This document shows positions 1 to 64,000 of a stretch of DNA of 64,000 nt, one piece after another. Positions within the stretch are counted from its first letter, which is position 1, and each line of letters starts with the position of its first letter. Below the pieces are notes generated by a model that saw only the letters and a list, made by a program, of their open reading frames with translations, was not told the origin of the DNA and made no database searches. Both the position numbers and the translations under genes were made by a program. The DNA comes from Mesostigma viride (lineage: Eukaryota > Streptophyta > Mesostigmatophyceae > Mesostigmatales > Mesostigmataceae), in assembly GCA_009746045.1 (NCBI GenBank), contig RPFO01000068.1:1-64000 (forward strand). Reading direction: 5' to 3'.

Positions 1-111
1 TGTGACGTTGACGGCGCTATCTTACTGGTTTTCGCTTCTTGCGAATCAAAGCAGGACAAATACCATAATCAAACGACATGGAGCTATATAATATCATTGT
101 CACACTATTTT

Positions 112-294
112 TTAGAGTTTGGTAGCGGGTACTTGAAGGTGGGAGAAAGGGCAATGCTCGTCTAGCTTGCATTTGTCATGGACATAACCAGAATCTGCCA
201 TTTCTGGAATGTCAAAGATCAACTTCAACCTGTTAAACGGATTAGCTGTGATGCTAGGGTCTCGAAAGTGTCCATCGTTTGTCACTAGACACAT
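112..294 (-). CDS. Hypothetical small protein at left edge of viral insert
   Basis: A 60-codon ATG-initiated frame runs in the same direction as the capsid block. It matches no family I recognise. Its C-terminal third has a Cys-x5-Cys-x3-His spacing, which is too little to call a CCCH finger. It lies just downstream of the capsid gene and could be a viral gene, a fragment of a frameshifted one or chance. The rest of positions 1-364 shows nothing I can identify, so I cannot say whether the left end of the virus lies inside the window. Confidence 0.25.
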   Translation of the reverse strand: MCLVTNDGHFRDPSITANPFNRLKLIFDIPEMADSGYVHDKCKLDEHCPFSHLQVPATKL

Positions 295-364
295 TATATA
301 TTTTTAGATGGTACACGGTGTCCTGCCTGCCTGCAAGCGATTCCATCTTTGATTCGCCATTCCG

Positions 365-1614
365 TTATTCCGTGAAGATGTAGGAAATGCAGTCCGTTGC
401 TCCCTTCTCGACTCGCAGCGTGACCACCGATGCCGTGCCACGAAGGTCAAGGCCGCTCATGTACTCTGGACCGGCACACGGCATATTAAGGTGACACGCC
501 ATCGTGAAGTTGTTGTTTAGCCACGTGGTAGGAGTCATGCCCTCCGGACACAGGACAAACATTCCCTTGGTCACCGAACGCGGACAACAGATTGATCCAC
601 GCCTCGTTGCGTTCGTACGGTATCCAGGCGCTAGGTTGGATCCGTTGATGTCGTATTGGTAGGAAGTCATACCATCCGCGATGTGATTGAACATCGTATT
701 GCCAGATGCGTTGGTCACGTCCGCGCCGGCAGCAACCTGAATCGCCAGGAGTTTGCTGGCGGACGCGGAAGACAGCGACGCCTTGATGGCATAGGGAGTG
801 CGAGTCCCGAGCGACTGTTTGGTGACTGCCACGTCCGCCACTTGAAGGAGAGAGTTCCACCCTCGGCAAGCCTGGACGAGAAAATCTGGCCCACGATATC
901 TTCTTGGAACCTGTACGTGTCGATGCTAAAGTGGATGTTGCTCAGTTCGAAACCAACCCTTCCTGCGTCAACGGCCACGATGCCACCAGCAGCAGCTGCT
1001 TGCGCCACGCTAGGAAGCATCACCCCTCCGTCCATGAGTGTGATTCGGATCTCGATGGGGGGGAAGAGACTCAGATCCACGATCCGAGGCTCGCCACTCA
1101 GGAATCCCAAAAAGTGGTCAATGACGCCGTCCACTGCGGTGTTTGCCTTCACGTTGTTTGTGAGAGCGCCAGCCGCATCAGCAATGACGATGTTGTTATT
1201 CTTCGACCAACCAGCGGGAGCCTGCGCGAGATTGTACTCGACACCGCCGTGCACCGAGAGCAGCGTATGGAACAGCTGGGAGTAGTCGTTGATGCTGTCG
1301 ACGGTCTGACCTCCTGCCAGTACCTCGAGGCGCCTGATGATGGAGGACGTGTACGCGGGGAACTTTGCGAACCCCGCCGTGGTCGTGGGGGTCCCCGTGA
1401 AAAACATTGCGAAGGAGTGCAAGTCCACGAACCCGGACGTGGGGAGGCGGACCGCGACCACAGACCCTTGTTTGATGCCGTCGCTTGCTGAGAGGGTGCT
1501 GAGATGGACTCGTTGAGTCGTGTGCTGACCCAGCGCCTTCACGAGGTATTGCATGGACTTGGGGATAGCGCGCGAGTACCAGGAATTGTCCGAAGCCATA
1601 GATTGTGTATACAT
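365..1614 (-). pseudogene. MCP: Major capsid protein, double jelly-roll, PLV type (one frameshift)
   Basis: Two overlapping minus-strand frames (1614 to about 850, then about 865 to 365) make one protein of about 415 residues. The N-terminal part reads as an upper-strand jelly-roll subunit: a long stretch of alternating hydrophobic residues, a region around SIIRRLEVLAGGQ and a later PIEIRITL strand. The C-terminal frame continues with similar strand-rich sequence. This size, composition and position beside a penton-like protein fit the double-jelly-roll capsomers of polinton-like viruses and virophages. The frames meet around 841-870, where one indel explains the shift. The apparent start of the second frame is GTG, so it is a continuation and not a separate gene. 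The start is ATG at 1614, with an alternative ATG five codons in. Whether the indel is genuine decay or an assembly error cannot be told from the sequence. Confidence 0.72.
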
Positions 1615-1629
1615 TCGAATGAGATATTT

Positions 1630-1986
1630 TTACTGAAGAAGCTGGCCGAGTATGGGATTTTTTACCTTCGCTCCATCAACCCGTCTTTCGAGGTTGGACA
1701 AGGCGCTCAGACCAGTGTTTGCGACCGAGTACGCTTTCCCGAGCAGCGTACTCTTCGCGATCATGTTGGATGGGATGTGTCCGAGCGCGGAATCGACAAT
1801 GCCCGCCGCCTGTTTGGCAGCCCGCGCCCCGTCGCCAATTTTTGAGATGACTTCGCCAGCGACGTGCCCGGCTTTCTTGACAGCTGACACGATGGCCGCC
1901 CCGTCGCCGACCCTCTTGATAGCGTTGCCGGCAAACTCTCCCACGCGTCTAGCCACGTTTCCGATTGCTCCAAAATTAACTTTCAT
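1630..1986 (-). CDS. Small Ala/Gly-rich basic virion-type protein, 118 aa
   Basis: The open frame extends up to 2049, but that start would be TTG. The ATG at 1986 is preferred and gives 118 residues. It overlaps the end of the minor capsid gene by 11 bases, as in tightly packed viral operons. The protein is rich in Ala, Gly, Lys and Val, with heptad-like amphipathic stretches (AIVSAVKKAGHVAGEVI) and no cysteine. Small amphipathic proteins in this position of adenovirus- and PLV-like genomes are often internal or membrane-active virion proteins. That role is inferred from position and composition only. Confidence 0.55.
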   Translation of the reverse strand: MKVNFGAIGNVARRVGEFAGNAIKRVGDGAAIVSAVKKAGHVAGEVISKIGDGARAAKQAAGIVDSALGHIPSNMIAKSTLLGKAYSVANTGLSALSNLERRVDGAKVKNPILGQLLQ

Positions 1987-3076
1987 CGTCCTCGATAGTA
2001 CTAGATGGCTGAGAAATAAATCTGGTTTGTGGCTGGACGGTCCTGTCAAGGGCCATATACTTCAAAACGCTCCCGATCTTCCTCGCCTCTATTCCCATCG
2101 CCTTCTGAGGGCTTATGCGGAAGGAGAGCTGAAGAGCCCAATCCGAGTAGACAGTTATAGGAGCGTCGTCCTCGTCGAGCAGTCGGATCGTGATGTTGCT
2201 GGGAGAGTCCTTGAGATGCTGCCACAAAGGGGTCGCTGCCTGCCAAACAATGGGTTCTAAGAACTGCGACATGTTGGGACAGACGGCCAAAAGGCCTCCA
2301 TATCCCGTGCCTGTCGACGATGATATCACGTTTCCTCGAACGATGTCGCTGTATACATACACCATTCTCAGTCTCCCATTCGTTGCTGGCCGGTTGCTAG
2401 CGAGGACACCTGTGAAAGGATATGATCCTTCCATGAGCCCCAACACCCGGCCCGTGGGCTCATCCACCGCGACAGAGAACTCGGTGGCATTTGTCACGGT
2501 AAAAAGACTAGTCGCCCTGTTGTACGTGACCGAGAACCCAGGATCTACCGCCTTCAAAGCTTCCTCTATGTTTTTTCGGTTTTCGATAGTCGTGTACGAG
2601 CCGAGCGGCAAGGTCACCTTCGTAGGGGACTCGCTGCCAGACAAACGGACAGTGAAGTATCGGTTTCCTTCGCTGATGTGAGTCTGTTCAAACGGGATGG
2701 TCATGAGGGTAAGCCCGACGTCGTGATAATCGTCAAGGAGCCCGCCGGGATGTCCCATACCGGATCCACTAGCGTCCCGCGAGTTCGGTTCTCCGTGCGA
2801 AGAGTGAGTGTCAGCGTTTCCTGGATGAACTCCTTCATCGGCCACTTCTTCTGACAATAGCTCAGAAGTAATTTCGTTTGTCCCAAAAACCTTGACGACG
2901 CCTTCCTCAATTTTCGCCGATGCCCTTTTCATGGCGCGCCTTGTCTTCCCTGTGAGTGGCTTCTTCTTACAGTAGAGCATGGCTGCCTCAATGAACTCTC
3001 GTGGGACATTTGGATGGAGGGTCATCCATTGAGAGATCTCGAGCATCTCGGCGTCAGTGAACAGCGGGCTGCTCAT
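1976..3076 (-). CDS. mCP: Minor capsid (penton) protein, 366 aa
   Basis: An intact ATG-initiated frame of 366 codons lies directly upstream (transcriptionally) of the small virion protein and capsid gene. The N-terminal 120 residues are charged and low complexity. From about residue 125 the sequence becomes strand-rich and ends with NITIRLLDEDDAPITVYSDW followed by LQLSFRI. This ligand-like 'I-R-L-x-D-x-x-x-x-P-I' strand followed by a final hydrophobic strand is the hallmark I know from the C-terminus of penton-like minor capsid proteins of PLVs, virophages and polintons. It would form the fivefold vertices. Unlike its neighbours it carries no frameshift. Confidence 0.68.
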   Translation of the reverse strand: MSSPLFTDAEMLEISQWMTLHPNVPREFIEAAMLYCKKKPLTGKTRRAMKRASAKIEEGVVKVFGTNEITSELLSEEVADEGVHPGNADTHSSHGEPNSRDASGSGMGHPGGLLDDYHDVGLTLMTIPFEQTHISEGNRYFTVRLSGSESPTKVTLPLGSYTTIENRKNIEEALKAVDPGFSVTYNRATSLFTVTNATEFSVAVDEPTGRVLGLMEGSYPFTGVLASNRPATNGRLRMVYVYSDIVRGNVISSSTGTGYGGLLAVCPNMSQFLEPIVWQAATPLWQHLKDSPSNITIRLLDEDDAPITVYSDWALQLSFRISPQKAMGIEARKIGSVLKYMALDRTVQPQTRFISQPSSTIEDDES

Positions 3077-3078
3077 GT

Positions 3079-3582
3079 TTACTCTTCTGTGAGATTTTTT
3101 TCAGCGCCTTCTTTTGGAATTCCCACGACCGTGTTGTGGACCCTCCTGAGATGCAGCAGGAGGTTTTTTTCGTTTGCGAACGTGCTCTTACACCCGGGTT
3201 GTGGGCATTTCCACCTCGCGCCTCCCACCTGGACTCGTTTCCCGACAGGTACACCCGCAGGCTCCGGGGGTGCCGCCACTGCTTCATCGACGACAACCGG
3301 TTCGGGAGCCGGCGCGACAGGGGCCGGTTGGGCATACGCGGACAATGGGGGGTACGCGACCGGTCTAGAGTTCGCCATCACTGACGCCATGAGAAGGGCA
3401 TCCTTGAACCCTCGCGCCTCTGCGACCTTCCCTTTGTTCACCGCTCTTCGGACCGGCGCGCTGTGGATGACAATGGTGTTGGTCGATGAAGCGGTCACCT
3501 GCGACTGGGGTGCGACCTTACGCTTCGGTTTTCCCCTTTTACTTGAAGGACGGCGCCGTGCTGATTTCTGACGCCTTGCCAT
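3079..3582 (-). CDS. Basic virion-like protein with one C2H2 zinc finger, 167 aa
   Basis: The N-terminus (about residues 1-24) is a run of Arg/Lys/Ser-rich sequence typical of a nucleic-acid-condensing tail. A Pro/Ala/Val-rich linker follows. Near residues 125-150 there is a single classical C2H2 finger: two Cys four residues apart (CPQPGC) and a downstream H-x3-4-H (HLRRVH). The gene sits two bases from the minor capsid gene in the same leftward block, suggesting co-expression with structural genes. A core or DNA-packaging role, or late transcription factor, are both possible. The family is not recognised. Confidence 0.58.
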   Translation of the reverse strand: MARRQKSARRRPSSKRGKPKRKVAPQSQVTASSTNTIVIHSAPVRRAVNKGKVAEARGFKDALLMASVMANSRPVAYPPLSAYAQPAPVAPAPEPVVVDEAVAAPPEPAGVPVGKRVQVGGARWKCPQPGCKSTFANEKNLLLHLRRVHNTVVGIPKEGAEKNLTEE

Positions 3583-3604
3583 TTCTGCATATAATCATAG
3601 ATTT

Positions 3605-6600
3605 TTATAACGTCCAAGTGAGGGTCTTGTTAGTCGACACGGCCATTTTTCCAGCGCGCGACTTGCAAAACGCGTAGAACGCTATGTTTGTTGACGTGTC
3701 AGTGGTGATGCGAGGAATCCGCAATGCGATTTCAAACACCCCGTCATCCTCCTCGTATCCTGAAACAACATTCCAGTTGCTGCCAATTATAACGTTTACC
3801 GGCCAGACGGACAGGCCGCTAGCCGTTAAGCGATATGGGTTTGATATGTCGAGAATCGTTGGTGGGTTGTTATCAAATGTTAACCTGACAAGGATATTGG
3901 TCAACGCGGTCGGAAGAGTTAGTTCCGATTGTGTGGCCGGGTCGTGGAAAGACATCACGGCCACAGGGGCGCCGTGCCAAAATTGCGGAAGCGGGTAGTC
4001 GTATATGGGCTGCCTCAGACCGACCAAAGAATCTGCTTCCAAATCGTGTGCGATATACGCCTAGTTTCTCGGACATCTTCATACAGGGCCACGTCCATCC
4101 CGTGATTGCCGCCAATTGACGACAGGCTTGAACCATAATAGTAGCTTAGGCTAGAAGCAAATAAAAGCGGGCTCGGGCCAGATACTGTTGGATCTAATAC
4201 CTGGAACGTCACGGTCGCCAAATGGATCATACCAGTAACTGGAGGATCAACCAGTGAAATATGATCACAGGTTATGTCAACGTACGACGAGGATTTTGAT
4301 ATTGTCGTTGTAGAAAAACCGCCAGTCCACGCTTCTCCAACGACTACGCTGATAAGCAACGGATCATTGCTCAACTTGGTGTTTGAAAATCCAAGTCTTA
4401 CATAAAACTTCCTTACCGACTGACGAGCTGGTAGAATCCCATATATTTTGGCAGTATATTGGTTCATTTGCACGCCGTATTGAACATCGGGACACTTAAC
4501 AACCGTGCGGATGACACTCTCATTCGTGAGTGTTAGCTCCTTAAACCAAGTATCCGCCACACCCGGTACGGGTTTTGTGACGCTATATTTGCCAAAAATG
4601 CTACAATTCCTCGACGAGGTGGACCTGTGACGCAGCTCCAACACGTCTCCGACGGCTGTGTACGATCCGGAGGTTGTTGGTTTTTAGAGAGTCGAACTCT
4701 ATGTCTTGTAGGTCATCTTTGATTGGCCAGACATACGCGCCGTGGTACTCTCCGCTCAAGTGGAAACTGGTCGGAGGGGCATCGGAATGTACGGGTCAAG
4801 AATGTCTGTAGGAGTGGTTGTAAATATACCGGACGAGTTTGAGATTTTAGTCATGTCACTAAGTTCTTGAGGAGTTGTTTTGGATATATAACGCTCCACC
4901 TTCCCATCCGATTTTCTTCGAAATGCCACCCAGTAGCTGTTTTGTTGTCTCCATGATGAGTTTAACGTGTATCGAACCTTCGACTTCAGATTGTCAAACA
5001 GGTCGAGTGCATAGTCACTATGGTGCAGATTGATACCCAGCATACCCCAATGCGTCGTAGCCGCATTTCTCCAATTCTGATGGGCATCTGTCGTGGCCGG
5101 GTGATATTTATTCGTCAAAGACATAGTATTTTCTGCAAACGAGACGAAAGCATCGTTGCTGCCCAAATATAGCCGAAAACACAATAGAAATGGGCCGTCG
5201 ATGAGCTGCTCTGAAAAAACAACACATTTGCTTGGTGCCGGAGTGGCTGTTTTTACAAAAAAGAATTTTTCGGGAGACCCTTCAAAGTAGTATTTCGAAG
5301 CTTCTGCTTGCAGCGTGGTCACGGAGTGGCGCGAGAATGATTCTAGAGAATGGAGCGTCGTAGCGGGGCCGTCTATCTCCACGGTCTCTCCTGACAGGTT
5401 TGGCGAGTCCTTTACGGTTACGATCCTGTATCTGAGTTCTACATCATCGCCTTCGGATGGATTTTGAAACGTCGTTGTCTTCAACGTCCCATCCAAGGCC
5501 CCTTGAGATACTCCGTTCGCCAACAGATGAAAACCGGTGAGAGGAGGCAACGACTTTCCCCACCCCACATCATGGTCGCGTAGACGCCGTTGATCGCGAT
5601 TTTTACAGGATTTAGATATGAAATGTAGGAACTTGGTGTCCGGATGCCGGAGTGCAGTTGGCTCATTTTTGAAACGCATACCATCACCCCTCCTTTGTGG
5701 GTGGTGTAGGAGGTGAGGGTCGAGTCGTTGTAGACGTCTATCTCGTAGTTCATATACTTGTTACTATCTGCCGCGACTGGCGCGGTGATTACGGCGTCTT
5801 CCCCGCGCAGTCCCCCGTTTTGCGAGAGGGAGACTCCGCCGATGGTCGGAGTGGTCGGCGTGAGCTGGGTGGAATTCATGTACCACCTGATGGGGAGTTT
5901 GCGTTGGTATGCGAAGGGGGTCGTCATCTTTATGCCCTGTTTGAGGGTCGTTCCCTCTACGACCTCCCAATTAGCGGTGGTTGGATTGGTGCTCCAGTAG
6001 AGTGCGTTCACAGGGTCAATCGGACCCATTCGCCAGTCCGTCAGTGGCGAGTATGTACGCGTGATGGTGAAGGATCTCCCAGTTAGTGGAAGGCGGCGGT
6101 TGTCGTCGCGAATCGTGGCGAAAGACAACAACTCCACGCGGAGAGGGAGGCCGTTAAATCGAGATCCGCCGAGACCATAGAAAGAGTCGGAAAAGTATGG
6201 ATATCCTACCTCTCCGTCCACAACGCTCTCCCCCGTGCGCGCCTGGGTCGTGTGGTAGTCGCGATAGGTAAACTTACAGATTCCACTCGCGTCGCCATTC
6301 GTAACGTTGTAGGGCAGCTGGACTCGCACATCCTGGTCATTGATGACGTTGAACGCGTTTTGGTGCGACACGGTCGTCCCGTCTTCGAGATGGAGGACGA
6401 AATCCCCGTTCAAGTTAGCTATCGACGTTTTGCCTACCCCGTGTTGGTCAAAAAGGTAGTCCAATTGCGCGCGGGTCAGGACTCTGCCACCAGGGTCTAG
6501 CAACGTATCAGGGCTAAAGTCGAAGACGTGGTACTGGGTTGCTCCCACTTTCGCCGTAAGGTAAGGTTCATTTAGAGTGAGATCGTCGACTAAAGTAGTC

Positions 6601-6908
6601 CCTGATTTAAAATAGGAATACCCATTCACGACGAGACTGTAAGCAAGTTCCGATGGGTCGCTTGCGGTCTCGTCGTCGTAATTGTCTCCGAGTCGCACAT
6701 TTGTCGGCTGGCTCGGGTAGAAAATTTTGAATCCGTCGACAACGAGTGACTCATCGAATGGATGTGAAGTGCCAAGAAGTAACGTAACGCTAGCTTGAAG
6801 CCCATCTATGTCTGTTTCGATGTTAGAAACACGCTCCTCCATTTCAGGGTCGAGCGTTAACCCGGTGGCGAGATTGGTCGGTCTGCTCAATGTTGTTAGA
6901 ACGACCAT
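3605..6908 (-). pseudogene. Very large beta-rich structural protein, probable spike/fibre, several frameshifts
   Basis: Four consecutive minus-strand frames (6908-5481, 5679-4756, about 4780-4690 and 4644-3605) join into one protein of about 1,100 codons. The joins are near 5,560, 4,770, 4,680 and 4,030. Only the first frame begins with a credible ATG; the frames at 4644 and 4042 begin with GTG and TTG and are continuations. The N-terminus has a short heptad region (residues about 20-50, ERVSNIETDIDGL) as in trimeric fibres. The remainder is Thr/Ser/Tyr/Asn-rich with repeated short strands and few charges. It is the largest product of the leftward block. I infer a receptor-binding spike or tail-fibre-like protein; no enzymatic motif is visible. 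The alternative is two adjacent genes separated near 4,690. Confidence 0.5.
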
Positions 6909-6932
6909 TTATTATCTACCTAGAATATAAAC
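6909..6932. promoter_or_regulatory. Divergent intergenic region between the two viral gene blocks
   Basis: Only 24 bases separate the ATG of the leftward spike gene and the ATG of the rightward coiled-coil gene. The spacer is AT-rich and contains AATATAAAC directly before the plus-strand ATG. Both blocks must start here or from within coding sequence. A bidirectional viral promoter is likely but inferred. Confidence 0.35.
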
Positions 6933-7459
6933 ATGGCCTCTGAGGCTTCAGAGACCCCAACGAGCTACCAAGACGAAACCTTCGCCGAGACGCGGGAAGA
7001 GCAGGTTGACCTGGTCAAGACAATTCGAAAGGGACAACCGCTGAATGATGAACAGAAAAAAGCCCTTCGCGACAAAATGAGGGTTTACCAGCAACGCGCA
7101 AAAGCCGAGAGGGAGAAGAGACGAAACGAGGAAAAGGAGGCAGAGATAACGAAACGAAAGGTCCTTGCAAAGGAATTGGAGATTCAGCGGCAAAGGCTAG
7201 TCGAACTCGAGCTGCAAGAAGCCCGCAACAAATCGCGGATTGAACGCCTTCTCGCTGAAGATTCGTCGCCTCAACCCCCGCCGACACGCCAAAACCAAGA
7301 CGGGGTCGAAAGCCCAAGGAGACAGAGCCGGACTCTCCGCCACCCCCGATCAAGACCCGACAGCTCCCACCTCCACCACCGCCACCTGTCGCGATGACGC
7401 CATACGAGATGCGCATGGCCGCCATCCGCGCGTCTCTCCTTGCTAGTCTGGACGATTAA
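6933..7459 (+). pseudogene. Coiled-coil protein with C-terminal AT-hook (one frameshift)
   Basis: The frame from the ATG at 6933 encodes a strongly charged helical region (about residues 20-110: many Glu, Arg, Lys, Gln, heptad pattern). Near 7,290 a single indel moves the true C-terminus to another frame. That frame reads an AT-hook core (RRGRKPK), then polyproline, then a short helix, and stops at 7459, 12 bases before the ATPase start. Proline-rich, basic and helical segments follow each other without stops, so I treat 6933-7459 as one gene of about 175 codons. Function unknown; a DNA-binding scaffold or core protein would fit. Confidence 0.5.
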
Positions 7460-7471
7460 AATGTCTTCAGA

Positions 7472-8354
7472 ATGATAATGGCTATCATCGAAGAGCGACG
7501 AATTCATTCACTTGAGAACAAAGACATCAAGCAACGATACGCCCCACAGCGTCCTGCTCCACCGAATATGCCGAGTCTTCATTTCATCGCAAACTTCTGC
7601 GGAGCTCGACGGTCTGGGAAAACTACATCGGCAGTCAACATGGCGAAGGCTTACTTTGCTAACAACTCATTCGACAAGCTGTACCTCATTTCAGGGAGTG
7701 CCCACACGGAGCCAAAATACAAGAGCTCCCGGAACCAGCTATGACGATGGAAGTCTACTCTAACCTGGCATTCGATGGGATGATAGATCATATAAAGTCT
7801 GACCTCCACGAATACGAGAGGTACAAGGACGATCTCAAGGTGTGGGAAACGTTCAAACGCGAATACGTGGATGGGAAAAAAACGCAGAACTCATGGACCT
7901 CTCCATGTACCTACGCCTTGATGCAATGAACTGGGATAAACCTGCGACAAGGTTCGAGCACGGTCCTCCTTCGTCGCTCATTCTGATAGACGACATGCAA
8001 GGCAGTGCCCTCTATCAGAGCTCTAGCAAAAACGCTGTTGCGGCTTTCGCGTTCAAACACAGACACTTCCTCACGAGCATGATTTTCCTGACACAGGCGT
8101 ACACAAGCGGTGGCGTACCACGAGCAGTGCGAGCGAATATATCGTTTCTTGCGCTGTTCAGAACGAAGGACCATCGAGCCGCGCGACAGATCGCGGAAGA
8201 GAGCGCGGGGGCTGTGGCGCCGGACGAGTTTCTCGCGCTATGGGACCACGCCGTCAAGGACGATCCTCACGACTTCTTCGCTGTCGACTTCGACCAGCGC
8301 GACCCGAAAAAAATGTTTCGTCGAAACTTCAATACATTTCTCTCGATAAAATAA
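7472..8354 (+). pseudogene. FtsK/HerA-superfamily genome-packaging ATPase (two frameshifts)
   Basis: Three plus-strand frames cover one protein of about 290 residues. The first has a Walker A motif (GARRSGKTTSA, near residue 45), the last a Walker B (LILIDDMQ) followed by a sensor-like FLTQAY. This arrangement and length match the A32-like packaging ATPases shared by PLVs, virophages and NCLDVs, which drive viral DNA into preformed capsids. Breaks occur near 7,735 and near 7,870-7,920. The start is ATG at 7472, with an alternative two codons later. The gene lies in the rightward block between the coiled-coil gene and the AT-hook gene. Confidence 0.75.
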
Positions 8355-8376
8355 TTTTCTCTGAACATGATATACT

Positions 8377-8871
8377 ATGGATATTCCGTCCATCAAACGA
8401 TACGCAGGCGCCGAGAAGGAGTACGTGTTGGACACCCAAGCACTCCTCCGATATTGTTCGGGTTCTCGACTGGGGCAGAAAACTCTAGAACGTGTCGTCA
8501 GGATCCTTCAAGAAGCAGGCCACCACGACACGATTCCGTCCACCTGTCACGACATGAGCCCCGAAATCCGATTGGCCATCCTCGCCTTGGTGGGCGATCG
8601 CAGGCGTCCACGTGGGCGCTCACCCTCCAAAACGGAAAAACGACACGAACCGAAACGGCCTCGAGGGCGCCCAAGGATCCACCCCGTAGGGTATAAAAAG
8701 CCTCGAGCCAAAAAATTGTCTCATGTTCAGTCATCAGATGACGGTGACCGTAGAGGAGCGTCGCGAGCAATGGCGACGGGCCCAGGCGAAGAGGCGAGCA
8801 ATCGCCCGCGACCAGACGAACTGCATCTCGGCGAAAAGCAAGGTCAAGAAGGGCGTCTGGAATCCCAGTGA
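8377..8871 (+). CDS. AT-hook protein, 164 aa, overlapping the recombinase
   Basis: The ATG at 8377 follows the ATPase stop by 22 bases and is preceded by ATATACTAT, a motif also found just before the primase ATG. The N-terminal 80 residues are helical and unremarkable. A basic region contains a canonical AT-hook (KRPRGRPR, about residues 92-99). The last 50 codons overlap the recombinase gene in another frame and are probably less constrained, so the true end may be earlier if an indel is present. DNA-bending or architectural function is inferred from the AT-hook only. Confidence 0.45.
   Translation: MDIPSIKRYAGAEKEYVLDTQALLRYCSGSRLGQKTLERVVRILQEAGHHDTIPSTCHDMSPEIRLAILALVGDRRRPRGRSPSKTEKRHEPKRPRGRPRIHPVGYKKPRAKKLSHVQSSDDGDRRGASRAMATGPGEEASNRPRPDELHLGEKQGQEGRLESQ
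8692..8698 (+). promoter_or_regulatory. TATA box upstream of the tyrosine recombinase
   Basis: TATAAAA lies 24-30 bases before the recombinase ATG, inside the AT-hook gene. Spacing suits a promoter with a very short leader. Confidence 0.4.
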
Positions 8872-9985
8872 TCGATGGATCGCAAATAACCCCGAGTGCG
8901 CGGAAAAAATCGGCTTGCAGGCGACCTCTCCACCCTCGCCGGAGCCACCGCACCACGAGGAATCGCCTGCGCGAGCTGGAGGAGGGCGGTACTGGACCTT
9001 CGACGAGGCCGTCGCCGCAGCGGAAGCGCGACCAGAGCAGCACGAGCGTGGCAGGCCATCGAAGGAGCGCGGGGCGACTCGCAAGACCGCTTTGGGATAC
9101 ATTGGCAGGATGCGGGTCCTGCTCGACAAACTGGGGTGCTCGCAGTACGAGTCCGTTGATTGCCTTGCCGACACAGCTCGTGTTCTTCGCGTGGTGCACG
9201 AGACATCAGAACCCAAGCGCAAGACCCAGCACTCGAAGGACGACGCCTGGAGGGAGAATGAGAAGCAGCTCCTCGGGGTCATCAACGGCGTGAACCGAAT
9301 GATGCCGCCCGAGAAGAGGCTCCCAAGTCACGTTACGGACGCGTACACTGCTCGCGTCAGGGAGCTGAAGGTTGGTGACCTGGACAGACGGTTTGACCGT
9401 GCCGAGAACAAGCCGCTGAGGTACACGTACGAACAGCTCCAGAAGATCGCCAAAGCAGAGTACGAAGCCGATCCCACGTCCGACGCCGCGCTCATGGGCT
9501 TGATCTATCTCTCGGGTGAAGATCTACCACCGACGCGTTACAATCACGACCAGATGCGCATCGTCGACTCGGTCGCTGAGCTAGGACCGCACGAGAACGG
9601 CTACATCCCGAGCGAGAGGAGATTCTACATCCAGAATTTCAAAACGCAGCACAGCATGCCAGTTTATGACGTCGTCATCCCGAAGAAGTACGGAAAGCTC
9701 ATCAAAGCGTTAGATGCCCGTGCTAAGGCTGGACAGAAATTCCTTTTCGAATCAGAGCCTGGCATTCCGATCAAACACGAGCTCTACAGCGCCCGTTACA
9801 ACCGGATTTACGGAGGCATCGACGCCACGCGACAAGCATACATCACTCGTTTCCTGAAGGGCGCTTCATTTAAGAAACGTAAATGGGCTGGCGACATGAT
9901 GGGCCATGACGTACTGACAGGAGCCGTTTACGAGAGGCAGGGTGGCGAGACTGGCGGACGTCGGCTGAGGCCGAGGAAAAAGTAG
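8723..9985 (+). CDS. Tyrosine recombinase (integrase), 420 aa
   Basis: An intact frame with the catalytic set of the tyrosine recombinase family: Arg272 in PPTRYNHD, a beta-hairpin Lys307 (NFKTQ), Arg370 in ATRQAYIT, His395 in MMGHD and the nucleophile Tyr403 in GAVYERQ. The N-terminal 180 residues are charged, with a likely SAM-like core-binding region at about 120-220. Such recombinases replace the DDE integrase in several PLV lineages and catalyse site-specific insertion into host DNA. The C-terminus is a basic tail. The gene has no frameshift although both large neighbours do. It is preceded by a TATA box. Its presence explains how the virus came to be in the chromosome. Confidence 0.8.
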   Translation: MFSHQMTVTVEERREQWRRAQAKRRAIARDQTNCISAKSKVKKGVWNPSDRWIANNPECAEKIGLQATSPPSPEPPHHEESPARAGGGRYWTFDEAVAAAEARPEQHERGRPSKERGATRKTALGYIGRMRVLLDKLGCSQYESVDCLADTARVLRVVHETSEPKRKTQHSKDDAWRENEKQLLGVINGVNRMMPPEKRLPSHVTDAYTARVRELKVGDLDRRFDRAENKPLRYTYEQLQKIAKAEYEADPTSDAALMGLIYLSGEDLPPTRYNHDQMRIVDSVAELGPHENGYIPSERRFYIQNFKTQHSMPVYDVVIPKKYGKLIKALDARAKAGQKFLFESEPGIPIKHELYSARYNRIYGGIDATRQAYITRFLKGASFKKRKWAGDMMGHDVLTGAVYERQGGETGGRRLRPRKK

Positions 9986-10155
9986 ATAGTTTCCCGTGGG
10001 AAATTTTCATGAATGTCGAAAAGGGTATTCTAAACTGCATGCATTATACAGGGAATATAAAAGTTCCATGGGAACATTTTTCTCGAGGGTCGAGGTTCGA
10101 GGGTTTGGCATTTTATAATCTGAATTTTTTTTTTCTAAACAAGTAATATACTATC
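9986..10155 (+). promoter_or_regulatory. Promoter region of the primase-helicase with two short palindromes
   Basis: This 170-base AT-rich gap has TATAAAA at 10056-10062 and two small inverted repeats around it: TTTCCC/GGGAAA at 9990-10003 and GTTCC/GGAAC at 10063-10075, whose arms share the TTCC/GGAA core. A T9-10 run and AATATACTATC precede the ATG. A factor binding TTCC half-sites could regulate replication genes; this is inference. Confidence 0.35.
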
Positions 10156-13100
10156 ATGTCGTCTGAACCGAGTCGTGTCGTCACAGTCGAACCTTCTAGA
10201 AAGCACCGTGGGAGTATAAAGGACGTTGACATTCCGTGGCTGGCTCTACTCCACCCACCACCCGAGGCCACCCATGAGACCATGAACAAGGTCGTCACGC
10301 AATGGCGCTACAAGAAGGCTCCCACAAAAGAGGCTGGGGTGTCTCTCGGCCATCGCTTCATTTGCGCGCGTGGCATCAACACGAAGGACGCCAACGAGTA
10401 CGCGCATTATGGCAACCTCGCAGACTTTTCGCGGATCTATGCGGAGTGTGCTGCTCATCCCGTTCGCCGCACGCTCGACGAAGTCATACAACCCGACGAC
10501 CCGTCGTGGGCGTACGTCGACATTGACGACAAGGTCGACCCAGATGACGAGCGTCTGGCGAACATCGATTACCCGGGACACTTTCGCCGTGTTCACGACG
10601 AGTACTGCCGCGTCGTCCTGAACATCGCAACCAAGGACTTTCGCTACGAGGTCAGCACGGCGTCTCGCATGAAGAAGGATTTGTTCAAGTCGTCTTTCCA
10701 CATCGTCGTGCGCGGTCTCGTTCTTGCCGACCTGGACGCGAGAGTGTTTTGGTACAGCGGCCTCACCGATTTCATCAAGCGCGCTTCTTTCGACCTGTCA
10801 TCTCCCGTTCACGAGGACGCGCACGAGCTGCTGAAGTTCAAAGTGAACGGTCAAGAGCAATTCGACGAGATCTGCCGCCACCCAGCTGACTATTTCGGTG
10901 AAATGGACACGGTGATAGACGAAGCAGTCTACAGGAGAGACAGTCTTTTCCGATGCGTCGGGATGCACAAATTCGGGGACACTGACCCTCTGGGAATTCT
11001 GCGCACATGTGAAGGCTCGTCTAGTGACTTCCTCGACCATCTCATCAACATCTACTCGCCGGACGACGTCTCGGGCGGGGTATTGGTGAGTGCGCCCCCG
11101 GACTGGGCGGCATCGTTGAAGAGGAGAGGGGTTCGCGGACGTCGCGAGTGCACGGTGAAGGCGGCGGGCAAGGACATTGACGTTTCTGCATCTCTCGCGG
11201 CGATGGAGAAGGTGGCTCCGGAGTGTGACTATCTCGAGTGCGGCTACATTGAGTTGTCTCCAGACGTCAAGCTCGTGAGGGTGAAGTACCAGCAATGCGA
11301 CGATCACATCTGCCTCATATGCAACAAGGTGCACGAGAAGAACGGCCCATTCACGCTCCAATACCCGTCAGGACAAGTTTTTTATGACTGCTACAGGAAA
11401 TCGCCAGACGCTCGCAAGATCGAGATCGCACCTCCCGTGATGCAGCAACCGGGATCTGACCAAGTGCCGTTCACTCACACGTATTCGTCCGAAAAAATCA
11501 AGCCATTCAGCTGGGATGCGCTATTTGGGGGACCGCATAAGAGCACCTTCCTCGTCCAGTCCAACTGCGGGACAGGTAAATCTGAGAGGATTCGTGAACT
11601 CGTCAACGAGGCGGTGAGGAGGGATCCAGGTATTCGCGTGTGCTGCATCGTTGCCAACATCAGCCTGTCCAAGGAGGAGGATCGCAACTACAAGTCTCTG
11701 GGCGAGGGGGAGGACGATTGCATGGGAGGACAACGCGTTCCATATCTTGTCCAGTGACCCGAATTTCCGTCACTACCTCAGCGGTCCGAAGGGGATGATG
11801 TCTGATGACAGGGTGCTGGTCGTTCTTAACAGCATCTTGCGCGTCACAGACCAACCGTTCGATCTCCTCATCCTAGACGAAATATATAACACCCTCACCG
11901 CGATTTCGCAGCCACGTGAAATACAAGCGCGAGGTGTTGAGGAAGTTCATCAGGCTCATTGAGACGTCCAAGGTCGTGATTGCGCTAGACGCTACCGTTA
12001 CTCGAAAGGTATACGAGTTCATAGCGGCCTATCGCGCGGCGGATACTATGGAGGTGGATTGCAACACCTTCCGGCGCCCTACCAACAGGACTCTGCGATG
12101 GGTGGACGTGACATCAGAAAAGAACTGGCGAAAGGTCTGCGTGGACCGCTTTGTCGCTGAGTGTGAGAGGAGGATAGAGGCCGGAGAGAGGATTTTCTGC
12201 CCAATGTCTGGCAAAAAAGAGGCCGCCATGGCGTATGAGGCACTCAAACCCTTCATCGACAAGCGCAAGAACGGGCGTCTCTACACTAGTCTGACGAGCA
12301 AGGAGGATCTGGAGGTTGGCGCGAATGCTGCGTGGGCTGACTTGGACTTTTTGATCTTCAGCCCCACGATCACGGTTGGAGTCAGCTACACGGAGCACAC
12401 GTTCGACAGCATGGTGGGACTCTTCATCAACGGGGACACTACGCGAGCTACACGACAACCCTCCAGCAAATTTTCAGGGTGCGCCACTTAGTCAAGGGAG
12501 AGATGGTCATCTTCTATCGAGACACGACTTCGCTTCTTGACAGGCCTCCAACGGACTACGGTACGATCGTCGAGAACATGATCGCGGGGGACACTGCGCT
12601 CATCCAGCTGCTGTTCGACAACGCCGACGTAGTCTGCGACTGGAGCGCGGACAAGTCGCGTATCTATGACAGAAATTGCCCCAAGTTCCGTCTCTTCTGC
12701 CGGAACCAGCAAGATCTCGCGGTGTCGAGGTCCCACTACAAGGGAAATCTCATCAAGATACTGACGGAGGACTACGGCGTGGAGGTGTCGGCAGTGGAGG
12801 AGTTGGGGGACATCGACGCCCCTCCGCTTCCGGTACTAGAAGATCCAGACAAGGACAGGGAGGTGGTGCTTCTGAGCGAGGAGGAGTACAAGGATCTAGA
12901 GGGGAGAATCGGCGGCACGGTTCCACTTTCACCGTACGAAATGCGTCTGAAGGCGGTGTACGAACTGGTTCACCGGTTGTACATGATTCCGTATGATCTC
13001 ATCGACGACGAGCTCCCTCAAATTCTGGACAAGGAGATGGGGAGGAAGGCGTACGCTGGCATTCGGCAATATTCGAAGTTGACGGGACTAGGAACCAAGG

Positions 13101-13639
13101 AGCATTTCAGAGACAATCTGTTGATTCTGCAGAAGTCAGAGTCCTTGTTTGATTTGAAGGCGTATTCTCGTTTTGGACTAGCACAGTCTCTGGCCATTAC
13201 GCTCAAGCTACTAGAAGGGACGCCTATCATCGACTTCATCACGACGGCTGATCCGTCCAATCTCACAATGAAGTTGACGCGCGACGAGACGATTGCACTA
13301 GGGAATAAAATTGATAGCGAAATTGCCGACAAGGCCTGGTTCATGCGCTCAACATTTGGATACCAACGGCGAGCAGGCGAGGCTGGTAGTTTGTCTTTTG
13401 CACAGTGTAGCGGGCTCGTCAACAGGTTGTTAAGCCCGACTCTGGGAATTTCTGCCAAAGGGGCGAAGGGCAACAGCCGTGGCGGTGGTTACTTGGAAAT
13501 TTCGAAGGCGGACATGCACGCGTTTCTTGATAGGTATAAACCCTCGTGGTGGGGCGATGAGAAGGATTATTCGATCACGTCGTTGTCTGGCCTGTCGATG
13601 GATGAAATCGCTCCTTTCCTGCAGGGAGCGGATAAGTAA
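10156..13639 (+). pseudogene. Archaeo-eukaryotic primase fused to origin-binding-type SF2 helicase (three frameshifts)
   Basis: Frames 10156-11757, about 11730-11962, 11916-12445 and about 12445-13639 join into one protein of about 1,155 codons. The N-terminal part has the primase DxD pair (YVDIDDK, about residue 117) and the S-x-H motif (KSSFHIVV). Next comes a zinc-knuckle-like stretch (CLICNKVH). The helicase begins with Walker A (NCGTGKSE, about residue 475), followed by LLILDEIYN (motif II), the FSPTITVGVSY segment and the motif-VI sequence LQQIFRVR. The order and the FSPTITVGVS segment resemble herpesvirus-type origin-binding helicases (Herpes_ori_bp family). It would unwind the origin and prime viral DNA synthesis. 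Indels lie near 11,720, 11,930 and 12,440. A long helical C-terminal domain is unassigned. Confidence 0.72.
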
Positions 13640-13785
13640 TAAATATTTTTAATGGAACGCGTTTCTGCCATGCATGTAGTCATCGTTGCCAGCGACAACT
13701 GCTTCCCATGCAAATCGGAGGCCCATCCGGTTCGGGTCACACCCCGCCGCGCGGCCCTCGCCGGCTCCCTCACCCTGCGAGGACA

Positions 13786-14269
13786 TGGCGAAAAATTGGG
13801 CGGTCTTTTCTTAAGAGTAAGTACGTGCAATTTTTCGCCACATCCAACAACCCACGCCACCTCAGCGCCGGCCAGTGGGGGAAGGTGGCGAAAAATTGGG
13901 CGTTCTTTTCTTAAGAGTAAGTACGTGCAATTTTTCGCCATCACTCTCACACCTTGACAAACACCTCCTATGACCCGCGCCAAGGGGTGGCAGGGTGGCG
14001 AAAAATTGGGCGTTCTTTATATAAGAGTAAGTACGTGCAATTTTTCGCCATCACTCTCACACCTTGACAAACACCTCCTATACCCGCGCCAAGGGGTGGC
14101 AGGGTGGCGAAAAATTGGGCGTTCTTTATATAAGAGTAAGTACGTGCAATTTTTCGCCATCACTCTCACACCTTGACAAACACCTCCTATGACCCGCGCC
14201 AAGGGGTGGCAGGGTGGCGAAAAATTGGGCGTTCTTTATATAAGAGTAAGTACGTGCAATTTTTCGCCA
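13786..14269 (+). repeat. Array of five 55-bp hairpin units
   Basis: Units lie at 13786-13840, 13886-13940, 13996-14050, 14105-14159 and 14215-14269. Every unit is exactly 55 bases and is bounded by a perfect 13-bp inverted repeat (TGGCGAAAAATTG and CAATTTTTCGCCA). Between the arms are 29 bases with an AT-rich centre (CTTTATATAAGAG in units 3-5, CTTTTCTTAAGAG in units 1-2) and AGTAAGTACGTG. Start-to-start spacing is 100, 110, 109 and 110 bases. The spacers of units 2-5 are near-identical, so the last units arose by recent tandem duplication, while the earlier spacers differ. Arms are invariant in all five. It begins about 150 bases after the viral helicase stop and probably belongs to the virus or its junction. 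Confidence 0.85.
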
Positions 14270-14381
14270 TCCTTGTCACACCCCCAACACACCATCACAA
14301 CTGCCGGGGTGGTGACAGATGCCAGCCTAAATCTCACAACCTGGTGAGCAGTGGTGGCAGGGGCACTTATGTTTTTGCAAG

Positions 14382-14413
14382 TGGTTTAGGGTTTTAGGGT
14401 TTAGGGCTTAGGG
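14382..14413 (+). repeat. Short interstitial telomere-like tract
   Basis: Four consecutive units of the type TTTAGGG, TTTTAGGG, TTTAGGG, CTTAGGG. Plant and many green-algal telomeres use TTTAGGG and Chlamydomonas uses TTTTAGGG. The tract is only about 30 bases and lies in a gene-free stretch (14,270-14,578) between the hairpin array and a LINE. Two short direct repeats of GGTCACTATAGG and GATGACGGAAT follow. An (ATTA)n tract at about 14,538-14,564 resembles the tail of another LINE. Confidence 0.6.
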
Positions 14414-14578
14414 TGAGACCCATCCTAGGCCGCGGTCACTATAGGGTCACTATAGGGGTGGCAGATGCCAGCATAAGGGTGGTGCACTTCTCCTAGTCGC
14501 GATGACGGAATGATGACGGAATGATGATGGAAGCTACTTAATTAATTAATTAATTAATTAATTAGGATCCTTGCGCTT

Positions 14579-16349
14579 ATCATAGACAGTTGGACCTGAC
14601 CAGCTCCCAGCCCCGGTGATTAAGCTGACGGCGCTCACGGGGTTCCTGCTTGACGTCTGCAACCGGATCCTGCTTGCCGACGCGCCGCCGATTCCTGAGT
14701 GGCAGCACAGCTACCGTATTATGCTGTACAAAAACAAAGGTTCCCCTGACGACCCCGCCAACTACAGAGGAGTGTGCATCCAGAGCGCCGCACTCAAGTT
14801 GTTCATGCGCATGATCCTCAACCGCCTTCGTTCTGCTCTCGACTGTCACCTTGGGGAAAGTCAAATGGGCTTCCGTCCTGGGCGCAACACCGTCATGGCC
14901 ATCTTCGTCGCGCGTCGCCTCTTCGAGGAAATCGCTCTCCTGCAACCTGGTGAGTTTCCCGCCATCCTGATCTTCGTCGACTTCATCAAGGCTTTTGATT
15001 CTGTCCTCTGGGACGCTCTGTGGGCTGTACTTCAGTGCTCGCGCTCGCGTCCCCACTCCCCTGATTACCGTCATCCGCACGCTGTATGAGGAGTCGACCA
15101 CGTACTTCGGTGCGCACTCAACACGGCATTACCCCGCCATGCCCACTGCAGACCGGCGTCTGGCAGGGTTGCGTCCTGTCGCCGTACCTGTTTATTATTG
15201 TAGTGGATTATGTTATGCGCCAGGCACGTGCTCGCTTTGTTAGCATTGCAGGCCGTGCCCCTGGCCTAGCGATCGCGAACGAGCTTGGGGAAGGGGGGCC
15301 GACTAACAAGCAGAATTTACTAGCTGACGTACCTAGTTTATGCCGACGACATCACGCTCATCGAGAAGCCGGAGTCTGCCCAACTTTGGCTGGACTGCCT
15401 GGCGCTCGAGGCTCGGGCGGTTGGTCTAGAAATCAGCCCCAAAACGGAGGCCCTGGCCCTCGGCATGGCAGGGCCCCCACCCACACTCCGCCTCTTAGAC
15501 GATGCCGAGGTCAACTACCCTCCTTCAGGCCGCTTCAAGCTGCTCGGCAGTTGGCTTCCCGACTGCGAGGACGACATGACGACACGGACCGGCATGGCGT
15601 GGGCGCACCTCCATGACCACCGCCGCTGGTGGAGCAACCCCGCCCTACCCCGGATCGTCAAGCGTGACCTCTTCAAGGTCGTCATTCTGACGATCCTGAC
15701 CTACGGCGCCGAGACGTGGACTGTCACTGACGCAGGAGCTGGAGCAACGACTCGACGGCGCCGTCACCAAGATGCTGCGCAAGGCCCTTAACATCCCCTT
15801 TGGTTTGCACATTAGTAATGAGGATTTGTACGCTGATTTGCCCTATGTTTCCCACATTATTAGGCACAGGCGCCTGGGCCTAGCCGGGCACCTGGCCCGC
15901 ACAGATCAGGTAGATACCTCAGATAGACTAGCTGGCACCAAGCCCGCCCAGCCTGGGCGATATGTCCTAACCTGGCGTGCCCCCGGCCGCGCGCGGCAGG
16001 GCCGCCACCCGTGGACATTTCGTGATAGACTCGGCATGGACATGTGCTACACTAGACGTGACGGGCTCACCCCCGGGCAGCCTCCTGGTTTGTCTGTAAT
16101 ATGGAGGCAGATGGTGCGCAAGGATAGATGGCAAGTAGTGATGAAGGAGACCACCCCCAAGCCTGTGGGGGCTCCGCGTGTGACCAAGTATGGCATTCAT
16201 AGCGATTCGGGCCGCGGTGCCCACACCCCTGTAACTAGGACCTAGATAGCTTATACCATCCATTCCATCCCATGTTCCCCTCCCACTGAGGACTTATGCT
16301 CACGTGACGCAGTCACGTGTCTATTAATTAATTAATTAATCATAGACAG
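14579..16349 (+). mobile_element. 5'-truncated LINE with reverse transcriptase and 11-bp target duplication
   Basis: ATCATAGACAG occurs at 14579-14589 and again at 16339-16349, flanking a 1,749-bp insert whose 3' end is an (ATTA)n tail. The insert encodes a LINE reverse transcriptase spread over several plus-strand frames: NYRGVCIQSA, QMGFRPGR and FVDFIKAFDS (14,760-15,000), WQGCVLSPYLF (near 15,160), VYADDITL (near 15,335), LTYGAETWT (near 15,700) and a C-terminal segment with RRLGLAGHLAR. The endonuclease and any ORF1 are missing, as expected of truncated target-primed reverse transcription. At least four frameshifts make it dead. The insert landed just beside another ATTA tract. Confidence 0.82.
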
Positions 16350-16600
16350 CCGTACGCCAGCCCTTCTTGTTATGGGTAATGTTAAATCGAGGTAATTGCA
16401 ATTAGTATCCTCTGTGAGGGACGCTTGCGGGTAGATGCCAGGCAGACCAGCGGTGATATACAAATGGGTTGCGAAATCAGGGTTGTCTAAAGCAATGACA
16501 TCATCAATGTATCGACATGTGTGGACCACTATGCCTGGACGCATGGCGATCCATCGACGTGGAAGGACTAGGGTAGTTTCTGATGTGGAAGGACTAGGGT
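16345..16600 (-). mobile_element. Penelope-like reverse transcriptase fragment
   Basis: On the minus strand the frame reads TCRYIDDVIAL, then GIYP and, after about 15 residues, NYLDLTL. An RY-I/V-DD box followed by IYP and a F/Y-L-DL block is characteristic of the palm domain of Penelope-like element reverse transcriptases. Only the region around the catalytic box is left. A related piece of the sequence just upstream of the box is found at about 34,640-34,710. Confidence 0.55.
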
Positions 16601-17626
16601 AGTTGTCTGAGAGGAAAGACGCGAAGGCCGCGTGGCTATGTCTAGGTAGACCTGCATGGAGGGAGACAGAGGGTAACAAGAAAGGTTGATAGGGAAAACA
16701 CACATACACACACACACACACCACCACCACGACCAACACAAACAACCAAAACTAAGAAGGAAAGAGGGAACGCATACACACATACACGACGGGGCTAAAA
16801 GAATAAGTAAGGAGTATACATTACAAAGGGAAAAAGAAAAAAGGGAAAGAAAAAAGAAAAGAAAATGTAAAATGTAATAATACGAACAATGATAAATAAA
16901 ACAAAGTAAAGAGTAATAATAAGAACAAAAACAAAAATGGAATAAAGGAAGGTCATTGCTGGGATGTGGCGAGGCACAGGCGATGTTGGAGTATGGGTCA
17001 GGAGTTCGATTTTTCAGCGCCCATGGTGCCCGGCCGGGGGTCTCCTATCCAACAGGGTCTAAAGCCTCATTGCTCAGCTCACTCCGTACGTGTTGGCATT
17101 TGATCCTTGCGCATCAGCGCCTACCTCTTGACCGCACCTACGCACCTTTATAGCGTCTGCTTTGCATGTGTCAACCTACTTCTTGCTGTCTTGCACCCAC
17201 ACAGTTGGGCCTGCACCATGACACAGAGAAAATCTTCTATGGCAGGCCTGCCCGCTTGTAGCAGCATAAGAGAAGCTAATTCAGCCTAATCAAGGGTGGC
17301 CTCCCTCCTCATTCCTTTATTGGTCCCCCCTGACTGACTACATGATTATTAAATAATTCATCTAGTTCATATATTTCTGTCACTTGCGCTACATCATTTC
17401 ATGCCCTTCACAGACCCTGCATCAAAGCACTTTTTCTGGGATGACTGCTCCATGCCCCTACCAATCCTGCGCCTAGAGTCTTATTATTGACAGCAAATTT
17501 CAAGCAGCTGCCTGCTACTGCCAAACAGTTAGAAAGCCACGCGCTGCAGCAAAGCGTCGAATGCAGCGTGGAACCACAGTACTATGGCGCTACATGAATC
17601 CAGCACCATTGATTGTCTAACTGATT
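16601..17626. other. Non-coding, low-complexity stretch
   Basis: Positions 16,690-16,800 hold a (CA)n-rich tract and 16,800-16,945 is A-rich with GAAA/AATA motifs. From 16,946 to 17,626 I see no gene. The last part is the probable 3' flank of the DHHC gene transcribed towards it. Confidence 0.5.
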
Positions 17627-20600
17627 CTATAGCGAGGTCGCTACATCATGGCCAGCATATTCGGCGTCCTCCCGTTGCATCAGCATCTTGTCATGCGCCG
17701 AGTAGAGCGGCAGCGGCCAGAGCAGCCGGCTGGTCCCAAGCACCTGAGGAGACAGCGCAGCATGGGCGAAGCATGGGAATGGGGACAGCGCCCATAGTAA
17801 TATAGGGTCCATGAATGGGAGATCCGATAAACCAAACATCAGCGCCCATCAGGAGGCAAGAGACTGCAAGCGTGCCTTGCTGACCTCTAAATATGTTCAA
17901 GGAGGCCGATGCAAATACCCAGTCATGCAGGCACGGCCGGGCTGTGCCATGAGTGCCCAACTCACCCCACTCTAAACTGTCCATCCCACAACCATTCCAT
18001 ACAGACTGTGGTCCACAAAACAGAGCCCTTGCCTGGCCATTCACTGATTTAACAACATGCCTGCGTTGGGGGGATCGCATGGCACAAACTACATCTGCAT
18101 GGGTCCCTTGCCTCCCTGATCTAGACACAACCAGGGTGTGCCCACGTGCGCACATACCTACTGTCACCACACAACCCACGCGCCACGCATTGAAGTGACC
18201 GCATAGTTCCCAAAGAAACTGCTACCCATGGCCCACCACGCTGCCACACATGCGGCCCACCCTGCCGAAACACTCGGTGCTTGCCGTACCCGCTCCCCGT
18301 TCCGGAGCACGACGGCTTGCCACAACACCGCGTCTGCGTACGTGCGCGTGCTGTACCCCGACGCACAACCAGAGCGTGCCCATGTGCGCCTACTGGCTCC
18401 CATAACCTACTTGCATCCCCACCATGGCCCTTCTCTCTCCCTCGGTCGCCATCCACCGCGCCGCAACACTGCACTGGGTGCTCTATAAAACACCTGCTCC
18501 CACCTCGATCCTCGCAGTCTGAGCCGTACCTGCTCCACATTCTTGCGCCGCCCCAGGTCGCGTCGGCATCTACGTTCATGCACATATCCACGCCATTCCC
18601 ACGTTTGCGCCCACATTCGCCGTACCTGCTCCACGTTTTTGAGCAGCCCCTGGTCGTACTTCCAGGGTACCGATGGATCGTACTTCTTTTCGCACATCTG
18701 GGGACACGCGTGAGCGGGTGGGGACAAACGCGCCAGGTGGCAAGCACAAAAGTCCGGGATGGAAATGAGAACGAAATTCAGTCTATGCCGCAACTTTATT
18801 TTGCCAATGTAGGCGGACGCCAGGGGTGGCGGGTGGCAAGGGGAGGGATGTCGGGTGGGCCAAGGGGTTGCAACGTTGTTTTCAATGGGGATTGTTTGAG
18901 GGTGGGTCAAGCGATGGCCATACAGGAAACGAGAGAAAGAAAGAAAGGGTGCGATGGAAAAGAGGGTGGGCGGGGTGGGGGGGCTGACAACCCGGTGACC
19001 TGGGGTGGGGATAGACAGTCAAAGAAGGTCAGGTGTGCAGCACAAACGTAACCCATCCTGGGCAAACCTGGCCCTGCCTCTGTCGTGCTGGCAACCACAT
19101 AGTCTCAAAGACGGCAAGATTACCATGTTTGTTGCCAAACCACGGCAGACATATACACGTCGGCCGTTCGCCGCAGCGTTGCCCCTGACATACAACAAAA
19201 TTGATGATAATAGTGAAACGTAATGTCACATAAAGTGGTGTTGTCGCTATACATGATACTCTTTGCCTTGGTCACATAGCGGCTACGTCATAGTGATGTT
19301 GCCGCATGGCCCCCGCCATCACCTGCTCACACAGGTGGTTCTACCCACAGATGGCATACCCACCTGGATGGCTGCGTTGCCCCTCATCATCCATCCAGCA
19401 TCCGGCATTCGTCCGCTGCGCACCCACCACTTAATCAACCCTCTGTGAAATATTCACTCCGCAGGCCATCCTGTTCATGAACACAACGCCACCATTGCGC
19501 GTGCCCCATGCACAGCTGCCCGTGTGGATATCACCCCCCCTCTGGTTAGGGTATAGGGTCAAGGCTCACTCCACGCGGCACTGCCCACCTCGATGGTCGT
19601 CTTGTTCTTGAACACGAGCGAGCCGTGCATGACAAGAAAGCCCAGCAGTGAGAAGGAGAAGGCGATGTTCATGACTGGGGGGGGGGGGGGCAGGGGCGTG
19701 AGGTGTGAAAGGGCGGGCACACAACAGTCAAGAGGAAACTTAGCACAGACAAGGCCATGTTCATGGTAGGGGGTGGGGGGTGGGAGGGGAGAAAATGGGG
19801 GGTGGGCACACAGCAATAGGGAGCGAAATAACCAATGAAATGGCCATGTTGATGACTGGGGGTGGGGGTGCGAGAGAAGAATGTGGGGGTTGGGGGGAGG
19901 CAGTGGGCACACAGCAGTAGGGAGGGTAAGGGCAGAAGGCCACCAGATAATGACCAGGGGGGTGAGGCTGAGGGGTTTGTAGGCGCTGGCAGTCCACAGG
20001 GACGCGGGCGGTAAAGGCAGAAGAGCACAGCGGCCCATGCGTGTACTGAGCAAGCTACTGCTTTGCAAGGGTGGGAACGCCCAAGTTCATCATGGGGGCG
20101 TGGGCGTGGGTGTGGGTCGGGGTCGGGGCTGGGGTCGGGGTTGGGGTTGGGGTAGGGGTGGGCTCCGGGGGGGAAGGGGGTAGGGGTGGGTGGCGGTCGC
20201 CTGACACTGCTCTGGGGCCAGCTCCCAGGGCTCCGGATGCCAGACCGTGACTGCCAGTGCAAGACCGACCCAACCTCCTGCGCCCGGGCCCATGACTCAA
20301 CACTGGAGGTATCCATTCAACACCGGGACGATTCTATCGCTTCGCTTCGCAAGGCCAAGCGATACGGCCGCCCGGGTCCCTGACGGCGACAGCATGCGTG
20401 CACCCAAGCGATGCATGACAAGGATGCCACCTCGGGGTTGGGTACTTAGCACAGGTTGGGTACTTGGCAACGCTGACAAAGACATCGAGACTACAAGGCA
20501 GATTGATGGGCACCAAAGCACGCAACGACATGAAGGGAGTGCTGTAGGCGGGCACGCGCCAGAGCTGACTAATCACGGACACCACATCCACCGCTTGCGT

Positions 20601-23455
20601 GCGCTTCCAAACTGTTTAGGGCTAATCACCAAAGCTAGTGAACACGCCTCCCACTTTGTACGCGAGCACGCGCCGATGCTGACAAACACAGGCGCCACAT
20701 CGAAAGGACAGGCACATACCGAAACTGACGAAGACCGACGCCACGTCGGAGATCGGGTCCATCGCTCCGGGCTCTTGCCGGAAGAAGCGGAGGAAGAAGG
20801 GGAAGAGTGCGCACGTGGATACGAAGCAGGCGAGGAAGGTGTACACCTGCGGGCGACGGTGCAAGGGCGGGGGCGGTTATCATGGTTTTGTTGTTGTCAG
20901 CATTTGGCCAGAACACAGACCAGCGCAATCATGGGCGATTCGGCCATGCAAGCTGCCCCATGCATTAGAGACAAAAGGAAGGACGTGGCACCAAGTCACT
21001 TGATTGGGCAAATCGCTCGGAATGCAGCGCCTTGTAAGGTGGGTGGCACCTGCTGCCTGCTGGCAGCCCCTGCACCCCATGGGCTGACAGCACTTAACCC
21101 GTTGTACAGAGCCCATCACGCCTCCAATGGTGGCAATCCCAGCTCCAAGAACAGCCAGAAAAACTCCCCAGGCTATAGATTGATTCATAGCGATAGCTTC
21201 ATTCCTGGTGATGCATGCATACTAAACCGTTACCCCTGACCCACCAGGAGCAGAAAGGACGGTCTACGACGCGTGGATCGTGTATTATACCTGACACGCT
21301 TGCCAGCCACCAGAACATCAACCCACCAGGCATATATACTAAGCCATGCACGTTAAACCCACCAGGAAGAGCAGGAACAGGTGTTACCATGCATAGATGA
21401 TAAACCGTTCATGCTTACATGCTTGCCAACCACCGAAACTAAGCACACCAGGAAGATCAGGAAAGTCTTGTAGAAAGTAGAAACTTGTAGTAGAATTCAT
21501 ATCAAAGAGACATCCAGCGCAGGCCAGGCATTACTATATACTACAGTGACCATTATATAAAACAGATAGCCAGCGCAGGCCAGAAATCTGGAAGAATCCT
21601 GACCATGGTAGCTCGAGTATGCTGTTATCTTATCTGTGTTTGTCGAGTCATTCACGATGATGAAATTGAATGGAGGTGGATACGTGTAGCGGTGGAAAAT
21701 CAAAAGTATGGCTGGCTAATCATATGTCTTAATAACCATGAAAATATCTAAAAATATACGTAAACATATGTCTTACTATTTACGTAAACACATGTCATAC
21801 TTTCCCACACAGCAAAATATGGTGTTCTTCTTAGTCAGTTGCATCGTTTTTCCCGTCTTTGTTCTTATCGTGTCCATTTCATCACGACTCTTGTTGAACT
21901 CTTTGCATCCTTTGTTGGTCAAAGACTATGACTGAGACATTATGCTCCGTCAAGTTCGGTGTTTTTTGCAACGTCACCCACATCTGTTCGGTGCTGCCCC
22001 TTGGCACAAGCTCTACAAACAGGTCGTGGACCGGCTGGATCGCATAGTATCTCCGCACATCTGAACCCTGTGATGCCAGATCTCCTTTGCGGCCGTTCCG
22101 ACCTTGGCAGTGGATTTGTTGTCCACACCGTCGCGTCGTTGCAGCAACACAATGTTTTCTGGCATACGCGGGCTTTTGGTTCCCGCCGCACATTTGAAAG
22201 TGCTGTCCTCCGGCTTTTTGCCTTTGCACCGTGTGCAGTTCTTGGACGTTTGGAATCATGGCATGGCTGACCTAATGACTGACTAGCTAGACCTTTTCAG
22301 TGGTTTTCCATTTGCGGGTATTTCCTCGTAAATGGTGGGAGAGCGATCGCAGCAATGGTGCTCACCACTAGACACTCCCGGCCAGTTAGGCTCGAAACAC
22401 ACGCCCTGATCAAGCCAGCTGTTTCCGGCCCCACCATCTAGGTCATCTAGTCGCTCTACATGATTTCAATGCACAAGGCTACACATTTCCATCACCATTC
22501 ATCTTCATCATCCTGAACGACTCGAAAAGGCGGACAAGATAACGGCAGGCTCGAGCTACCATGGTCCGGATTCTCCCAATTTCTGGCCTGCGCTGGTTAT
22601 CTCCTTGATATGTCTCGTTGATATGTCAAACGTACATCTAAACATATATCCAAAAATAAAACCCACCAGAAATAGCAGGAAAAACTTGTAGTTGCGCGCG
22701 CCGACGCAGTTGACCACCCACACGCAGTGGTGGTCCATTTTCAGCACGCAGCGGCTGCAGATCGAACAGTGGTGGCAGCGGTCCGGCTTGTACACGTCGC
22801 ACTTGCGGCAGTAACGATGGCGGGGCCGGTCGCCCGACGAAGTGGGACCCTGGACCAGCACCTGGGAGCTCTCTGCCAGGCCGTTCCCACGCGTGGTCTC
22901 TAGAGACAGCCTGTCCAGGCTGTTGCCGTGGGCGTTTTCTAACGATAGCCGATCCGAGACAAAGACTTTTGTGGCTGCTCCCCCAGGGTTCAGGAACGCA
23001 TGGCCGCTCTCGAGGTCTTGAAGCGCCGCGGGCTTCCAGGCATGTGACACGCCCCCAGGGTCAGTGAACACGCACGAGAAGTAGCACCATAGCAGCATGC
23101 CGACCTGAACAGACGCGCCAGAGAGGTAAACAGGGATAAGGTGAATGGCGGGAACTAGAACGGCGAGAAGGGGCAATTGTTCCTTTGATGGCGCAAAGCC
23201 GACGGCGAGGGGGAAACACGAATCATAGACATATGTAAACGTACGCATGGCACTCACCAGGATATGAAATATTGCAAGCACCGCACACGCGCCGCGGCTT
23301 CCCTCTCCTCCTTGCATCATAGCCGGACCATAGCACTCCACAATCACCGCGTAGTAGGTTATCCCCACGATGGAAAGCACGACCGCTATCATCAACGACC
23401 CGAGTATTTTCATCCATGAACAGTACTTGAAGAAATTCCATGATGTTGCCGACAT
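17627..23455 (-). CDS. DHHC-type protein S-acyltransferase, 6 exons, 345 aa
   Basis: Exons (minus): 23455-23258, 23104-22667, 20846-20720, 19674-19589, 18697-18626, 17743-17627. All junctions are GT-AG and phases close to 346 codons. The protein has two N-terminal membrane segments, then the DPGGVS motif, the Cys-rich domain ([20 protein letters not shown]) and the catalytic DHHC in [14 protein letters not shown]. Exon 3 supplies the third membrane helix and exon 4 the fourth with the TTxE motif (NKTTIE). Exon 5 gives the WKYDQG...NVEQ segment and exon 6 the [14 protein letters not shown] tail typical of plant PATs. It transfers palmitate to protein cysteines on endomembranes or plasma membrane. 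Intron 1 is 153 bases and in frame, so retention would not cause a stop. Intron 2 holds LINE fragments. The start is ATG at 23455; an upstream in-frame GTG is not used. Confidence 0.82.
21506..21720 (+). mobile_element. Old degenerate LINE 3'-end copy in DHHC intron 2
   Basis: From CCAGCGCAGGCCAGAAAT at about 21,552 the sequence matches, with many changes, the LINE end at 25,250-25,400 in the same orientation. A shorter piece of the same boundary (ATATCAAAGAGACATCCAGC) lies just before it at 21,505. This copy is more diverged than the inverted pair. Confidence 0.55.
21801..22611 (-). mobile_element. LINE 3'-end copy, inverted arm A, in DHHC intron 2
   Basis: This 811-bp stretch is the reverse complement of 25239-26060 with scattered differences. 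On the minus strand it starts within the LINE coding end (TATCAAGGAGATAACCAGCG) and runs through the 3' region to CACACAGCAAAATATGG. It is a retrotransposon-derived repeat inside a host intron and not part of the DHHC protein, although the DHHC frame stays open into it for a few dozen codons. Confidence 0.75.
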
Positions 23456-24195
23456 CGTCACGTGACTGCCACGGCGAACCACCACGGGAGACCCCCGGGG
23501 TCTATAGCTGATGCGCTTGAGCAGGTCTACAAAACAATTCCCTTGTCGCCTGAATCCTAAAACACCAACAGCGGAAAACGCCTTAAAAATCGCACAACAA
23601 ACGTGCTATCCCCCCCCGCCCCCCGGACTGCGTCGCATTAGACGTTTTATCATTCTCGCTTTTTCAAATCAGCGCCTAGTCGACACAGCCCAATTAGCTC
23701 ATGGCGGTCATGTGCACGAGATTGCTGTAAGTACACCAATATGTATTCTAGAATTAACAATCACTCAGGCAAATTTCAAGGCGACCCTATACCACGCACC
23801 CCGAGGCCTGAGCCATGCTCGTTCCAAGTACTATTTTGTCTGCTTTGCGTCAGCGGGACATGCCGAAATATGTTATTAGCCGAGAACAGCCGCTCATTTT
23901 TGTCGAGAACCCGCAACAACCGCTATCTCAAGAGGGTATGTCTTTGAATGCCCACGTGCGACCATCCACGTGCGGCAAGGTCACGCAAGGGACTGTACAG
24001 GCGAGGGCATGTCCACTGTCCAGTCGTTGCTGGCCCGCTGTGTTGTTGACTGGTTGACCCTAACGTAAAAGATGCTGCAGTAGCCGGGCGTCGTGAAAGG
24101 TTCACGTCTGCTGCCACCATTGTGAGCAGCAATCCACTTGCGGCACGTGTAACATGGGCTGAGCTGGCTGTCCAGAAATATGGTACACGTTATCA
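23456..24195. other. 5' flank of the DHHC gene
   Basis: No gene is recognised. There is a C-rich run at about 23,611-23,627. This is the presumed promoter side of the DHHC gene. Confidence 0.4.
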
Positions 24196-24396
24196 GGCGG
24201 AGCCAATTTTCGGAAGAACCGTCAGGTTCGCCAGAATTGGCGAAGCTTATAAGGCCGTACACGTGAGAAAACATAGGAATAGGGGATGAAAATCCGTCAA
24301 TCCATCCATACATACATCCATCCATACATACATCCACCGAATTTGTCCCGAATTTGCAAGCATAAGGGTGAGGTTCTTCCGAAAATTGGCTCCGCC
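24196..24396 (-). repeat. Foldback (MITE-like) element, copy 1
   Basis: The 201-bp element starts and ends with a perfect 25-bp inverted repeat (outer bases GGCGGAGCCAATTTTCGG). Inside is a second short inverted repeat (TTCGCCAGAATTGGCGAA) and a CATCCATACATA microsatellite. The right flank, about 46 bases up to ACTTGATAC, is also shared with the second copy at 62 kb, so the repeated unit is larger than the terminal repeats. No coding capacity. Confidence 0.75.
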
Positions 24397-24566
24397 GTAG
24401 AGTTTCAACGGGCAAGTTGCAAACACGCACGTTACTTGATACATAGAGCCGCTGCTGCGTCCGCACTACTGTAGTAGTAGTTGTTGTTGTTGTTGTGTCC
24501 CACGCCTACTGTAGTACTGTACTCTGCGCACACGGGGAACCATAAACCAGCACGACAAGATCTTGC

Positions 24567-25415
24567 ATGATCCAGCCGGACCCATTATCCCCGGTTGAGA
24601 GCATTACATGGCTACACGTGGGCAACACACGGCTCGATCTACTACATCTGGACCCGGTTGAATTTGGATGGGTCTTAACCAAGGGGGACATCAGAACCAG
24701 CAAATGTATCTTTGAGTACACCGCAGATTGGGGTTATGATATCTTGTTGCATATGTACCATCAGCCCCACCCGGGCCGAGCCCGCTGGGGAATACATTGG
24801 CCGGGCTACACTTGGGTTAAGATGATTACCCTGGCGGTAGACCACCCTCTCGTGGACCGCAGGGCCACTGATGTACAACACCTTTTGATGCATAGGGCGA
24901 TAGGGGTCTGCGCCATGCTCCACGAGCGTTTTGGTCATGATGCATCATGCCTGTGGCCCTGTGCACGCACCCTAGTGAAACCATTGAGCACAGCCGGTTT
25001 CTTTACTGTAATCTCCCTAGTGGGGTTTGGACGTGGCTCATTAACATCTGGGCCGCATGGACGGCATCGCCACCCACTCTCCCAATCAGCGTGCGTACCA
25101 TCATTTTCGGTATTGCTGGCACACCAGGGTCCGTCCGAGCTTTCAGTTTCCCAAGCAGAATGGATATGGCTACGCACTACTATGCTATACGCGATCTGGA
25201 CCATACGCAACGAGACAGTCTTTAAGGTCCGCGAGGAGTATCAAAGAGACAACCAGCGCAGGCCAGAAATCGGGAGAATCCGGACCATGGTAGCTCGAGC
25301 CTGCCGTTATCTTTTCCGCGTTTTCGAGTCGTTCAGGATGATGAAGATGAATGGTGATGGAAATGTGTATCCTTGTGCATTGAAATTATGGCTGGCTTAC
25401 GTGTGGAGCGACTAG
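24567..25415 (+). pseudogene. C-terminal end of a LINE ORF2 (zf-RVT-like region)
   Basis: An ATG frame of 282 codons, in fact a mosaic: near 24,945 the better frame shifts to CTHPSETIEHSRFLYC followed by LPSGVWTWL. After 25,160 it returns to TTMLYAIWTIRNETVFK. A Cys/His cluster, then GVW-W, then a helix ending in A-I-W-x-x-R-N is the usual C-terminus of plant-type LINE ORF2 proteins after the reverse transcriptase. The upstream reverse transcriptase is absent, so this is a 5'-truncated copy. Confidence 0.6.
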
Positions 25416-26060
25416 ATGACCTAGACGGTGGGGCCGGAAACAGCATGCTTGATCAGGGCGTGTGTTTCTAGCCTAACTGGCCGGGAGTGTCTAGTGGTGA
25501 GCACCATTGCTGCGATCGCTCTCCCACCATTTACGAGGAAATACCCGCAAATGGAAAACCACTGAAAAGGTCTAGCTAGTCAGTCATCACGTTAGCCATG
25601 CCATGATTCCAAACGTCCAAGAACTGCACACGGTGCAAAGGCAAAAAGCCGGAGGACAGCACTTTCAAATGTGCGGCGGGAACCAAAAGCCCGCGGATGC
25701 CAGAAAACATCGTGTTGCGGCAGCGACGCGACGATGTGGACAACGAATCCAGTGCCAAGCTCGGAACGGCCGCAAAGGAGATCTGGCATCACAGGGTTCA
25801 GATGTGCGGAGATACTATGCGATCCAGCCGGTCCACGACCTGTTTGTAGAGCTTGTGCCAAGGGGCAGCACCGAACAGATGTGGGTGACGTTGCAAAAAA
25901 CATCGGACTTGACGGAGCATAATGGCTCGGTCATAGTCTTTGACCAATAAACGCTGCAAGAGTTCAACAAGAGTCGTGATGAAATCAACACGATAAGAAC
26001 AAAGACGGGAAAAACGATGTAACTGAGAAAGAACAACACCATATTTTGCTGTGTGGGAAA
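25239..26060 (+). mobile_element. LINE 3' end, inverted arm B
   Basis: Includes the last 60 codons of the LINE ORF and its 3' region, ending near CAGCAAAATATGG read on the minus strand. It is the inverted partner of 21801-22611. A 2.6-kb segment with DHHC exons 1-2 and the promoter lies between the arms. A small frame at 25603-25950 is conserved in both arms but resembles no family I know. Confidence 0.7.
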
Positions 26061-26893
26061 GGAGACTGTGAATATCGGGAGGAGTATACCCGCGGCGGCG
26101 TAGTCCGGCGCTTTATATACCTATGGAATGCGGCTATGCGCCGCTACTGGCTGTTAGCTCAGGAACAACACAGGGTGTGGGACCCAGGGCCCAATAACGA
26201 CAAGCCCAGCCCGCTCCAGCTTTTTCATGATCTACTGGGCCGTAATCAGGTATTCACCAGTATGCCTCATGGCGACATCACTCAGGTCCAATGGCTTCCC
26301 TGGTCTAATAACGCGCCCTATTAGCCTTTCACCTGTCACCGCCACACGTGTGTGTGCCCACCTTCATTAGGATTCGCTGATACTCATTTCCCCTCTCACC
26401 TCTTTGGTCCATAATTGGCTAATAAAATATACCCATTTCCCCGAAACCAGCACGACAAGACTACTGTAGACTAGAAAGGTGAGATGACTTGCGGCGGATT
26501 TGCTGCGGTGGAATCTACGGAGGTCAACCCAGGCTGTACTACGTGCAGATGAATGGAGATAAATAGACAATCCGTATTGTACGTCACTGTTATTTACCGT
26601 TTCCAGGGGTGACGGTGCTATAGTATAGCGGCCCATTATCTAATGAAAAAAACCTAGGTGGGCCCTGAGATAATCAGGTAAAACGGCAGGCTCCATTTTT
26701 AGCAGGTTATGCGCCTTACGTAGCTCGCTGCGCTAACAAATTCTTCCAACCCAGCGGAGCTCAGGAATTGGCAATCCACGCGCGCCTACGGCTATGTCCC
26801 GCAGGAATAATTGAGCTCGTCGAGTTAGAAAGGAGGAGCAGATTGTGATCATCGCGACAAGAAAATTTGACTTAGCGCACGTTACGGGAAACC
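26061..26893. other. Intergenic, 5' flank of DRC4, with repeat debris
   Basis: Positions 26,280-26,345 match (inverted, diverged) 29,130-29,200, and AACCAGCACGACAAGA near 26,449 repeats 24,546. No gene is recognised. The promoter of DRC4 should be in the last few hundred bases; no clear TATA box is visible. Confidence 0.4.
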
Positions 26894-27675
26894 ATGCCGC
26901 CTAAGCCAAAGTCCCCCAAGAAGGGGGCCAAGAAAGAGAAGGAGGCCCCTACAGGAGATGAAAATGGCGTATCTGCGGAGGAGCTTGCCTCCAAGATTAC
27001 CGCCCTTGAAAAAGAAAAGACGAAGGAAGAGGAATACCGAAACTACATGCAGCTTGAAAGAGTGCGTATAGGCCCAGGACGCCTTAATTTTCATGACATG
27101 GTGGTAGCGATATGACACTGATCGAAGCGTTTTGCTAGATCCACAGGGCCTAGATTAGCCATGCTGGTCGGACCAAGTTTTTCCATGGAGCGCTGTAGCC
27201 GCGCACGCTTGGGCGAGCGTTATTTACGGCTGCTACATGGCGTTACTCGATTGTCACTTGTCGTGATTGCGCAGGACAAAATAAATGCCTTCTGGGAGAT
27301 TACGAAGAAGGAGCTGGAGGACAAGAAGGCGGAGCTGCGCAACAAGGATCGGGAGATGGAGGAGATGGAGGAGCGCCACCAGGTGGAAATTAAGGTGTAC
27401 AAACAGAAGGTGAAGCACCTGCTATATGAACACCAGAACAACATTTCCACGCTCAAAGCCGACGGGGAGATGGCGCTGAAGCTTCAGCAAGACGAGTTCA
27501 TCAAGCGGGAAAACGAATTGATGTAAGTCGTTGTTCTGGGAAATCCAACTGGACAAGTATGCTATTCCAAGTAACCATCTCGCACCCACCCACACACCCA
27601 CACACCCACACACCCACACACCCACACACCCACCCACACACCCACACACCCACCCACACACACACACACACCCAC

Positions 27676-27763
<88 letters not shown>

Positions 27764-30700
27764 ACCCACCCACTCCCTGACTGTGCTCACCCACCCTGTT
27801 CACATGTCTGTATATTTCCCCATGCACCCATCATTTCCTGCCCCTAAGGCTGTTGCCCTGGTTTCTTCCCCCTCCTTTTCCCGTTTCCTCCTTGCTGTCG
27901 GCCTCCCTTCTTGCCTTCTCCAGCCCAGTTCTGCCATTTTTTCCCCGCTGCCTCTCGCCTCCTCGCCTCCTCGCCTCCTCGCCTGCGCCCTCCTGTCCCC
28001 CCTCTCCCTCTGCAATCCCCTTCCCTTCCACCACCCCTTCGCCTGTACCCTTCCCCTTCTCTCTCCCCTTGCATGCTTGCTTGGTTCCTTTCCTTGTTCC
28101 TCCTCCTCCTCCCCTCTCCTCGTCCATGCCACCCTTTCCCGGTTGTCCGTGCCAGCGTGTCCCCTCGCCCTCACCCCATGATGTGTCCAGCCCTCGCCGT
28201 GGCCCACGCGCTGACCCTCCCACATCCCCTTGTCACCACATCCCATGATCAACGTGATCCTCCCACATCCCCTTGTCAAGACGATCCACCGACGCCCCCT
28301 TCCCCCCATCAGCGTGCCCGTTATCCCCCCCATCAAGGGTAGCAAGCTTCCGCTTTCCCGGCCCTACCCATTCCTACATCTGGCTGTGGCCACTAATCTG
28401 TTGACACCTCCACCTCTCTCCCCCAGCCCCCCCCTACCTCACCCTCGCCACACCCACCTCGTTCCCAAGGCCGGCCGGACCACCATCCGTCTATCTAGGT
28501 CGGCGCGTCTGGCTGCGGAAAGCATGCCAGTGGTCCTGTGGTCTAACCGAAACCCGAACGCTCTGGCCAGAGGTCCTGTGGTCGAGCCTGGAATTCAGTG
28601 GAGGTGGTTTTTGTAATGTGGAATCCCTGACCCCAGCAAATGTAAACGCAGTTTTATACCGTTTCCTTTCTCGAGGTGTATGCTGGTCAGTGTTTCAATG
28701 CGTGGCGTTTGCTCGCCAAATGTGGCAGTGTGGCGCCAGTTTTAGGAAATTGTGGCGTTATCACCCCCAAATGACAGCTCCCAATACGGCGCAAAGTGGC
28801 GGTGCGGTACTACTTGGCAAATGCTGGTCGCCACATAATGGCTGTGCTGAATCCAATGCTAGTACCTTGTGACGCCGCATGTGGCCGTGTCAACGTAATT
28901 TCCAGCCGGCTCTCCACTGCAAGTCCCCCTAGTATATAGTAGGTAGTAGTAGTATAGTAGCCTCCACCAGTCACCAATGGCCCCGTGCCCCGCGCCTGTC
29001 CTACAGTGAATCAGCTGTTGGCCTTCGACTCGCGTGCGGTAGTCGCCTGCTGACTGGCCAGTAAGCGCCGCGCCACGCCGTGGTATAGGTGCTTGAAGAT
29101 TCTGCGCTCGAAACTCACTTGGAAGGCCGCGGGCCGCCCGCCAGTGACAGGTGACAGGTTTAGAGGGAGCATTGTGTGACCAGGGAAGCCATTTGACTCG
29201 CCCGCCTGCCAGTCGCCACGCGTGTCCGTGCCGAGCACAAGTTTTGTTGTCTAAAAGCCACACATTGGCCGAGCCAAATCTTGTTTCCGTAGTTGAATAT
29301 GCCACGTGGCGCTCCGTCCAAAAACCTGAATCGAATCAGTGATGCTGGTCACGTACACCTCCATTCTTAGTTTTCCCCTCCCTCCCTCCCTCCCCCACCC
29401 TTCCTGCTGCTCTGTGCTTGTTTTGCCAGCAAGGACAAGCAGTCGCTGAAGTGCATTTACACATGTCCCATGTCCCCCGTCCCCCCTCCCCCGTCCCCCG
29501 TCCCCCCTCCCCCGTCCCCTTTCCCTTACCCCAGCAAGGACAAGCGGTCGCTTCAGCAAGGATAACTGTTTGTTTAACCACCTGTTACCACAATGATGTT
29601 CCCTGCTTGTGCTGCACGTGTCTTTGGTTTGCCAGCAAGGACAAGCGGTCGCTGAAGCAGGAGCTGAAGGAGATGGAGCTGGCACACGAGGATGTGGTCC
29701 GCACGCTTAAGCTGGTGAGGAAGGGGGAGGGTTGGGAGGAGGGTTGATGTGAAGGCAGAAGAATGTATATGAGAGCGTGATGAATGAGCATGGTTCACCC
29801 CGCGGATGATGAATGAGTGTGTCGTGTGTGGGAGAGGGGAGTGTGGGCACGAGGACGTGGTCCGTACGCTCCAGCTGGTGAGGAGGGGGAGGGGCCAGGG
29901 GATGCATGTCTTGGGTGGGGGAAGGCGGGGATGAGAATGAGGACATGGTCCGCACGCTGAAGCAAGGTGAGCAAGGGATACAATCTTGTGGGGGGAAATC
30001 CGTGTGTGTGTATGTGTGCAACGGAAGGTCTTCTCATGCTGTCGCTGCGTGAGTCAAAGATGTGATGCTGCATCATTAACTGAATATGAAATGATTGTTT
30101 GGTTATGTTGAAGCTTGCTTCCCTGTCCCCGGCAGCCTGCCACCGGACATCGTGTGGTTTCGCCTGGGGCCAGGGAAGCAAGGCTCTACCCTCTCCTTTG
30201 CCCCCCCTCTGCCATGCCACGGCTCCGCACGGCAGCCATGGGTTGATATTGGACCCCTGTCCGCAAGGCAACCATGGTTTGGACTCCACTATCACAGCGT
30301 TGCGGACCGTCCTGCGCATGTGCGTTTTTTTCTCATGTGTCATCTGAACCGCTTACAACTTTCCCTGCTGGCCACCTTGCCTATGTGGCATCTTGCCTGC
30401 TGTCGCCGCAAATGCTGCCCTTGTGTCGCATTGCCCCGCTTGCCCCCTCGCAGGAGCATGCCAAGGAGATCACCAAGCTGCGCCAGGAGTTTGAGCTGAA
30501 CGCCAAGGAGCTGCAGCATAAGTACGAGAAGAAGGTGGGTGCTGGGATGATGGCATGCCCAAGCGAGCGCATCACAGCCCCGTGGTGGTACCCGCACCCC
30601 CACCCACCCGCCCACCCACCCACCCACCCACCCACCCACCCACCCACCCGCCCACCCACCCACCCACCCACCCACCCACCCACCCACCCACCCACCCACC

Positions 30701-33700
30701 CACCCGCGCCGCCCGCCCGCCCGCCCGCCCGCCGCCGCCCGCCCGCCCGCCCGCCCGCCCGCCCGCCCGCCCGCCCACCCACCCACCCACCCACCCACCC
30801 ACCCACCCACCCACCCACCCACCCACCCACCCACCCACCCACCCACCCACCCACCCACCCACCCACCCACCCACCCACCCACCCACCCACCCACCCACCC
30901 ACCCACCCACCCACCCACCCACCCACCCACCCGCCCGCCTGGCATTCCACGTACCCAGAGCCCTCCCCTGTCATATTACTGGCTGACATGTCGGCGGTTC
31001 CAAATTCCGGCGGTTCCGATTGCCGGCGGTTCCAAAGGCTAGGCAGGCACTCAAATTTTCCTCTGGCCACGGTGAACTGGCTGTGGCACTAGGAACAAGT
31101 TGCGACCGCCATACCATGTGTACCATTCCCAGCCTGTGGTCTTCCAATCGTGTCTTCACGTGTGGCTCATCTGCTTGCTCGAATCATCGATCGTTCCCTG
31201 TTCATTGTTCATTGTCCGTTGAGCGGCTCTGAGACGGGTCTCTCTACTAAGTTTGATATCGTGTGTTTGATGTATATGTTTGGTCTGTGTCTGATAGGTT
31301 TGGTTGCAAGTGTTTGTTTAGATGTGTGTGATCCTCCTTGGGTGCCCCCTCTCTCCCCCGACCCCCTCACCCCCCCCCACACACACACCAAATCCCCCCC
31401 CCCTCGCACGTGCACACTGCCACCGGTCAAACACCAACGCGTCCACACCACCGCAGATGAAGATCCTGCGCGACGACCTGGAGCTGCGCCGCAAGCAGGA
31501 GGTGCACGAGATCGAGGAGCGCAAGAACACGCACATCAATGAGCTGATGAAGAAGCACGAGAAGGCGTTTGCCGAGATCAAGAACTACTACAACGACATC
31601 ACGCACAACAACCTGGACCTGATCAAGGCGCTCAAGGAGGACGTGGCCGAGATGAAGAAGAAGGAGGTGGCCAACGAGAAGCTCATGTTCGAGATCGCGC
31701 AGGAGAACAAGCGGCTGTCCGAGCCGCTTACTAAGGCGCTCAAGGAGGTCGAGAGCCTGCGCGCGCAGCTGGCTAACTACGAAAAGGTGAGGGGCCTTGT
31801 CTCTTCTTTTATCAAGGTTTTGCCCGCCAACTGCGAAAGGCGAGATATTTGTTTTCTTAATGAGTTAGAACGTGGAAACGTTTGTGCGCAGATTGCCAAC
31901 TCACCTACTAAGCGTAGGTGAGGAAGTAAGCGTAGGTCAGGAAGTTGTTCTCCTTCTGTCAACACGCAGCTCGACAACTACCTAGAAATAAGGGGCTTTT
32001 CTTTTTCATGCCAATTAAAAAAAAACAAGGGGCACGGCTCGCTTCTTTGTGACGTTCCTGGTCGATTCCCCTTACAGGCTTCATGTGCGATGTGTGATCT
32101 TCCCCCCTCGTCCCCCCCCCGCAGGACAAAATGTCTCTGGCACAGACCAAGGCGCGGCTGCTGGAGGCGGAGCGCCAGCTGAAGAACCTCGAGTGGGAGC
32201 ATGAGGTGACCAGCCAGCGTGCGTCGCAAGTGCAGGCCGAGCGTGACGAGCTGTACGCCAAGTACGAGGCCAGCATATACGACGTGCAGCAGAAGAGCGG
32301 GCTCAAGTCCCTCCTCCTCGAGAAGAAGGTGGAGATGCTGGGGGAGCAGCTGGAGAAGAAGGAGGCCCAGCTGGGGGAGGTGCTGGCGGCGGCGCACCTG
32401 GATCCGGCGGTGCAGGCGAGCGTGGCGGCCAAGCTGGACGACGTGCTGGACGCGAAGAACGCGCTCATCAAGGCGCTCCAGTACGACATCGCCAAGGTCT
32501 CCAAGGTGAGCATGGATATGAGTGTTCGTGTGTCCATCGCGAGGTCTCCAAGGTGAGCGTTTGGTCAAGTGGGTGGTGGTTTGGGCAGAAGAAAAACAAA
32601 GGGTGCCCAAGGTGAGGGCGTGCGATTGGGTGGCGCCCGTGGGTGGTGGTACTTAAATGGGGCAGAGAAAAAAGGAAGGGAAGGCTTTCCAAGGTGAGTG
32701 TGTTCGCCGCGTGGTGGACAGAGCTAGAGATAACCATGTCCCATGTCCAAGGTGTATGGCCGCCCAGGTCTTCAAAGTGAGCGTTGGCAATGGGGTGGTG
32801 CCGTCTGGTGTTGGTGATGGGCAATGAGCAAGAAAAAATGAGGTGAGCGTTCGCGTGCGTTGTGGCTGTGGTGAGGTATTCAAGGGTGGTGTGGTGTGGT
32901 CACTATAGTATACTGTGTGGTGTGGTGGGGTGGGGTGGGGTGCGTTGTGGCTGTGGTGAGGTATTCAAGGGTGGTGTGGTGTGGTCACTATAGTATACTG
33001 TGTGGTGTGGTGTGGTGGGGTGGGGTGCGTTGTGGCTGTGGTGAGGTATTCAAGGGTGGTGTGGTGTGGTCACTATAGTATACTGTGTGGTGTGGTGTGG
33101 TGGGGTGGGGTGCGTTGTGGCTGTGGTGAGGTATTCAAGGGTGGTGTGGTGTGGTCACTATAGTATACTGTGTGGTGTGGTGTGGTGGGGTGGGGTGCGT
33201 TGTGGCTGTGGTGAGGTATTCAAGGGTGGTGTGGTGTGGTCACTATAGTATACTGTGTGGTGTGGTGTGGTGGGGTGGGGTGCGTTGTGGCTGTGGTGAG
33301 GTATTCAAGGTGGGCAGGGTGGCCGTGGGCTTTGGATGGTGGCGGTGGGCAGGAGAAGAAGACCGGATGCCCAACGGTGTATGGCCTTGTGGGTCGAGGA
33401 TAGCCAAGGTGGCGAAGGTGAGCCGCGTGGCCAGGTGACGGGCAGAAGTACAGAAAAAGGTTTCCAAGGTGAGTGTGGGCCACGACCTCGGCGTGGGATG
33501 TACTAGGAGAATGGCTGGTCGGTGTTCCCCAAGGACATGGCAGCTTGCTCATCATAGCTGCTCAGTAGCCGCTGGGTACATGAAAGGAAAGGTTTTGCCA
33601 TATGTGTAGTCCGCTGGGTTCCCAAACCCTTCCCTCAAATGATGGTGTAACTAACTGCCATTCGATACAAAGCAGGCACTGTATTGCACGTATCAGGTTG

Positions 33701-33998
33701 TCTCCTTGGTATCAGCACGTGTTCCTGTGCTAGCTCCCAAAACATTTTCCCACTCCAACCTCCTTTGAGGGGGTACCTTGCCAAGTGGTAGCATGTGTTC
33801 CCCGCTAACGCCCTTGCCTAAGACTCCATGTGCGTGTGTGTCCCCGCGTCCCCCCCTTTTCCCCAGGCGCACAACGACCTCATCCGCGTGTACGAGAACA
33901 AGCTGGCCGAGTTCGGTGTCCCGGTGGAGGAGCTCGGCTTCCGCCCGCTGCTCACCAATGCGACCACGGGGCCCGCGGGGCTGGTCGTCGGCGCGTGA
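26894..33998 (+). CDS. DRC4: Dynein regulatory complex subunit 4 (GAS8/PF2), 7 exons, 472 aa
   Basis: Exons: 26894-27061, 27275-27522, 29636-29714, 30454-30534, 31457-31786, 32125-32505, 33867-33998. All introns are GT-AG and phases close to 472 residues plus stop, the size of Chlamydomonas PF2. The N-terminus is Lys/Pro-rich ([17 protein letters not shown]). Nearly all the rest is coiled coil. Exons 5-7 carry the GAS8 domain with conserved blocks such as [31 protein letters not shown] and the terminal [15 protein letters not shown]. The protein is part of the nexin link between outer doublet microtubules and is needed for regulated dynein motility, so this organism builds motile cilia. Introns 2, 4 and 6 contain long tandem repeats and several junctions have degraded copies nearby. 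Confidence 0.93.
27583..27776 (+). repeat. (CA)n / (CACCCA)n microsatellite in DRC4 intron 2
   Basis: About 190 bases of CACACCCA units grading into pure (CA)n. A pyrimidine-rich stretch (about 27,850-28,480) follows with no gene in it. Confidence 0.9.
28860..29200 (-). mobile_element. Repeat fragment in DRC4 intron 2
   Basis: On the minus strand the segment AATGGCTTCCCTGGTC and about 60 surrounding bases are related to 26,285-26,345. Both translate to a short WLPWS-NAP block, suggesting remnants of one transposon-derived coding region. Ends are not resolved. Confidence 0.35.
30593..30943 (+). repeat. (CCCA)n and (CCCG)n microsatellite in DRC4 intron 4
   Basis: A 350-base run of CCCA units with an internal block of CCCG (about 30,706-30,775). 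Frames stay open only because of the repeat; they are not genes. Confidence 0.92.
32870..33310 (+). repeat. 85-bp minisatellite in DRC4 intron 6
   Basis: About five near-identical 85-bp units with the shared phrase GTGAGGTATTCAAGGGTGG and a GT-rich tail. The phrase resembles the exon 6 donor edge (AGGTCTCCAAGGTGAG), several isolated copies of which lie on both sides of the array. Confidence 0.85.
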
Positions 33999-34912
33999 GG
34001 GATGTGCGCGTGAGGCGGGGGCGCAGTAGGGGTGGGCGCGTGACGCATAGGCGCGTGAGGGGTGCGCGCACGCTTGGTGCAGGTTCTAGCCTTCGCAAAA
34101 GCGACCCATACCCAAAAGGGGTCGGATTCCATGATTCTGTTCGGCATAATTCTGTTCCGCGTTCCATGGGCCGGTGGCGTTCTGCCCACCGAGGGATGGG
34201 CATTCACCCACTGTGGGCATGGACGTTTGCAAACCATTTTGTTGCTTGGGTGCTGGCATTCCCTGCGTGCGAGTGAGACAAATGTGGACAGCAAGCCGAG
34301 GACAACGACATTGACATATCCTGTATATTTTTTCCACATTGTCTGCCCTGGAGGCAGCAGAAGATGTCAGCCTGCAGGGTGTTTTATATTTATGTGACAT
34401 CAGCTCTCGCTAATAACGTCAGGTGTTTTATTTTTATAGGTTAGGAAAACAGCTCATATGAGACAACTTATTTATGCAATTTTTCAATATGAGAAAGGCT
34501 AGCCCTGTGTTAACTGATACTACAGAGTAGTGTCTACTTACGTACTTGCAGTAATTTAACTTAATATGGATCGATTGCTCGCTGAACTTTCCATCTTTGC
34601 ACTACACATTGCATGCTTGAGCTAACGAGCTTGGTATTAAGTGAGACAACTATGTCTGGACGCATGGCGATCCAACGCCATGGAAGAACTAGGGTAGTTG
34701 TGGTGATGGTTGTTAGTGGTGGTGGCACCCAATTAGGCCACGGAGGCACCTGTTTAGCGTAAAGAAATTATTAAATGTTTGATCTGCAATGTAGAGTACA
34801 GATGGAAGGCGGGGATATGAAGATGGCTCTCCAATACTCGTTCAACTAATACGGGCAGTCTCTACGCTTAGTGGTGGCTAACTGCCAGAAACGCTCTCCC
34901 TGGTTCATCGCG
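33999..34912. other. Convergent intergenic region with a Penelope-like scrap
   Basis: It separates the 3' ends of DRC4 and the sialyltransferase-like gene. About 34,640-34,710 resembles 16,520-16,590, the segment next to the Penelope-like reverse transcriptase fragment (shared phrase GACGCATGGCGATCCA). No gene is seen. Confidence 0.45.
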
Positions 34913-37900
34913 TTAGGTGATTATTTGTAGGTCGTATTTCTGGCTCAGAAGCTTGAAGACCTCCATCGCCAGGTCAAAACTGTGCACGCCGGTGAACCCT
35001 TGCACGTCATCAAAGTAATGATAACGATAACTCCGTCGTTTACTGACCAGAGCAGACAAAACAGATGCGTAAAGGGCACAGTGGAGACATGTATAAGTAA
35101 CAATGTAGAACCCCAACAGGCTGGCTGGTCATCTCTGCATCCTCCTGTGAGTACCCAAGCAGAGCCATGGGTTGCTACCGGGGCCAGCAGTTTGCTTGCC
35201 GCAAGTTGGGTGCTGAGGAACCACCATCTCTGCATTCTACATAGTCCCCTTTGCCTGCCATTCCATGACTTGGCCTGCCAGCAGCGCTGCAGAGCCCCTT
35301 CCTACTGGCAAAGCTACGGATCCCTTGGGAAGAATAAGATATCCTTTCAGTCGAAGAATAAGATATCCTTTAAGTCGAGGTGATCGTCCTAGCGCAGCAG
35401 GAGCGCGAGATCATTCATTAGATTGATTAGCGCAGCAGGCTGGAGGTGATACAAAAGAAACTAGAGTAGTCCTAAAGGGCTGAAGTGCCAGAAGGCTGTA
35501 CTGTAGGTACTACATGGACATGAACTAGTGACGGATGATAGCTCCGATGCAACAGTGCATACAGATTACAAGTAAAGCATGATGCGGTAGATAAGGCTAT
35601 GGATATGCCGAAATTCTACCGGCGCTTACCTGGTGTAGGCATAGGCATCAAATCTGTACATCAAACAGCTAGCTGCGCGTGCTGGTATGTTACAGTACCT
35701 ATAGCCACCTCCCCCCCCTCACCTAGCGTAAGCATAGGCATCAAAGCTGTACATCAAACAGCTAGCAAGTATGGAATAGTACACATAGTCACCTCTACCC
35801 TCCTCACCTGGTGTAAGCGTCGAAGCCATAAAGGTCCACCCGGTCGCACACCTGCAGGGAGAAGATGGTGGCGAAGTACCCGCTCATCGGCTTCCGGTTG
35901 TACTTCTTCTCGCCGTGGCCCTCCTGCTCCAGCAGGTACTTGACCTGCACCCACAGCCGGTGCGCCCGGTTGGCAAACACCGGGTTGAGCAGCAGCGGCT
36001 TGGCCTGGGGGACGTGCCGGAGGAGCGGCTGTGCAAAGGCAGGGACCAGCATGGGCAACGGTGGGCAAGGAAAGGCAAGTGTGGGCAAGCGTGGGCAAGG
36101 GCGGCGCGCAGCCAGTTGTTAGCAGCAAGCATCTACCAGAGCCACGGAGCACATGGGCGCGTGTGGACAACCGCAGACAACCGAAGGGGCAATCACAGGG
36201 GCGAGTGTGGACAAGCAAAGGGAAAAACAAAGGGAAGGGACAAGCCAGGGGACAATCAAGGACCCACATTTGACCGCCAAGCCCGCGAGCCCTCACCTGG
36301 CACAGGTGGTACCGCGTTGGCCGGCCTGACGTCTCGAACACCACCAGGTGCGACCCCTCGTTGCCAGGTGTCACGCGCCAGCGCAGCTTGCCCGCGATGA
36401 GGGACTTTATGTTGTGGCTGTTGACCACGTTGAAGGTGGTGCGGCGGCCCACGTACTGCTCGTAGCCGCGCACGGGCGCCATGTTGAGCCGGATGACCGC
36501 GTCGTGGGAGTCAATGTCCTGAAAGGGGTGGGGGGGGGGGGGACGCAGGGATGGGTGGTTGGGAAGGGTGAGGAAGGTTGAAAGCTGGTTGACACAGGAA
36601 TGTGTGGAGCGGCAGGTTACTTCGTGGTCCACAAGGAGGGAAGGAGAGAGCCCTGATGAGGGGGACCAACAAATAGTGCGAGTCAATGTCCCAAGGGGGG
36701 GAGGACAAGGGGGCAAAAGGGGGGCAGAGGGGGGGAAGTCCACTCACCCACCCACCCACCCACCTGCCCGTTCTGCTTGAGCAGCAACACGCCCGAGTTG
36801 CCCACCACCGCGCAGCTCTCAAAGTGGAAGCGCGGCTCGTTGAGGGGCAGCAGCTCGAACAGACCCTTGGGGAAGTTGTAGATGAGCGTGTTGTTGCCGT
36901 CCCAGTAGCTCAGCCAGTGGCGCACCACATCGTGGCCCAGCGTCGCGTTGTGCGTGATGAACTGGGCCGGGGGGCAACGTGTGCGTGATGAACACGGGGG
37001 CATGGGGCAGTGACCCTTGATTGTAAGGCCATGCCAAAACGAGGCGAAAGAGGGGGGGGATACATAAATGTGCACTCGTGGCCCAACGTGGCATTGTGCG
37101 ATTCACAGGGGAGGAAAAGGGGCCTCCGGCGGTGAACACTTTTCATAAAGCAATGGCATGAAGTGAGAGATAAGAGGGGTGGGGTCGGGGGAATCCAATC
37201 ACCAGTCGTGGCAGAGAGTCGCGTCGTGGGATGCATGGTGTGATACATGGGGGGTCAGAGGATGTGTGCGGAGAGGGGGGCTGTTGACTTATGGGGTGTC
37301 AGAGGATGTGGGCGGAGAGGGGGGCTGTTGTCTTATGGGCTGTCAGAGGATGTGTGCGGAGAGGGGGGCTGTTGTCTTATGGGGTGTGAGAGGATGTGTG
37401 CGGAGAGGGGGGCTGTTGTCTTATGGGGTGTGAGAGGATGTGTGCGGAGAGGGGGCTGGTGTCTTATGGGCTGTCAGAGGATGTGTGCGGAGAGGGGGGC
37501 TGTTGTCTTATGGGGTGTCAGAGGATGTGTGCGGAGAGGGGGGCTGTTGTCTTATGGGGTGTGAGAGGATGTGTGCGGAGAGGGGGGCTGTTGTCTTATG
37601 GGGTGTGAGAGGATGTGTGCGGAGAGGGGGGCTGTTGTCTTATGGGGTGTCAGAGGATGTGTGCGGAGAGGGGGGCTGTTGTCTTATGGGGTGTGAGAGG
37701 ATGTGTGCGGAGAGGGGGGCTGTTGTCTTATGGGGTGTCAGAGGATGTGTGCGGAGAGGGGGGCTGTTGTCTTATGGGGGGTCAGAGGATGTGTGCGGAG
37801 AGGGGGGCTGTTGTCTTATGGGGGGTCAGAGGATGTGTGCGGAGAGGGGGGCTGTTGTCTTATGGGGTGTCAGAGGATGTGTGCGGAGAGGGGGGCTGTT

Positions 37901-39372
37901 ATCTTACTAGAAAAGCCAGCGGTGAGGGGTGAGGGGGGCGGGAGGTGCAAACAAACATATTTCTGGCCTGCGCTGGTTGTCTCCTTGATATCCGGACAAC
38001 GGTTATGAATGGCATGCCGCTTCAAGAGCGAGGGGGTGCCTGCCGGTGCCCATGTGCCCGTTCACTGCGAAGTCTGTGGACTCACTATACCGTCAATGCG
38101 TTCCCAGTGAGGCATGGCCATGTACAGTTTACTCAAACCTGTTGGTTTTTCCGGCACTCAAGTGCCTGCGCCTTCACAAAGTCTGCCAGTGCGTCACTCT
38201 GATCTCTCCCAGTTTTGCCCCCCTCTCGCCCTACCTGCACCTTGTGCGTGCGTGACCAGCGGCGTGTGGGCTCATCTTGAAATGTCCACAGTTTGTCGAC
38301 TACAATGCAATCTGCCCACGCGTTCACTACAAGCCATCATCTCTCCCCGCCCCACCTGTCGCTTGTGCGTCACCAGCGGCGTGTGCTCCGTCATGCGCTT
38401 GACGTTATCCAGCACGTCCCACGACGCGCCGTTCTCCGGCCGCGACCTCGGCCCCACCGCCGCACCGCCACCCCCCGCTGCCCCGCCATGCTTGCCGTGC
38501 CTGGCCCCCGCCGCCGCCCTGGCCGCAATGACTGCTAATTCTTGCAACCGTGCGCTCTCCTCACTGTCATCATCACCCTCCCAGTAGTCGGGTCCGTGCA
38601 CGCCGTCGTCCTCCCCCTCGTCGCCCTCCCAGCTCCCGTCCAGCGTCTCCGTGGTGATCCTGTCACTGTCTTCATCGGGACTGTCACTAGTGGCGATAGA
38701 ACCGTTTATGCTTGCAGCCGCGGTCGCACTCGCAGGCGTGCTGGCAGCGGGCGCCGGGGTGCTGTGCCCGGAGCCTTTTCCCGCTTGCCTGCGGCTGCTG
38801 CCCTCGGACCCACGGGAGCTTCCGCGTTTTTTACTGCTGCCGCCACGGTCGTGGCTGCCAGCTCGCGATGAGCTGCCTCTCCTGTCACCGGACGAGCTGT
38901 CCTTGCCGTCCTTGTCGTTGTCGCCACCCTGGGACGTCCGCCTGGCGGTCACGTGGGAGGAGCGCGCGTGCAGGAACCCGTCGTGGCCGGCGTCCTTGGC
39001 GGAGAGGGGGAGCGACTTGGAGGAGCCGTGGCCCACGAAGATGACGCGCAGCTGATGAGACAGGGGGAAGCGGAGGATCGACCGGCGGCGGTCGTGTCAG
39101 CGCGGACGTTGTGCACGGACGGCAGGTGCGTGAAAAGTTAAAGCCAAGGAGGTACACAATGGAAGGGGAGTGACGCCTGGGGGAAAACTTGGAGATGACA
39201 TTCGCAGCAAAGGTGCTTAAATTGGCATTGAAACTTGACTAGGAGGCGGATTAACAGTCTGGACGCGAGTGAGAGCACTAATCTGCTTTTTTTTTTTCCA
39301 TGTTTGCCAACGAGACCTTACCACAACGAAAACGAGCAACGTAGCGAAGACTACCCGCGCTGGTGAGACCAT
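34913..39372 (-). CDS. GT29 sialyltransferase-like glycosyltransferase, 6 exons, about 497 aa
   Basis: Exons (minus): 39372-39322, 39051-38356, 36961-36764, 36518-36297, 36004-35808, 35042-34913; phases close exactly. Exons 1-2 join to a single hydrophobic segment ([19 protein letters not shown]), a type II Golgi anchor, followed by a 200-residue Ser/Gly-rich acidic stem. Sialylmotif L spans exons 3 and 4 ([42 protein letters not shown]). Motif S is in exon 5 ([19 protein letters not shown], then LYGFD). Motif III (YHYFD) and motif VS (HSFDLAMEV, with the catalytic His and Glu) are in exon 6. All four motifs are present, so the enzyme looks functional. Green algae and plants carry GT29 proteins that may transfer KDO-like or other acidic sugars and not sialic acid; the substrate cannot be decided here. 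An alternative ATG lies 17 codons upstream (39423). Confidence 0.87.
37238..37905 (+). repeat. 44-bp minisatellite in intron 2 of the GT29 gene
   Basis: About 15 head-to-tail units built on GAGGATGTGTGCGGAGAGG and a TTGTCTTATGGGG end, with CAG/GAG variation. The array lies upstream of exon 3, directly beyond three degraded copies of the exon 3 start. Confidence 0.9.
37960..37992 (-). mobile_element. 33-bp LINE boundary fragment
   Basis: Contains GGCCTGCGCTGGTTGTCTCC, identical or nearly so to the end of the repeat at 22,580-22,611. A similar scrap lies at 46,487-46,512 in the aminopeptidase intron 8-9 region. Confidence 0.5.
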
Positions 39373-40592
39373 GGAACATCGAGAAGCACCGCTCAGTTCA
39401 TCCCAGCTTCGTGACCCTAGCATTAGACAGCCCAGGTGACGCAGTTATAGCAGAAGTAGGCATCCTAACTACGAGCCTCCAGGGATCAAAAGTCCTGTCC
39501 ATCAAAATGGCCTCTGCTGCCCCTTCGTTTTGCTCCATAATTTAATGAAAGCATGCCTGCAGGAATAGACGTTCGGCCAATCGAAGTGGAAGGACCGTCG
39601 TCCAGTATTCCGAGCTGTAGGTAATTGCTTCGGTGTGCGAGACCATCAACGTATTAAGGGCACAACCACACATTCCCGCGCGTTTGGCAATGAATGATTT
39701 GCTCCCAAGGTTTCAACTTCATTGCTCAGCGCACTTTAAGGCATGGCAAGAGACTGCAGGACGTTTGTAGTCACTTCGTCTTAGGAAAGCCTGTAAAAAT
39801 ATATATATATTCTTTCCCACGCGGAGCCAAAGGAAGCAACTCGTGACCGCTTTTTTCAGCTATGGTGGCTGTAGTGACCGCTGGCAGAATTATGACTCTG
39901 TTTTTTACTACAGGCAGAGACGGTAGTAGCGCCTAATCGTTATCTTACAATTCTTTATGGACAACGACCACCGTCAAATTCATTCGCGCTTTTATTAAGT
40001 TCCATTCGCCGCCAGACGCCCAGACAAGCCAGAAAAGGTGAAACTTGGGGCATCAAACGAACGTTCCAAGTCGCCGCGCCGGCGCGGAGGCCTGGACGGA
40101 CTTCAACATGGGCCAAACCGCAAAACTCCGTCGATCCACTCACCACTGGTGAGTGGTGACCACTGACCAGCCCGAATCTGTCTGTGGACGTCTTGTCACC
40201 TGCGGGCTGCGACGCTCGACCTCGCCCATCATCTCCCATCATGAGATCAAACTACAGGCACGGCGACGGGCTCGAGAAGCTCGACCCATCCAGGCTGGCT
40301 GATATTGCAGGATTTTTTATGGGACTGGTTGAAAGAGTCCTGTCCGGAAGGCAGGAATGCATGTTGCTGGCCACGAGGGTTGACACTTGACAGCCGTCAT
40401 CCTGCGGTGGTGTCATTGTCAAGATAAAGACAATGTTGAGATTTGCAAGGAGACAAAGCCCGCTGGTACTCTGCCCGTGTTTTCGATTTTTCTGGACCGT
40501 GCAATGCATGCTTACCTGTATATGCGGTCCGAGTAAGGGATACATAATCCAATTCTTACGCATAGACTGTTCGGATAAGGGAGTCGCATGTG
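39373..40592. other. Divergent intergenic region between GT29 and helicase genes
   Basis: 1.2 kb with no convincing gene. It contains an (AT)n run near 39,800 (AAAAATATATATATATTC). Both flanking genes start here in opposite directions, so their promoters should share it. Confidence 0.4.
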
Positions 40593-43406
40593 ATGAACTC
40601 CCAGCACTACAAAAGTGTGCAGGGTGCTTTTGCTGTACGTGCGTTTAAAACGCAGCTATGCCCTTATCGACAGGAAATTGAAGACGAAACATTATGCCAT
40701 TATGTTAACCGTAAATGGCAACGCTGCGTTTTTGCGCATAGCTCTGATCAGCTGCGGGAGCCGGACATTTGCGACAGGGGCGATGCCTGCCTGCACCTCT
40801 CTTGTGGGGCATGCAATTTTCTGCATCCAGGTTTCTTGCGGCCTGCCCAGCCTGTGTTCGACCCTGCCGATTTCATCGCTGCAAACAGGGTCATCCGCGC
40901 ACGACGTCGGAGAATGCAGCGACCTGCCCAGCCGATGTCTCGCTGGAAAGGACGAAGGCATTACGCGTGGAGCATGCCAGTGCTGCGAGGCAGTCGACCC
41001 CCTGCCACGCTACCGGAGTTTGTAAAGCAACTGCCGCAGGCAAATGTACCCGCTAATTTGAAGCGTCATATCACTCAGCCCGGGAGCATCGACCGCTACG
41101 CTGTAATGGCAGCAATTGGGCGCGAGATAGCCAGTGTGCAGCCCGATGCACACCCCAGTGTGTTGACTCTCGAGACATACCGTGGCTATTTTGAAACAAT
41201 TATTTTCGTGGAGGAGATCCAGATGCTGGTGGATATCCGGCTGTACGACCTGGAGAATGAGGTGATCTCCCTGGATACCAGGTCCAGGTGGGTCCATCAC
41301 ATCATCAAGGTCCCTGGCCTGGCCGAGAAGCGTCCCTCCATCATGCGCGGCGACCGGATCTTGGCTCGCCCACACGGGGCGGGGGACAGCAGCGTCGTGC
41401 ACCAGGGCTTCGTCCACTTCGTGAACCTGGAGGACATTCGGGTCAGCTTCCACGCGTCGTTTCGCGACCACGCTGCAGCCTGCGGCAACCGCTTCGATGT
41501 CCAATTCACATTCACGCGCACGCCGCAGAGGGTCATGCACCGGGCGCTGCGCCTCGCTGACGCCGCACTGCTCTCGCGGCTACTGCCATCGACACCGCCG
41601 CTGCCATCCGTCCACCAGGATACCGTCTGCTCGGGTGGCCTTCTCCCATCCCTGCATCAACCCCCTCCTGCGGTCCTGGATAATTCCAGCGGCGCTGCAA
41701 CGGTGGCATCCGCCAGCAGCCGCTTGAACGCGCTCCAGCAGCAGGCGGTCGATGCGATCTGTGGCAACAAGGGGCTGCCTCCCCGCTGCTCAGCGACAGC
41801 AGCGCAGCTACCGGGTGCCAGCGCTCAAGGCGGGCTGGTAACGGGAGTCGTGCCGTCGTTCGCGGCGCCATCCTTGCAGGACGTGCCGGCTGCCGCTGCC
41901 ACCCAGCAGGCCCCGTTTGTGATCTTCGGCCCCCCAGGGACGGGCAAGACCCACACGGTGGTGGCGGCCATCCGGGCGCTGCTGGACACGTGGCCAGGCG
42001 CCAGGGTGCTCGTGTGCGCCCCCTCGAACGTGGCCGCGGACCTGCTGTGCGCGAGGCTGGCAATCGGCACGGGGCAAGCGGATGGCAGCAGCAGTTCTGG
42101 AGGCGGATGCCGGCAGCTGACACCTGGGAGCCTCTTCCGGCTGAACGCGATGATGCGGAACCCGAAGCACATGGAGCCGCGGGACGTGATGTCGCGATTC
42201 AGCGACTACCGCGACGGTTGCTTCTGCGTGCCGGAGCTTCCGCGGCTGCTAGGCTACCGCGTGGTCGTGGCCACGTGCATCAGCGCGGGCTACCTGACCA
42301 GCATGGGCGTGCCCACGGGCCACTTCTCGCACGTTTTCATCGACGAGTGTGGGGAGGCCCTGGAACCGGAGGCGTTGTCGGCGCTCTGCCTCGCAGGCCC
42401 GTCCACCGGCATCATCCTGGCGGGTGACAGCCAGCAGCTGGGACCCATCGTGCGTTCGCCGATCGCACTCCAGTACCGGCTGGACCGGTCGCTGTTGGAG
42501 CGGGTGGTCGCGACGCCGGGGCTGGGGACCTGCACGCGGCTGCGCGTGTCCTACCGCGCGCACCCTGGGCTTCTGCAGGTATACTCGGACTTATTCTACG
42601 ACGGCACGCTCGTGACGGAGGCGGATCCCGCCCTGACCCACTCGCTGCTGGGGTGGCACCGGCTCCCGAATCCGGACATTCCGCTCCTGCTGGCCCACGT
42701 GGACGGTGACGAGCGGCGGGACGCCGACTCCCCCTCGTGGTACAACCAAGCCGAGATCAACGCGGTGGAGGGGATAATGAATGACCTGCTGGCGTCCGGG
42801 CTGGGCGTTCGGCCCGACGAGATCGGCATTATCACGCCGTACCAGAAGCAGGTGCACAAGTTCAAGTGCTGGGTCCACAACGCGGGCGCCCGTCTCGAGG
42901 GCGTGCGCGTGGGCACCGTTGAGGCCTTCCAGGGCCAGGAGCGAAAGGTTATCGTCCTGTCGGCCGTGCGGTCGCGCCGCCGCGAGCACGTCCAAGGCGA
43001 GGACAGGAAGTTCCGCCTCGGCTTCCTCCATAACCCCAAGCGGCTGAACGTGGCCATCAGCCGCGCACAAGCGCTGCTCGTCGTGGTGGGCAACGTCCAC
43101 ACGCTGCGCGCGTGCGACCCGCACTGGCAGCGGTTTGTTGACCACTGCGCCGCACACCGGCTGTATGTCGGGCCGCCACTGCCGACAGATGTGCCGTGCA
43201 GCCAGATGGGGACCGGTAGCAGCCGCCAGTCCCAAGTAGCGGCGGGCAGCAGCGCCGCGCGGACGGTGTCAAACCATCCAGTCGCGGTCGCAGATCAAGC
43301 CGGCGGCTCGGAGGATGCCGGTGAAGAGCCGGCAGCGGATGAGTCGTGGGTCCTCGTGGATGACCACTGCATGAACGCGGATGCCAGCTGGAGGGACGAG
43401 TACTGA
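40593..43406 (+). CDS. Intronless Upf1/MOV10-like SF1 RNA helicase with N-terminal CCCH-like zinc fingers, 937 aa
   Basis: The start is ATG at 40593 (the frame opens with a GTG just before). Two Cys/His clusters lie in the first 90 residues (CPYR...CHYV...CVFAHS and CDRGDACLHL...CNFLHP), suggesting RNA-binding CCCH fingers. The helicase core has motif I GPPGTGKT (about residue 445), II DECGEALEPE (about 583), III GDSQQLGPIV (about 611), IV-like SYRAHP, V VGTVEAFQGQERKVIVLS and VI NVAISRAQ (about 819). The GDxxQLGP and DECGEA forms are closest to the MOV10/SDE3 branch of the Upf1-like family, which unwinds RNA 5' to 3' in silencing and RNA decay. It lacks introns, unlike every other host gene here, and has high-GC codons. 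Confidence 0.85.
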   Translation: MNSQHYKSVQGAFAVRAFKTQLCPYRQEIEDETLCHYVNRKWQRCVFAHSSDQLREPDICDRGDACLHLSCGACNFLHPGFLRPAQPVFDPADFIAANRVIRARRRRMQRPAQPMSRWKGRRHYAWSMPVLRGSRPPATLPEFVKQLPQANVPANLKRHITQPGSIDRYAVMAAIGREIASVQPDAHPSVLTLETYRGYFETIIFVEEIQMLVDIRLYDLENEVISLDTRSRWVHHIIKVPGLAEKRPSIMRGDRILARPHGAGDSSVVHQGFVHFVNLEDIRVSFHASFRDHAAACGNRFDVQFTFTRTPQRVMHRALRLADAALLSRLLPSTPPLPSVHQDTVCSGGLLPSLHQPPPAVLDNSSGAATVASASSRLNALQQQAVDAICGNKGLPPRCSATAAQLPGASAQGGLVTGVVPSFAAPSLQDVPAAAATQQAPFVIFGPPGTGKTHTVVAAIRALLDTWPGARVLVCAPSNVAADLLCARLAIGTGQADGSSSSGGGCRQLTPGSLFRLNAMMRNPKHMEPRDVMSRFSDYRDGCFCVPELPRLLGYRVVVATCISAGYLTSMGVPTGHFSHVFIDECGEALEPEALSALCLAGPSTGIILAGDSQQLGPIVRSPIALQYRLDRSLLERVVATPGLGTCTRLRVSYRAHPGLLQVYSDLFYDGTLVTEADPALTHSLLGWHRLPNPDIPLLLAHVDGDERRDADSPSWYNQAEINAVEGIMNDLLASGLGVRPDEIGIITPYQKQVHKFKCWVHNAGARLEGVRVGTVEAFQGQERKVIVLSAVRSRRREHVQGEDRKFRLGFLHNPKRLNVAISRAQALLVVVGNVHTLRACDPHWQRFVDHCAAHRLYVGPPLPTDVPCSQMGTGSSRQSQVAAGSSAARTVSNHPVAVADQAGGSEDAGEEPAADESWVLVDDHCMNADASWRDEY

Positions 43407-45531
43407 CCGGGCGCGCACGACGGTCGCCGCCGTTCAGTGCGTGCGTCCAAGATGATGATGCATCATGATCAATGGATCCTTATGTATTTGACGGGTCTGG
43501 TACATTCTGCAACCTTCAGTTGGCCTTGAGGGCACAACACTTGCCTTGGCCAGGCGGGAGACTCTGCTGGCTGTGGTGAAATGGTGCATCTGTAACAGGC
43601 CGGCTGCCAGGCAGCTGGCAGCACTGGCCTGGGTATGCTTTACATGTGGGCATGCATCACTGCTGGGATCGAGGCTGGCACGACTCCTTGCGCAGAGTGG
43701 TTCGCCAGCCCGTGCCTTTCCAACAGATCGGGAAAGTTGCAGCACGTGTGGCTGCTTTGCTCGGTCCACACTATAACCCAGTCTATAAGAGATGGCATTA
43801 TCTTATAGCCCTGTATATATGTTATAGCCCTATACCTGCAATATCACCTACATGGTGCAGCACATGCGCCTGCTTTGCTCGGTCCAAACTATAGCCTAGT
43901 CTATGATCAGATGGTGTTGCATGACCTTATGATGCCCGTTGCATTAACACGTACACATGCAGCTTCTGCATACGTTAGCCTTATACCTGCTATATGTGAT
44001 CAGCCTCCCTATATAGCTTTTTGGCCCGGCTTGTCGCAGACTGAAATGGTGTAGTGCTTGGATGCTGCGATTGAACATGAACAAGAAAGCCCCAGGCAGG
44101 CATAACTTGCCTGTAATGTATAAATCAAGGAGATGTTTATATGCGCCAGCGAGCTGTTTTTGGACCCGGCCTGGATAACCTAGCTTAGCTAGCCGCTATA
44201 CCCTTCCATCTCACTGTAAACAAACTATGGTCAAAGAAACATGCACTTGCACAAATAGTGGAATATGGTCACCTCTGGCATAAAACCATCTGCATGCCAC
44301 TCCCAATACTCAGTAATAGGCTATGCATGATCTCAAGGATGATGAATATTGTGAGTGCAGATTCATGGCCACGGAAATTGCCGGCCATGTCCTTGGCCAG
44401 GTCCTGCTCATCATCATGAGCTGCTAGCTCGTGTTGTCTATGCTTATCTTGCTGCTGCTGCTGCCGCCGCCGCTGCTGCCGCCGCTCGGTTGCTGCTTCT
44501 CGCCCATCGCTGCATGCATGGCCAGCGGTGCACTAGCTGGCCTCGATCCAACGCGGGTTCGCTCTGTCAGACGGTATTAGCTGCGATCCCTCCAGCGCGC
44601 AGCATGGCGACCATTGCACTCAAGGCTGTGCCCAACTAGCTGTGCATAAACGCATGCCCTGGCAGTAAAAACCACGATATTATAATTTTCTTGTTCTTGC
44701 CAACTTATTACGAAGGTTTCCTTGCGTGCAGCAGCAAGCATTGCCGTGGCCTCCAGAGCAGGCAGGACGTACCGGCACTTCGTGGTCAGGGCTCGCAGCT
44801 ATGTAGGCCGACGGATGATCGATTGCGGCCAACTGCTTCGCTAAAACCATGTGCTTCTTTCTAGCCAGCGCATCGATATTGTGTGAAAGCTAAGGAGTAA
44901 AAACACCTGCAGACCCTTTGTTGGATACTACATTAACTTGACTCGGTAGCCCGCTAGTAGCAGAAAATCTAGCACTGCATGCCGGAATACCAGCACATTA
45001 TAGAATGCACTCAGCCTAGCTGACTGTGACATTGCCTCGACGTGATCTTTGCCTTCTATTGCCAATATGTTGCCATCATGAGCTAAGCTCGCTACTTCCT
45101 TTGCTTGCATCCAGCGCGCCAACTGTAGCTAGCGTGACATTTCAGGCCGTCGCCACGCTAGGCATGCGCATTACATTATGCATCGATCATTGTACGTCGG
45201 CCACTACCCACCGCCACATGGCAGTCATCTGAGTAGGAAGCACCCTGCCAACTCGCATCCAGGCCAGGGTACCAGGGTGCCAGGGTGCCAGGGTGCCAGT
45301 GGCGCGACCGGCGGATCGATCGGATCTTGGGGGCTTGATAGATATTTGGTGCAAGTCCAGGAGCTCCGAATAGTATTAATTATTCACCAAATTGGCCCGA
45401 AAAGTTTACATGCACTCGCACCGACCTTGCTGGCTTCCAAGCACTGGGAAACTCCAGTCCTCTGCCGTTGCACCTTGACACCCCCGATGATTCTGCTAGT
45501 ACTGATTCATTCTGCTAGTGCCTGATTCACG
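43407..45531. other. Intergenic region downstream of the helicase and the aminopeptidase
   Basis: No gene recognised in 2.1 kb. About 43,735-43,785 and 43,855-43,910 are diverged copies of one segment (CTGCTTTGCTCGGTCCA). A CTG/CCG triplet run lies at about 44,450-44,485, and a CCAGGGTG tandem at about 45,266-45,298. Confidence 0.5.
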
Positions 45532-48500
45532 CTAGTCCACCACCAGCTGCTTGTCAATCCTAGTGAAGTTCCTGTAAAAAGCCTTAAAGTGGCGGTAGCC
45601 GATGTCAATGTCCTCAGTGCCGCACATCTCACGCACGCTGGATGCGCACACCGGCCGATAGGCGGTCACGAGTACACAGTAAAACAAGTCACGCAGCAAC
45701 CCATAGGAACAACAGGGGAAAAAAATACGATGAGTGGTGAGCAATTGCCTATCATTTTCACAATCAGCAAGAGGCACGGGTGCAATTGCGCAATCGAGTC
45801 AAGCTGATATAAAAAAAGATGTACTTCTTGTCACGGCAGTGCATCAGCTGGTTCACTAAAACACGCGAAAGGGGAAAGAGAGGGGCTCTGGAGGCACCAC
45901 AAAGGAACATGCACCACAACGTGCGATCTCAGCACCGTATTTCCTACATACATTGGAGAAAACATAGATCCCCGCTTGAGAGCAAAACAAGTGGTCAGCA
46001 TTGTCTAATGGACAGCTGCGACATGCCCACATCAGCGGCACAATAGTCGTACTATAAATAGAATGCCAGCATTTAAACCGTCCAACCGCTCCTCACCTGT
46101 GCATGGACAGCTGCGGCACGCCCACGTCCACCGTGCGCTCACTGCACAAGTAGGGTCAACAAGATGCCAGCATTCACCATACCACCCGACCACCTTTTAC
46201 CTGTGCATGGACAGCTGCGGCATGCCCACGTCCACTGTGCGGATGCCTATGCCGGACGCCAGGATGGGCCCGATGGTGGATCCGCAGCCCATGTCGTTGC
46301 GCACGCAAAAGTCCTGCTCACAAGGGCGCACGCACGGGCAGCATCGGCGCCGGGCGGGTGGTTGTCAGGACATGCAATGGTGGCGTTGACAGATTGCTGC
46401 GCGCGCAAGAATCCTGACACCGCCCACGGCGCCATCGAGGCAAGAACAAGTCACAACAAATAATTTTATCCTTTTTTGTTCAAAAGAATGCGCTGGTTGT
46501 CTCATTGATAAACATCCTCTTAGATATTGTGCAGCCAGTCACAACAAGGCAGGTCATGACGCAAACATAGAAAGTAAGAACGTAAGACTGAGCGGCCATG
46601 GGCCAGCGCTGAGTTTAGGGCCTACAGGTAGCAGAATGATCAGCCATCATCCTGAATGGCGACCGACATGCGCCAGGGACTAGTCAGTGCAGGCAGGAGC
46701 CTGCGACGGGAGTGAACTGATCCGGTATAGCAGTGTAGAATAGAGAGGCGGCTGTTTTACTAGTAGTGATGATACACGGTCCATCGCGATGCCTCGAGTC
46801 CTTATACTTGCTTTCACACCACATGGCTGGCCCCATTACCCCATTTTCCCCACCCACACACCCAGCTGGCTGTGCCCCCCGATCTCCTTCAAGCCCCCTT
46901 CCCCCACCCCCCCACCTACTGCCAGTTGCGCCTGCCCTTCTACTTTCGTCCTTTGGTCCCCTTCTCCCCCGCACCCACTCAGGTGGACAACGCTTTCCCA
47001 AAAAAAAAAAAAACACCGTGCAGGAACCCATGAAGAAGCAGGGCCCATGAAGAAGCGACATGTGACCCCACCACGCCGGAACTGGGGTGGATAACGGTTT
47101 CTCCCCTTCGCCCTCCGCACCCAGCTGGCTGCCCCCCCCTCTTCTTAGAAAACCTCGCCCAGGGAGGCCCACCGCCACCACCCCTTTCCCCCCTTTCCCC
47201 CCCCCCCCCCCCCCCGCCCCCTTACGGCTTCGCACGGTAACCCCTTTATTTTGAAAGGGGCTTGGCTTGCGATGATGTTCTTCACCCACCTGGGTAGGCA
47301 CCCCCTCGGCGCGCGCCACCTCCCGGAAGAGTGCGGCTGTGACGGAGTTGGTGGCGTAGCGCTGGTTTGCATTGTGCTTGACGACCAGCCCCGCGTGCAT
47401 CAGCGGCTGGTGGTTCGCCTCGTGCTTGTCTGGGTGGTGGGGGTGCACCGCGTGCGCCATGTCCGCCGAGACTGGGGGAGTGGGGTGACAGGGGAAATTG
47501 TGAAAGGGGAGTCGTAAAAGGGGGGTCATGCGACAACAAGGGAGGTGGTAAAAGGGGGGTCATGCGACAACAAGGGAGGTCGTGAAACGGGGGTCATGCG
47601 ACAACAAGGGAGGTCGTGAAAGGGGGGTCGTGCGACAACAAGGGAAGTCGTGAAAGGGGGGTCATGCGACAACAAGGGAGGTCGTGAAAGGGGGGTCATG
47701 CGACAACAAGGGAGGTCGTGAAACGGGGGCCATGCGACAACAAGGGAGGTCGTGAAAGGGGGGTCATGCGACAACAAGGGAGGTGGTGAAACGGGGGGTC
47801 ATGCGACAACAAGGGAGGTCGTAAAAGGGGGGTCATGCGACAACAAGGGAGGTCGTGAAAGGGGGGTCATGCGACAACAAGGGAGGTCGTGAAAGGGGGG
47901 TCATGCGACAACAAGGGAGGTCGTGAAACGGGGGTCATGCGACAACAAGGGAGGTCGTGAAAGGGGGTCATGCGACAACAAGGGAGGTCGTAAAACGGGG
48001 GTCATGCGACAACAAGGGAGGTCGTGAAAGGGGGGTCATGCGACAACAAGGGAGGTCGTGAAAGGGGGGTCATGCGACAACAAGGGAGGTCGTGAAACGG
48101 GGGTCATGCGACAACAAGGGAGGTCGTAAAACGGGGGGTCATGCGACAACAAGGGAGGTGGTAAAAGGGGGGTCATGCGACAACAAGGGAGGTCGTACAA
48201 GGGGGGTCATGCGACAACAAGGGAGGCCGTGAAAGGGGGGTCATGCGACAACAAGGGAGGTCGTGAAAGGGGGGTCATGCGACAACAAGGGAGGTCGTGA
48301 AACGGGGGTCATGCGACAACAAGGGAGGTCGTACAAGGGGGGTCATGCGACAACAAGGGAGGCCGTGAAAGGGGGGTCATGCGACAACAAGGGAGGTCGT
48401 AAAAGGGGGGTCATGCGACAACAAGGGAGGTCGTGAAAGGGGGGTCATGCGACAACAAGGGAGGTCGTGAAACGGGGGTCATGCGACAACAAGGGAGGTC

Positions 48501-51500
48501 GTGAAACGGGGGGTCATGCGACAACAAGGGAGGTGGTAAAAGGGGGTCATGCGACAACAAGGGAGGTCGTGAAACGGGGGGTCATGCGACAACAAGGGAG
48601 GTGGTAAAAGGGGGGTCATGCGACAACAAGGGAGGTCGTGAAACGGGGGGTCATGCGACAACAAGGGAGGTCGTGAAAGGGGGGTCATGCGACAACAAGG
48701 GAGGTCGTGAAACGGGGGTTATGCGACAACAAGGGAGGTGGTAAGAGGGGGGTCATGCGACAACAAGGGAGGTCGTGAAAGGGGGGTCATGCGACAACAA
48801 GGGAGGTCGTGAAAGGGGGGGCATGCGACAACAAGGGAGGTCGTACAAGGGGGGTCATGCGACAACAAGGGAGGTCGTGAAAGGGGGGTCATGCGACAAC
48901 AAGGGAGGTCGTGAAAGGGGGGTCATGCGACAACAAGGGAGGTGGTACAAGGGGGGTCATGCGACAACAAGGGAGGTCGTGAAACGGGGGTCATGCGACA
49001 ACAAGGGAGGTCGTGAAAGGGGGGTCATGCGACAACAAGGGAGGTCGTGAAACGGGGGTCATGCGACAACAAGGGAGGTCGTGAAACGGGGGTCATGCGA
49101 CAACAAGGGAGGTCGTGAAAGGGGGGTCATGCGACAACAAGGGAGGTCGTGAAAGGGGGGTCATGCGACAACAAGGGAGGTCGTGAAACGGGGGTCATGC
49201 GACAACAAGGGAGGTCGTGAAAGGGGGGTCATGCGACAACATATGTTAGCAGAGGGTGTATTGCGGGAGAGGGTGAAGTGTGGTATCCCATTTTGGGGGT
49301 GCAGTGCATTCGCAATGTCCGCAAACATGTGGGGCTGAAACAGAGGGTGCGAAAATGGAGAAGAGGACGCCCGTGGGCGCATGGGTTCTTGCAACACAGG
49401 CGCACAGTCGCACAGAGAGGCACACCAGCAACTCTGTAACTATACAAAACACAGGAGAGATGTAACGGACAGGCCCCTCACATGCGGCACAGGAACCGTT
49501 GCGTCTGGCTACGTAGGCGAGGTCATGGGCGACACGTGGCCATGTATGAAAAGCACAAGCACCAACAGAAGAGCTGCAGAAGAAGGGTATCCGGTACCAC
49601 CGTGCTGACTCGCAATACAACACATCATGTTAGTGTGACGTCTCTTTCTTAGGATATTGGCTTTCTTTTGCGTGTCTGTACCTGTGAAGCATGCATGCAC
49701 TCATGCTAAACACGGTATAGCGTAGTAGCTGCTGTAACTAGCAAACAAATGTCTAGTCCCGTGGAGAAATTTTCTGTGATACACCAAACATTAGGAGGAG
49801 CACTATGACCAGGAATAGACTTGGGCTAGCCTATTCTATCATCAAAATAAGAATACCACGAAAACTTTCGCAGCTATGGCGTCTACACGGGGCCATCCAT
49901 TCGCGCTGCTCGCAGCAGCCACAGACGGAGATGCGCACATCAAGGGTAGAGGCTGCTGTAGAGACGGCCCCTGGCAGAAGCCCTAGCGTCGCAGGGTCCC
50001 AGCACCCTGTGCGCAAACTGGCTGGGCACTCACACAAATTCCACGACGCACTTTTATAAATACGCACAGATCGATCTAGAAGAAGCACAGCTTCATCACA
50101 GCTTCATCACTTAGCTGACACCAAGAGATAATGATCACAAGTCCAGCACAGAAGCTTGGCTGGTGACGTTGGGCGGTAGCTAACAAAAGGGAGGGAGCAC
50201 ATTACAGGAAAAGCACGCCTCACCCAGGAAGCTCTTCCGGAGCGCCCTCTGCAGCACGCCCTCCCCCACCTCCTTGTCCCGCTCGGCAAAGAGGGTCGTC
50301 AGCCGCGTGATGGTATCCAACAGGATCGGGGCGCCTGCACCCTGCCAGGGTGAGTAGACAAGAACAAGTGTTTGAACAGCCGCAAAGATCCCAGTGCAAA
50401 CACGACAGAAGGGGTATAAGACAGCCAGTCGATGCCTGCGTTTCTTGTGAATTCAAAGTAGGCAGCCGATACTACCCCCGACATGAACACAGCACCCATT
50501 AGCGTACAACCACCCGACACGAACACAGCACCCACTAGCGTACAACCACCCGACATGAACACAGCACCCACTAGCGTACAACCACCCGACATGAACACAG
50601 CACCCACTAGCGTACAACCACCCGACACGAACACAGCAGCCACTAGCGTACAACCACCCGACATGAACACAGCACCCACTAGTGTACAACCACCCGACAC
50701 GAACACAGCACCCACTAGCGTACAACCACCCGACACGAACACAGCACCCACTAGCGTACAACCACCCGACATGAACACAGCACCCACTAGCGTACAACCA
50801 CCCGACACGAACACAGCACCCACTAGCGTACAACCACCCGACACGAACACAGCACCCACTAGCGTACAACCACCCGACATGAACACAGCACCCACTAGCG
50901 TACAACCACCCGACATGAACACAGCACCCACTAGCGTACAACCACCCGACATGAACACAGCACCCACTAGCGTACAACCACCCGACACAGCACCCACTAG
51001 CGTACAACCACCCGACACGAACACAGCACCCACTAGCGTACAACCACCCGACATGAACACAGCACCCACTAGCGTACAACCACCCGACATGAACCCAGCA
51101 GCCACTAGCGTACAACCACCCGACATGAACACAGCACCCACTAGCGTACAACCACCCGACACGAACACAGCACCCACTAGCGTACAACCACCCGACACAG
51201 CACCCACTAGCGTACAACCACCCGACATGAACACAGCAGCCACTAGTATACAACCACCCGACATGAACACAGCACCCACTAGCGTACAACCACCCGACAT
51301 GAACACAGCACCCACTAGTGTACAACCACCCGACATGAACACAGCACCCACTAGTGTACAACCACCCGACATGAACACAGCAGCCACTAGCGTACAACCA
51401 CCCGACATGAACACAGCAGCACCACTAGTATACAACCACCCGACACGAACACAGCACCCACTAGCGTACAACCACCCGACATGAACACAGCACCCACTAG

Positions 51501-54500
51501 CGTACAACCACCCGACATGAACACAGCACCCACTAGCGTACAACCACCCGACATGAACACAGCACCCACTAGTGTACAACCACCCGACATGAACACAGCG
51601 CCCACTAGCGTACAACCACCCGACATGAACACAGCACCCACTAGCGTACAACCACCCGACACGAACACAGCACCCACTAGCGTACAACCACCCGACACGA
51701 ACCCAGCACCCACTAGCGTACAACCACCCGACAGCACCCACTAGCGTACAACCACCCGACATGAACACAGCAGCCACTAGCGTACAACCACCCGACACGA
51801 ACACAGCACCCACTAGCGTACAACCACCCGACATGAACACAGCACCCACTAGCGTACAACCACCCGACATGAACACAGCACCCACTAGCGTACAACCACC
51901 CGACACGAACACAGCACCCACTAGCGTACAACCACCCGACACGAACACAGCACCCACTAGCGTACAACCACCCGACACGAACACAGCAGCCACTAGCGTA
52001 CAACCACCCGACACGAACACAGCACCCACTAGCGTACAACCACCCGACACGAACCCAGCACCCACTAGCGTACAACCACCCGACAGCACCCACTAGCGTA
52101 CAACCACCCGACATGAACACAGCAGCCACTAGCGTACAACCACCCGACACGAACACAGCACCCACTAGCGTACAACCACCCGACACGAACACAGCACCCA
52201 CTAGCGTACAACCACCCGACATGAACACAGCACCCACTAGCGTACAACCACCCGACACGAACACAGCACCCACTAGCGTACAACCACCCGACACGAACAC
52301 AGCACCCACTAGCGTACAACCACCCGACACGAACACAGCAGCCACTAGCGTACAACCACCCGACATGAACACAGCACCCACTAGCGTACAACCACCCGAC
52401 ATGAACACAGCACCCACTAGCGTACAACCACCCGACATGAACACAGCACCCACTAGCGTACAACCACCCGACACAGCACCCACTAGCGTACAACCACCCG
52501 ACATGAACACAGCACCCACTAGCGTACAACCACCCGACATGAACACAGCACCCACTAGCGTACAACCACCCGACACAGCACCCACTAGCGTACAACCACC
52601 CGACATGAACACAGCACCCACTAGCGTACAACCACCCGACATGAACACAGCACCCACTAGCGTACAACCACCCGACATGAACACAGCACCCATTAGCGTA
52701 CAACCACCCGACAGCACCCACTAGCGTACAACCACCCGACATGAACACAGCACCCACTAGCGTACAACCACCCGACATGAACACAGCACCCACTAGCGTA
52801 CAACCACCCGACATGAACACAGCACCCACTAGCGTACAACCACCCGACATGAACACAGCACCCACTAGAGTACAACCACCCGACATGAACACAGCACCCA
52901 CTAGTGTACAACCACCCGACATGAACACAGCACCCACTAGCGTACAACCACCCGACATGAACACAGCACCCACTAGCGTACAACCACCCGACATGAACAC
53001 AGCACCCACTAGTGTACAACCACCCGACAGCACCCACTAGCGTACAACCACCCGACATGAACACAGCACCCACTAGCGTACAACCACCCGACATGAACAC
53101 AGCACCCACTAGTGTACAACCACCCGACATGAACACAGCACCCACTAGCGTACAACCACCCGACACGAACACAGCAGCCACTAGCGTACAACCACCCGAC
53201 ATGAACACAGCACCCACTAGCGTACAACCACCCGACATGAACACAGCACCCACTAGCGTACAACCACCCGACATGAACACAGCACCCACTAGCGTACAAC
53301 CACCCGACACAGCACCCACTAGCGTACAACCACCCGACATGAACACAGCACCCACTAGCGTACAACCACCCGACACGAACACAGCACCCACTAGCGTACA
53401 ACCACCCGCCATGAACACAGCACCCACTAGCGTACAACCACCCGACATGAACACAGCACCCACTAGCGTACAACCACCCGACATGAACACAGCAGCCACT
53501 AGCGTACAACCACCCGACATGAACACAGCACCCACTAGCGTACAACCACCCGACATGAACACAGCACCCACTAGCGTACAACCACCCGACATGAACACAG
53601 CACCCACTAGCGTACAACCACCCGACATGAACACAGCACCCATTAGCGTACAACCACCCGACATGAACACAGCACCCACTAGCGTACAACCACCCGACAC
53701 AGCACCCACTAGCGTACAACCACCCGACACGAACACAGCACCCACTAGCGTACAACCACCCGACATGAACACAGCACCCACTAGCGTACAACCACCCGAC
53801 ATGAACACAGCAGCCACTAGCGTACAACCACCCGACATGAACACAGCACCCACTAGCGTACAACCACCCGACACGAACACAGCACCCACTAGCGTACAAC
53901 CACCCGACATGAACACAGCAGCAGCGTACTAGTGCACAACCACCATGACAAACATTTACCCCTGCCGAGTTGGATCCGACCTCTTCATCATCTAACAGCC
54001 ACACCACGCGGTTGAGGTATACTACTGTACATGCAGTGGTGCTTTACTGCTGTCAGGGGAAAAGGCCATACCTCTGCCGAGTTGGACCCGACCTCCTCGT
54101 GGTCAAACAGGCACACCATGCGGCACGACTCCTCGTCATCCCCCCCTGGGATGGCACCATCTCCCCCATTTGCGCCCGAGGTGGTGTCCACTAGCGCCCG
54201 CAACGCCGCGTACGAGCTGGCGAGGTTGTCGAGCCGGCCCGAGAAGATGAACTCCTGGAACGCACCCCCCAGGGCGCTGGGCTGCACGTCGCACACGTTG
54301 AGCTCAAAGTCGACGATGTCCTCGGGCGCGCAGTCGAGCTCGTGCGCCAGCAGCTGGTTGTGATGGGGTGGGTGGGTGGGCGGGCAGCATTTATTATTGG
54401 GGGGGCGATGGACCACGTTTGGTGTGGTTGGTGAGATCACATCTGGTTGTGCGAGGGTGGGGGTGGCGGGGACAAGGTTTAGTGGGCGGGTGGGTGGGTG

Positions 54501-57500
54501 GGTGGGGGGGGGTGGGGGGGGGGGGCGGGAAGGGGGGGCGACGCCGTGGTGTGTGTATAAAAAATCTCAAGTGGTTGCAAGCATGTTTGGTGGGCGAGCA
54601 TCAGAAAACTGGTGGAAGGATAGAAGGACAGGAAATGGGGCAAGCAAACTGGCCCAGGTCTTGTGGCCAGCAGCCCAGCTGGAGGGATGAGCGTTTGTTT
54701 GGATCGCGGCTCATCTCGTCTGCCCTTGCATGCGCAACAGCAAGCCAGTGAGCGCAGCTCTCCTCCAGCACACAAGAGAAATGAAGGGGATGGACCAGTA
54801 GGAGTGCAGGCAAGTGCCGAGGAGATATGTGGCACAGCATGGTGACTGCCAGCAGGCAGGATCCCACCGCGCGGTTGAACCCTAAACAGATCCGGTCATG
54901 GTGGGGGGGCGTCCAGAGAACTTGTTCGCTGTTGGGGTGCAAATGTCCGGACATTGTCCATGCACTTGCTTCCATCCTACGTTGATATATTCGCACACAG
55001 CCTATCGCACGTAGCCTATCTCACATAACCATTGATAGATTCGCACATTAGGTTCGCACATGGCCTGTGATCCGGGGGCCCATGTGGTGCCCTTCGTTCC
55101 AGTCTCACTCGATCCGGCGCTCCGCCGTCCTTGATCGCGATTGGCCCTGGGTGCTCTGGGCACCCACCCTGCAGGGAGCCTGGAGATGCCCCCTTCCATG
55201 CAAGGCCACTTTCTCAGAATGACTTTCGCAAATCCACCACATGTTATTAGGCAAGGGCTACCTGGCCAGGGCTCACCGTGAGCAGCACCATACTGGCCTC
55301 CCCACACTAAGTTACGCCGGTACCAGGCCGTCACTCACCCCCACGGTGAGCAGCATGCAGTGCTCGTTCACACTCACTCGATACATCCTGAACAGGCCAA
55401 CCCCACGGCGCGCCTCCCACCTTGAGCAGTACTGGGTGGTGCGGCGGTTTCTTGCTCCTGGCCCCCTTCTTCTTGGGAGGTGCCTCCGCTCCTGCGCCCC
55501 CAGCCGTCCCCGCAGCACCCCCCTGCGCCGCTGCTGGCGAAATGCTGGGCTCCGCCCCCTGGTCCAGTTCCTCCTCGATCAGCGTGGCCAGCACGGGCGC
55601 GAGGTGGGTCTCCATGTTGGGCTTAAAGCCGGCCTCGTTGACCGTGCTGCATTTGGGTTTACATCGGTGTATTGGTGGTTTGGAGCAGGAACATATTTGC
55701 AAGGATGTTTTTGGTGTAGCCGGTGGGGTGGGTTAAGGGACCCGGAAAAAGCCGGCCTCGTCGACCGCGCAGACAGTCCACGAAGGTGCCGTCGACAGCA
55801 GGAGAAGGGGGAGGTTGGGGGGGCGGGGCAGTTGGGTTTGGATTTGGATGGGGGCAGGGAGAAGGAGGTATGTATGTGTGTCTTAGAGTGGAGGTTTTTT
55901 GGGAGACAAATGTACAGGTCAAGGGAAAGGACCAAGGTGCATCGAGGGTGGGGCATGGTCGGGGGGGGGAGATGCGTATTGAGGGGGGGGGCCATGTACA
56001 CACCGGTGGCGGGCAGGACAAAACACGCATGAATCACGCTGCCTGTCATGCTGACCGTGACAGGCTGATGCTACCTACCCGCCATTACAAACCACGCGGG
56101 CGCTGGTTGATGCCTAACGAGCTTCCCTATCCAGACGTGACACTACCATAACAAACAACTCGTTAGTAGGGCATAGTGCGTCAACCATCTGGGTAGCTGC
56201 CAAAAGCATGGAGAGGCCCAGGCTGTTCCCGATGGAGATGCCCAGCACCGCGGCACAGCCGCGGCAAACAACAGATCGCTAGCCACAATTCGTGGCCACA
56301 TTTATAGTAAACAAAAGCATAGCCAGCAGCAGCCAACCGCTGTTGACTCATCGGCCCAGGTGGCACACGCCTACCACCACTACCAGCAAGGGCATGCACA
56401 CGAGTGGGCGTGCAATCTCCACCAGCTGAGTCATGCAACACACTAGTGTACCAGGTCGTACATACAAGCCGCACACGCACCGGTCCAGGTGGATAGCCAG
56501 TGAGGGGATGCGCATGACCGGGCGCGCGATCTTGACCAGTCGGTGGCTCCACTGCTGGCCCCCACCGCTGGCGCCCCCCTGCTTGACCAGCACGCGCCCC
56601 GCCACGCTTAGGTCCCGGTCGAACCAGGTGTACCACAGCCCGCCGCCGTACGTCTGCACGCCCACGCCGATGTAGTCGCCCTGATGATCGGACCGGTGGC
56701 GCGCAAACAGGCATCGAGACAGTGCATTGAGGCTACATGGCGGGACCCTTTGGGGCCCCTTTCGGGCATCACGCGGCATGCGGCACGCGGCCTCGTAAGG
56801 CAACCGCTTCGTTGGCTTGCGATAATGCTGGGCATCGGCACGCATGCTAGCGTGATGGTAGCCTCCGTAGGTGGAAGGTGAACCCGCATCAAGGCTGCAG
56901 AAAGTGCTGGAATCCGTCCATAAAGTGGCAGACTTGAGCAAGTGGCAGAATATATTTGGGCTTCTCAGACCCCGCTGAAGCGCTCCAGAAGTATTCGACA
57001 GTTTATATACTTATCTTATCTGGATTTAATTTATATACTTATCTTATCTGGATTTAATTTATATACTTATCTCATCTGGACTTTCAAATTTGTTTGGACG
57101 TCGAAGACCCCGCTGAACAGCTTTATAAGTAAGCCATAAGGTATTCCGTACAAAAGCTGGGAGTTTTCGCACCCACCGGGTTCTGTGTCGGCCGCCTCTA
57201 CTGCACAGCCACACCACTACACAACCCTGGTATGGGACGAGAGCCATGCGAAGAGTTGGCACGGTCAGTCCCCCTTGAGCAAGAAAAGGGCATGTCACCA
57301 TGACCTTGACCAACAGGCTGCGTGGTGACACGGCCACACAAACTGGAGCTTACCTTTGAATTGGGAGGAGGCGGGCTTGTGCCTCTCACCCGCCCACCTT
57401 TCTGTACGGCGGATGAACGACCCATTTGTGGTGCCGCCGTACCTTGACGAGGGAGGAGACAGGCTTGAGCTTGGGGCACGGGCTGTCAGTGTGGGCGGCG

Positions 57501-60500
57501 ATGATGTTGAAACCGTTGCCCGCTTTGAACCTGCGCACCGGACAAGCGGTCAGCGAGACAGACAAGGGTCATGGAGTGAGGTCAGGGATGAAAGGAAGGC
57601 AGAGGGGGGTGGCAGGGTGCGCGCAAGGCCAGGGATGCGTGGGGGGGGCGTTGGCCCCCTGGAACGCGAGTCACCGCATGACGAGTGGGGAGTATCGTTC
57701 GTTGTTTGCATCTCATAAGTTTGTGTGTTCAACAGCATTTGGGTTTTTGTTTTACTTTCCATTTTTTTCCCCGCCATCCATAGCCAATGTGTTTCCATGA
57801 TTTTCACAATTTGCCTGAGAGTGCTGCTTGCTAAAGCAAACATTTTTCACTGGACTGAGCCATGTTTGTCACCTAATGAATGCATTGATGCTGCTCCTGT
57901 GCAATCATCGTCTCTACTGGAACCCCCAAGGCATTCCAAAGGCTCGCTTCCGCCTGAGTGCAAACACACACATAAGCGTGGCATGCATGTTGCGATGGGA
58001 TGAAGCAGCCACCCATTATGCATCCGGAACTAGTATTGCCACTGGAGGGGTCCACCCCCTGCCAAGTGCGAGTACAGCGATGGTAGACGCGTTAGGGTGG
58101 GACGAGCGAGCGAGGGATGCGTGAACACACAAGCGAGGGAGCGCGGATAGGGAGCAGCGAGCGAGGGATGCGTGAACACACGAGCGAGGGAGCGCGGATA
58201 GGGAACAGCGAGCGAGGGATGCGTGAACACACAAGCGAGGGAGCGCGGATAGGGAACAGCGAAATGAGGTTGCATTAGATCGTGCTGCTAAGGCGCCCAC
58301 CTGCTGCCCAGCGCGAGCGCGGACAGGGTTCCGCGTTTCGAGGGACAAGACAGCCCCACGCAAGCGGTCACGCGCGCAGTTTGGCCGGCGTCCAACTATG
58401 ACGATAACCTGTATAACCATATATAGCGTTCCATTACTCGCCTGCTGCCGAGTGCGAACGCGACAATGGTGGACATGTTGCGCGTGAAGAAGTACTTGCC
58501 GCCGGCACGCACGTCCCAGGGCGCCGACTCGGATAGCGGCTGGTAGCCGGCACGCAGCAGCAGCTGCTTGGCCTCGTCTGTTGCGGGTGCGGTGATAGCA
58601 TTGAGGGCAACCGCGGCAGAGGGCGACGAGGGTGGGCATGTGGTGAGACATGATATGATGTGGGTGAGCTAGAGGGTATGATAAAGTGACCGTAACACTA
58701 GCACGCCCACGCCCTCGTGCACCAATGAGCTATGTATGCCATGGTGTACGGTCGCCTGCTACCGCAGGTTGTCGCCTGTACATATGAGTCCCATTCCTAC
58801 CTCTGGCCTTGGGACGATGGAGTGGCCTCAGACCAATCCCCTCACCCAATCCCCTCACACCATCCCCTCACCGCACCACCTTGCATCGCATCACGTCACC
58901 ACATCACCTGTTCTTGCGCTTCATGAGGTATTCTTGCGCCGGCACTAATTGCCAGACGCTCCCATGCAGTGAGGGATTTAGTTGAGCTGGGGCTTGCTTT
59001 ACAATGCCTGGGGCTCGGCTTCCCATGAACGAAGGAAGAAAGGAAGGAGAGGGCATGAGAGAAGGCCATGAGACAAGGCCAATTCCTTCCGAATTATAAG
59101 GAATAAAGTCCTGCCCCTTGCTTGTTGTGTATCAATTAGGGATGGCAGGTCAACGAATGGAACCCCATGACTGCCTCAAGAAGAGGGAGGGAGGGAGGGA
59201 GGGAGGGAGGGAGGGAGGAGGGAGGGAGGGAGGGAGGGAGGGAGGAGGGAGGGAGGGAGGGAGGGAGGGAGGGAGGGAGGGAGGGAGGGAGGGAGGGAGG
59301 GAGGGAGGAGGGGGAGGGAGGGAGGGAGGGAGGGAGGGAGGGAGGGAGGGAGGGAGGAGGGAGGGGAGGGAGGGAGGGGGAGGGAGGGAGGGAGGGGGAG
59401 GGAGGGAGGAGGGAGGGAGGGAGGGAGGAGGGGGAGGGAGGGGAGGGAGGGAGGGAGGGAGGGAGGGAGGGAGGGAGGAGGAGGGAGGGAGGGAGGGAGG
59501 GAGGGAGGGAGGGAGGGAGGGAGGGAGGGAGGGAGGGAGGAGGGAGGGAGGGAGGGAGGGGGAGGGAGGGAGGGAGGGAGGGAGGGAGGGAGGAGGGAGG
59601 AGGGAGGGAGGGAGGGAGGGAGGGAGGGAGGAGGGAGGGAGGAGGGAGGGAGGGAGGGAGGGAGGAGGAGGGAGGGAGGAGGGAGGGAGGGAGGGAGGGA
59701 GGGAGGGAGGGAGGGAGGGAGGGAGGGAGGGAGGGAGGGAGGGAGGGAGGGAGGGAGGAGGAGGGAGGGAGGGAGGGAGGAGGGAGGGAGGGAGGGAGGG
59801 AGGGAGGGAGGAGGGAGGGAGGGAGGAGGGAGGGAGGGAGGGAGGGAGGGAGGGAGGGAGGGAGGGAGGGAGGAGGGAGGGAGGAGGGAGGGAGGGAGGG
59901 AGGGAGGAGGGAGGAGGGAGGGAGGGAGGGAGGGAGGGAGGGAGGGAGGGAGGAGGGAGGGAGGGAGGGAGGGAGGGAGGGAGGGAGAGGAGGGAGGAGG
60001 GAGGGAGGGAGGGAGGGAGGGAGGAGGGAGGGAGGGAGGGAGGGAGGAGGGAGGGAGGGAGGGAGGGAGGGAGGGAGGAGGGAGGGAGGAGGAGGGAGGG
60101 AGGGAGGGAGGGAGGAGGGAGGGAGGGAGGGAGGAGGAGGGAGGGAGGGAGGGAGGGAGGGAGGAGGGAGGGAGGGAGGGAGGGAGGGAGGGAGGGAGGG
60201 AGGAGGAGGGAGGGAGGGAGGGAGGAGGGAGGGAGGGAGGGAGGGAGGGAGGAGGGAGGGAGGGAGGGAGGGAGGAGGGAGGGAGGAGGGAGGGAGGGAG
60301 GGAGGGAGGGAGGGAGGGAGGGAGGGAGGGAGGGAGGGAGGGAGGGAGGGAGGGAGGGAGGGAGGGAGGGAGGGAGGGAGGAGGAGGGAGGGAGGGAGGG
60401 AGGGAGGGAGGGAGGGAGGGAGGGAGGGAGGGAGGGAGGGAGGGAGGGAGGGAGGGAGGGAGGGAGGGAGGGAGGAGGGAGGGAGGGAGGGAGGGAGGGA

Positions 60501-60975
60501 GGGAGGGAGGGAGGGAGGGAGGGAGGGAGGGAGGGAGGGAGAAATGGCATATGTTACGATGGGGCATGGGGAAGCAGCATTTGACACTATTGGCTGCTGT
60601 GTGCTCCACTATTGGACTGCTACAGTAGCTTCAACATAGAGGGTAGGTGACCAGCGTGCCTGTGGCGTGGAAGGGTGTCCAGGCCGCGTTCAGAAAGTCG
60701 ACCAGATCCGTCACCAAGGGAGGCACCGGACGGCGGCGACCACTGGACTTGGCTGCAGCCTGCGGGGCCACAGGATAGGACACCGCGCCACGAGCTCCGT
60801 CGGGAAGTGAGAAAGGCTCAATAAACAGGGAAACCCCACTTAAACAGGTAAAAGTTTGGCGAATGCAACAGTCTTGCCACACAGTGCCCGCCTTGCAACT
60901 GAATCCTAATTGAAGAAATACAAGAAGGCACCCTTCGGTAGGCTCTTCGAAAAGCACGCAGGGGCGCTGTCTCAT
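45532..60975 (-). CDS. DNPEP: Aspartyl aminopeptidase (M18 family), about 10 exons over 15 kb
   Basis: Exons (minus): 60975?-60660, 58577-58442, 57530-57443, 56680-56481, 55646-55421, 54353-54072, 50341-50224, 47471-47290, 46313-46201, 45637-45532; internal phases all close. Landmarks in order: [47 protein letters not shown] (zinc-binding His), [22 protein letters not shown] with ligand Asp (exon 6), [11 protein letters not shown] (catalytic Glu and ligand Glu), [10 protein letters not shown] (ligand His), [16 protein letters not shown] and [11 protein letters not shown]. This cytosolic dodecameric metallopeptidase removes N-terminal Asp/Glu. Introns 1 and 2 appear to use GC donors (CAG|GC). 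The 5' end is uncertain: the ATG at 60975 gives 588 aa, long for the family (about 480-530), and a splice acceptor at 60761 could mean another upstream exon. Exon 5 has an insertion of about 30 low-complexity Ala/Gly/Lys residues. Confidence 0.88.
47515..49240 (+). repeat. 34-bp minisatellite in aminopeptidase intron 7
   Basis: About 50 units of 32-34 bases based on GGGAGGTCGTGAAAGGGG plus GTCATGCGACAACAA, with G-run length and GTG/GTA/GTAC variation. On the gene strand the unit is pyrimidine-rich and resembles the tract directly before the exon 8 acceptor (ACTCCCCTTTCAC). Confidence 0.93.
50487..53925 (+). repeat. 36-bp minisatellite in aminopeptidase intron 6
   Basis: About 95 units of 36 bases (ACCACCCGACATGAACACAG then CACCCACTAGCGTACA), with ACG/ATG and CAC/CAG variants and occasional short units lacking ATGAA or more. 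The unit is a multiple of three, so long frames stay open on both strands (12-residue repeats). They are by-products: the array lies wholly within an intron. Confidence 0.95.
59185..60541 (+). repeat. 1.35-kb (GGGA)n / (GGA)n purine tract in aminopeptidase intron 1
   Basis: Almost pure GGGA units broken by single GGA steps. The purine strand is opposite the transcript, which would contain a (UCCC)n pyrimidine tract. It could form G-quadruplex or triplex structures. No stop codons occur in several frames because of the composition; none is a gene. Confidence 0.95.
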
Positions 60976-61691
60976 TCAGATTGCGGTTAAGCGGGTAACT
61001 AACCCTACCAGTGCCTGCCCCTACGCTTCACTTTCTGAGAATAAGCTGTCATTGAACTTGCGGAAACATCGGACCGCTGTCTGGAGCTCCAAATATAAGT
61101 GTGCATTCGCCTCTTACCTCTCCACTTGAGCAGCATACTTGAGAAAAGGACTTGCGGTGGGCGTTTCTGGTTTCTCCAATTGCTGTTGTTCGTCCATTGT
61201 CCAACCATCGTACTCCTGCCCGGAATGCTTGAGAAAGCCGGGATTTGCGGGGCAGGAGTTTGCGGGAACCGAGAAAGGAGGGCACTAACACTCCAGCCTG
61301 TCGAGCACTCGAGGCCGCAAAAGTCTGCAACGGCAGAACCAACTGGCAAGCTCCAACAGGATGCGCCATTTTTCCGCAGTTAGGCTTTTAACGCAATGCA
61401 CGAAGCTCACGCCTCGAGATGTCAACGTATATGCGCTGGTAGCTTATTGTATCAACCGCGGGATCTGTTGAAAGATTGCATTTTCAAGGCTATCGTGATA
61501 CAACGAGAAAATTTTCTAGCTGTCCAACTGGATTTAATTGGTAGTGCGCCTCTCGCTTGCTTGAGGCCACGAACTCACATTTTCCTAATCTCCATGGCTG
61601 TGTAGTCTGCAATGACCGCCACGTGTCTCCCTGCACCTTTCCGTCAAGCGGCGGGGGCAAGGATGAAGGATGTGCTGTCTACCGTACTGTT
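60976..61691. other. Intergenic region before the 5S gene
   Basis: No gene recognised; it should contain the 5' end or promoter of the aminopeptidase gene. Short open frames here have no family features. Confidence 0.4.
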
Positions 61692-61697
61692 TATATA
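61692..61697 (+). promoter_or_regulatory. TATA box of the 5S rRNA gene
   Basis: TATATA at 21-26 bases before the predicted 5S start, the position used by plant-type 5S promoters. Confidence 0.6.
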
Positions 61698-61717
61698 GCT
61701 TGGATACTGCGCGGTAG

Positions 61718-61841
61718 GTATGATTCGTTCATACCAGGCAGAACACACCGCATCCCATCAGACCTGCGAAGTTAAGCTGCCTTGGGCCAGTTTAGTAGTG
61801 TGATCGGTGACGGCACGCGAATCCCTGGTGACGAATTGTAC
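61718..61841 (+). rRNA. 5S ribosomal RNA, single copy in the window
   Basis: The internal box A is nearly canonical (AAGTTAAGCTGCCTTGGGC at 61769-61787) and is preceded by CATCCCATCAGACCTGCG (loop B/C region) and followed by TTAGTAGTGTGATCGGTGAC (box C region). The ends pair as an 11-bp helix I (GTATGATTCGT with ACGAATTGTAC, two G-U pairs), which sets the boundaries. Length is 124, slightly longer than the usual 119-121. It is transcribed by RNA polymerase III. Several loop positions differ from the plant consensus, so this could be a variant or decayed copy outside the main array. Confidence 0.78.
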
Positions 61842-61843
61842 TC

Positions 61844-61847
61844 TTTT
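61844..61847 (+). terminator. Pol III T4 terminator
   Basis: TTTT two bases after the predicted 3' end of the 5S RNA. Confidence 0.6.
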
Positions 61848-62024
61848 GAATGCCTTTTCGGCAATTTCCAACCCATTTTGACTGATTTTGCTTGCTGCAG
61901 TCAACATGGGTCACAAGTTTTTACAATCCTATCTGCGAACAAAGAAAAAAAATCGTTCTTGACTCTTTATGCACTCATCTGTTCCCTCTAGTTACTATAT
62001 CAAGGAGACAACCTTATAAAGGAG

Positions 62025-62254
62025 ATATCAAGTAACGTGCGTGTTTGCAACTTGCCAGTTGAAACTCTAGGGCGGAGCCAATTTTGGGAAAAACCTCACC
62101 CATTGCTTGCAAATTAGGGACAAATTCGGTGGATGGATGGATGGATTGACGGATTTTCATCCCCTATTCCTAGGAATGTTTTCTCACGTGTACGGCCTTA
62201 TAAGCTTCGCCAATTCTGGCGAACCTAACGATTCTTCCGAAAATTGGCTCCGCC
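62025..62254 (+). repeat. Foldback (MITE-like) element, copy 2
   Basis: It matches the 24.2-24.44 kb element in inverse orientation, including the 46-base flank (TATCAAGTAACGTGCGTG...). Terminal repeats at 62071-62095 and about 62230-62254 have several mismatches here, against perfect repeats in copy 1. It is preceded by ATATCAAGGAGACAACC, the same boundary motif seen at LINE copies. Confidence 0.7.
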
Positions 62255-62448
62255 AGATAAATAAACTCGTGCTCCCGTTGGCGGGGGAGTCACGGAGCAT
62301 TCCTATCGGTCTAAGTTGTCTACAAAACAATCCTATTCTATCTAATCTACAGTCGACACGCCGGCGACCCCAAACACGACGGAGACGACGCATATCCGCC
62401 CGGAAAGAAAGACTCCATGCGTTGACAAGCATGAACCCCAATCGCCAC

Positions 62449-62533
62449 CCTCCCCCTCCCCCACCCCACCCCACCCCCACCCCCACCTCCAACACTACCG
62501 TCGTCCACCCCCACCCCCACCCCCACCCCCCCG
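62449..62533 (+). repeat. C-rich (CCCCA)n tract
   Basis: CCACCCC/CCCCCA units just before the LINE endonuclease frame. Confidence 0.8.
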
Positions 62534-62539
62534 CTAATA

Positions 62540-64000
62540 GGGCAACTGCCCATTCTTGGTATTGCAAGCTTTGATGTGCGCACCCTCCCTGCAGATCCTT
62601 CTACGAGCGGCGACACCCCAGCACGCCACCGCGTCGACGAGCTGATCGCCTTGTGCGCCCACAACAAGAATGCTGTCCCCGGGGTCCAAGAGCACCGACG
62701 CACCGTCGACCCTCAGCAAGGGGTCAATGGTCTCCTGGTCGACGACCTTCGTGCGGGCTGGCGGTTCAATTATGGTGGAGGCGACGCGCCGGGTCAAGGT
62801 GGTGTGGGCCTCTTGTGCTCGCCGGCAGCATCAGAGCACCTCCAGTCCATCGTGCTGCGATCCCCGCGTGTGCTACTAGTGGCCACTTTTTCGGCCACTG
62901 AGGGCCATTCACACCACACGCTAACCGTTATCGTGGGATATGCACCACTATGCGGGTCGAGCTCAGGCGGAACGTGAGGCCTTCTTCAGCGCCCTCAAGG
63001 AGGAGGAGGCCAACATCCCAGCTCGGCACTTCCTGGTTATGCTGCTCGACGCCAACGCCAGGCTGCCAGTTGGCACTGGGGGCGCTCAGTACTCCCCACC
63101 CAACACGACAGCCAACGGTAACACGGCTTTATTTGTGAATCTGCTGGCAGAATCTGCGCTGGCTGCATGCAATGCTTCTTTCGCACGCCCCGCTGAGCAG
63201 CTTGCCACCTTTTTTGGGCCGTCGGATCGGGTGGTGTGCCTTGACTATATATGCGTACGCCGGGCTCAGCGCCCCTCAGTTGTCGATGCTGGCGTGCTGC
63301 AAGATTCTGTCAGCACGGTGGAATCTGATCACCGTCTCGTGCTCGCTCGCATCAGATTGCGGTTTCCTGGGGTGAAACCGTTGCGACAGCTGGCGCCTCA
63401 TCCAGATCTCAAGGTGCTCCGGATTGTGCTGAAGGATTCCGACAAGATGTCAGCAGAAGAGCAGGCCGCTATGTCGCACCGGGACGACTTTTTGGCAGTC
63501 TTCGACGCCAGGGGCAGTCGCCAACAATTACACGCCATTCCGCCGCCGGGTGATATTTCAGTGATCCTCCGCGGTATCGCTGCCAAGTACAGTCTGGCTG
63601 CCCGCACCCTCCCCTCCTTGCCTCCGCGCCGACAGCAGTTGCTGTCCACCGCGCCACGCACCGACAGTGGTCTCAGTTAGGTTAATATTGTGCGGAAACC
63701 TTTTGCCACTTGGGCTTCTCAGGTTCCGCGAATATTACCGGCGAGTGGTCATCGCCGGTAATATTGTGCGGAACCTGAGAAGCCCAAGTGGCAAAAGGTT
63801 TCCGCACAATATTAACCTAACTGTCTCCCGCTCAGCAGATGCTCCGCCGCAACAGGGACCCGACCGCCAAGCCTGGGCTGCACGCGGCTTTGCGGGTTGC
63901 CTACGAGCAGGCTGAGAAGGCAGACGCTCAGCAGATGGTCAAGGACCAGCGCAGCTGCCAGCAGAAGCACAACGGCAAGGGGGCCTAGTTCTGGTACATG
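62540..64000 (+). pseudogene. LINE ORF2 apurinic-type endonuclease region, runs off the window
   Basis: The first frame (from about 62,555) has the APE-like start LGIASFDVRTL, an EH motif (VQEHRR) and VGYAPL. After a shift near 62,940 the second frame (to 63,680) has LLDANARL, LDYICVRR and VESDHRLV, matching the catalytic Asp/Asn and terminal SDH of LINE endonucleases. A linker to the reverse transcriptase follows and resumes after a 150-bp palindrome insertion (63,674-63,823) until a stop near 63,988. It could be the 5' part of the same family as the 14.6-kb LINE, but there is no overlap to prove it. Confidence 0.72.
63674..63823. mobile_element. 150-bp nested-palindrome element inserted in the LINE
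   Basis: Two arms of about 73 bases are inverted copies with only a few differences, separated by a loop of 4-6 bases. Each arm is itself built of a small inverted pair (TAATATTGTGCGGAAACC near the outside, GGTTCCGCACAATATTA near the centre), so the core occurs four times. TCT flanks both sides (63671-63673 and 63824-63826), consistent with a 3-bp target duplication. No coding capacity. Confidence 0.8.

Follow-up and report, generated by a model that had tools for sequence, protein, structure and literature searches.

In the streptophyte alga Mesostigma viride, the borders of exons recur as decayed copies inside the adjacent introns. The most probable reason, to which we give a probability of roughly 0.85, is that short tandem duplications arise again and again across the introns and that some of them cross a splice junction. 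Such copies were found in the own introns of 46 of 168 exon edges, about a quarter of those sampled, in the window (the whole 64,000-nucleotide stretch of contig RPFO01000068.1) and 24 other loci of the same genome. As per this explanation, duplications with units mostly of about 20-57 and 67-150 bp would recur throughout the introns, and a unit straddling a junction would carry both the exon border and the splice site along with it. The copy would always land in the intron, downstream of a donor or upstream of an acceptor, so that the coding sequence would stay intact, provided the exon-proximal site is used. Thereafter the copies would decay neutrally, and those of the edges would remain detectable for longer because selection maintains their partner, the exon with its splice site.

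Gene models and exon-edge copies in the window

Four spliced genes were modelled in the window (Table 1). The DHHC model is identical, letter for letter, to the independently annotated Mesvir1 protein P0162. Similarly, the tail of the annotated protein P0121 equals the GT29 model, and that of P0001 equals DRC4 from exon 2 onwards. This agreement backs 14 junctions (five in DHHC, four in GT29 and five in DRC4), while intron 1 of DRC4 and all junctions of M18 are our own reading of the sequence. Simple repeats are abundant in the window.

Table 1. Gene models, tandem array and exon-edge copies in the window.
Feature	Position	Strand	Details
DHHC S-acyltransferase gene	17627..23455	-	6 exons: 23258-23455, 22667-23104, 20720-20846, 19589-19674, 18626-18697, 17627-17743; equals P0162
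DRC4/GAS8 gene	26894..33998	+	exons 26894-27061, 27275-27522, 29636-29714, 30454-30534, 31457-31786, 32125-32505, 33867-33998; from exon 2 on equals tail of P0001
GT29 sialyltransferase-like gene	34913..39051	-	exons 38356-39051 (5' end open), 36764-36961, 36297-36518, 35808-36028, 34913-35042; equals tail of P0121
M18 aminopeptidase, part of gene	54072..60759	-	modelled exons 60660-60759, 58442-58577, 57443-57530, 56481-56680, 55421-55646, 54072-54353
85-bp tandem array, wholly within DRC4 intron 6	32855..33310	+	5.4 copies, 99% matches
DRC4 exon 3 acceptor-edge copy	29418..29451	+	score 30, identity 0.94; family D16
DRC4 exon 3 acceptor-edge copy	29531..29562	+	score 25; family D16
DRC4 exon 3 donor-edge copy	29831..29891	+	score 37; family D14
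DRC4 exon 3 donor-edge copy	29939..29977	+	score 26; family D14
DRC4 exon 5 donor-edge copy, marginal	31965..31999	+	score 15; 0/40 shuffles
DRC4 exon 6 donor-edge copy	32535..32558	+	score 20
DRC4 exon 6 donor-edge copy	32761..32792	+	score 17
DRC4 exon 6 donor-edge copy, marginal	33400..33423	+	score 16
DRC4 exon 6 donor-edge copy, marginal	33457..33478	+	score 16
DHHC exon 2 donor-edge copy	21436..21473	-	score 20
DHHC exon 2 donor-edge copy	21355..21377	-	score 19
DHHC exon 3 donor-edge copy	20666..20702	-	score 17
DHHC exon 3 donor-edge copy, marginal	20261..20298	-	score 15
DHHC exon 4 acceptor-edge copy	19834..19868	-	score 23
DHHC exon 4 acceptor-edge copy	19748..19780	-	score 21
DHHC exon 4 donor-edge copy, marginal	19455..19498	-	score 15; shuffle-test score not above reverse-complement control
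DHHC exon 5 donor-edge copy	18523..18560	-	score 28; family D18
DHHC exon 5 donor-edge copy	18283..18309	-	score 17
GT29 first modelled exon donor-edge copy	38227..38268	-	score 22
GT29 second modelled exon acceptor-edge copy	37073..37100	-	score 20
GT29 second modelled exon acceptor-edge copy	37200..37238	-	score 19
GT29 second modelled exon acceptor-edge copy, marginal	36980..37009	-	score 16
GT29 second modelled exon acceptor-edge match, marginal	38209..38271	-	score 16; overlaps donor-edge copy 38227-38268
GT29 third modelled exon acceptor-edge copy	36650..36704	-	score 21
GT29 fourth modelled exon donor-edge copy, first tandem-array unit	35713..35733	-	score 15; interior offset 93
GT29 fourth modelled exon donor-edge copy, second array unit	35615..35640	-	score 15
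M18 second modelled exon donor-edge copy	58300..58325	-	score 17
M18 second modelled exon donor-edge copy	57943..58004	-	score 18
M18 second modelled exon donor-edge copy, marginal	58059..58105	-	score 16
M18 third modelled exon donor-edge copy	57351..57382	-	score 17
M18 fourth modelled exon donor-edge copy, marginal	56383..56416	-	score 16
M18 fifth modelled exon acceptor-edge copy	55748..55770	-	score 19

With longer probes, corrected models and a score of at least 15, decayed same-orientation copies, 32 in all, were found in the adjacent intron at 17 of the 40 window edges; several of those scoring 15-16 are marginal. The initial annotation had described such copies in all four spliced genes, and they are indeed real, the controls being near zero. 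It had also put the affected borders at 15 or more, which agrees with the above count and with a shuffle comparison, but a shorter probe and a score of at least 16 leave 13 of 40. In the shuffle comparison, none of 40 dinucleotide shuffles reached the own-intron alignment score at 15 of 38 edges, using a model in which one GT29 acceptor lay 24 nt downstream of its corrected position and the last GT29 intron was absent; one of these 15, the donor of DHHC intron 4 (score 14), loses to its own reverse-complement control (15). The same older GT29 model underlies the distances, the codon-position, splice-dinucleotide, interior-probe and intergenic counts and the set of 31 arrays given below. Multiple copies per border, as was claimed, do occur, though the range is one to four and not one to six. 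The absence of copies from an intronless helicase is true but empty, since that gene has no introns to hold them.

Wider sample and controls

The gene models beyond the window come from our own predictor and not from RNA; the predictor recovers 35 of the 40 window edges. Copies were present at 26 of 84 donors and 20 of 84 acceptors, so both the 5' and the 3' boundaries are hit. Donor-side copies sit downstream and acceptor-side copies upstream, exactly as first described, and none of 95 probes found a match on the opposite, unexpected side of its exon. The introns of other genes, a comparison set beforehand as the refuting test, gave 3 edge matches in 810 against the 46 in 168 of the own introns. 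Further, no match was obtained for any of the 168 edges on reverse-complemented introns or for any of 120 exon-middle probes.

These controls bear on whether chance similarity, low complexity or an assembly error could have produced the pattern. The richness of the window in simple repeats and the few marginal matches at score 15-16 would fit such an origin, as would a first pass in which 2 of 118 edges hit the reversed intron (29 of 118 hit the real one). Nevertheless, the four controls stay at or near zero, and the independently annotated proteins join the same exons. The copies are mostly diverged (mean identity of the exon part 0.83 among those reaching the junction), which disfavours assembly error. 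The likelihood of such an artefact is thus practically negligible.

Duplication units and their spacing

Two loci display the duplication event directly. At locus L023 (3178-3395), a perfect 101-bp tandem duplication lies across a donor, its unit consisting of 34 exon and 67 intron nt with 100% matches. At L015 (TRF 6517-6714), a 106-bp tandem duplication with 81% matches lies across an acceptor; it includes 35 exon nt, and its intron half is aligned as well. Tandem duplication, which had been proposed as the source, is borne out by these units. The repair event making a unit would presumably be either one in which staggered nicks are filled in and joined, or an unequal exchange in an existing array.

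The copy nearest to the junction lies 46-176 nt away in 40 of 46 cases, with a median of 110, and in several introns further copies are found near multiples of the spacing. The offsets in intron interiors overlap this range and show an extra class of 19-57 bp. Introner-like insertion, in which a shared element is inserted at many introns, typically leaves exon sequence directly repeated at the intron, and the copies might therefore be read as target-site duplications left at exon edges by such elements or by reverse splicing. However, no shared element is seen, as edges match other genes' introns in the 3 of 810 cases only. The side on which the copies lie is that predicted by tandem duplication, several spacings are regular, and the two clear cases hold whole exon-plus-intron units. 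Insertion of this kind deserves hardly any weight.

At the edges, units shorter than 70 nt are scarce, being 3 of 40 where 29% would be expected (edge distances from the older GT29 model set). Decoys nearer than about 70 nt thus appear, tentatively, to be in short supply. Pure neutrality does not foresee this shortage.

Are the duplications anchored at splice junctions?

It had been suggested that the duplications are anchored at splice junctions, for example through R-loops or spliceosome-linked breaks that start them. Local copies are indeed found nearly twice as often at edges as at interior probes (per intron 0.25 and 0.14, respectively; 21-25% of edges and 14% of interior intron probes), and fewer copies occur over the 40 intron bases that follow +7 (6/75 and 3/55). 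However, arrays detectable by TRF show no junction preference: 2 of 17 lie at junctions where uniform placement predicts 3.9 (P(>=2) 0.94), in a small sample comprising only the arrays placeable in strict introns and counting as recent whatever TRF detects, down to about 80% matches. The same is seen for periods of 50 or more (2 of 10, with 2.4 expected). Under a looser assignment, 6 of 31 arrays lie at splice junctions, for which a hand estimate gives an expectation of about 6.

Simulated decay, moreover, keeps exon-copy pairs visible for longer. The simulated detectability ratio of interior to edge is 0.57 and the observed one 0.56 (95% 0.37-0.85), so that interior copies occur near the rate predicted by decay. 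Similarity of the copies drops near +7, which is where conservation of the original ends. What makes edges conspicuous is that the exon partner of every pair is preserved. Given the array count and the decay simulation, anchoring was rejected, and we consider it unlikely. Both units of a duplication of some 100 bp would, however, cover a 40-nt probe lying in the interior, which by a hand calculation brings the unanchored ratio nearer to 0.9 than to 0.57; the observed value then leaves room for an edge excess of up to about 1.6-fold. Exon conservation alone can give an ordinary mutational process an anchored look.

Tandem copies were found for 15.0% of intron probes and 4.9% of intergenic probes. 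According to the genome paper, repeats make up 66.02% of the assembly and 30.1% of the intron space. Since transposons are probably more abundant between genes, no link with transcription is claimed from this difference.

Fate of the copies

The copies decay like neutral DNA. Across 74 copies, the mismatches by codon position are nearly even (0.186, 0.173 and 0.227), and coding constraint was rejected on this basis; a strong third-position bias, suggested by single alignments, was not upheld in the full count. Among the copies reaching the junction, to the exclusion of 12 on the donor and 9 on the acceptor side which stop short of it, the donor retains GT or GC in 15 of 25 and the acceptor AG in 11 of 18, for a neutral expectation of 0.70. 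Selection to preserve or destroy decoy sites was not detected in these 25 donor and 18 acceptor copies.

It may still be asked whether the copies function as alternative exons, decoys or regulatory splice sites under selection. Some carry strong signals, as 7 of 25 donors and 7 of 18 acceptors have a decoy score that beats the real site or falls short of it by no more than 1 bit, and in the last GT29 intron two exon-like units of 24 nt each are seen in frame. Both units are, however, skipped in the annotated GT29 protein; with the even codon-position mismatches and the near-neutral loss of splice dinucleotides, this makes function very improbable. Exon-proximal sites are used at 14 junctions by the independently annotated proteins (a protein-level comparison), and the copies are probably spliced only rarely.

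Recurrent duplication is a simple source of both intron growth and decoy splice sites, as had been anticipated, and the introns of this alga would have been lengthened in this way over time. That local tandem duplication is a main engine of intron growth in the lineage, with splice-site competition letting junction-spanning copies survive only beyond about 70 nt, is possible but rather doubtful. If this reading is true, the genome would hold thousands of natural decoys graded in both strength and distance, and with them a ready-made experiment on the choice of the true site by the spliceosome. The shortage of near decoys, if genome-wide, would measure the smallest distance allowed between two equal splice sites.

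Comparison with known systems

Duplications spanning exon-intron boundaries are already known, contrary to the initial view that no described process does this; what is new is the lineage, the frequency and, tentatively, the shortage of decoys within about 70 nt. Among the papers listed by searches of the open PMC library, no description of such copies was found for Mesostigma or any other alga. The closest parallel is that of the amphioxus 'mirages', described as minisatellite-like tandem units that span both 5' and 3' boundaries in Adh3, the globins BflGb6 and BflGb9, and TnC. The unit lengths given are 150-160 bp for BflGb6, 157 for BflGb9, 10-72 for Adh3, and 60 and 108 for PGBD5, whose repeats have been likened to mirages. 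Splice signals are often within those copies, and normal splicing is reported. Mirages are also marked by unstable length among haplotypes or cells; the alga is represented here by a single assembly. Similarly, the 101- and 106-bp units of the alga span the boundary, its copies occur at both kinds of boundary, and they carry splice signals in the proportions given above. The differences are that the host is a green alga and not a cephalochordate, that 46 of 168 edges are affected instead of a handful of genes, that the copies are mostly old and degraded, and that splicing in the alga is judged from annotated proteins and gene models.

Among streptophytes, a boundary-crossing tandem duplication is likewise reported for the potato RdRp gene (PMC4974935), where a single event across the intron-exon boundary created a new intron, whereas in the alga existing introns would lengthen. 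The Drosophila cases of intron gain (PMC2891723) also involve tandem duplication with splice motifs, but there a proto-splice site is duplicated within an exon, while the algal unit straddles an existing junction. Tandem duplications from staggered nicks or protruding ends (Vaughn and Bennetzen 2014 and Schiml 2016, as cited in PMC7407515 and PMC5730883) are a further likeness: these two sources describe short tandem duplications as a common class of insertion in plants, with rice insertions of 10-1000 bp, and the algal units are similarly short and would share such a repair origin. Boundary-spanning duplications, which these sources describe for a few genes of amphioxus and a single one of potato, are hereby extended to a streptophyte alga of early-branching position.

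Gene models

The window (G000:C1508) belongs to a sampled genome of 439.9 Mb in 2243 contigs. The published NIES-296 assembly has 441.8 Mb, 2363 scaffolds and a mean intron of 1141.9 bp (PMC6947507). The DHHC S-acyltransferase, GT29 sialyltransferase-like and M18 aminopeptidase genes were found by Pfam scans of the window, and DRC4 was identified from homologous proteins and solved structures. DRC4 matches the jgi/Mesvir1 protein P0001 (99% identity, 89% coverage), GT29 matches P0121 (98% over 100%) and DHHC matches P0162 (100% over 100%). 'Mesvir1' is a label that we take to denote Mesostigma viride. The matched identifiers run almost consecutively (25051, 25053 and 25054), suggesting that an independent annotation shares the gene order of the window. 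The gene models were built by hand and compared letter by letter with these proteins: the DHHC model equals P0162 with no letter different, the GT29 model is identical to the tail of P0121, and the DRC4 model is identical to the tail of P0001 from exon 2 onward. The Mesvir1 proteins thus support 14 of the predicted junctions in the window; those of M18 and of DRC4 intron 1 are hand predictions.

Coordinates of the features discussed (window positions unless a locus or contig is named)
Feature	Position	Details
Intronless ORF block	365-13639	both strands
Reverse transcriptase fragment	14586-16245	beside the ORF block; RVT_1, E 8e-11 for ORF 14586-15089
Insertion in DHHC intron 2, apparent	21500-22640	inverted termini; between donor-edge copy array and real donor (by eye)
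Exon-like units, GT29 last intron	35615-35733	two, 24 nt, in frame; AG before, GT after
Related end of the DHHC intron 2 insertion	37959-37991	family D19
Tandem array	47507-49241	34-bp unit x51
Tandem array	50470-53920	36-bp unit x98
M18 donor	58442	GC type (GCGAGT); GT in two of its three donor-edge copies
Tandem array	59183-60541	GAGG-type, 1.36 kb
LINE-like ORF, by appearance	62925-63680	within 62071-63680, opposite end; no Pfam match
Boundary duplication, L023	3178-3395	101-bp unit
Boundary duplication, L015	6517-6714	TRF, minus strand; 106-bp unit
Kinase-domain matches	G000:C1107:651917-1310254	22 on one contig

Exon edges are copied into adjacent introns

In the window, each edge was probed with 35 exon and 15 intron nucleotides, and its alignment score in its own intron was compared with those in 40 dinucleotide shuffles. 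At 15 of 38 edges, none of the 40 shuffles reached the edge score, one of these 15 failing to exceed its own reverse-complement control. With corrected models and longer probes, 32 copies were found at 17 of 40 edges (score at least 15).

The wider sample is non-random: its 32 loci (L001-L008, each about 3.7 kb, and 24 stretches of 10 kb) were chosen around matches to protein kinases. Genes there were predicted with a self-trained model, which recovered 35 of 40 junction edges in the window, itself part of the training set, and missed or misplaced five. Usable introns came from 24 of the 32 loci (64 introns, none shorter than 90 bp) and, with 20 window introns, gave 84 donors and 84 acceptors. 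An initial pass over 118 edges had yielded 29 matches on the real intron and 2 on the merely reversed one. In the combined set, 46 of 168 edges matched their own intron at a score of at least 16 (26 donors, 20 acceptors; 13/40 in the window, 33/128 elsewhere), against 0/168 for reverse-complemented introns, 3/810 for length-matched introns of other genes and 0/120 for exon-middle probes. Exon-only probes (score at least 14) matched on the expected side at 39/168 edges and on the wrong side at 0/95. At least one match occurred at 19 of 28 loci, each window gene counting as one. The copies described in the initial annotation are confirmed.

Duplication probably occurs throughout the intron

The event itself is visible at L023, a sampled locus, where each unit of a perfect tandem duplication holds the final 34 nt of an exon plus the 67 nt of intron that follow, with an older degenerate third unit after the pair. 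At another locus, L015, the unit is made of intron and 35 nt from the start of the exon that follows, with 81% matches along its whole length. The last GT29 intron, as read in the sequence, has the same pattern, an exon edge and two further units. The nearest copy lies 46-176 nt from the junction at 40 of 46 edges (median 110), and additional copies often lie near multiples. In DHHC intron 2 an apparent insertion seems to separate the donor-edge copies from the real donor, so the duplications may be older than it.

The initial annotation proposed that tandem duplication anchored at splice junctions would explain the copies. Local copies were indeed more frequent at exon edges than in intron interiors (25.0% vs 14.0% per intron, 66 introns; pooled probes 33/156 vs 262/1825, reversed-target null 13/1825). 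An exon-copy pair, however, decays on one side only, and simulated detection with uniform ages gives an interior/edge ratio of 0.57; the observed ratio is 0.56 (95% 0.37-0.85). An interior probe may, however, lie in either unit; by hand calculation the expected ratio is then about 0.9, leaving an edge excess of at most about 1.6-fold. TRF-detectable arrays are less affected by this bias. Of the 17 assigned to 87 strict introns (67,586 bp), 2 crossed a junction and included 5 or more exon nucleotides, where 3.9 were expected. Under a looser assignment there were 25 arrays within introns, 7 at junctions, 2 in exons and 14 between genes, one of the seven being at the DRC4 stop codon, which is no splice junction. 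Thus, in these small numbers, anchoring is neither needed nor seen.

Decay and decoy sites

Mismatch by codon position was 0.186, 0.173 and 0.227 (74 copies). The copies are free to change at all positions, and the slight third-position rise fits synonymous change in the exon. Exon-part identity in copies reaching the junction averaged 0.83. Of the copied donors 15/25 retain a GT or GC, and of the copied acceptors 11/18 retain the splice dinucleotide, where identity squared predicts 0.70; the count omits 21 further copies ending short of the junction. Similarity drops past about +7 of the intron, where the original loses constraint. Both exon-like units of GT29 are absent from the annotated protein.

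Interior offsets were 19-57 bp in 39 and 67-116 bp in 26 of 75 distinct offsets (38/74 introns). Of 40 exon-edge copies counted as nearest (up to 180 nt), only 3 lay within 70 nt; interior offsets and simulated detectability predict 29% (binomial P 0.0009), though the edge search had a low-complexity filter and a 10-exon-nt minimum missing from the simulation, and the offsets are non-independent events. This scarcity is no more than a lead; selection against splice sites that compete at short range would be one fitting cause.

Other features

The ORF block looks like a polinton-like or virophage-like element; for six of its ORFs, Pfam gave no match and PHROGs a single weak one, of unknown function. 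The 36-bp array lies directly downstream of one modelled M18 exon. Most of the kinase matches on G000:C1107 lie in single open frames about 1040-1265 aa long, with three shorter ones; the stretch may be a virus-like insertion or a gene family that has expanded.

Comparison with known systems

The initial annotation knew of no described process of this kind. Amphioxus mirages, tandem duplications of exon-intron boundaries carried by Adh3 and TnC among other genes, had already been described (PMC3087553, PMC3902484). Three mirage features are checkable here and all are present in the alga; for a further one, undisturbed splicing, the comparison covers the annotated proteins, which use the exon-proximal sites at 14 junctions. 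A boundary-crossing tandem duplication created a new intron in potato RdRp (PMC4974935), and short tandem duplications frequently result from staggered-nick repair in plants (as cited in PMC7407515, PMC5730883). Since boundary-spanning duplications of the mirage kind are in print, the algal case is counted among known phenomena. For a specialist in intron evolution, the frequency is notable and the decoy-distance idea is directly testable with RNA data. Within the literature searched, what is new is the frequency and the lineage.
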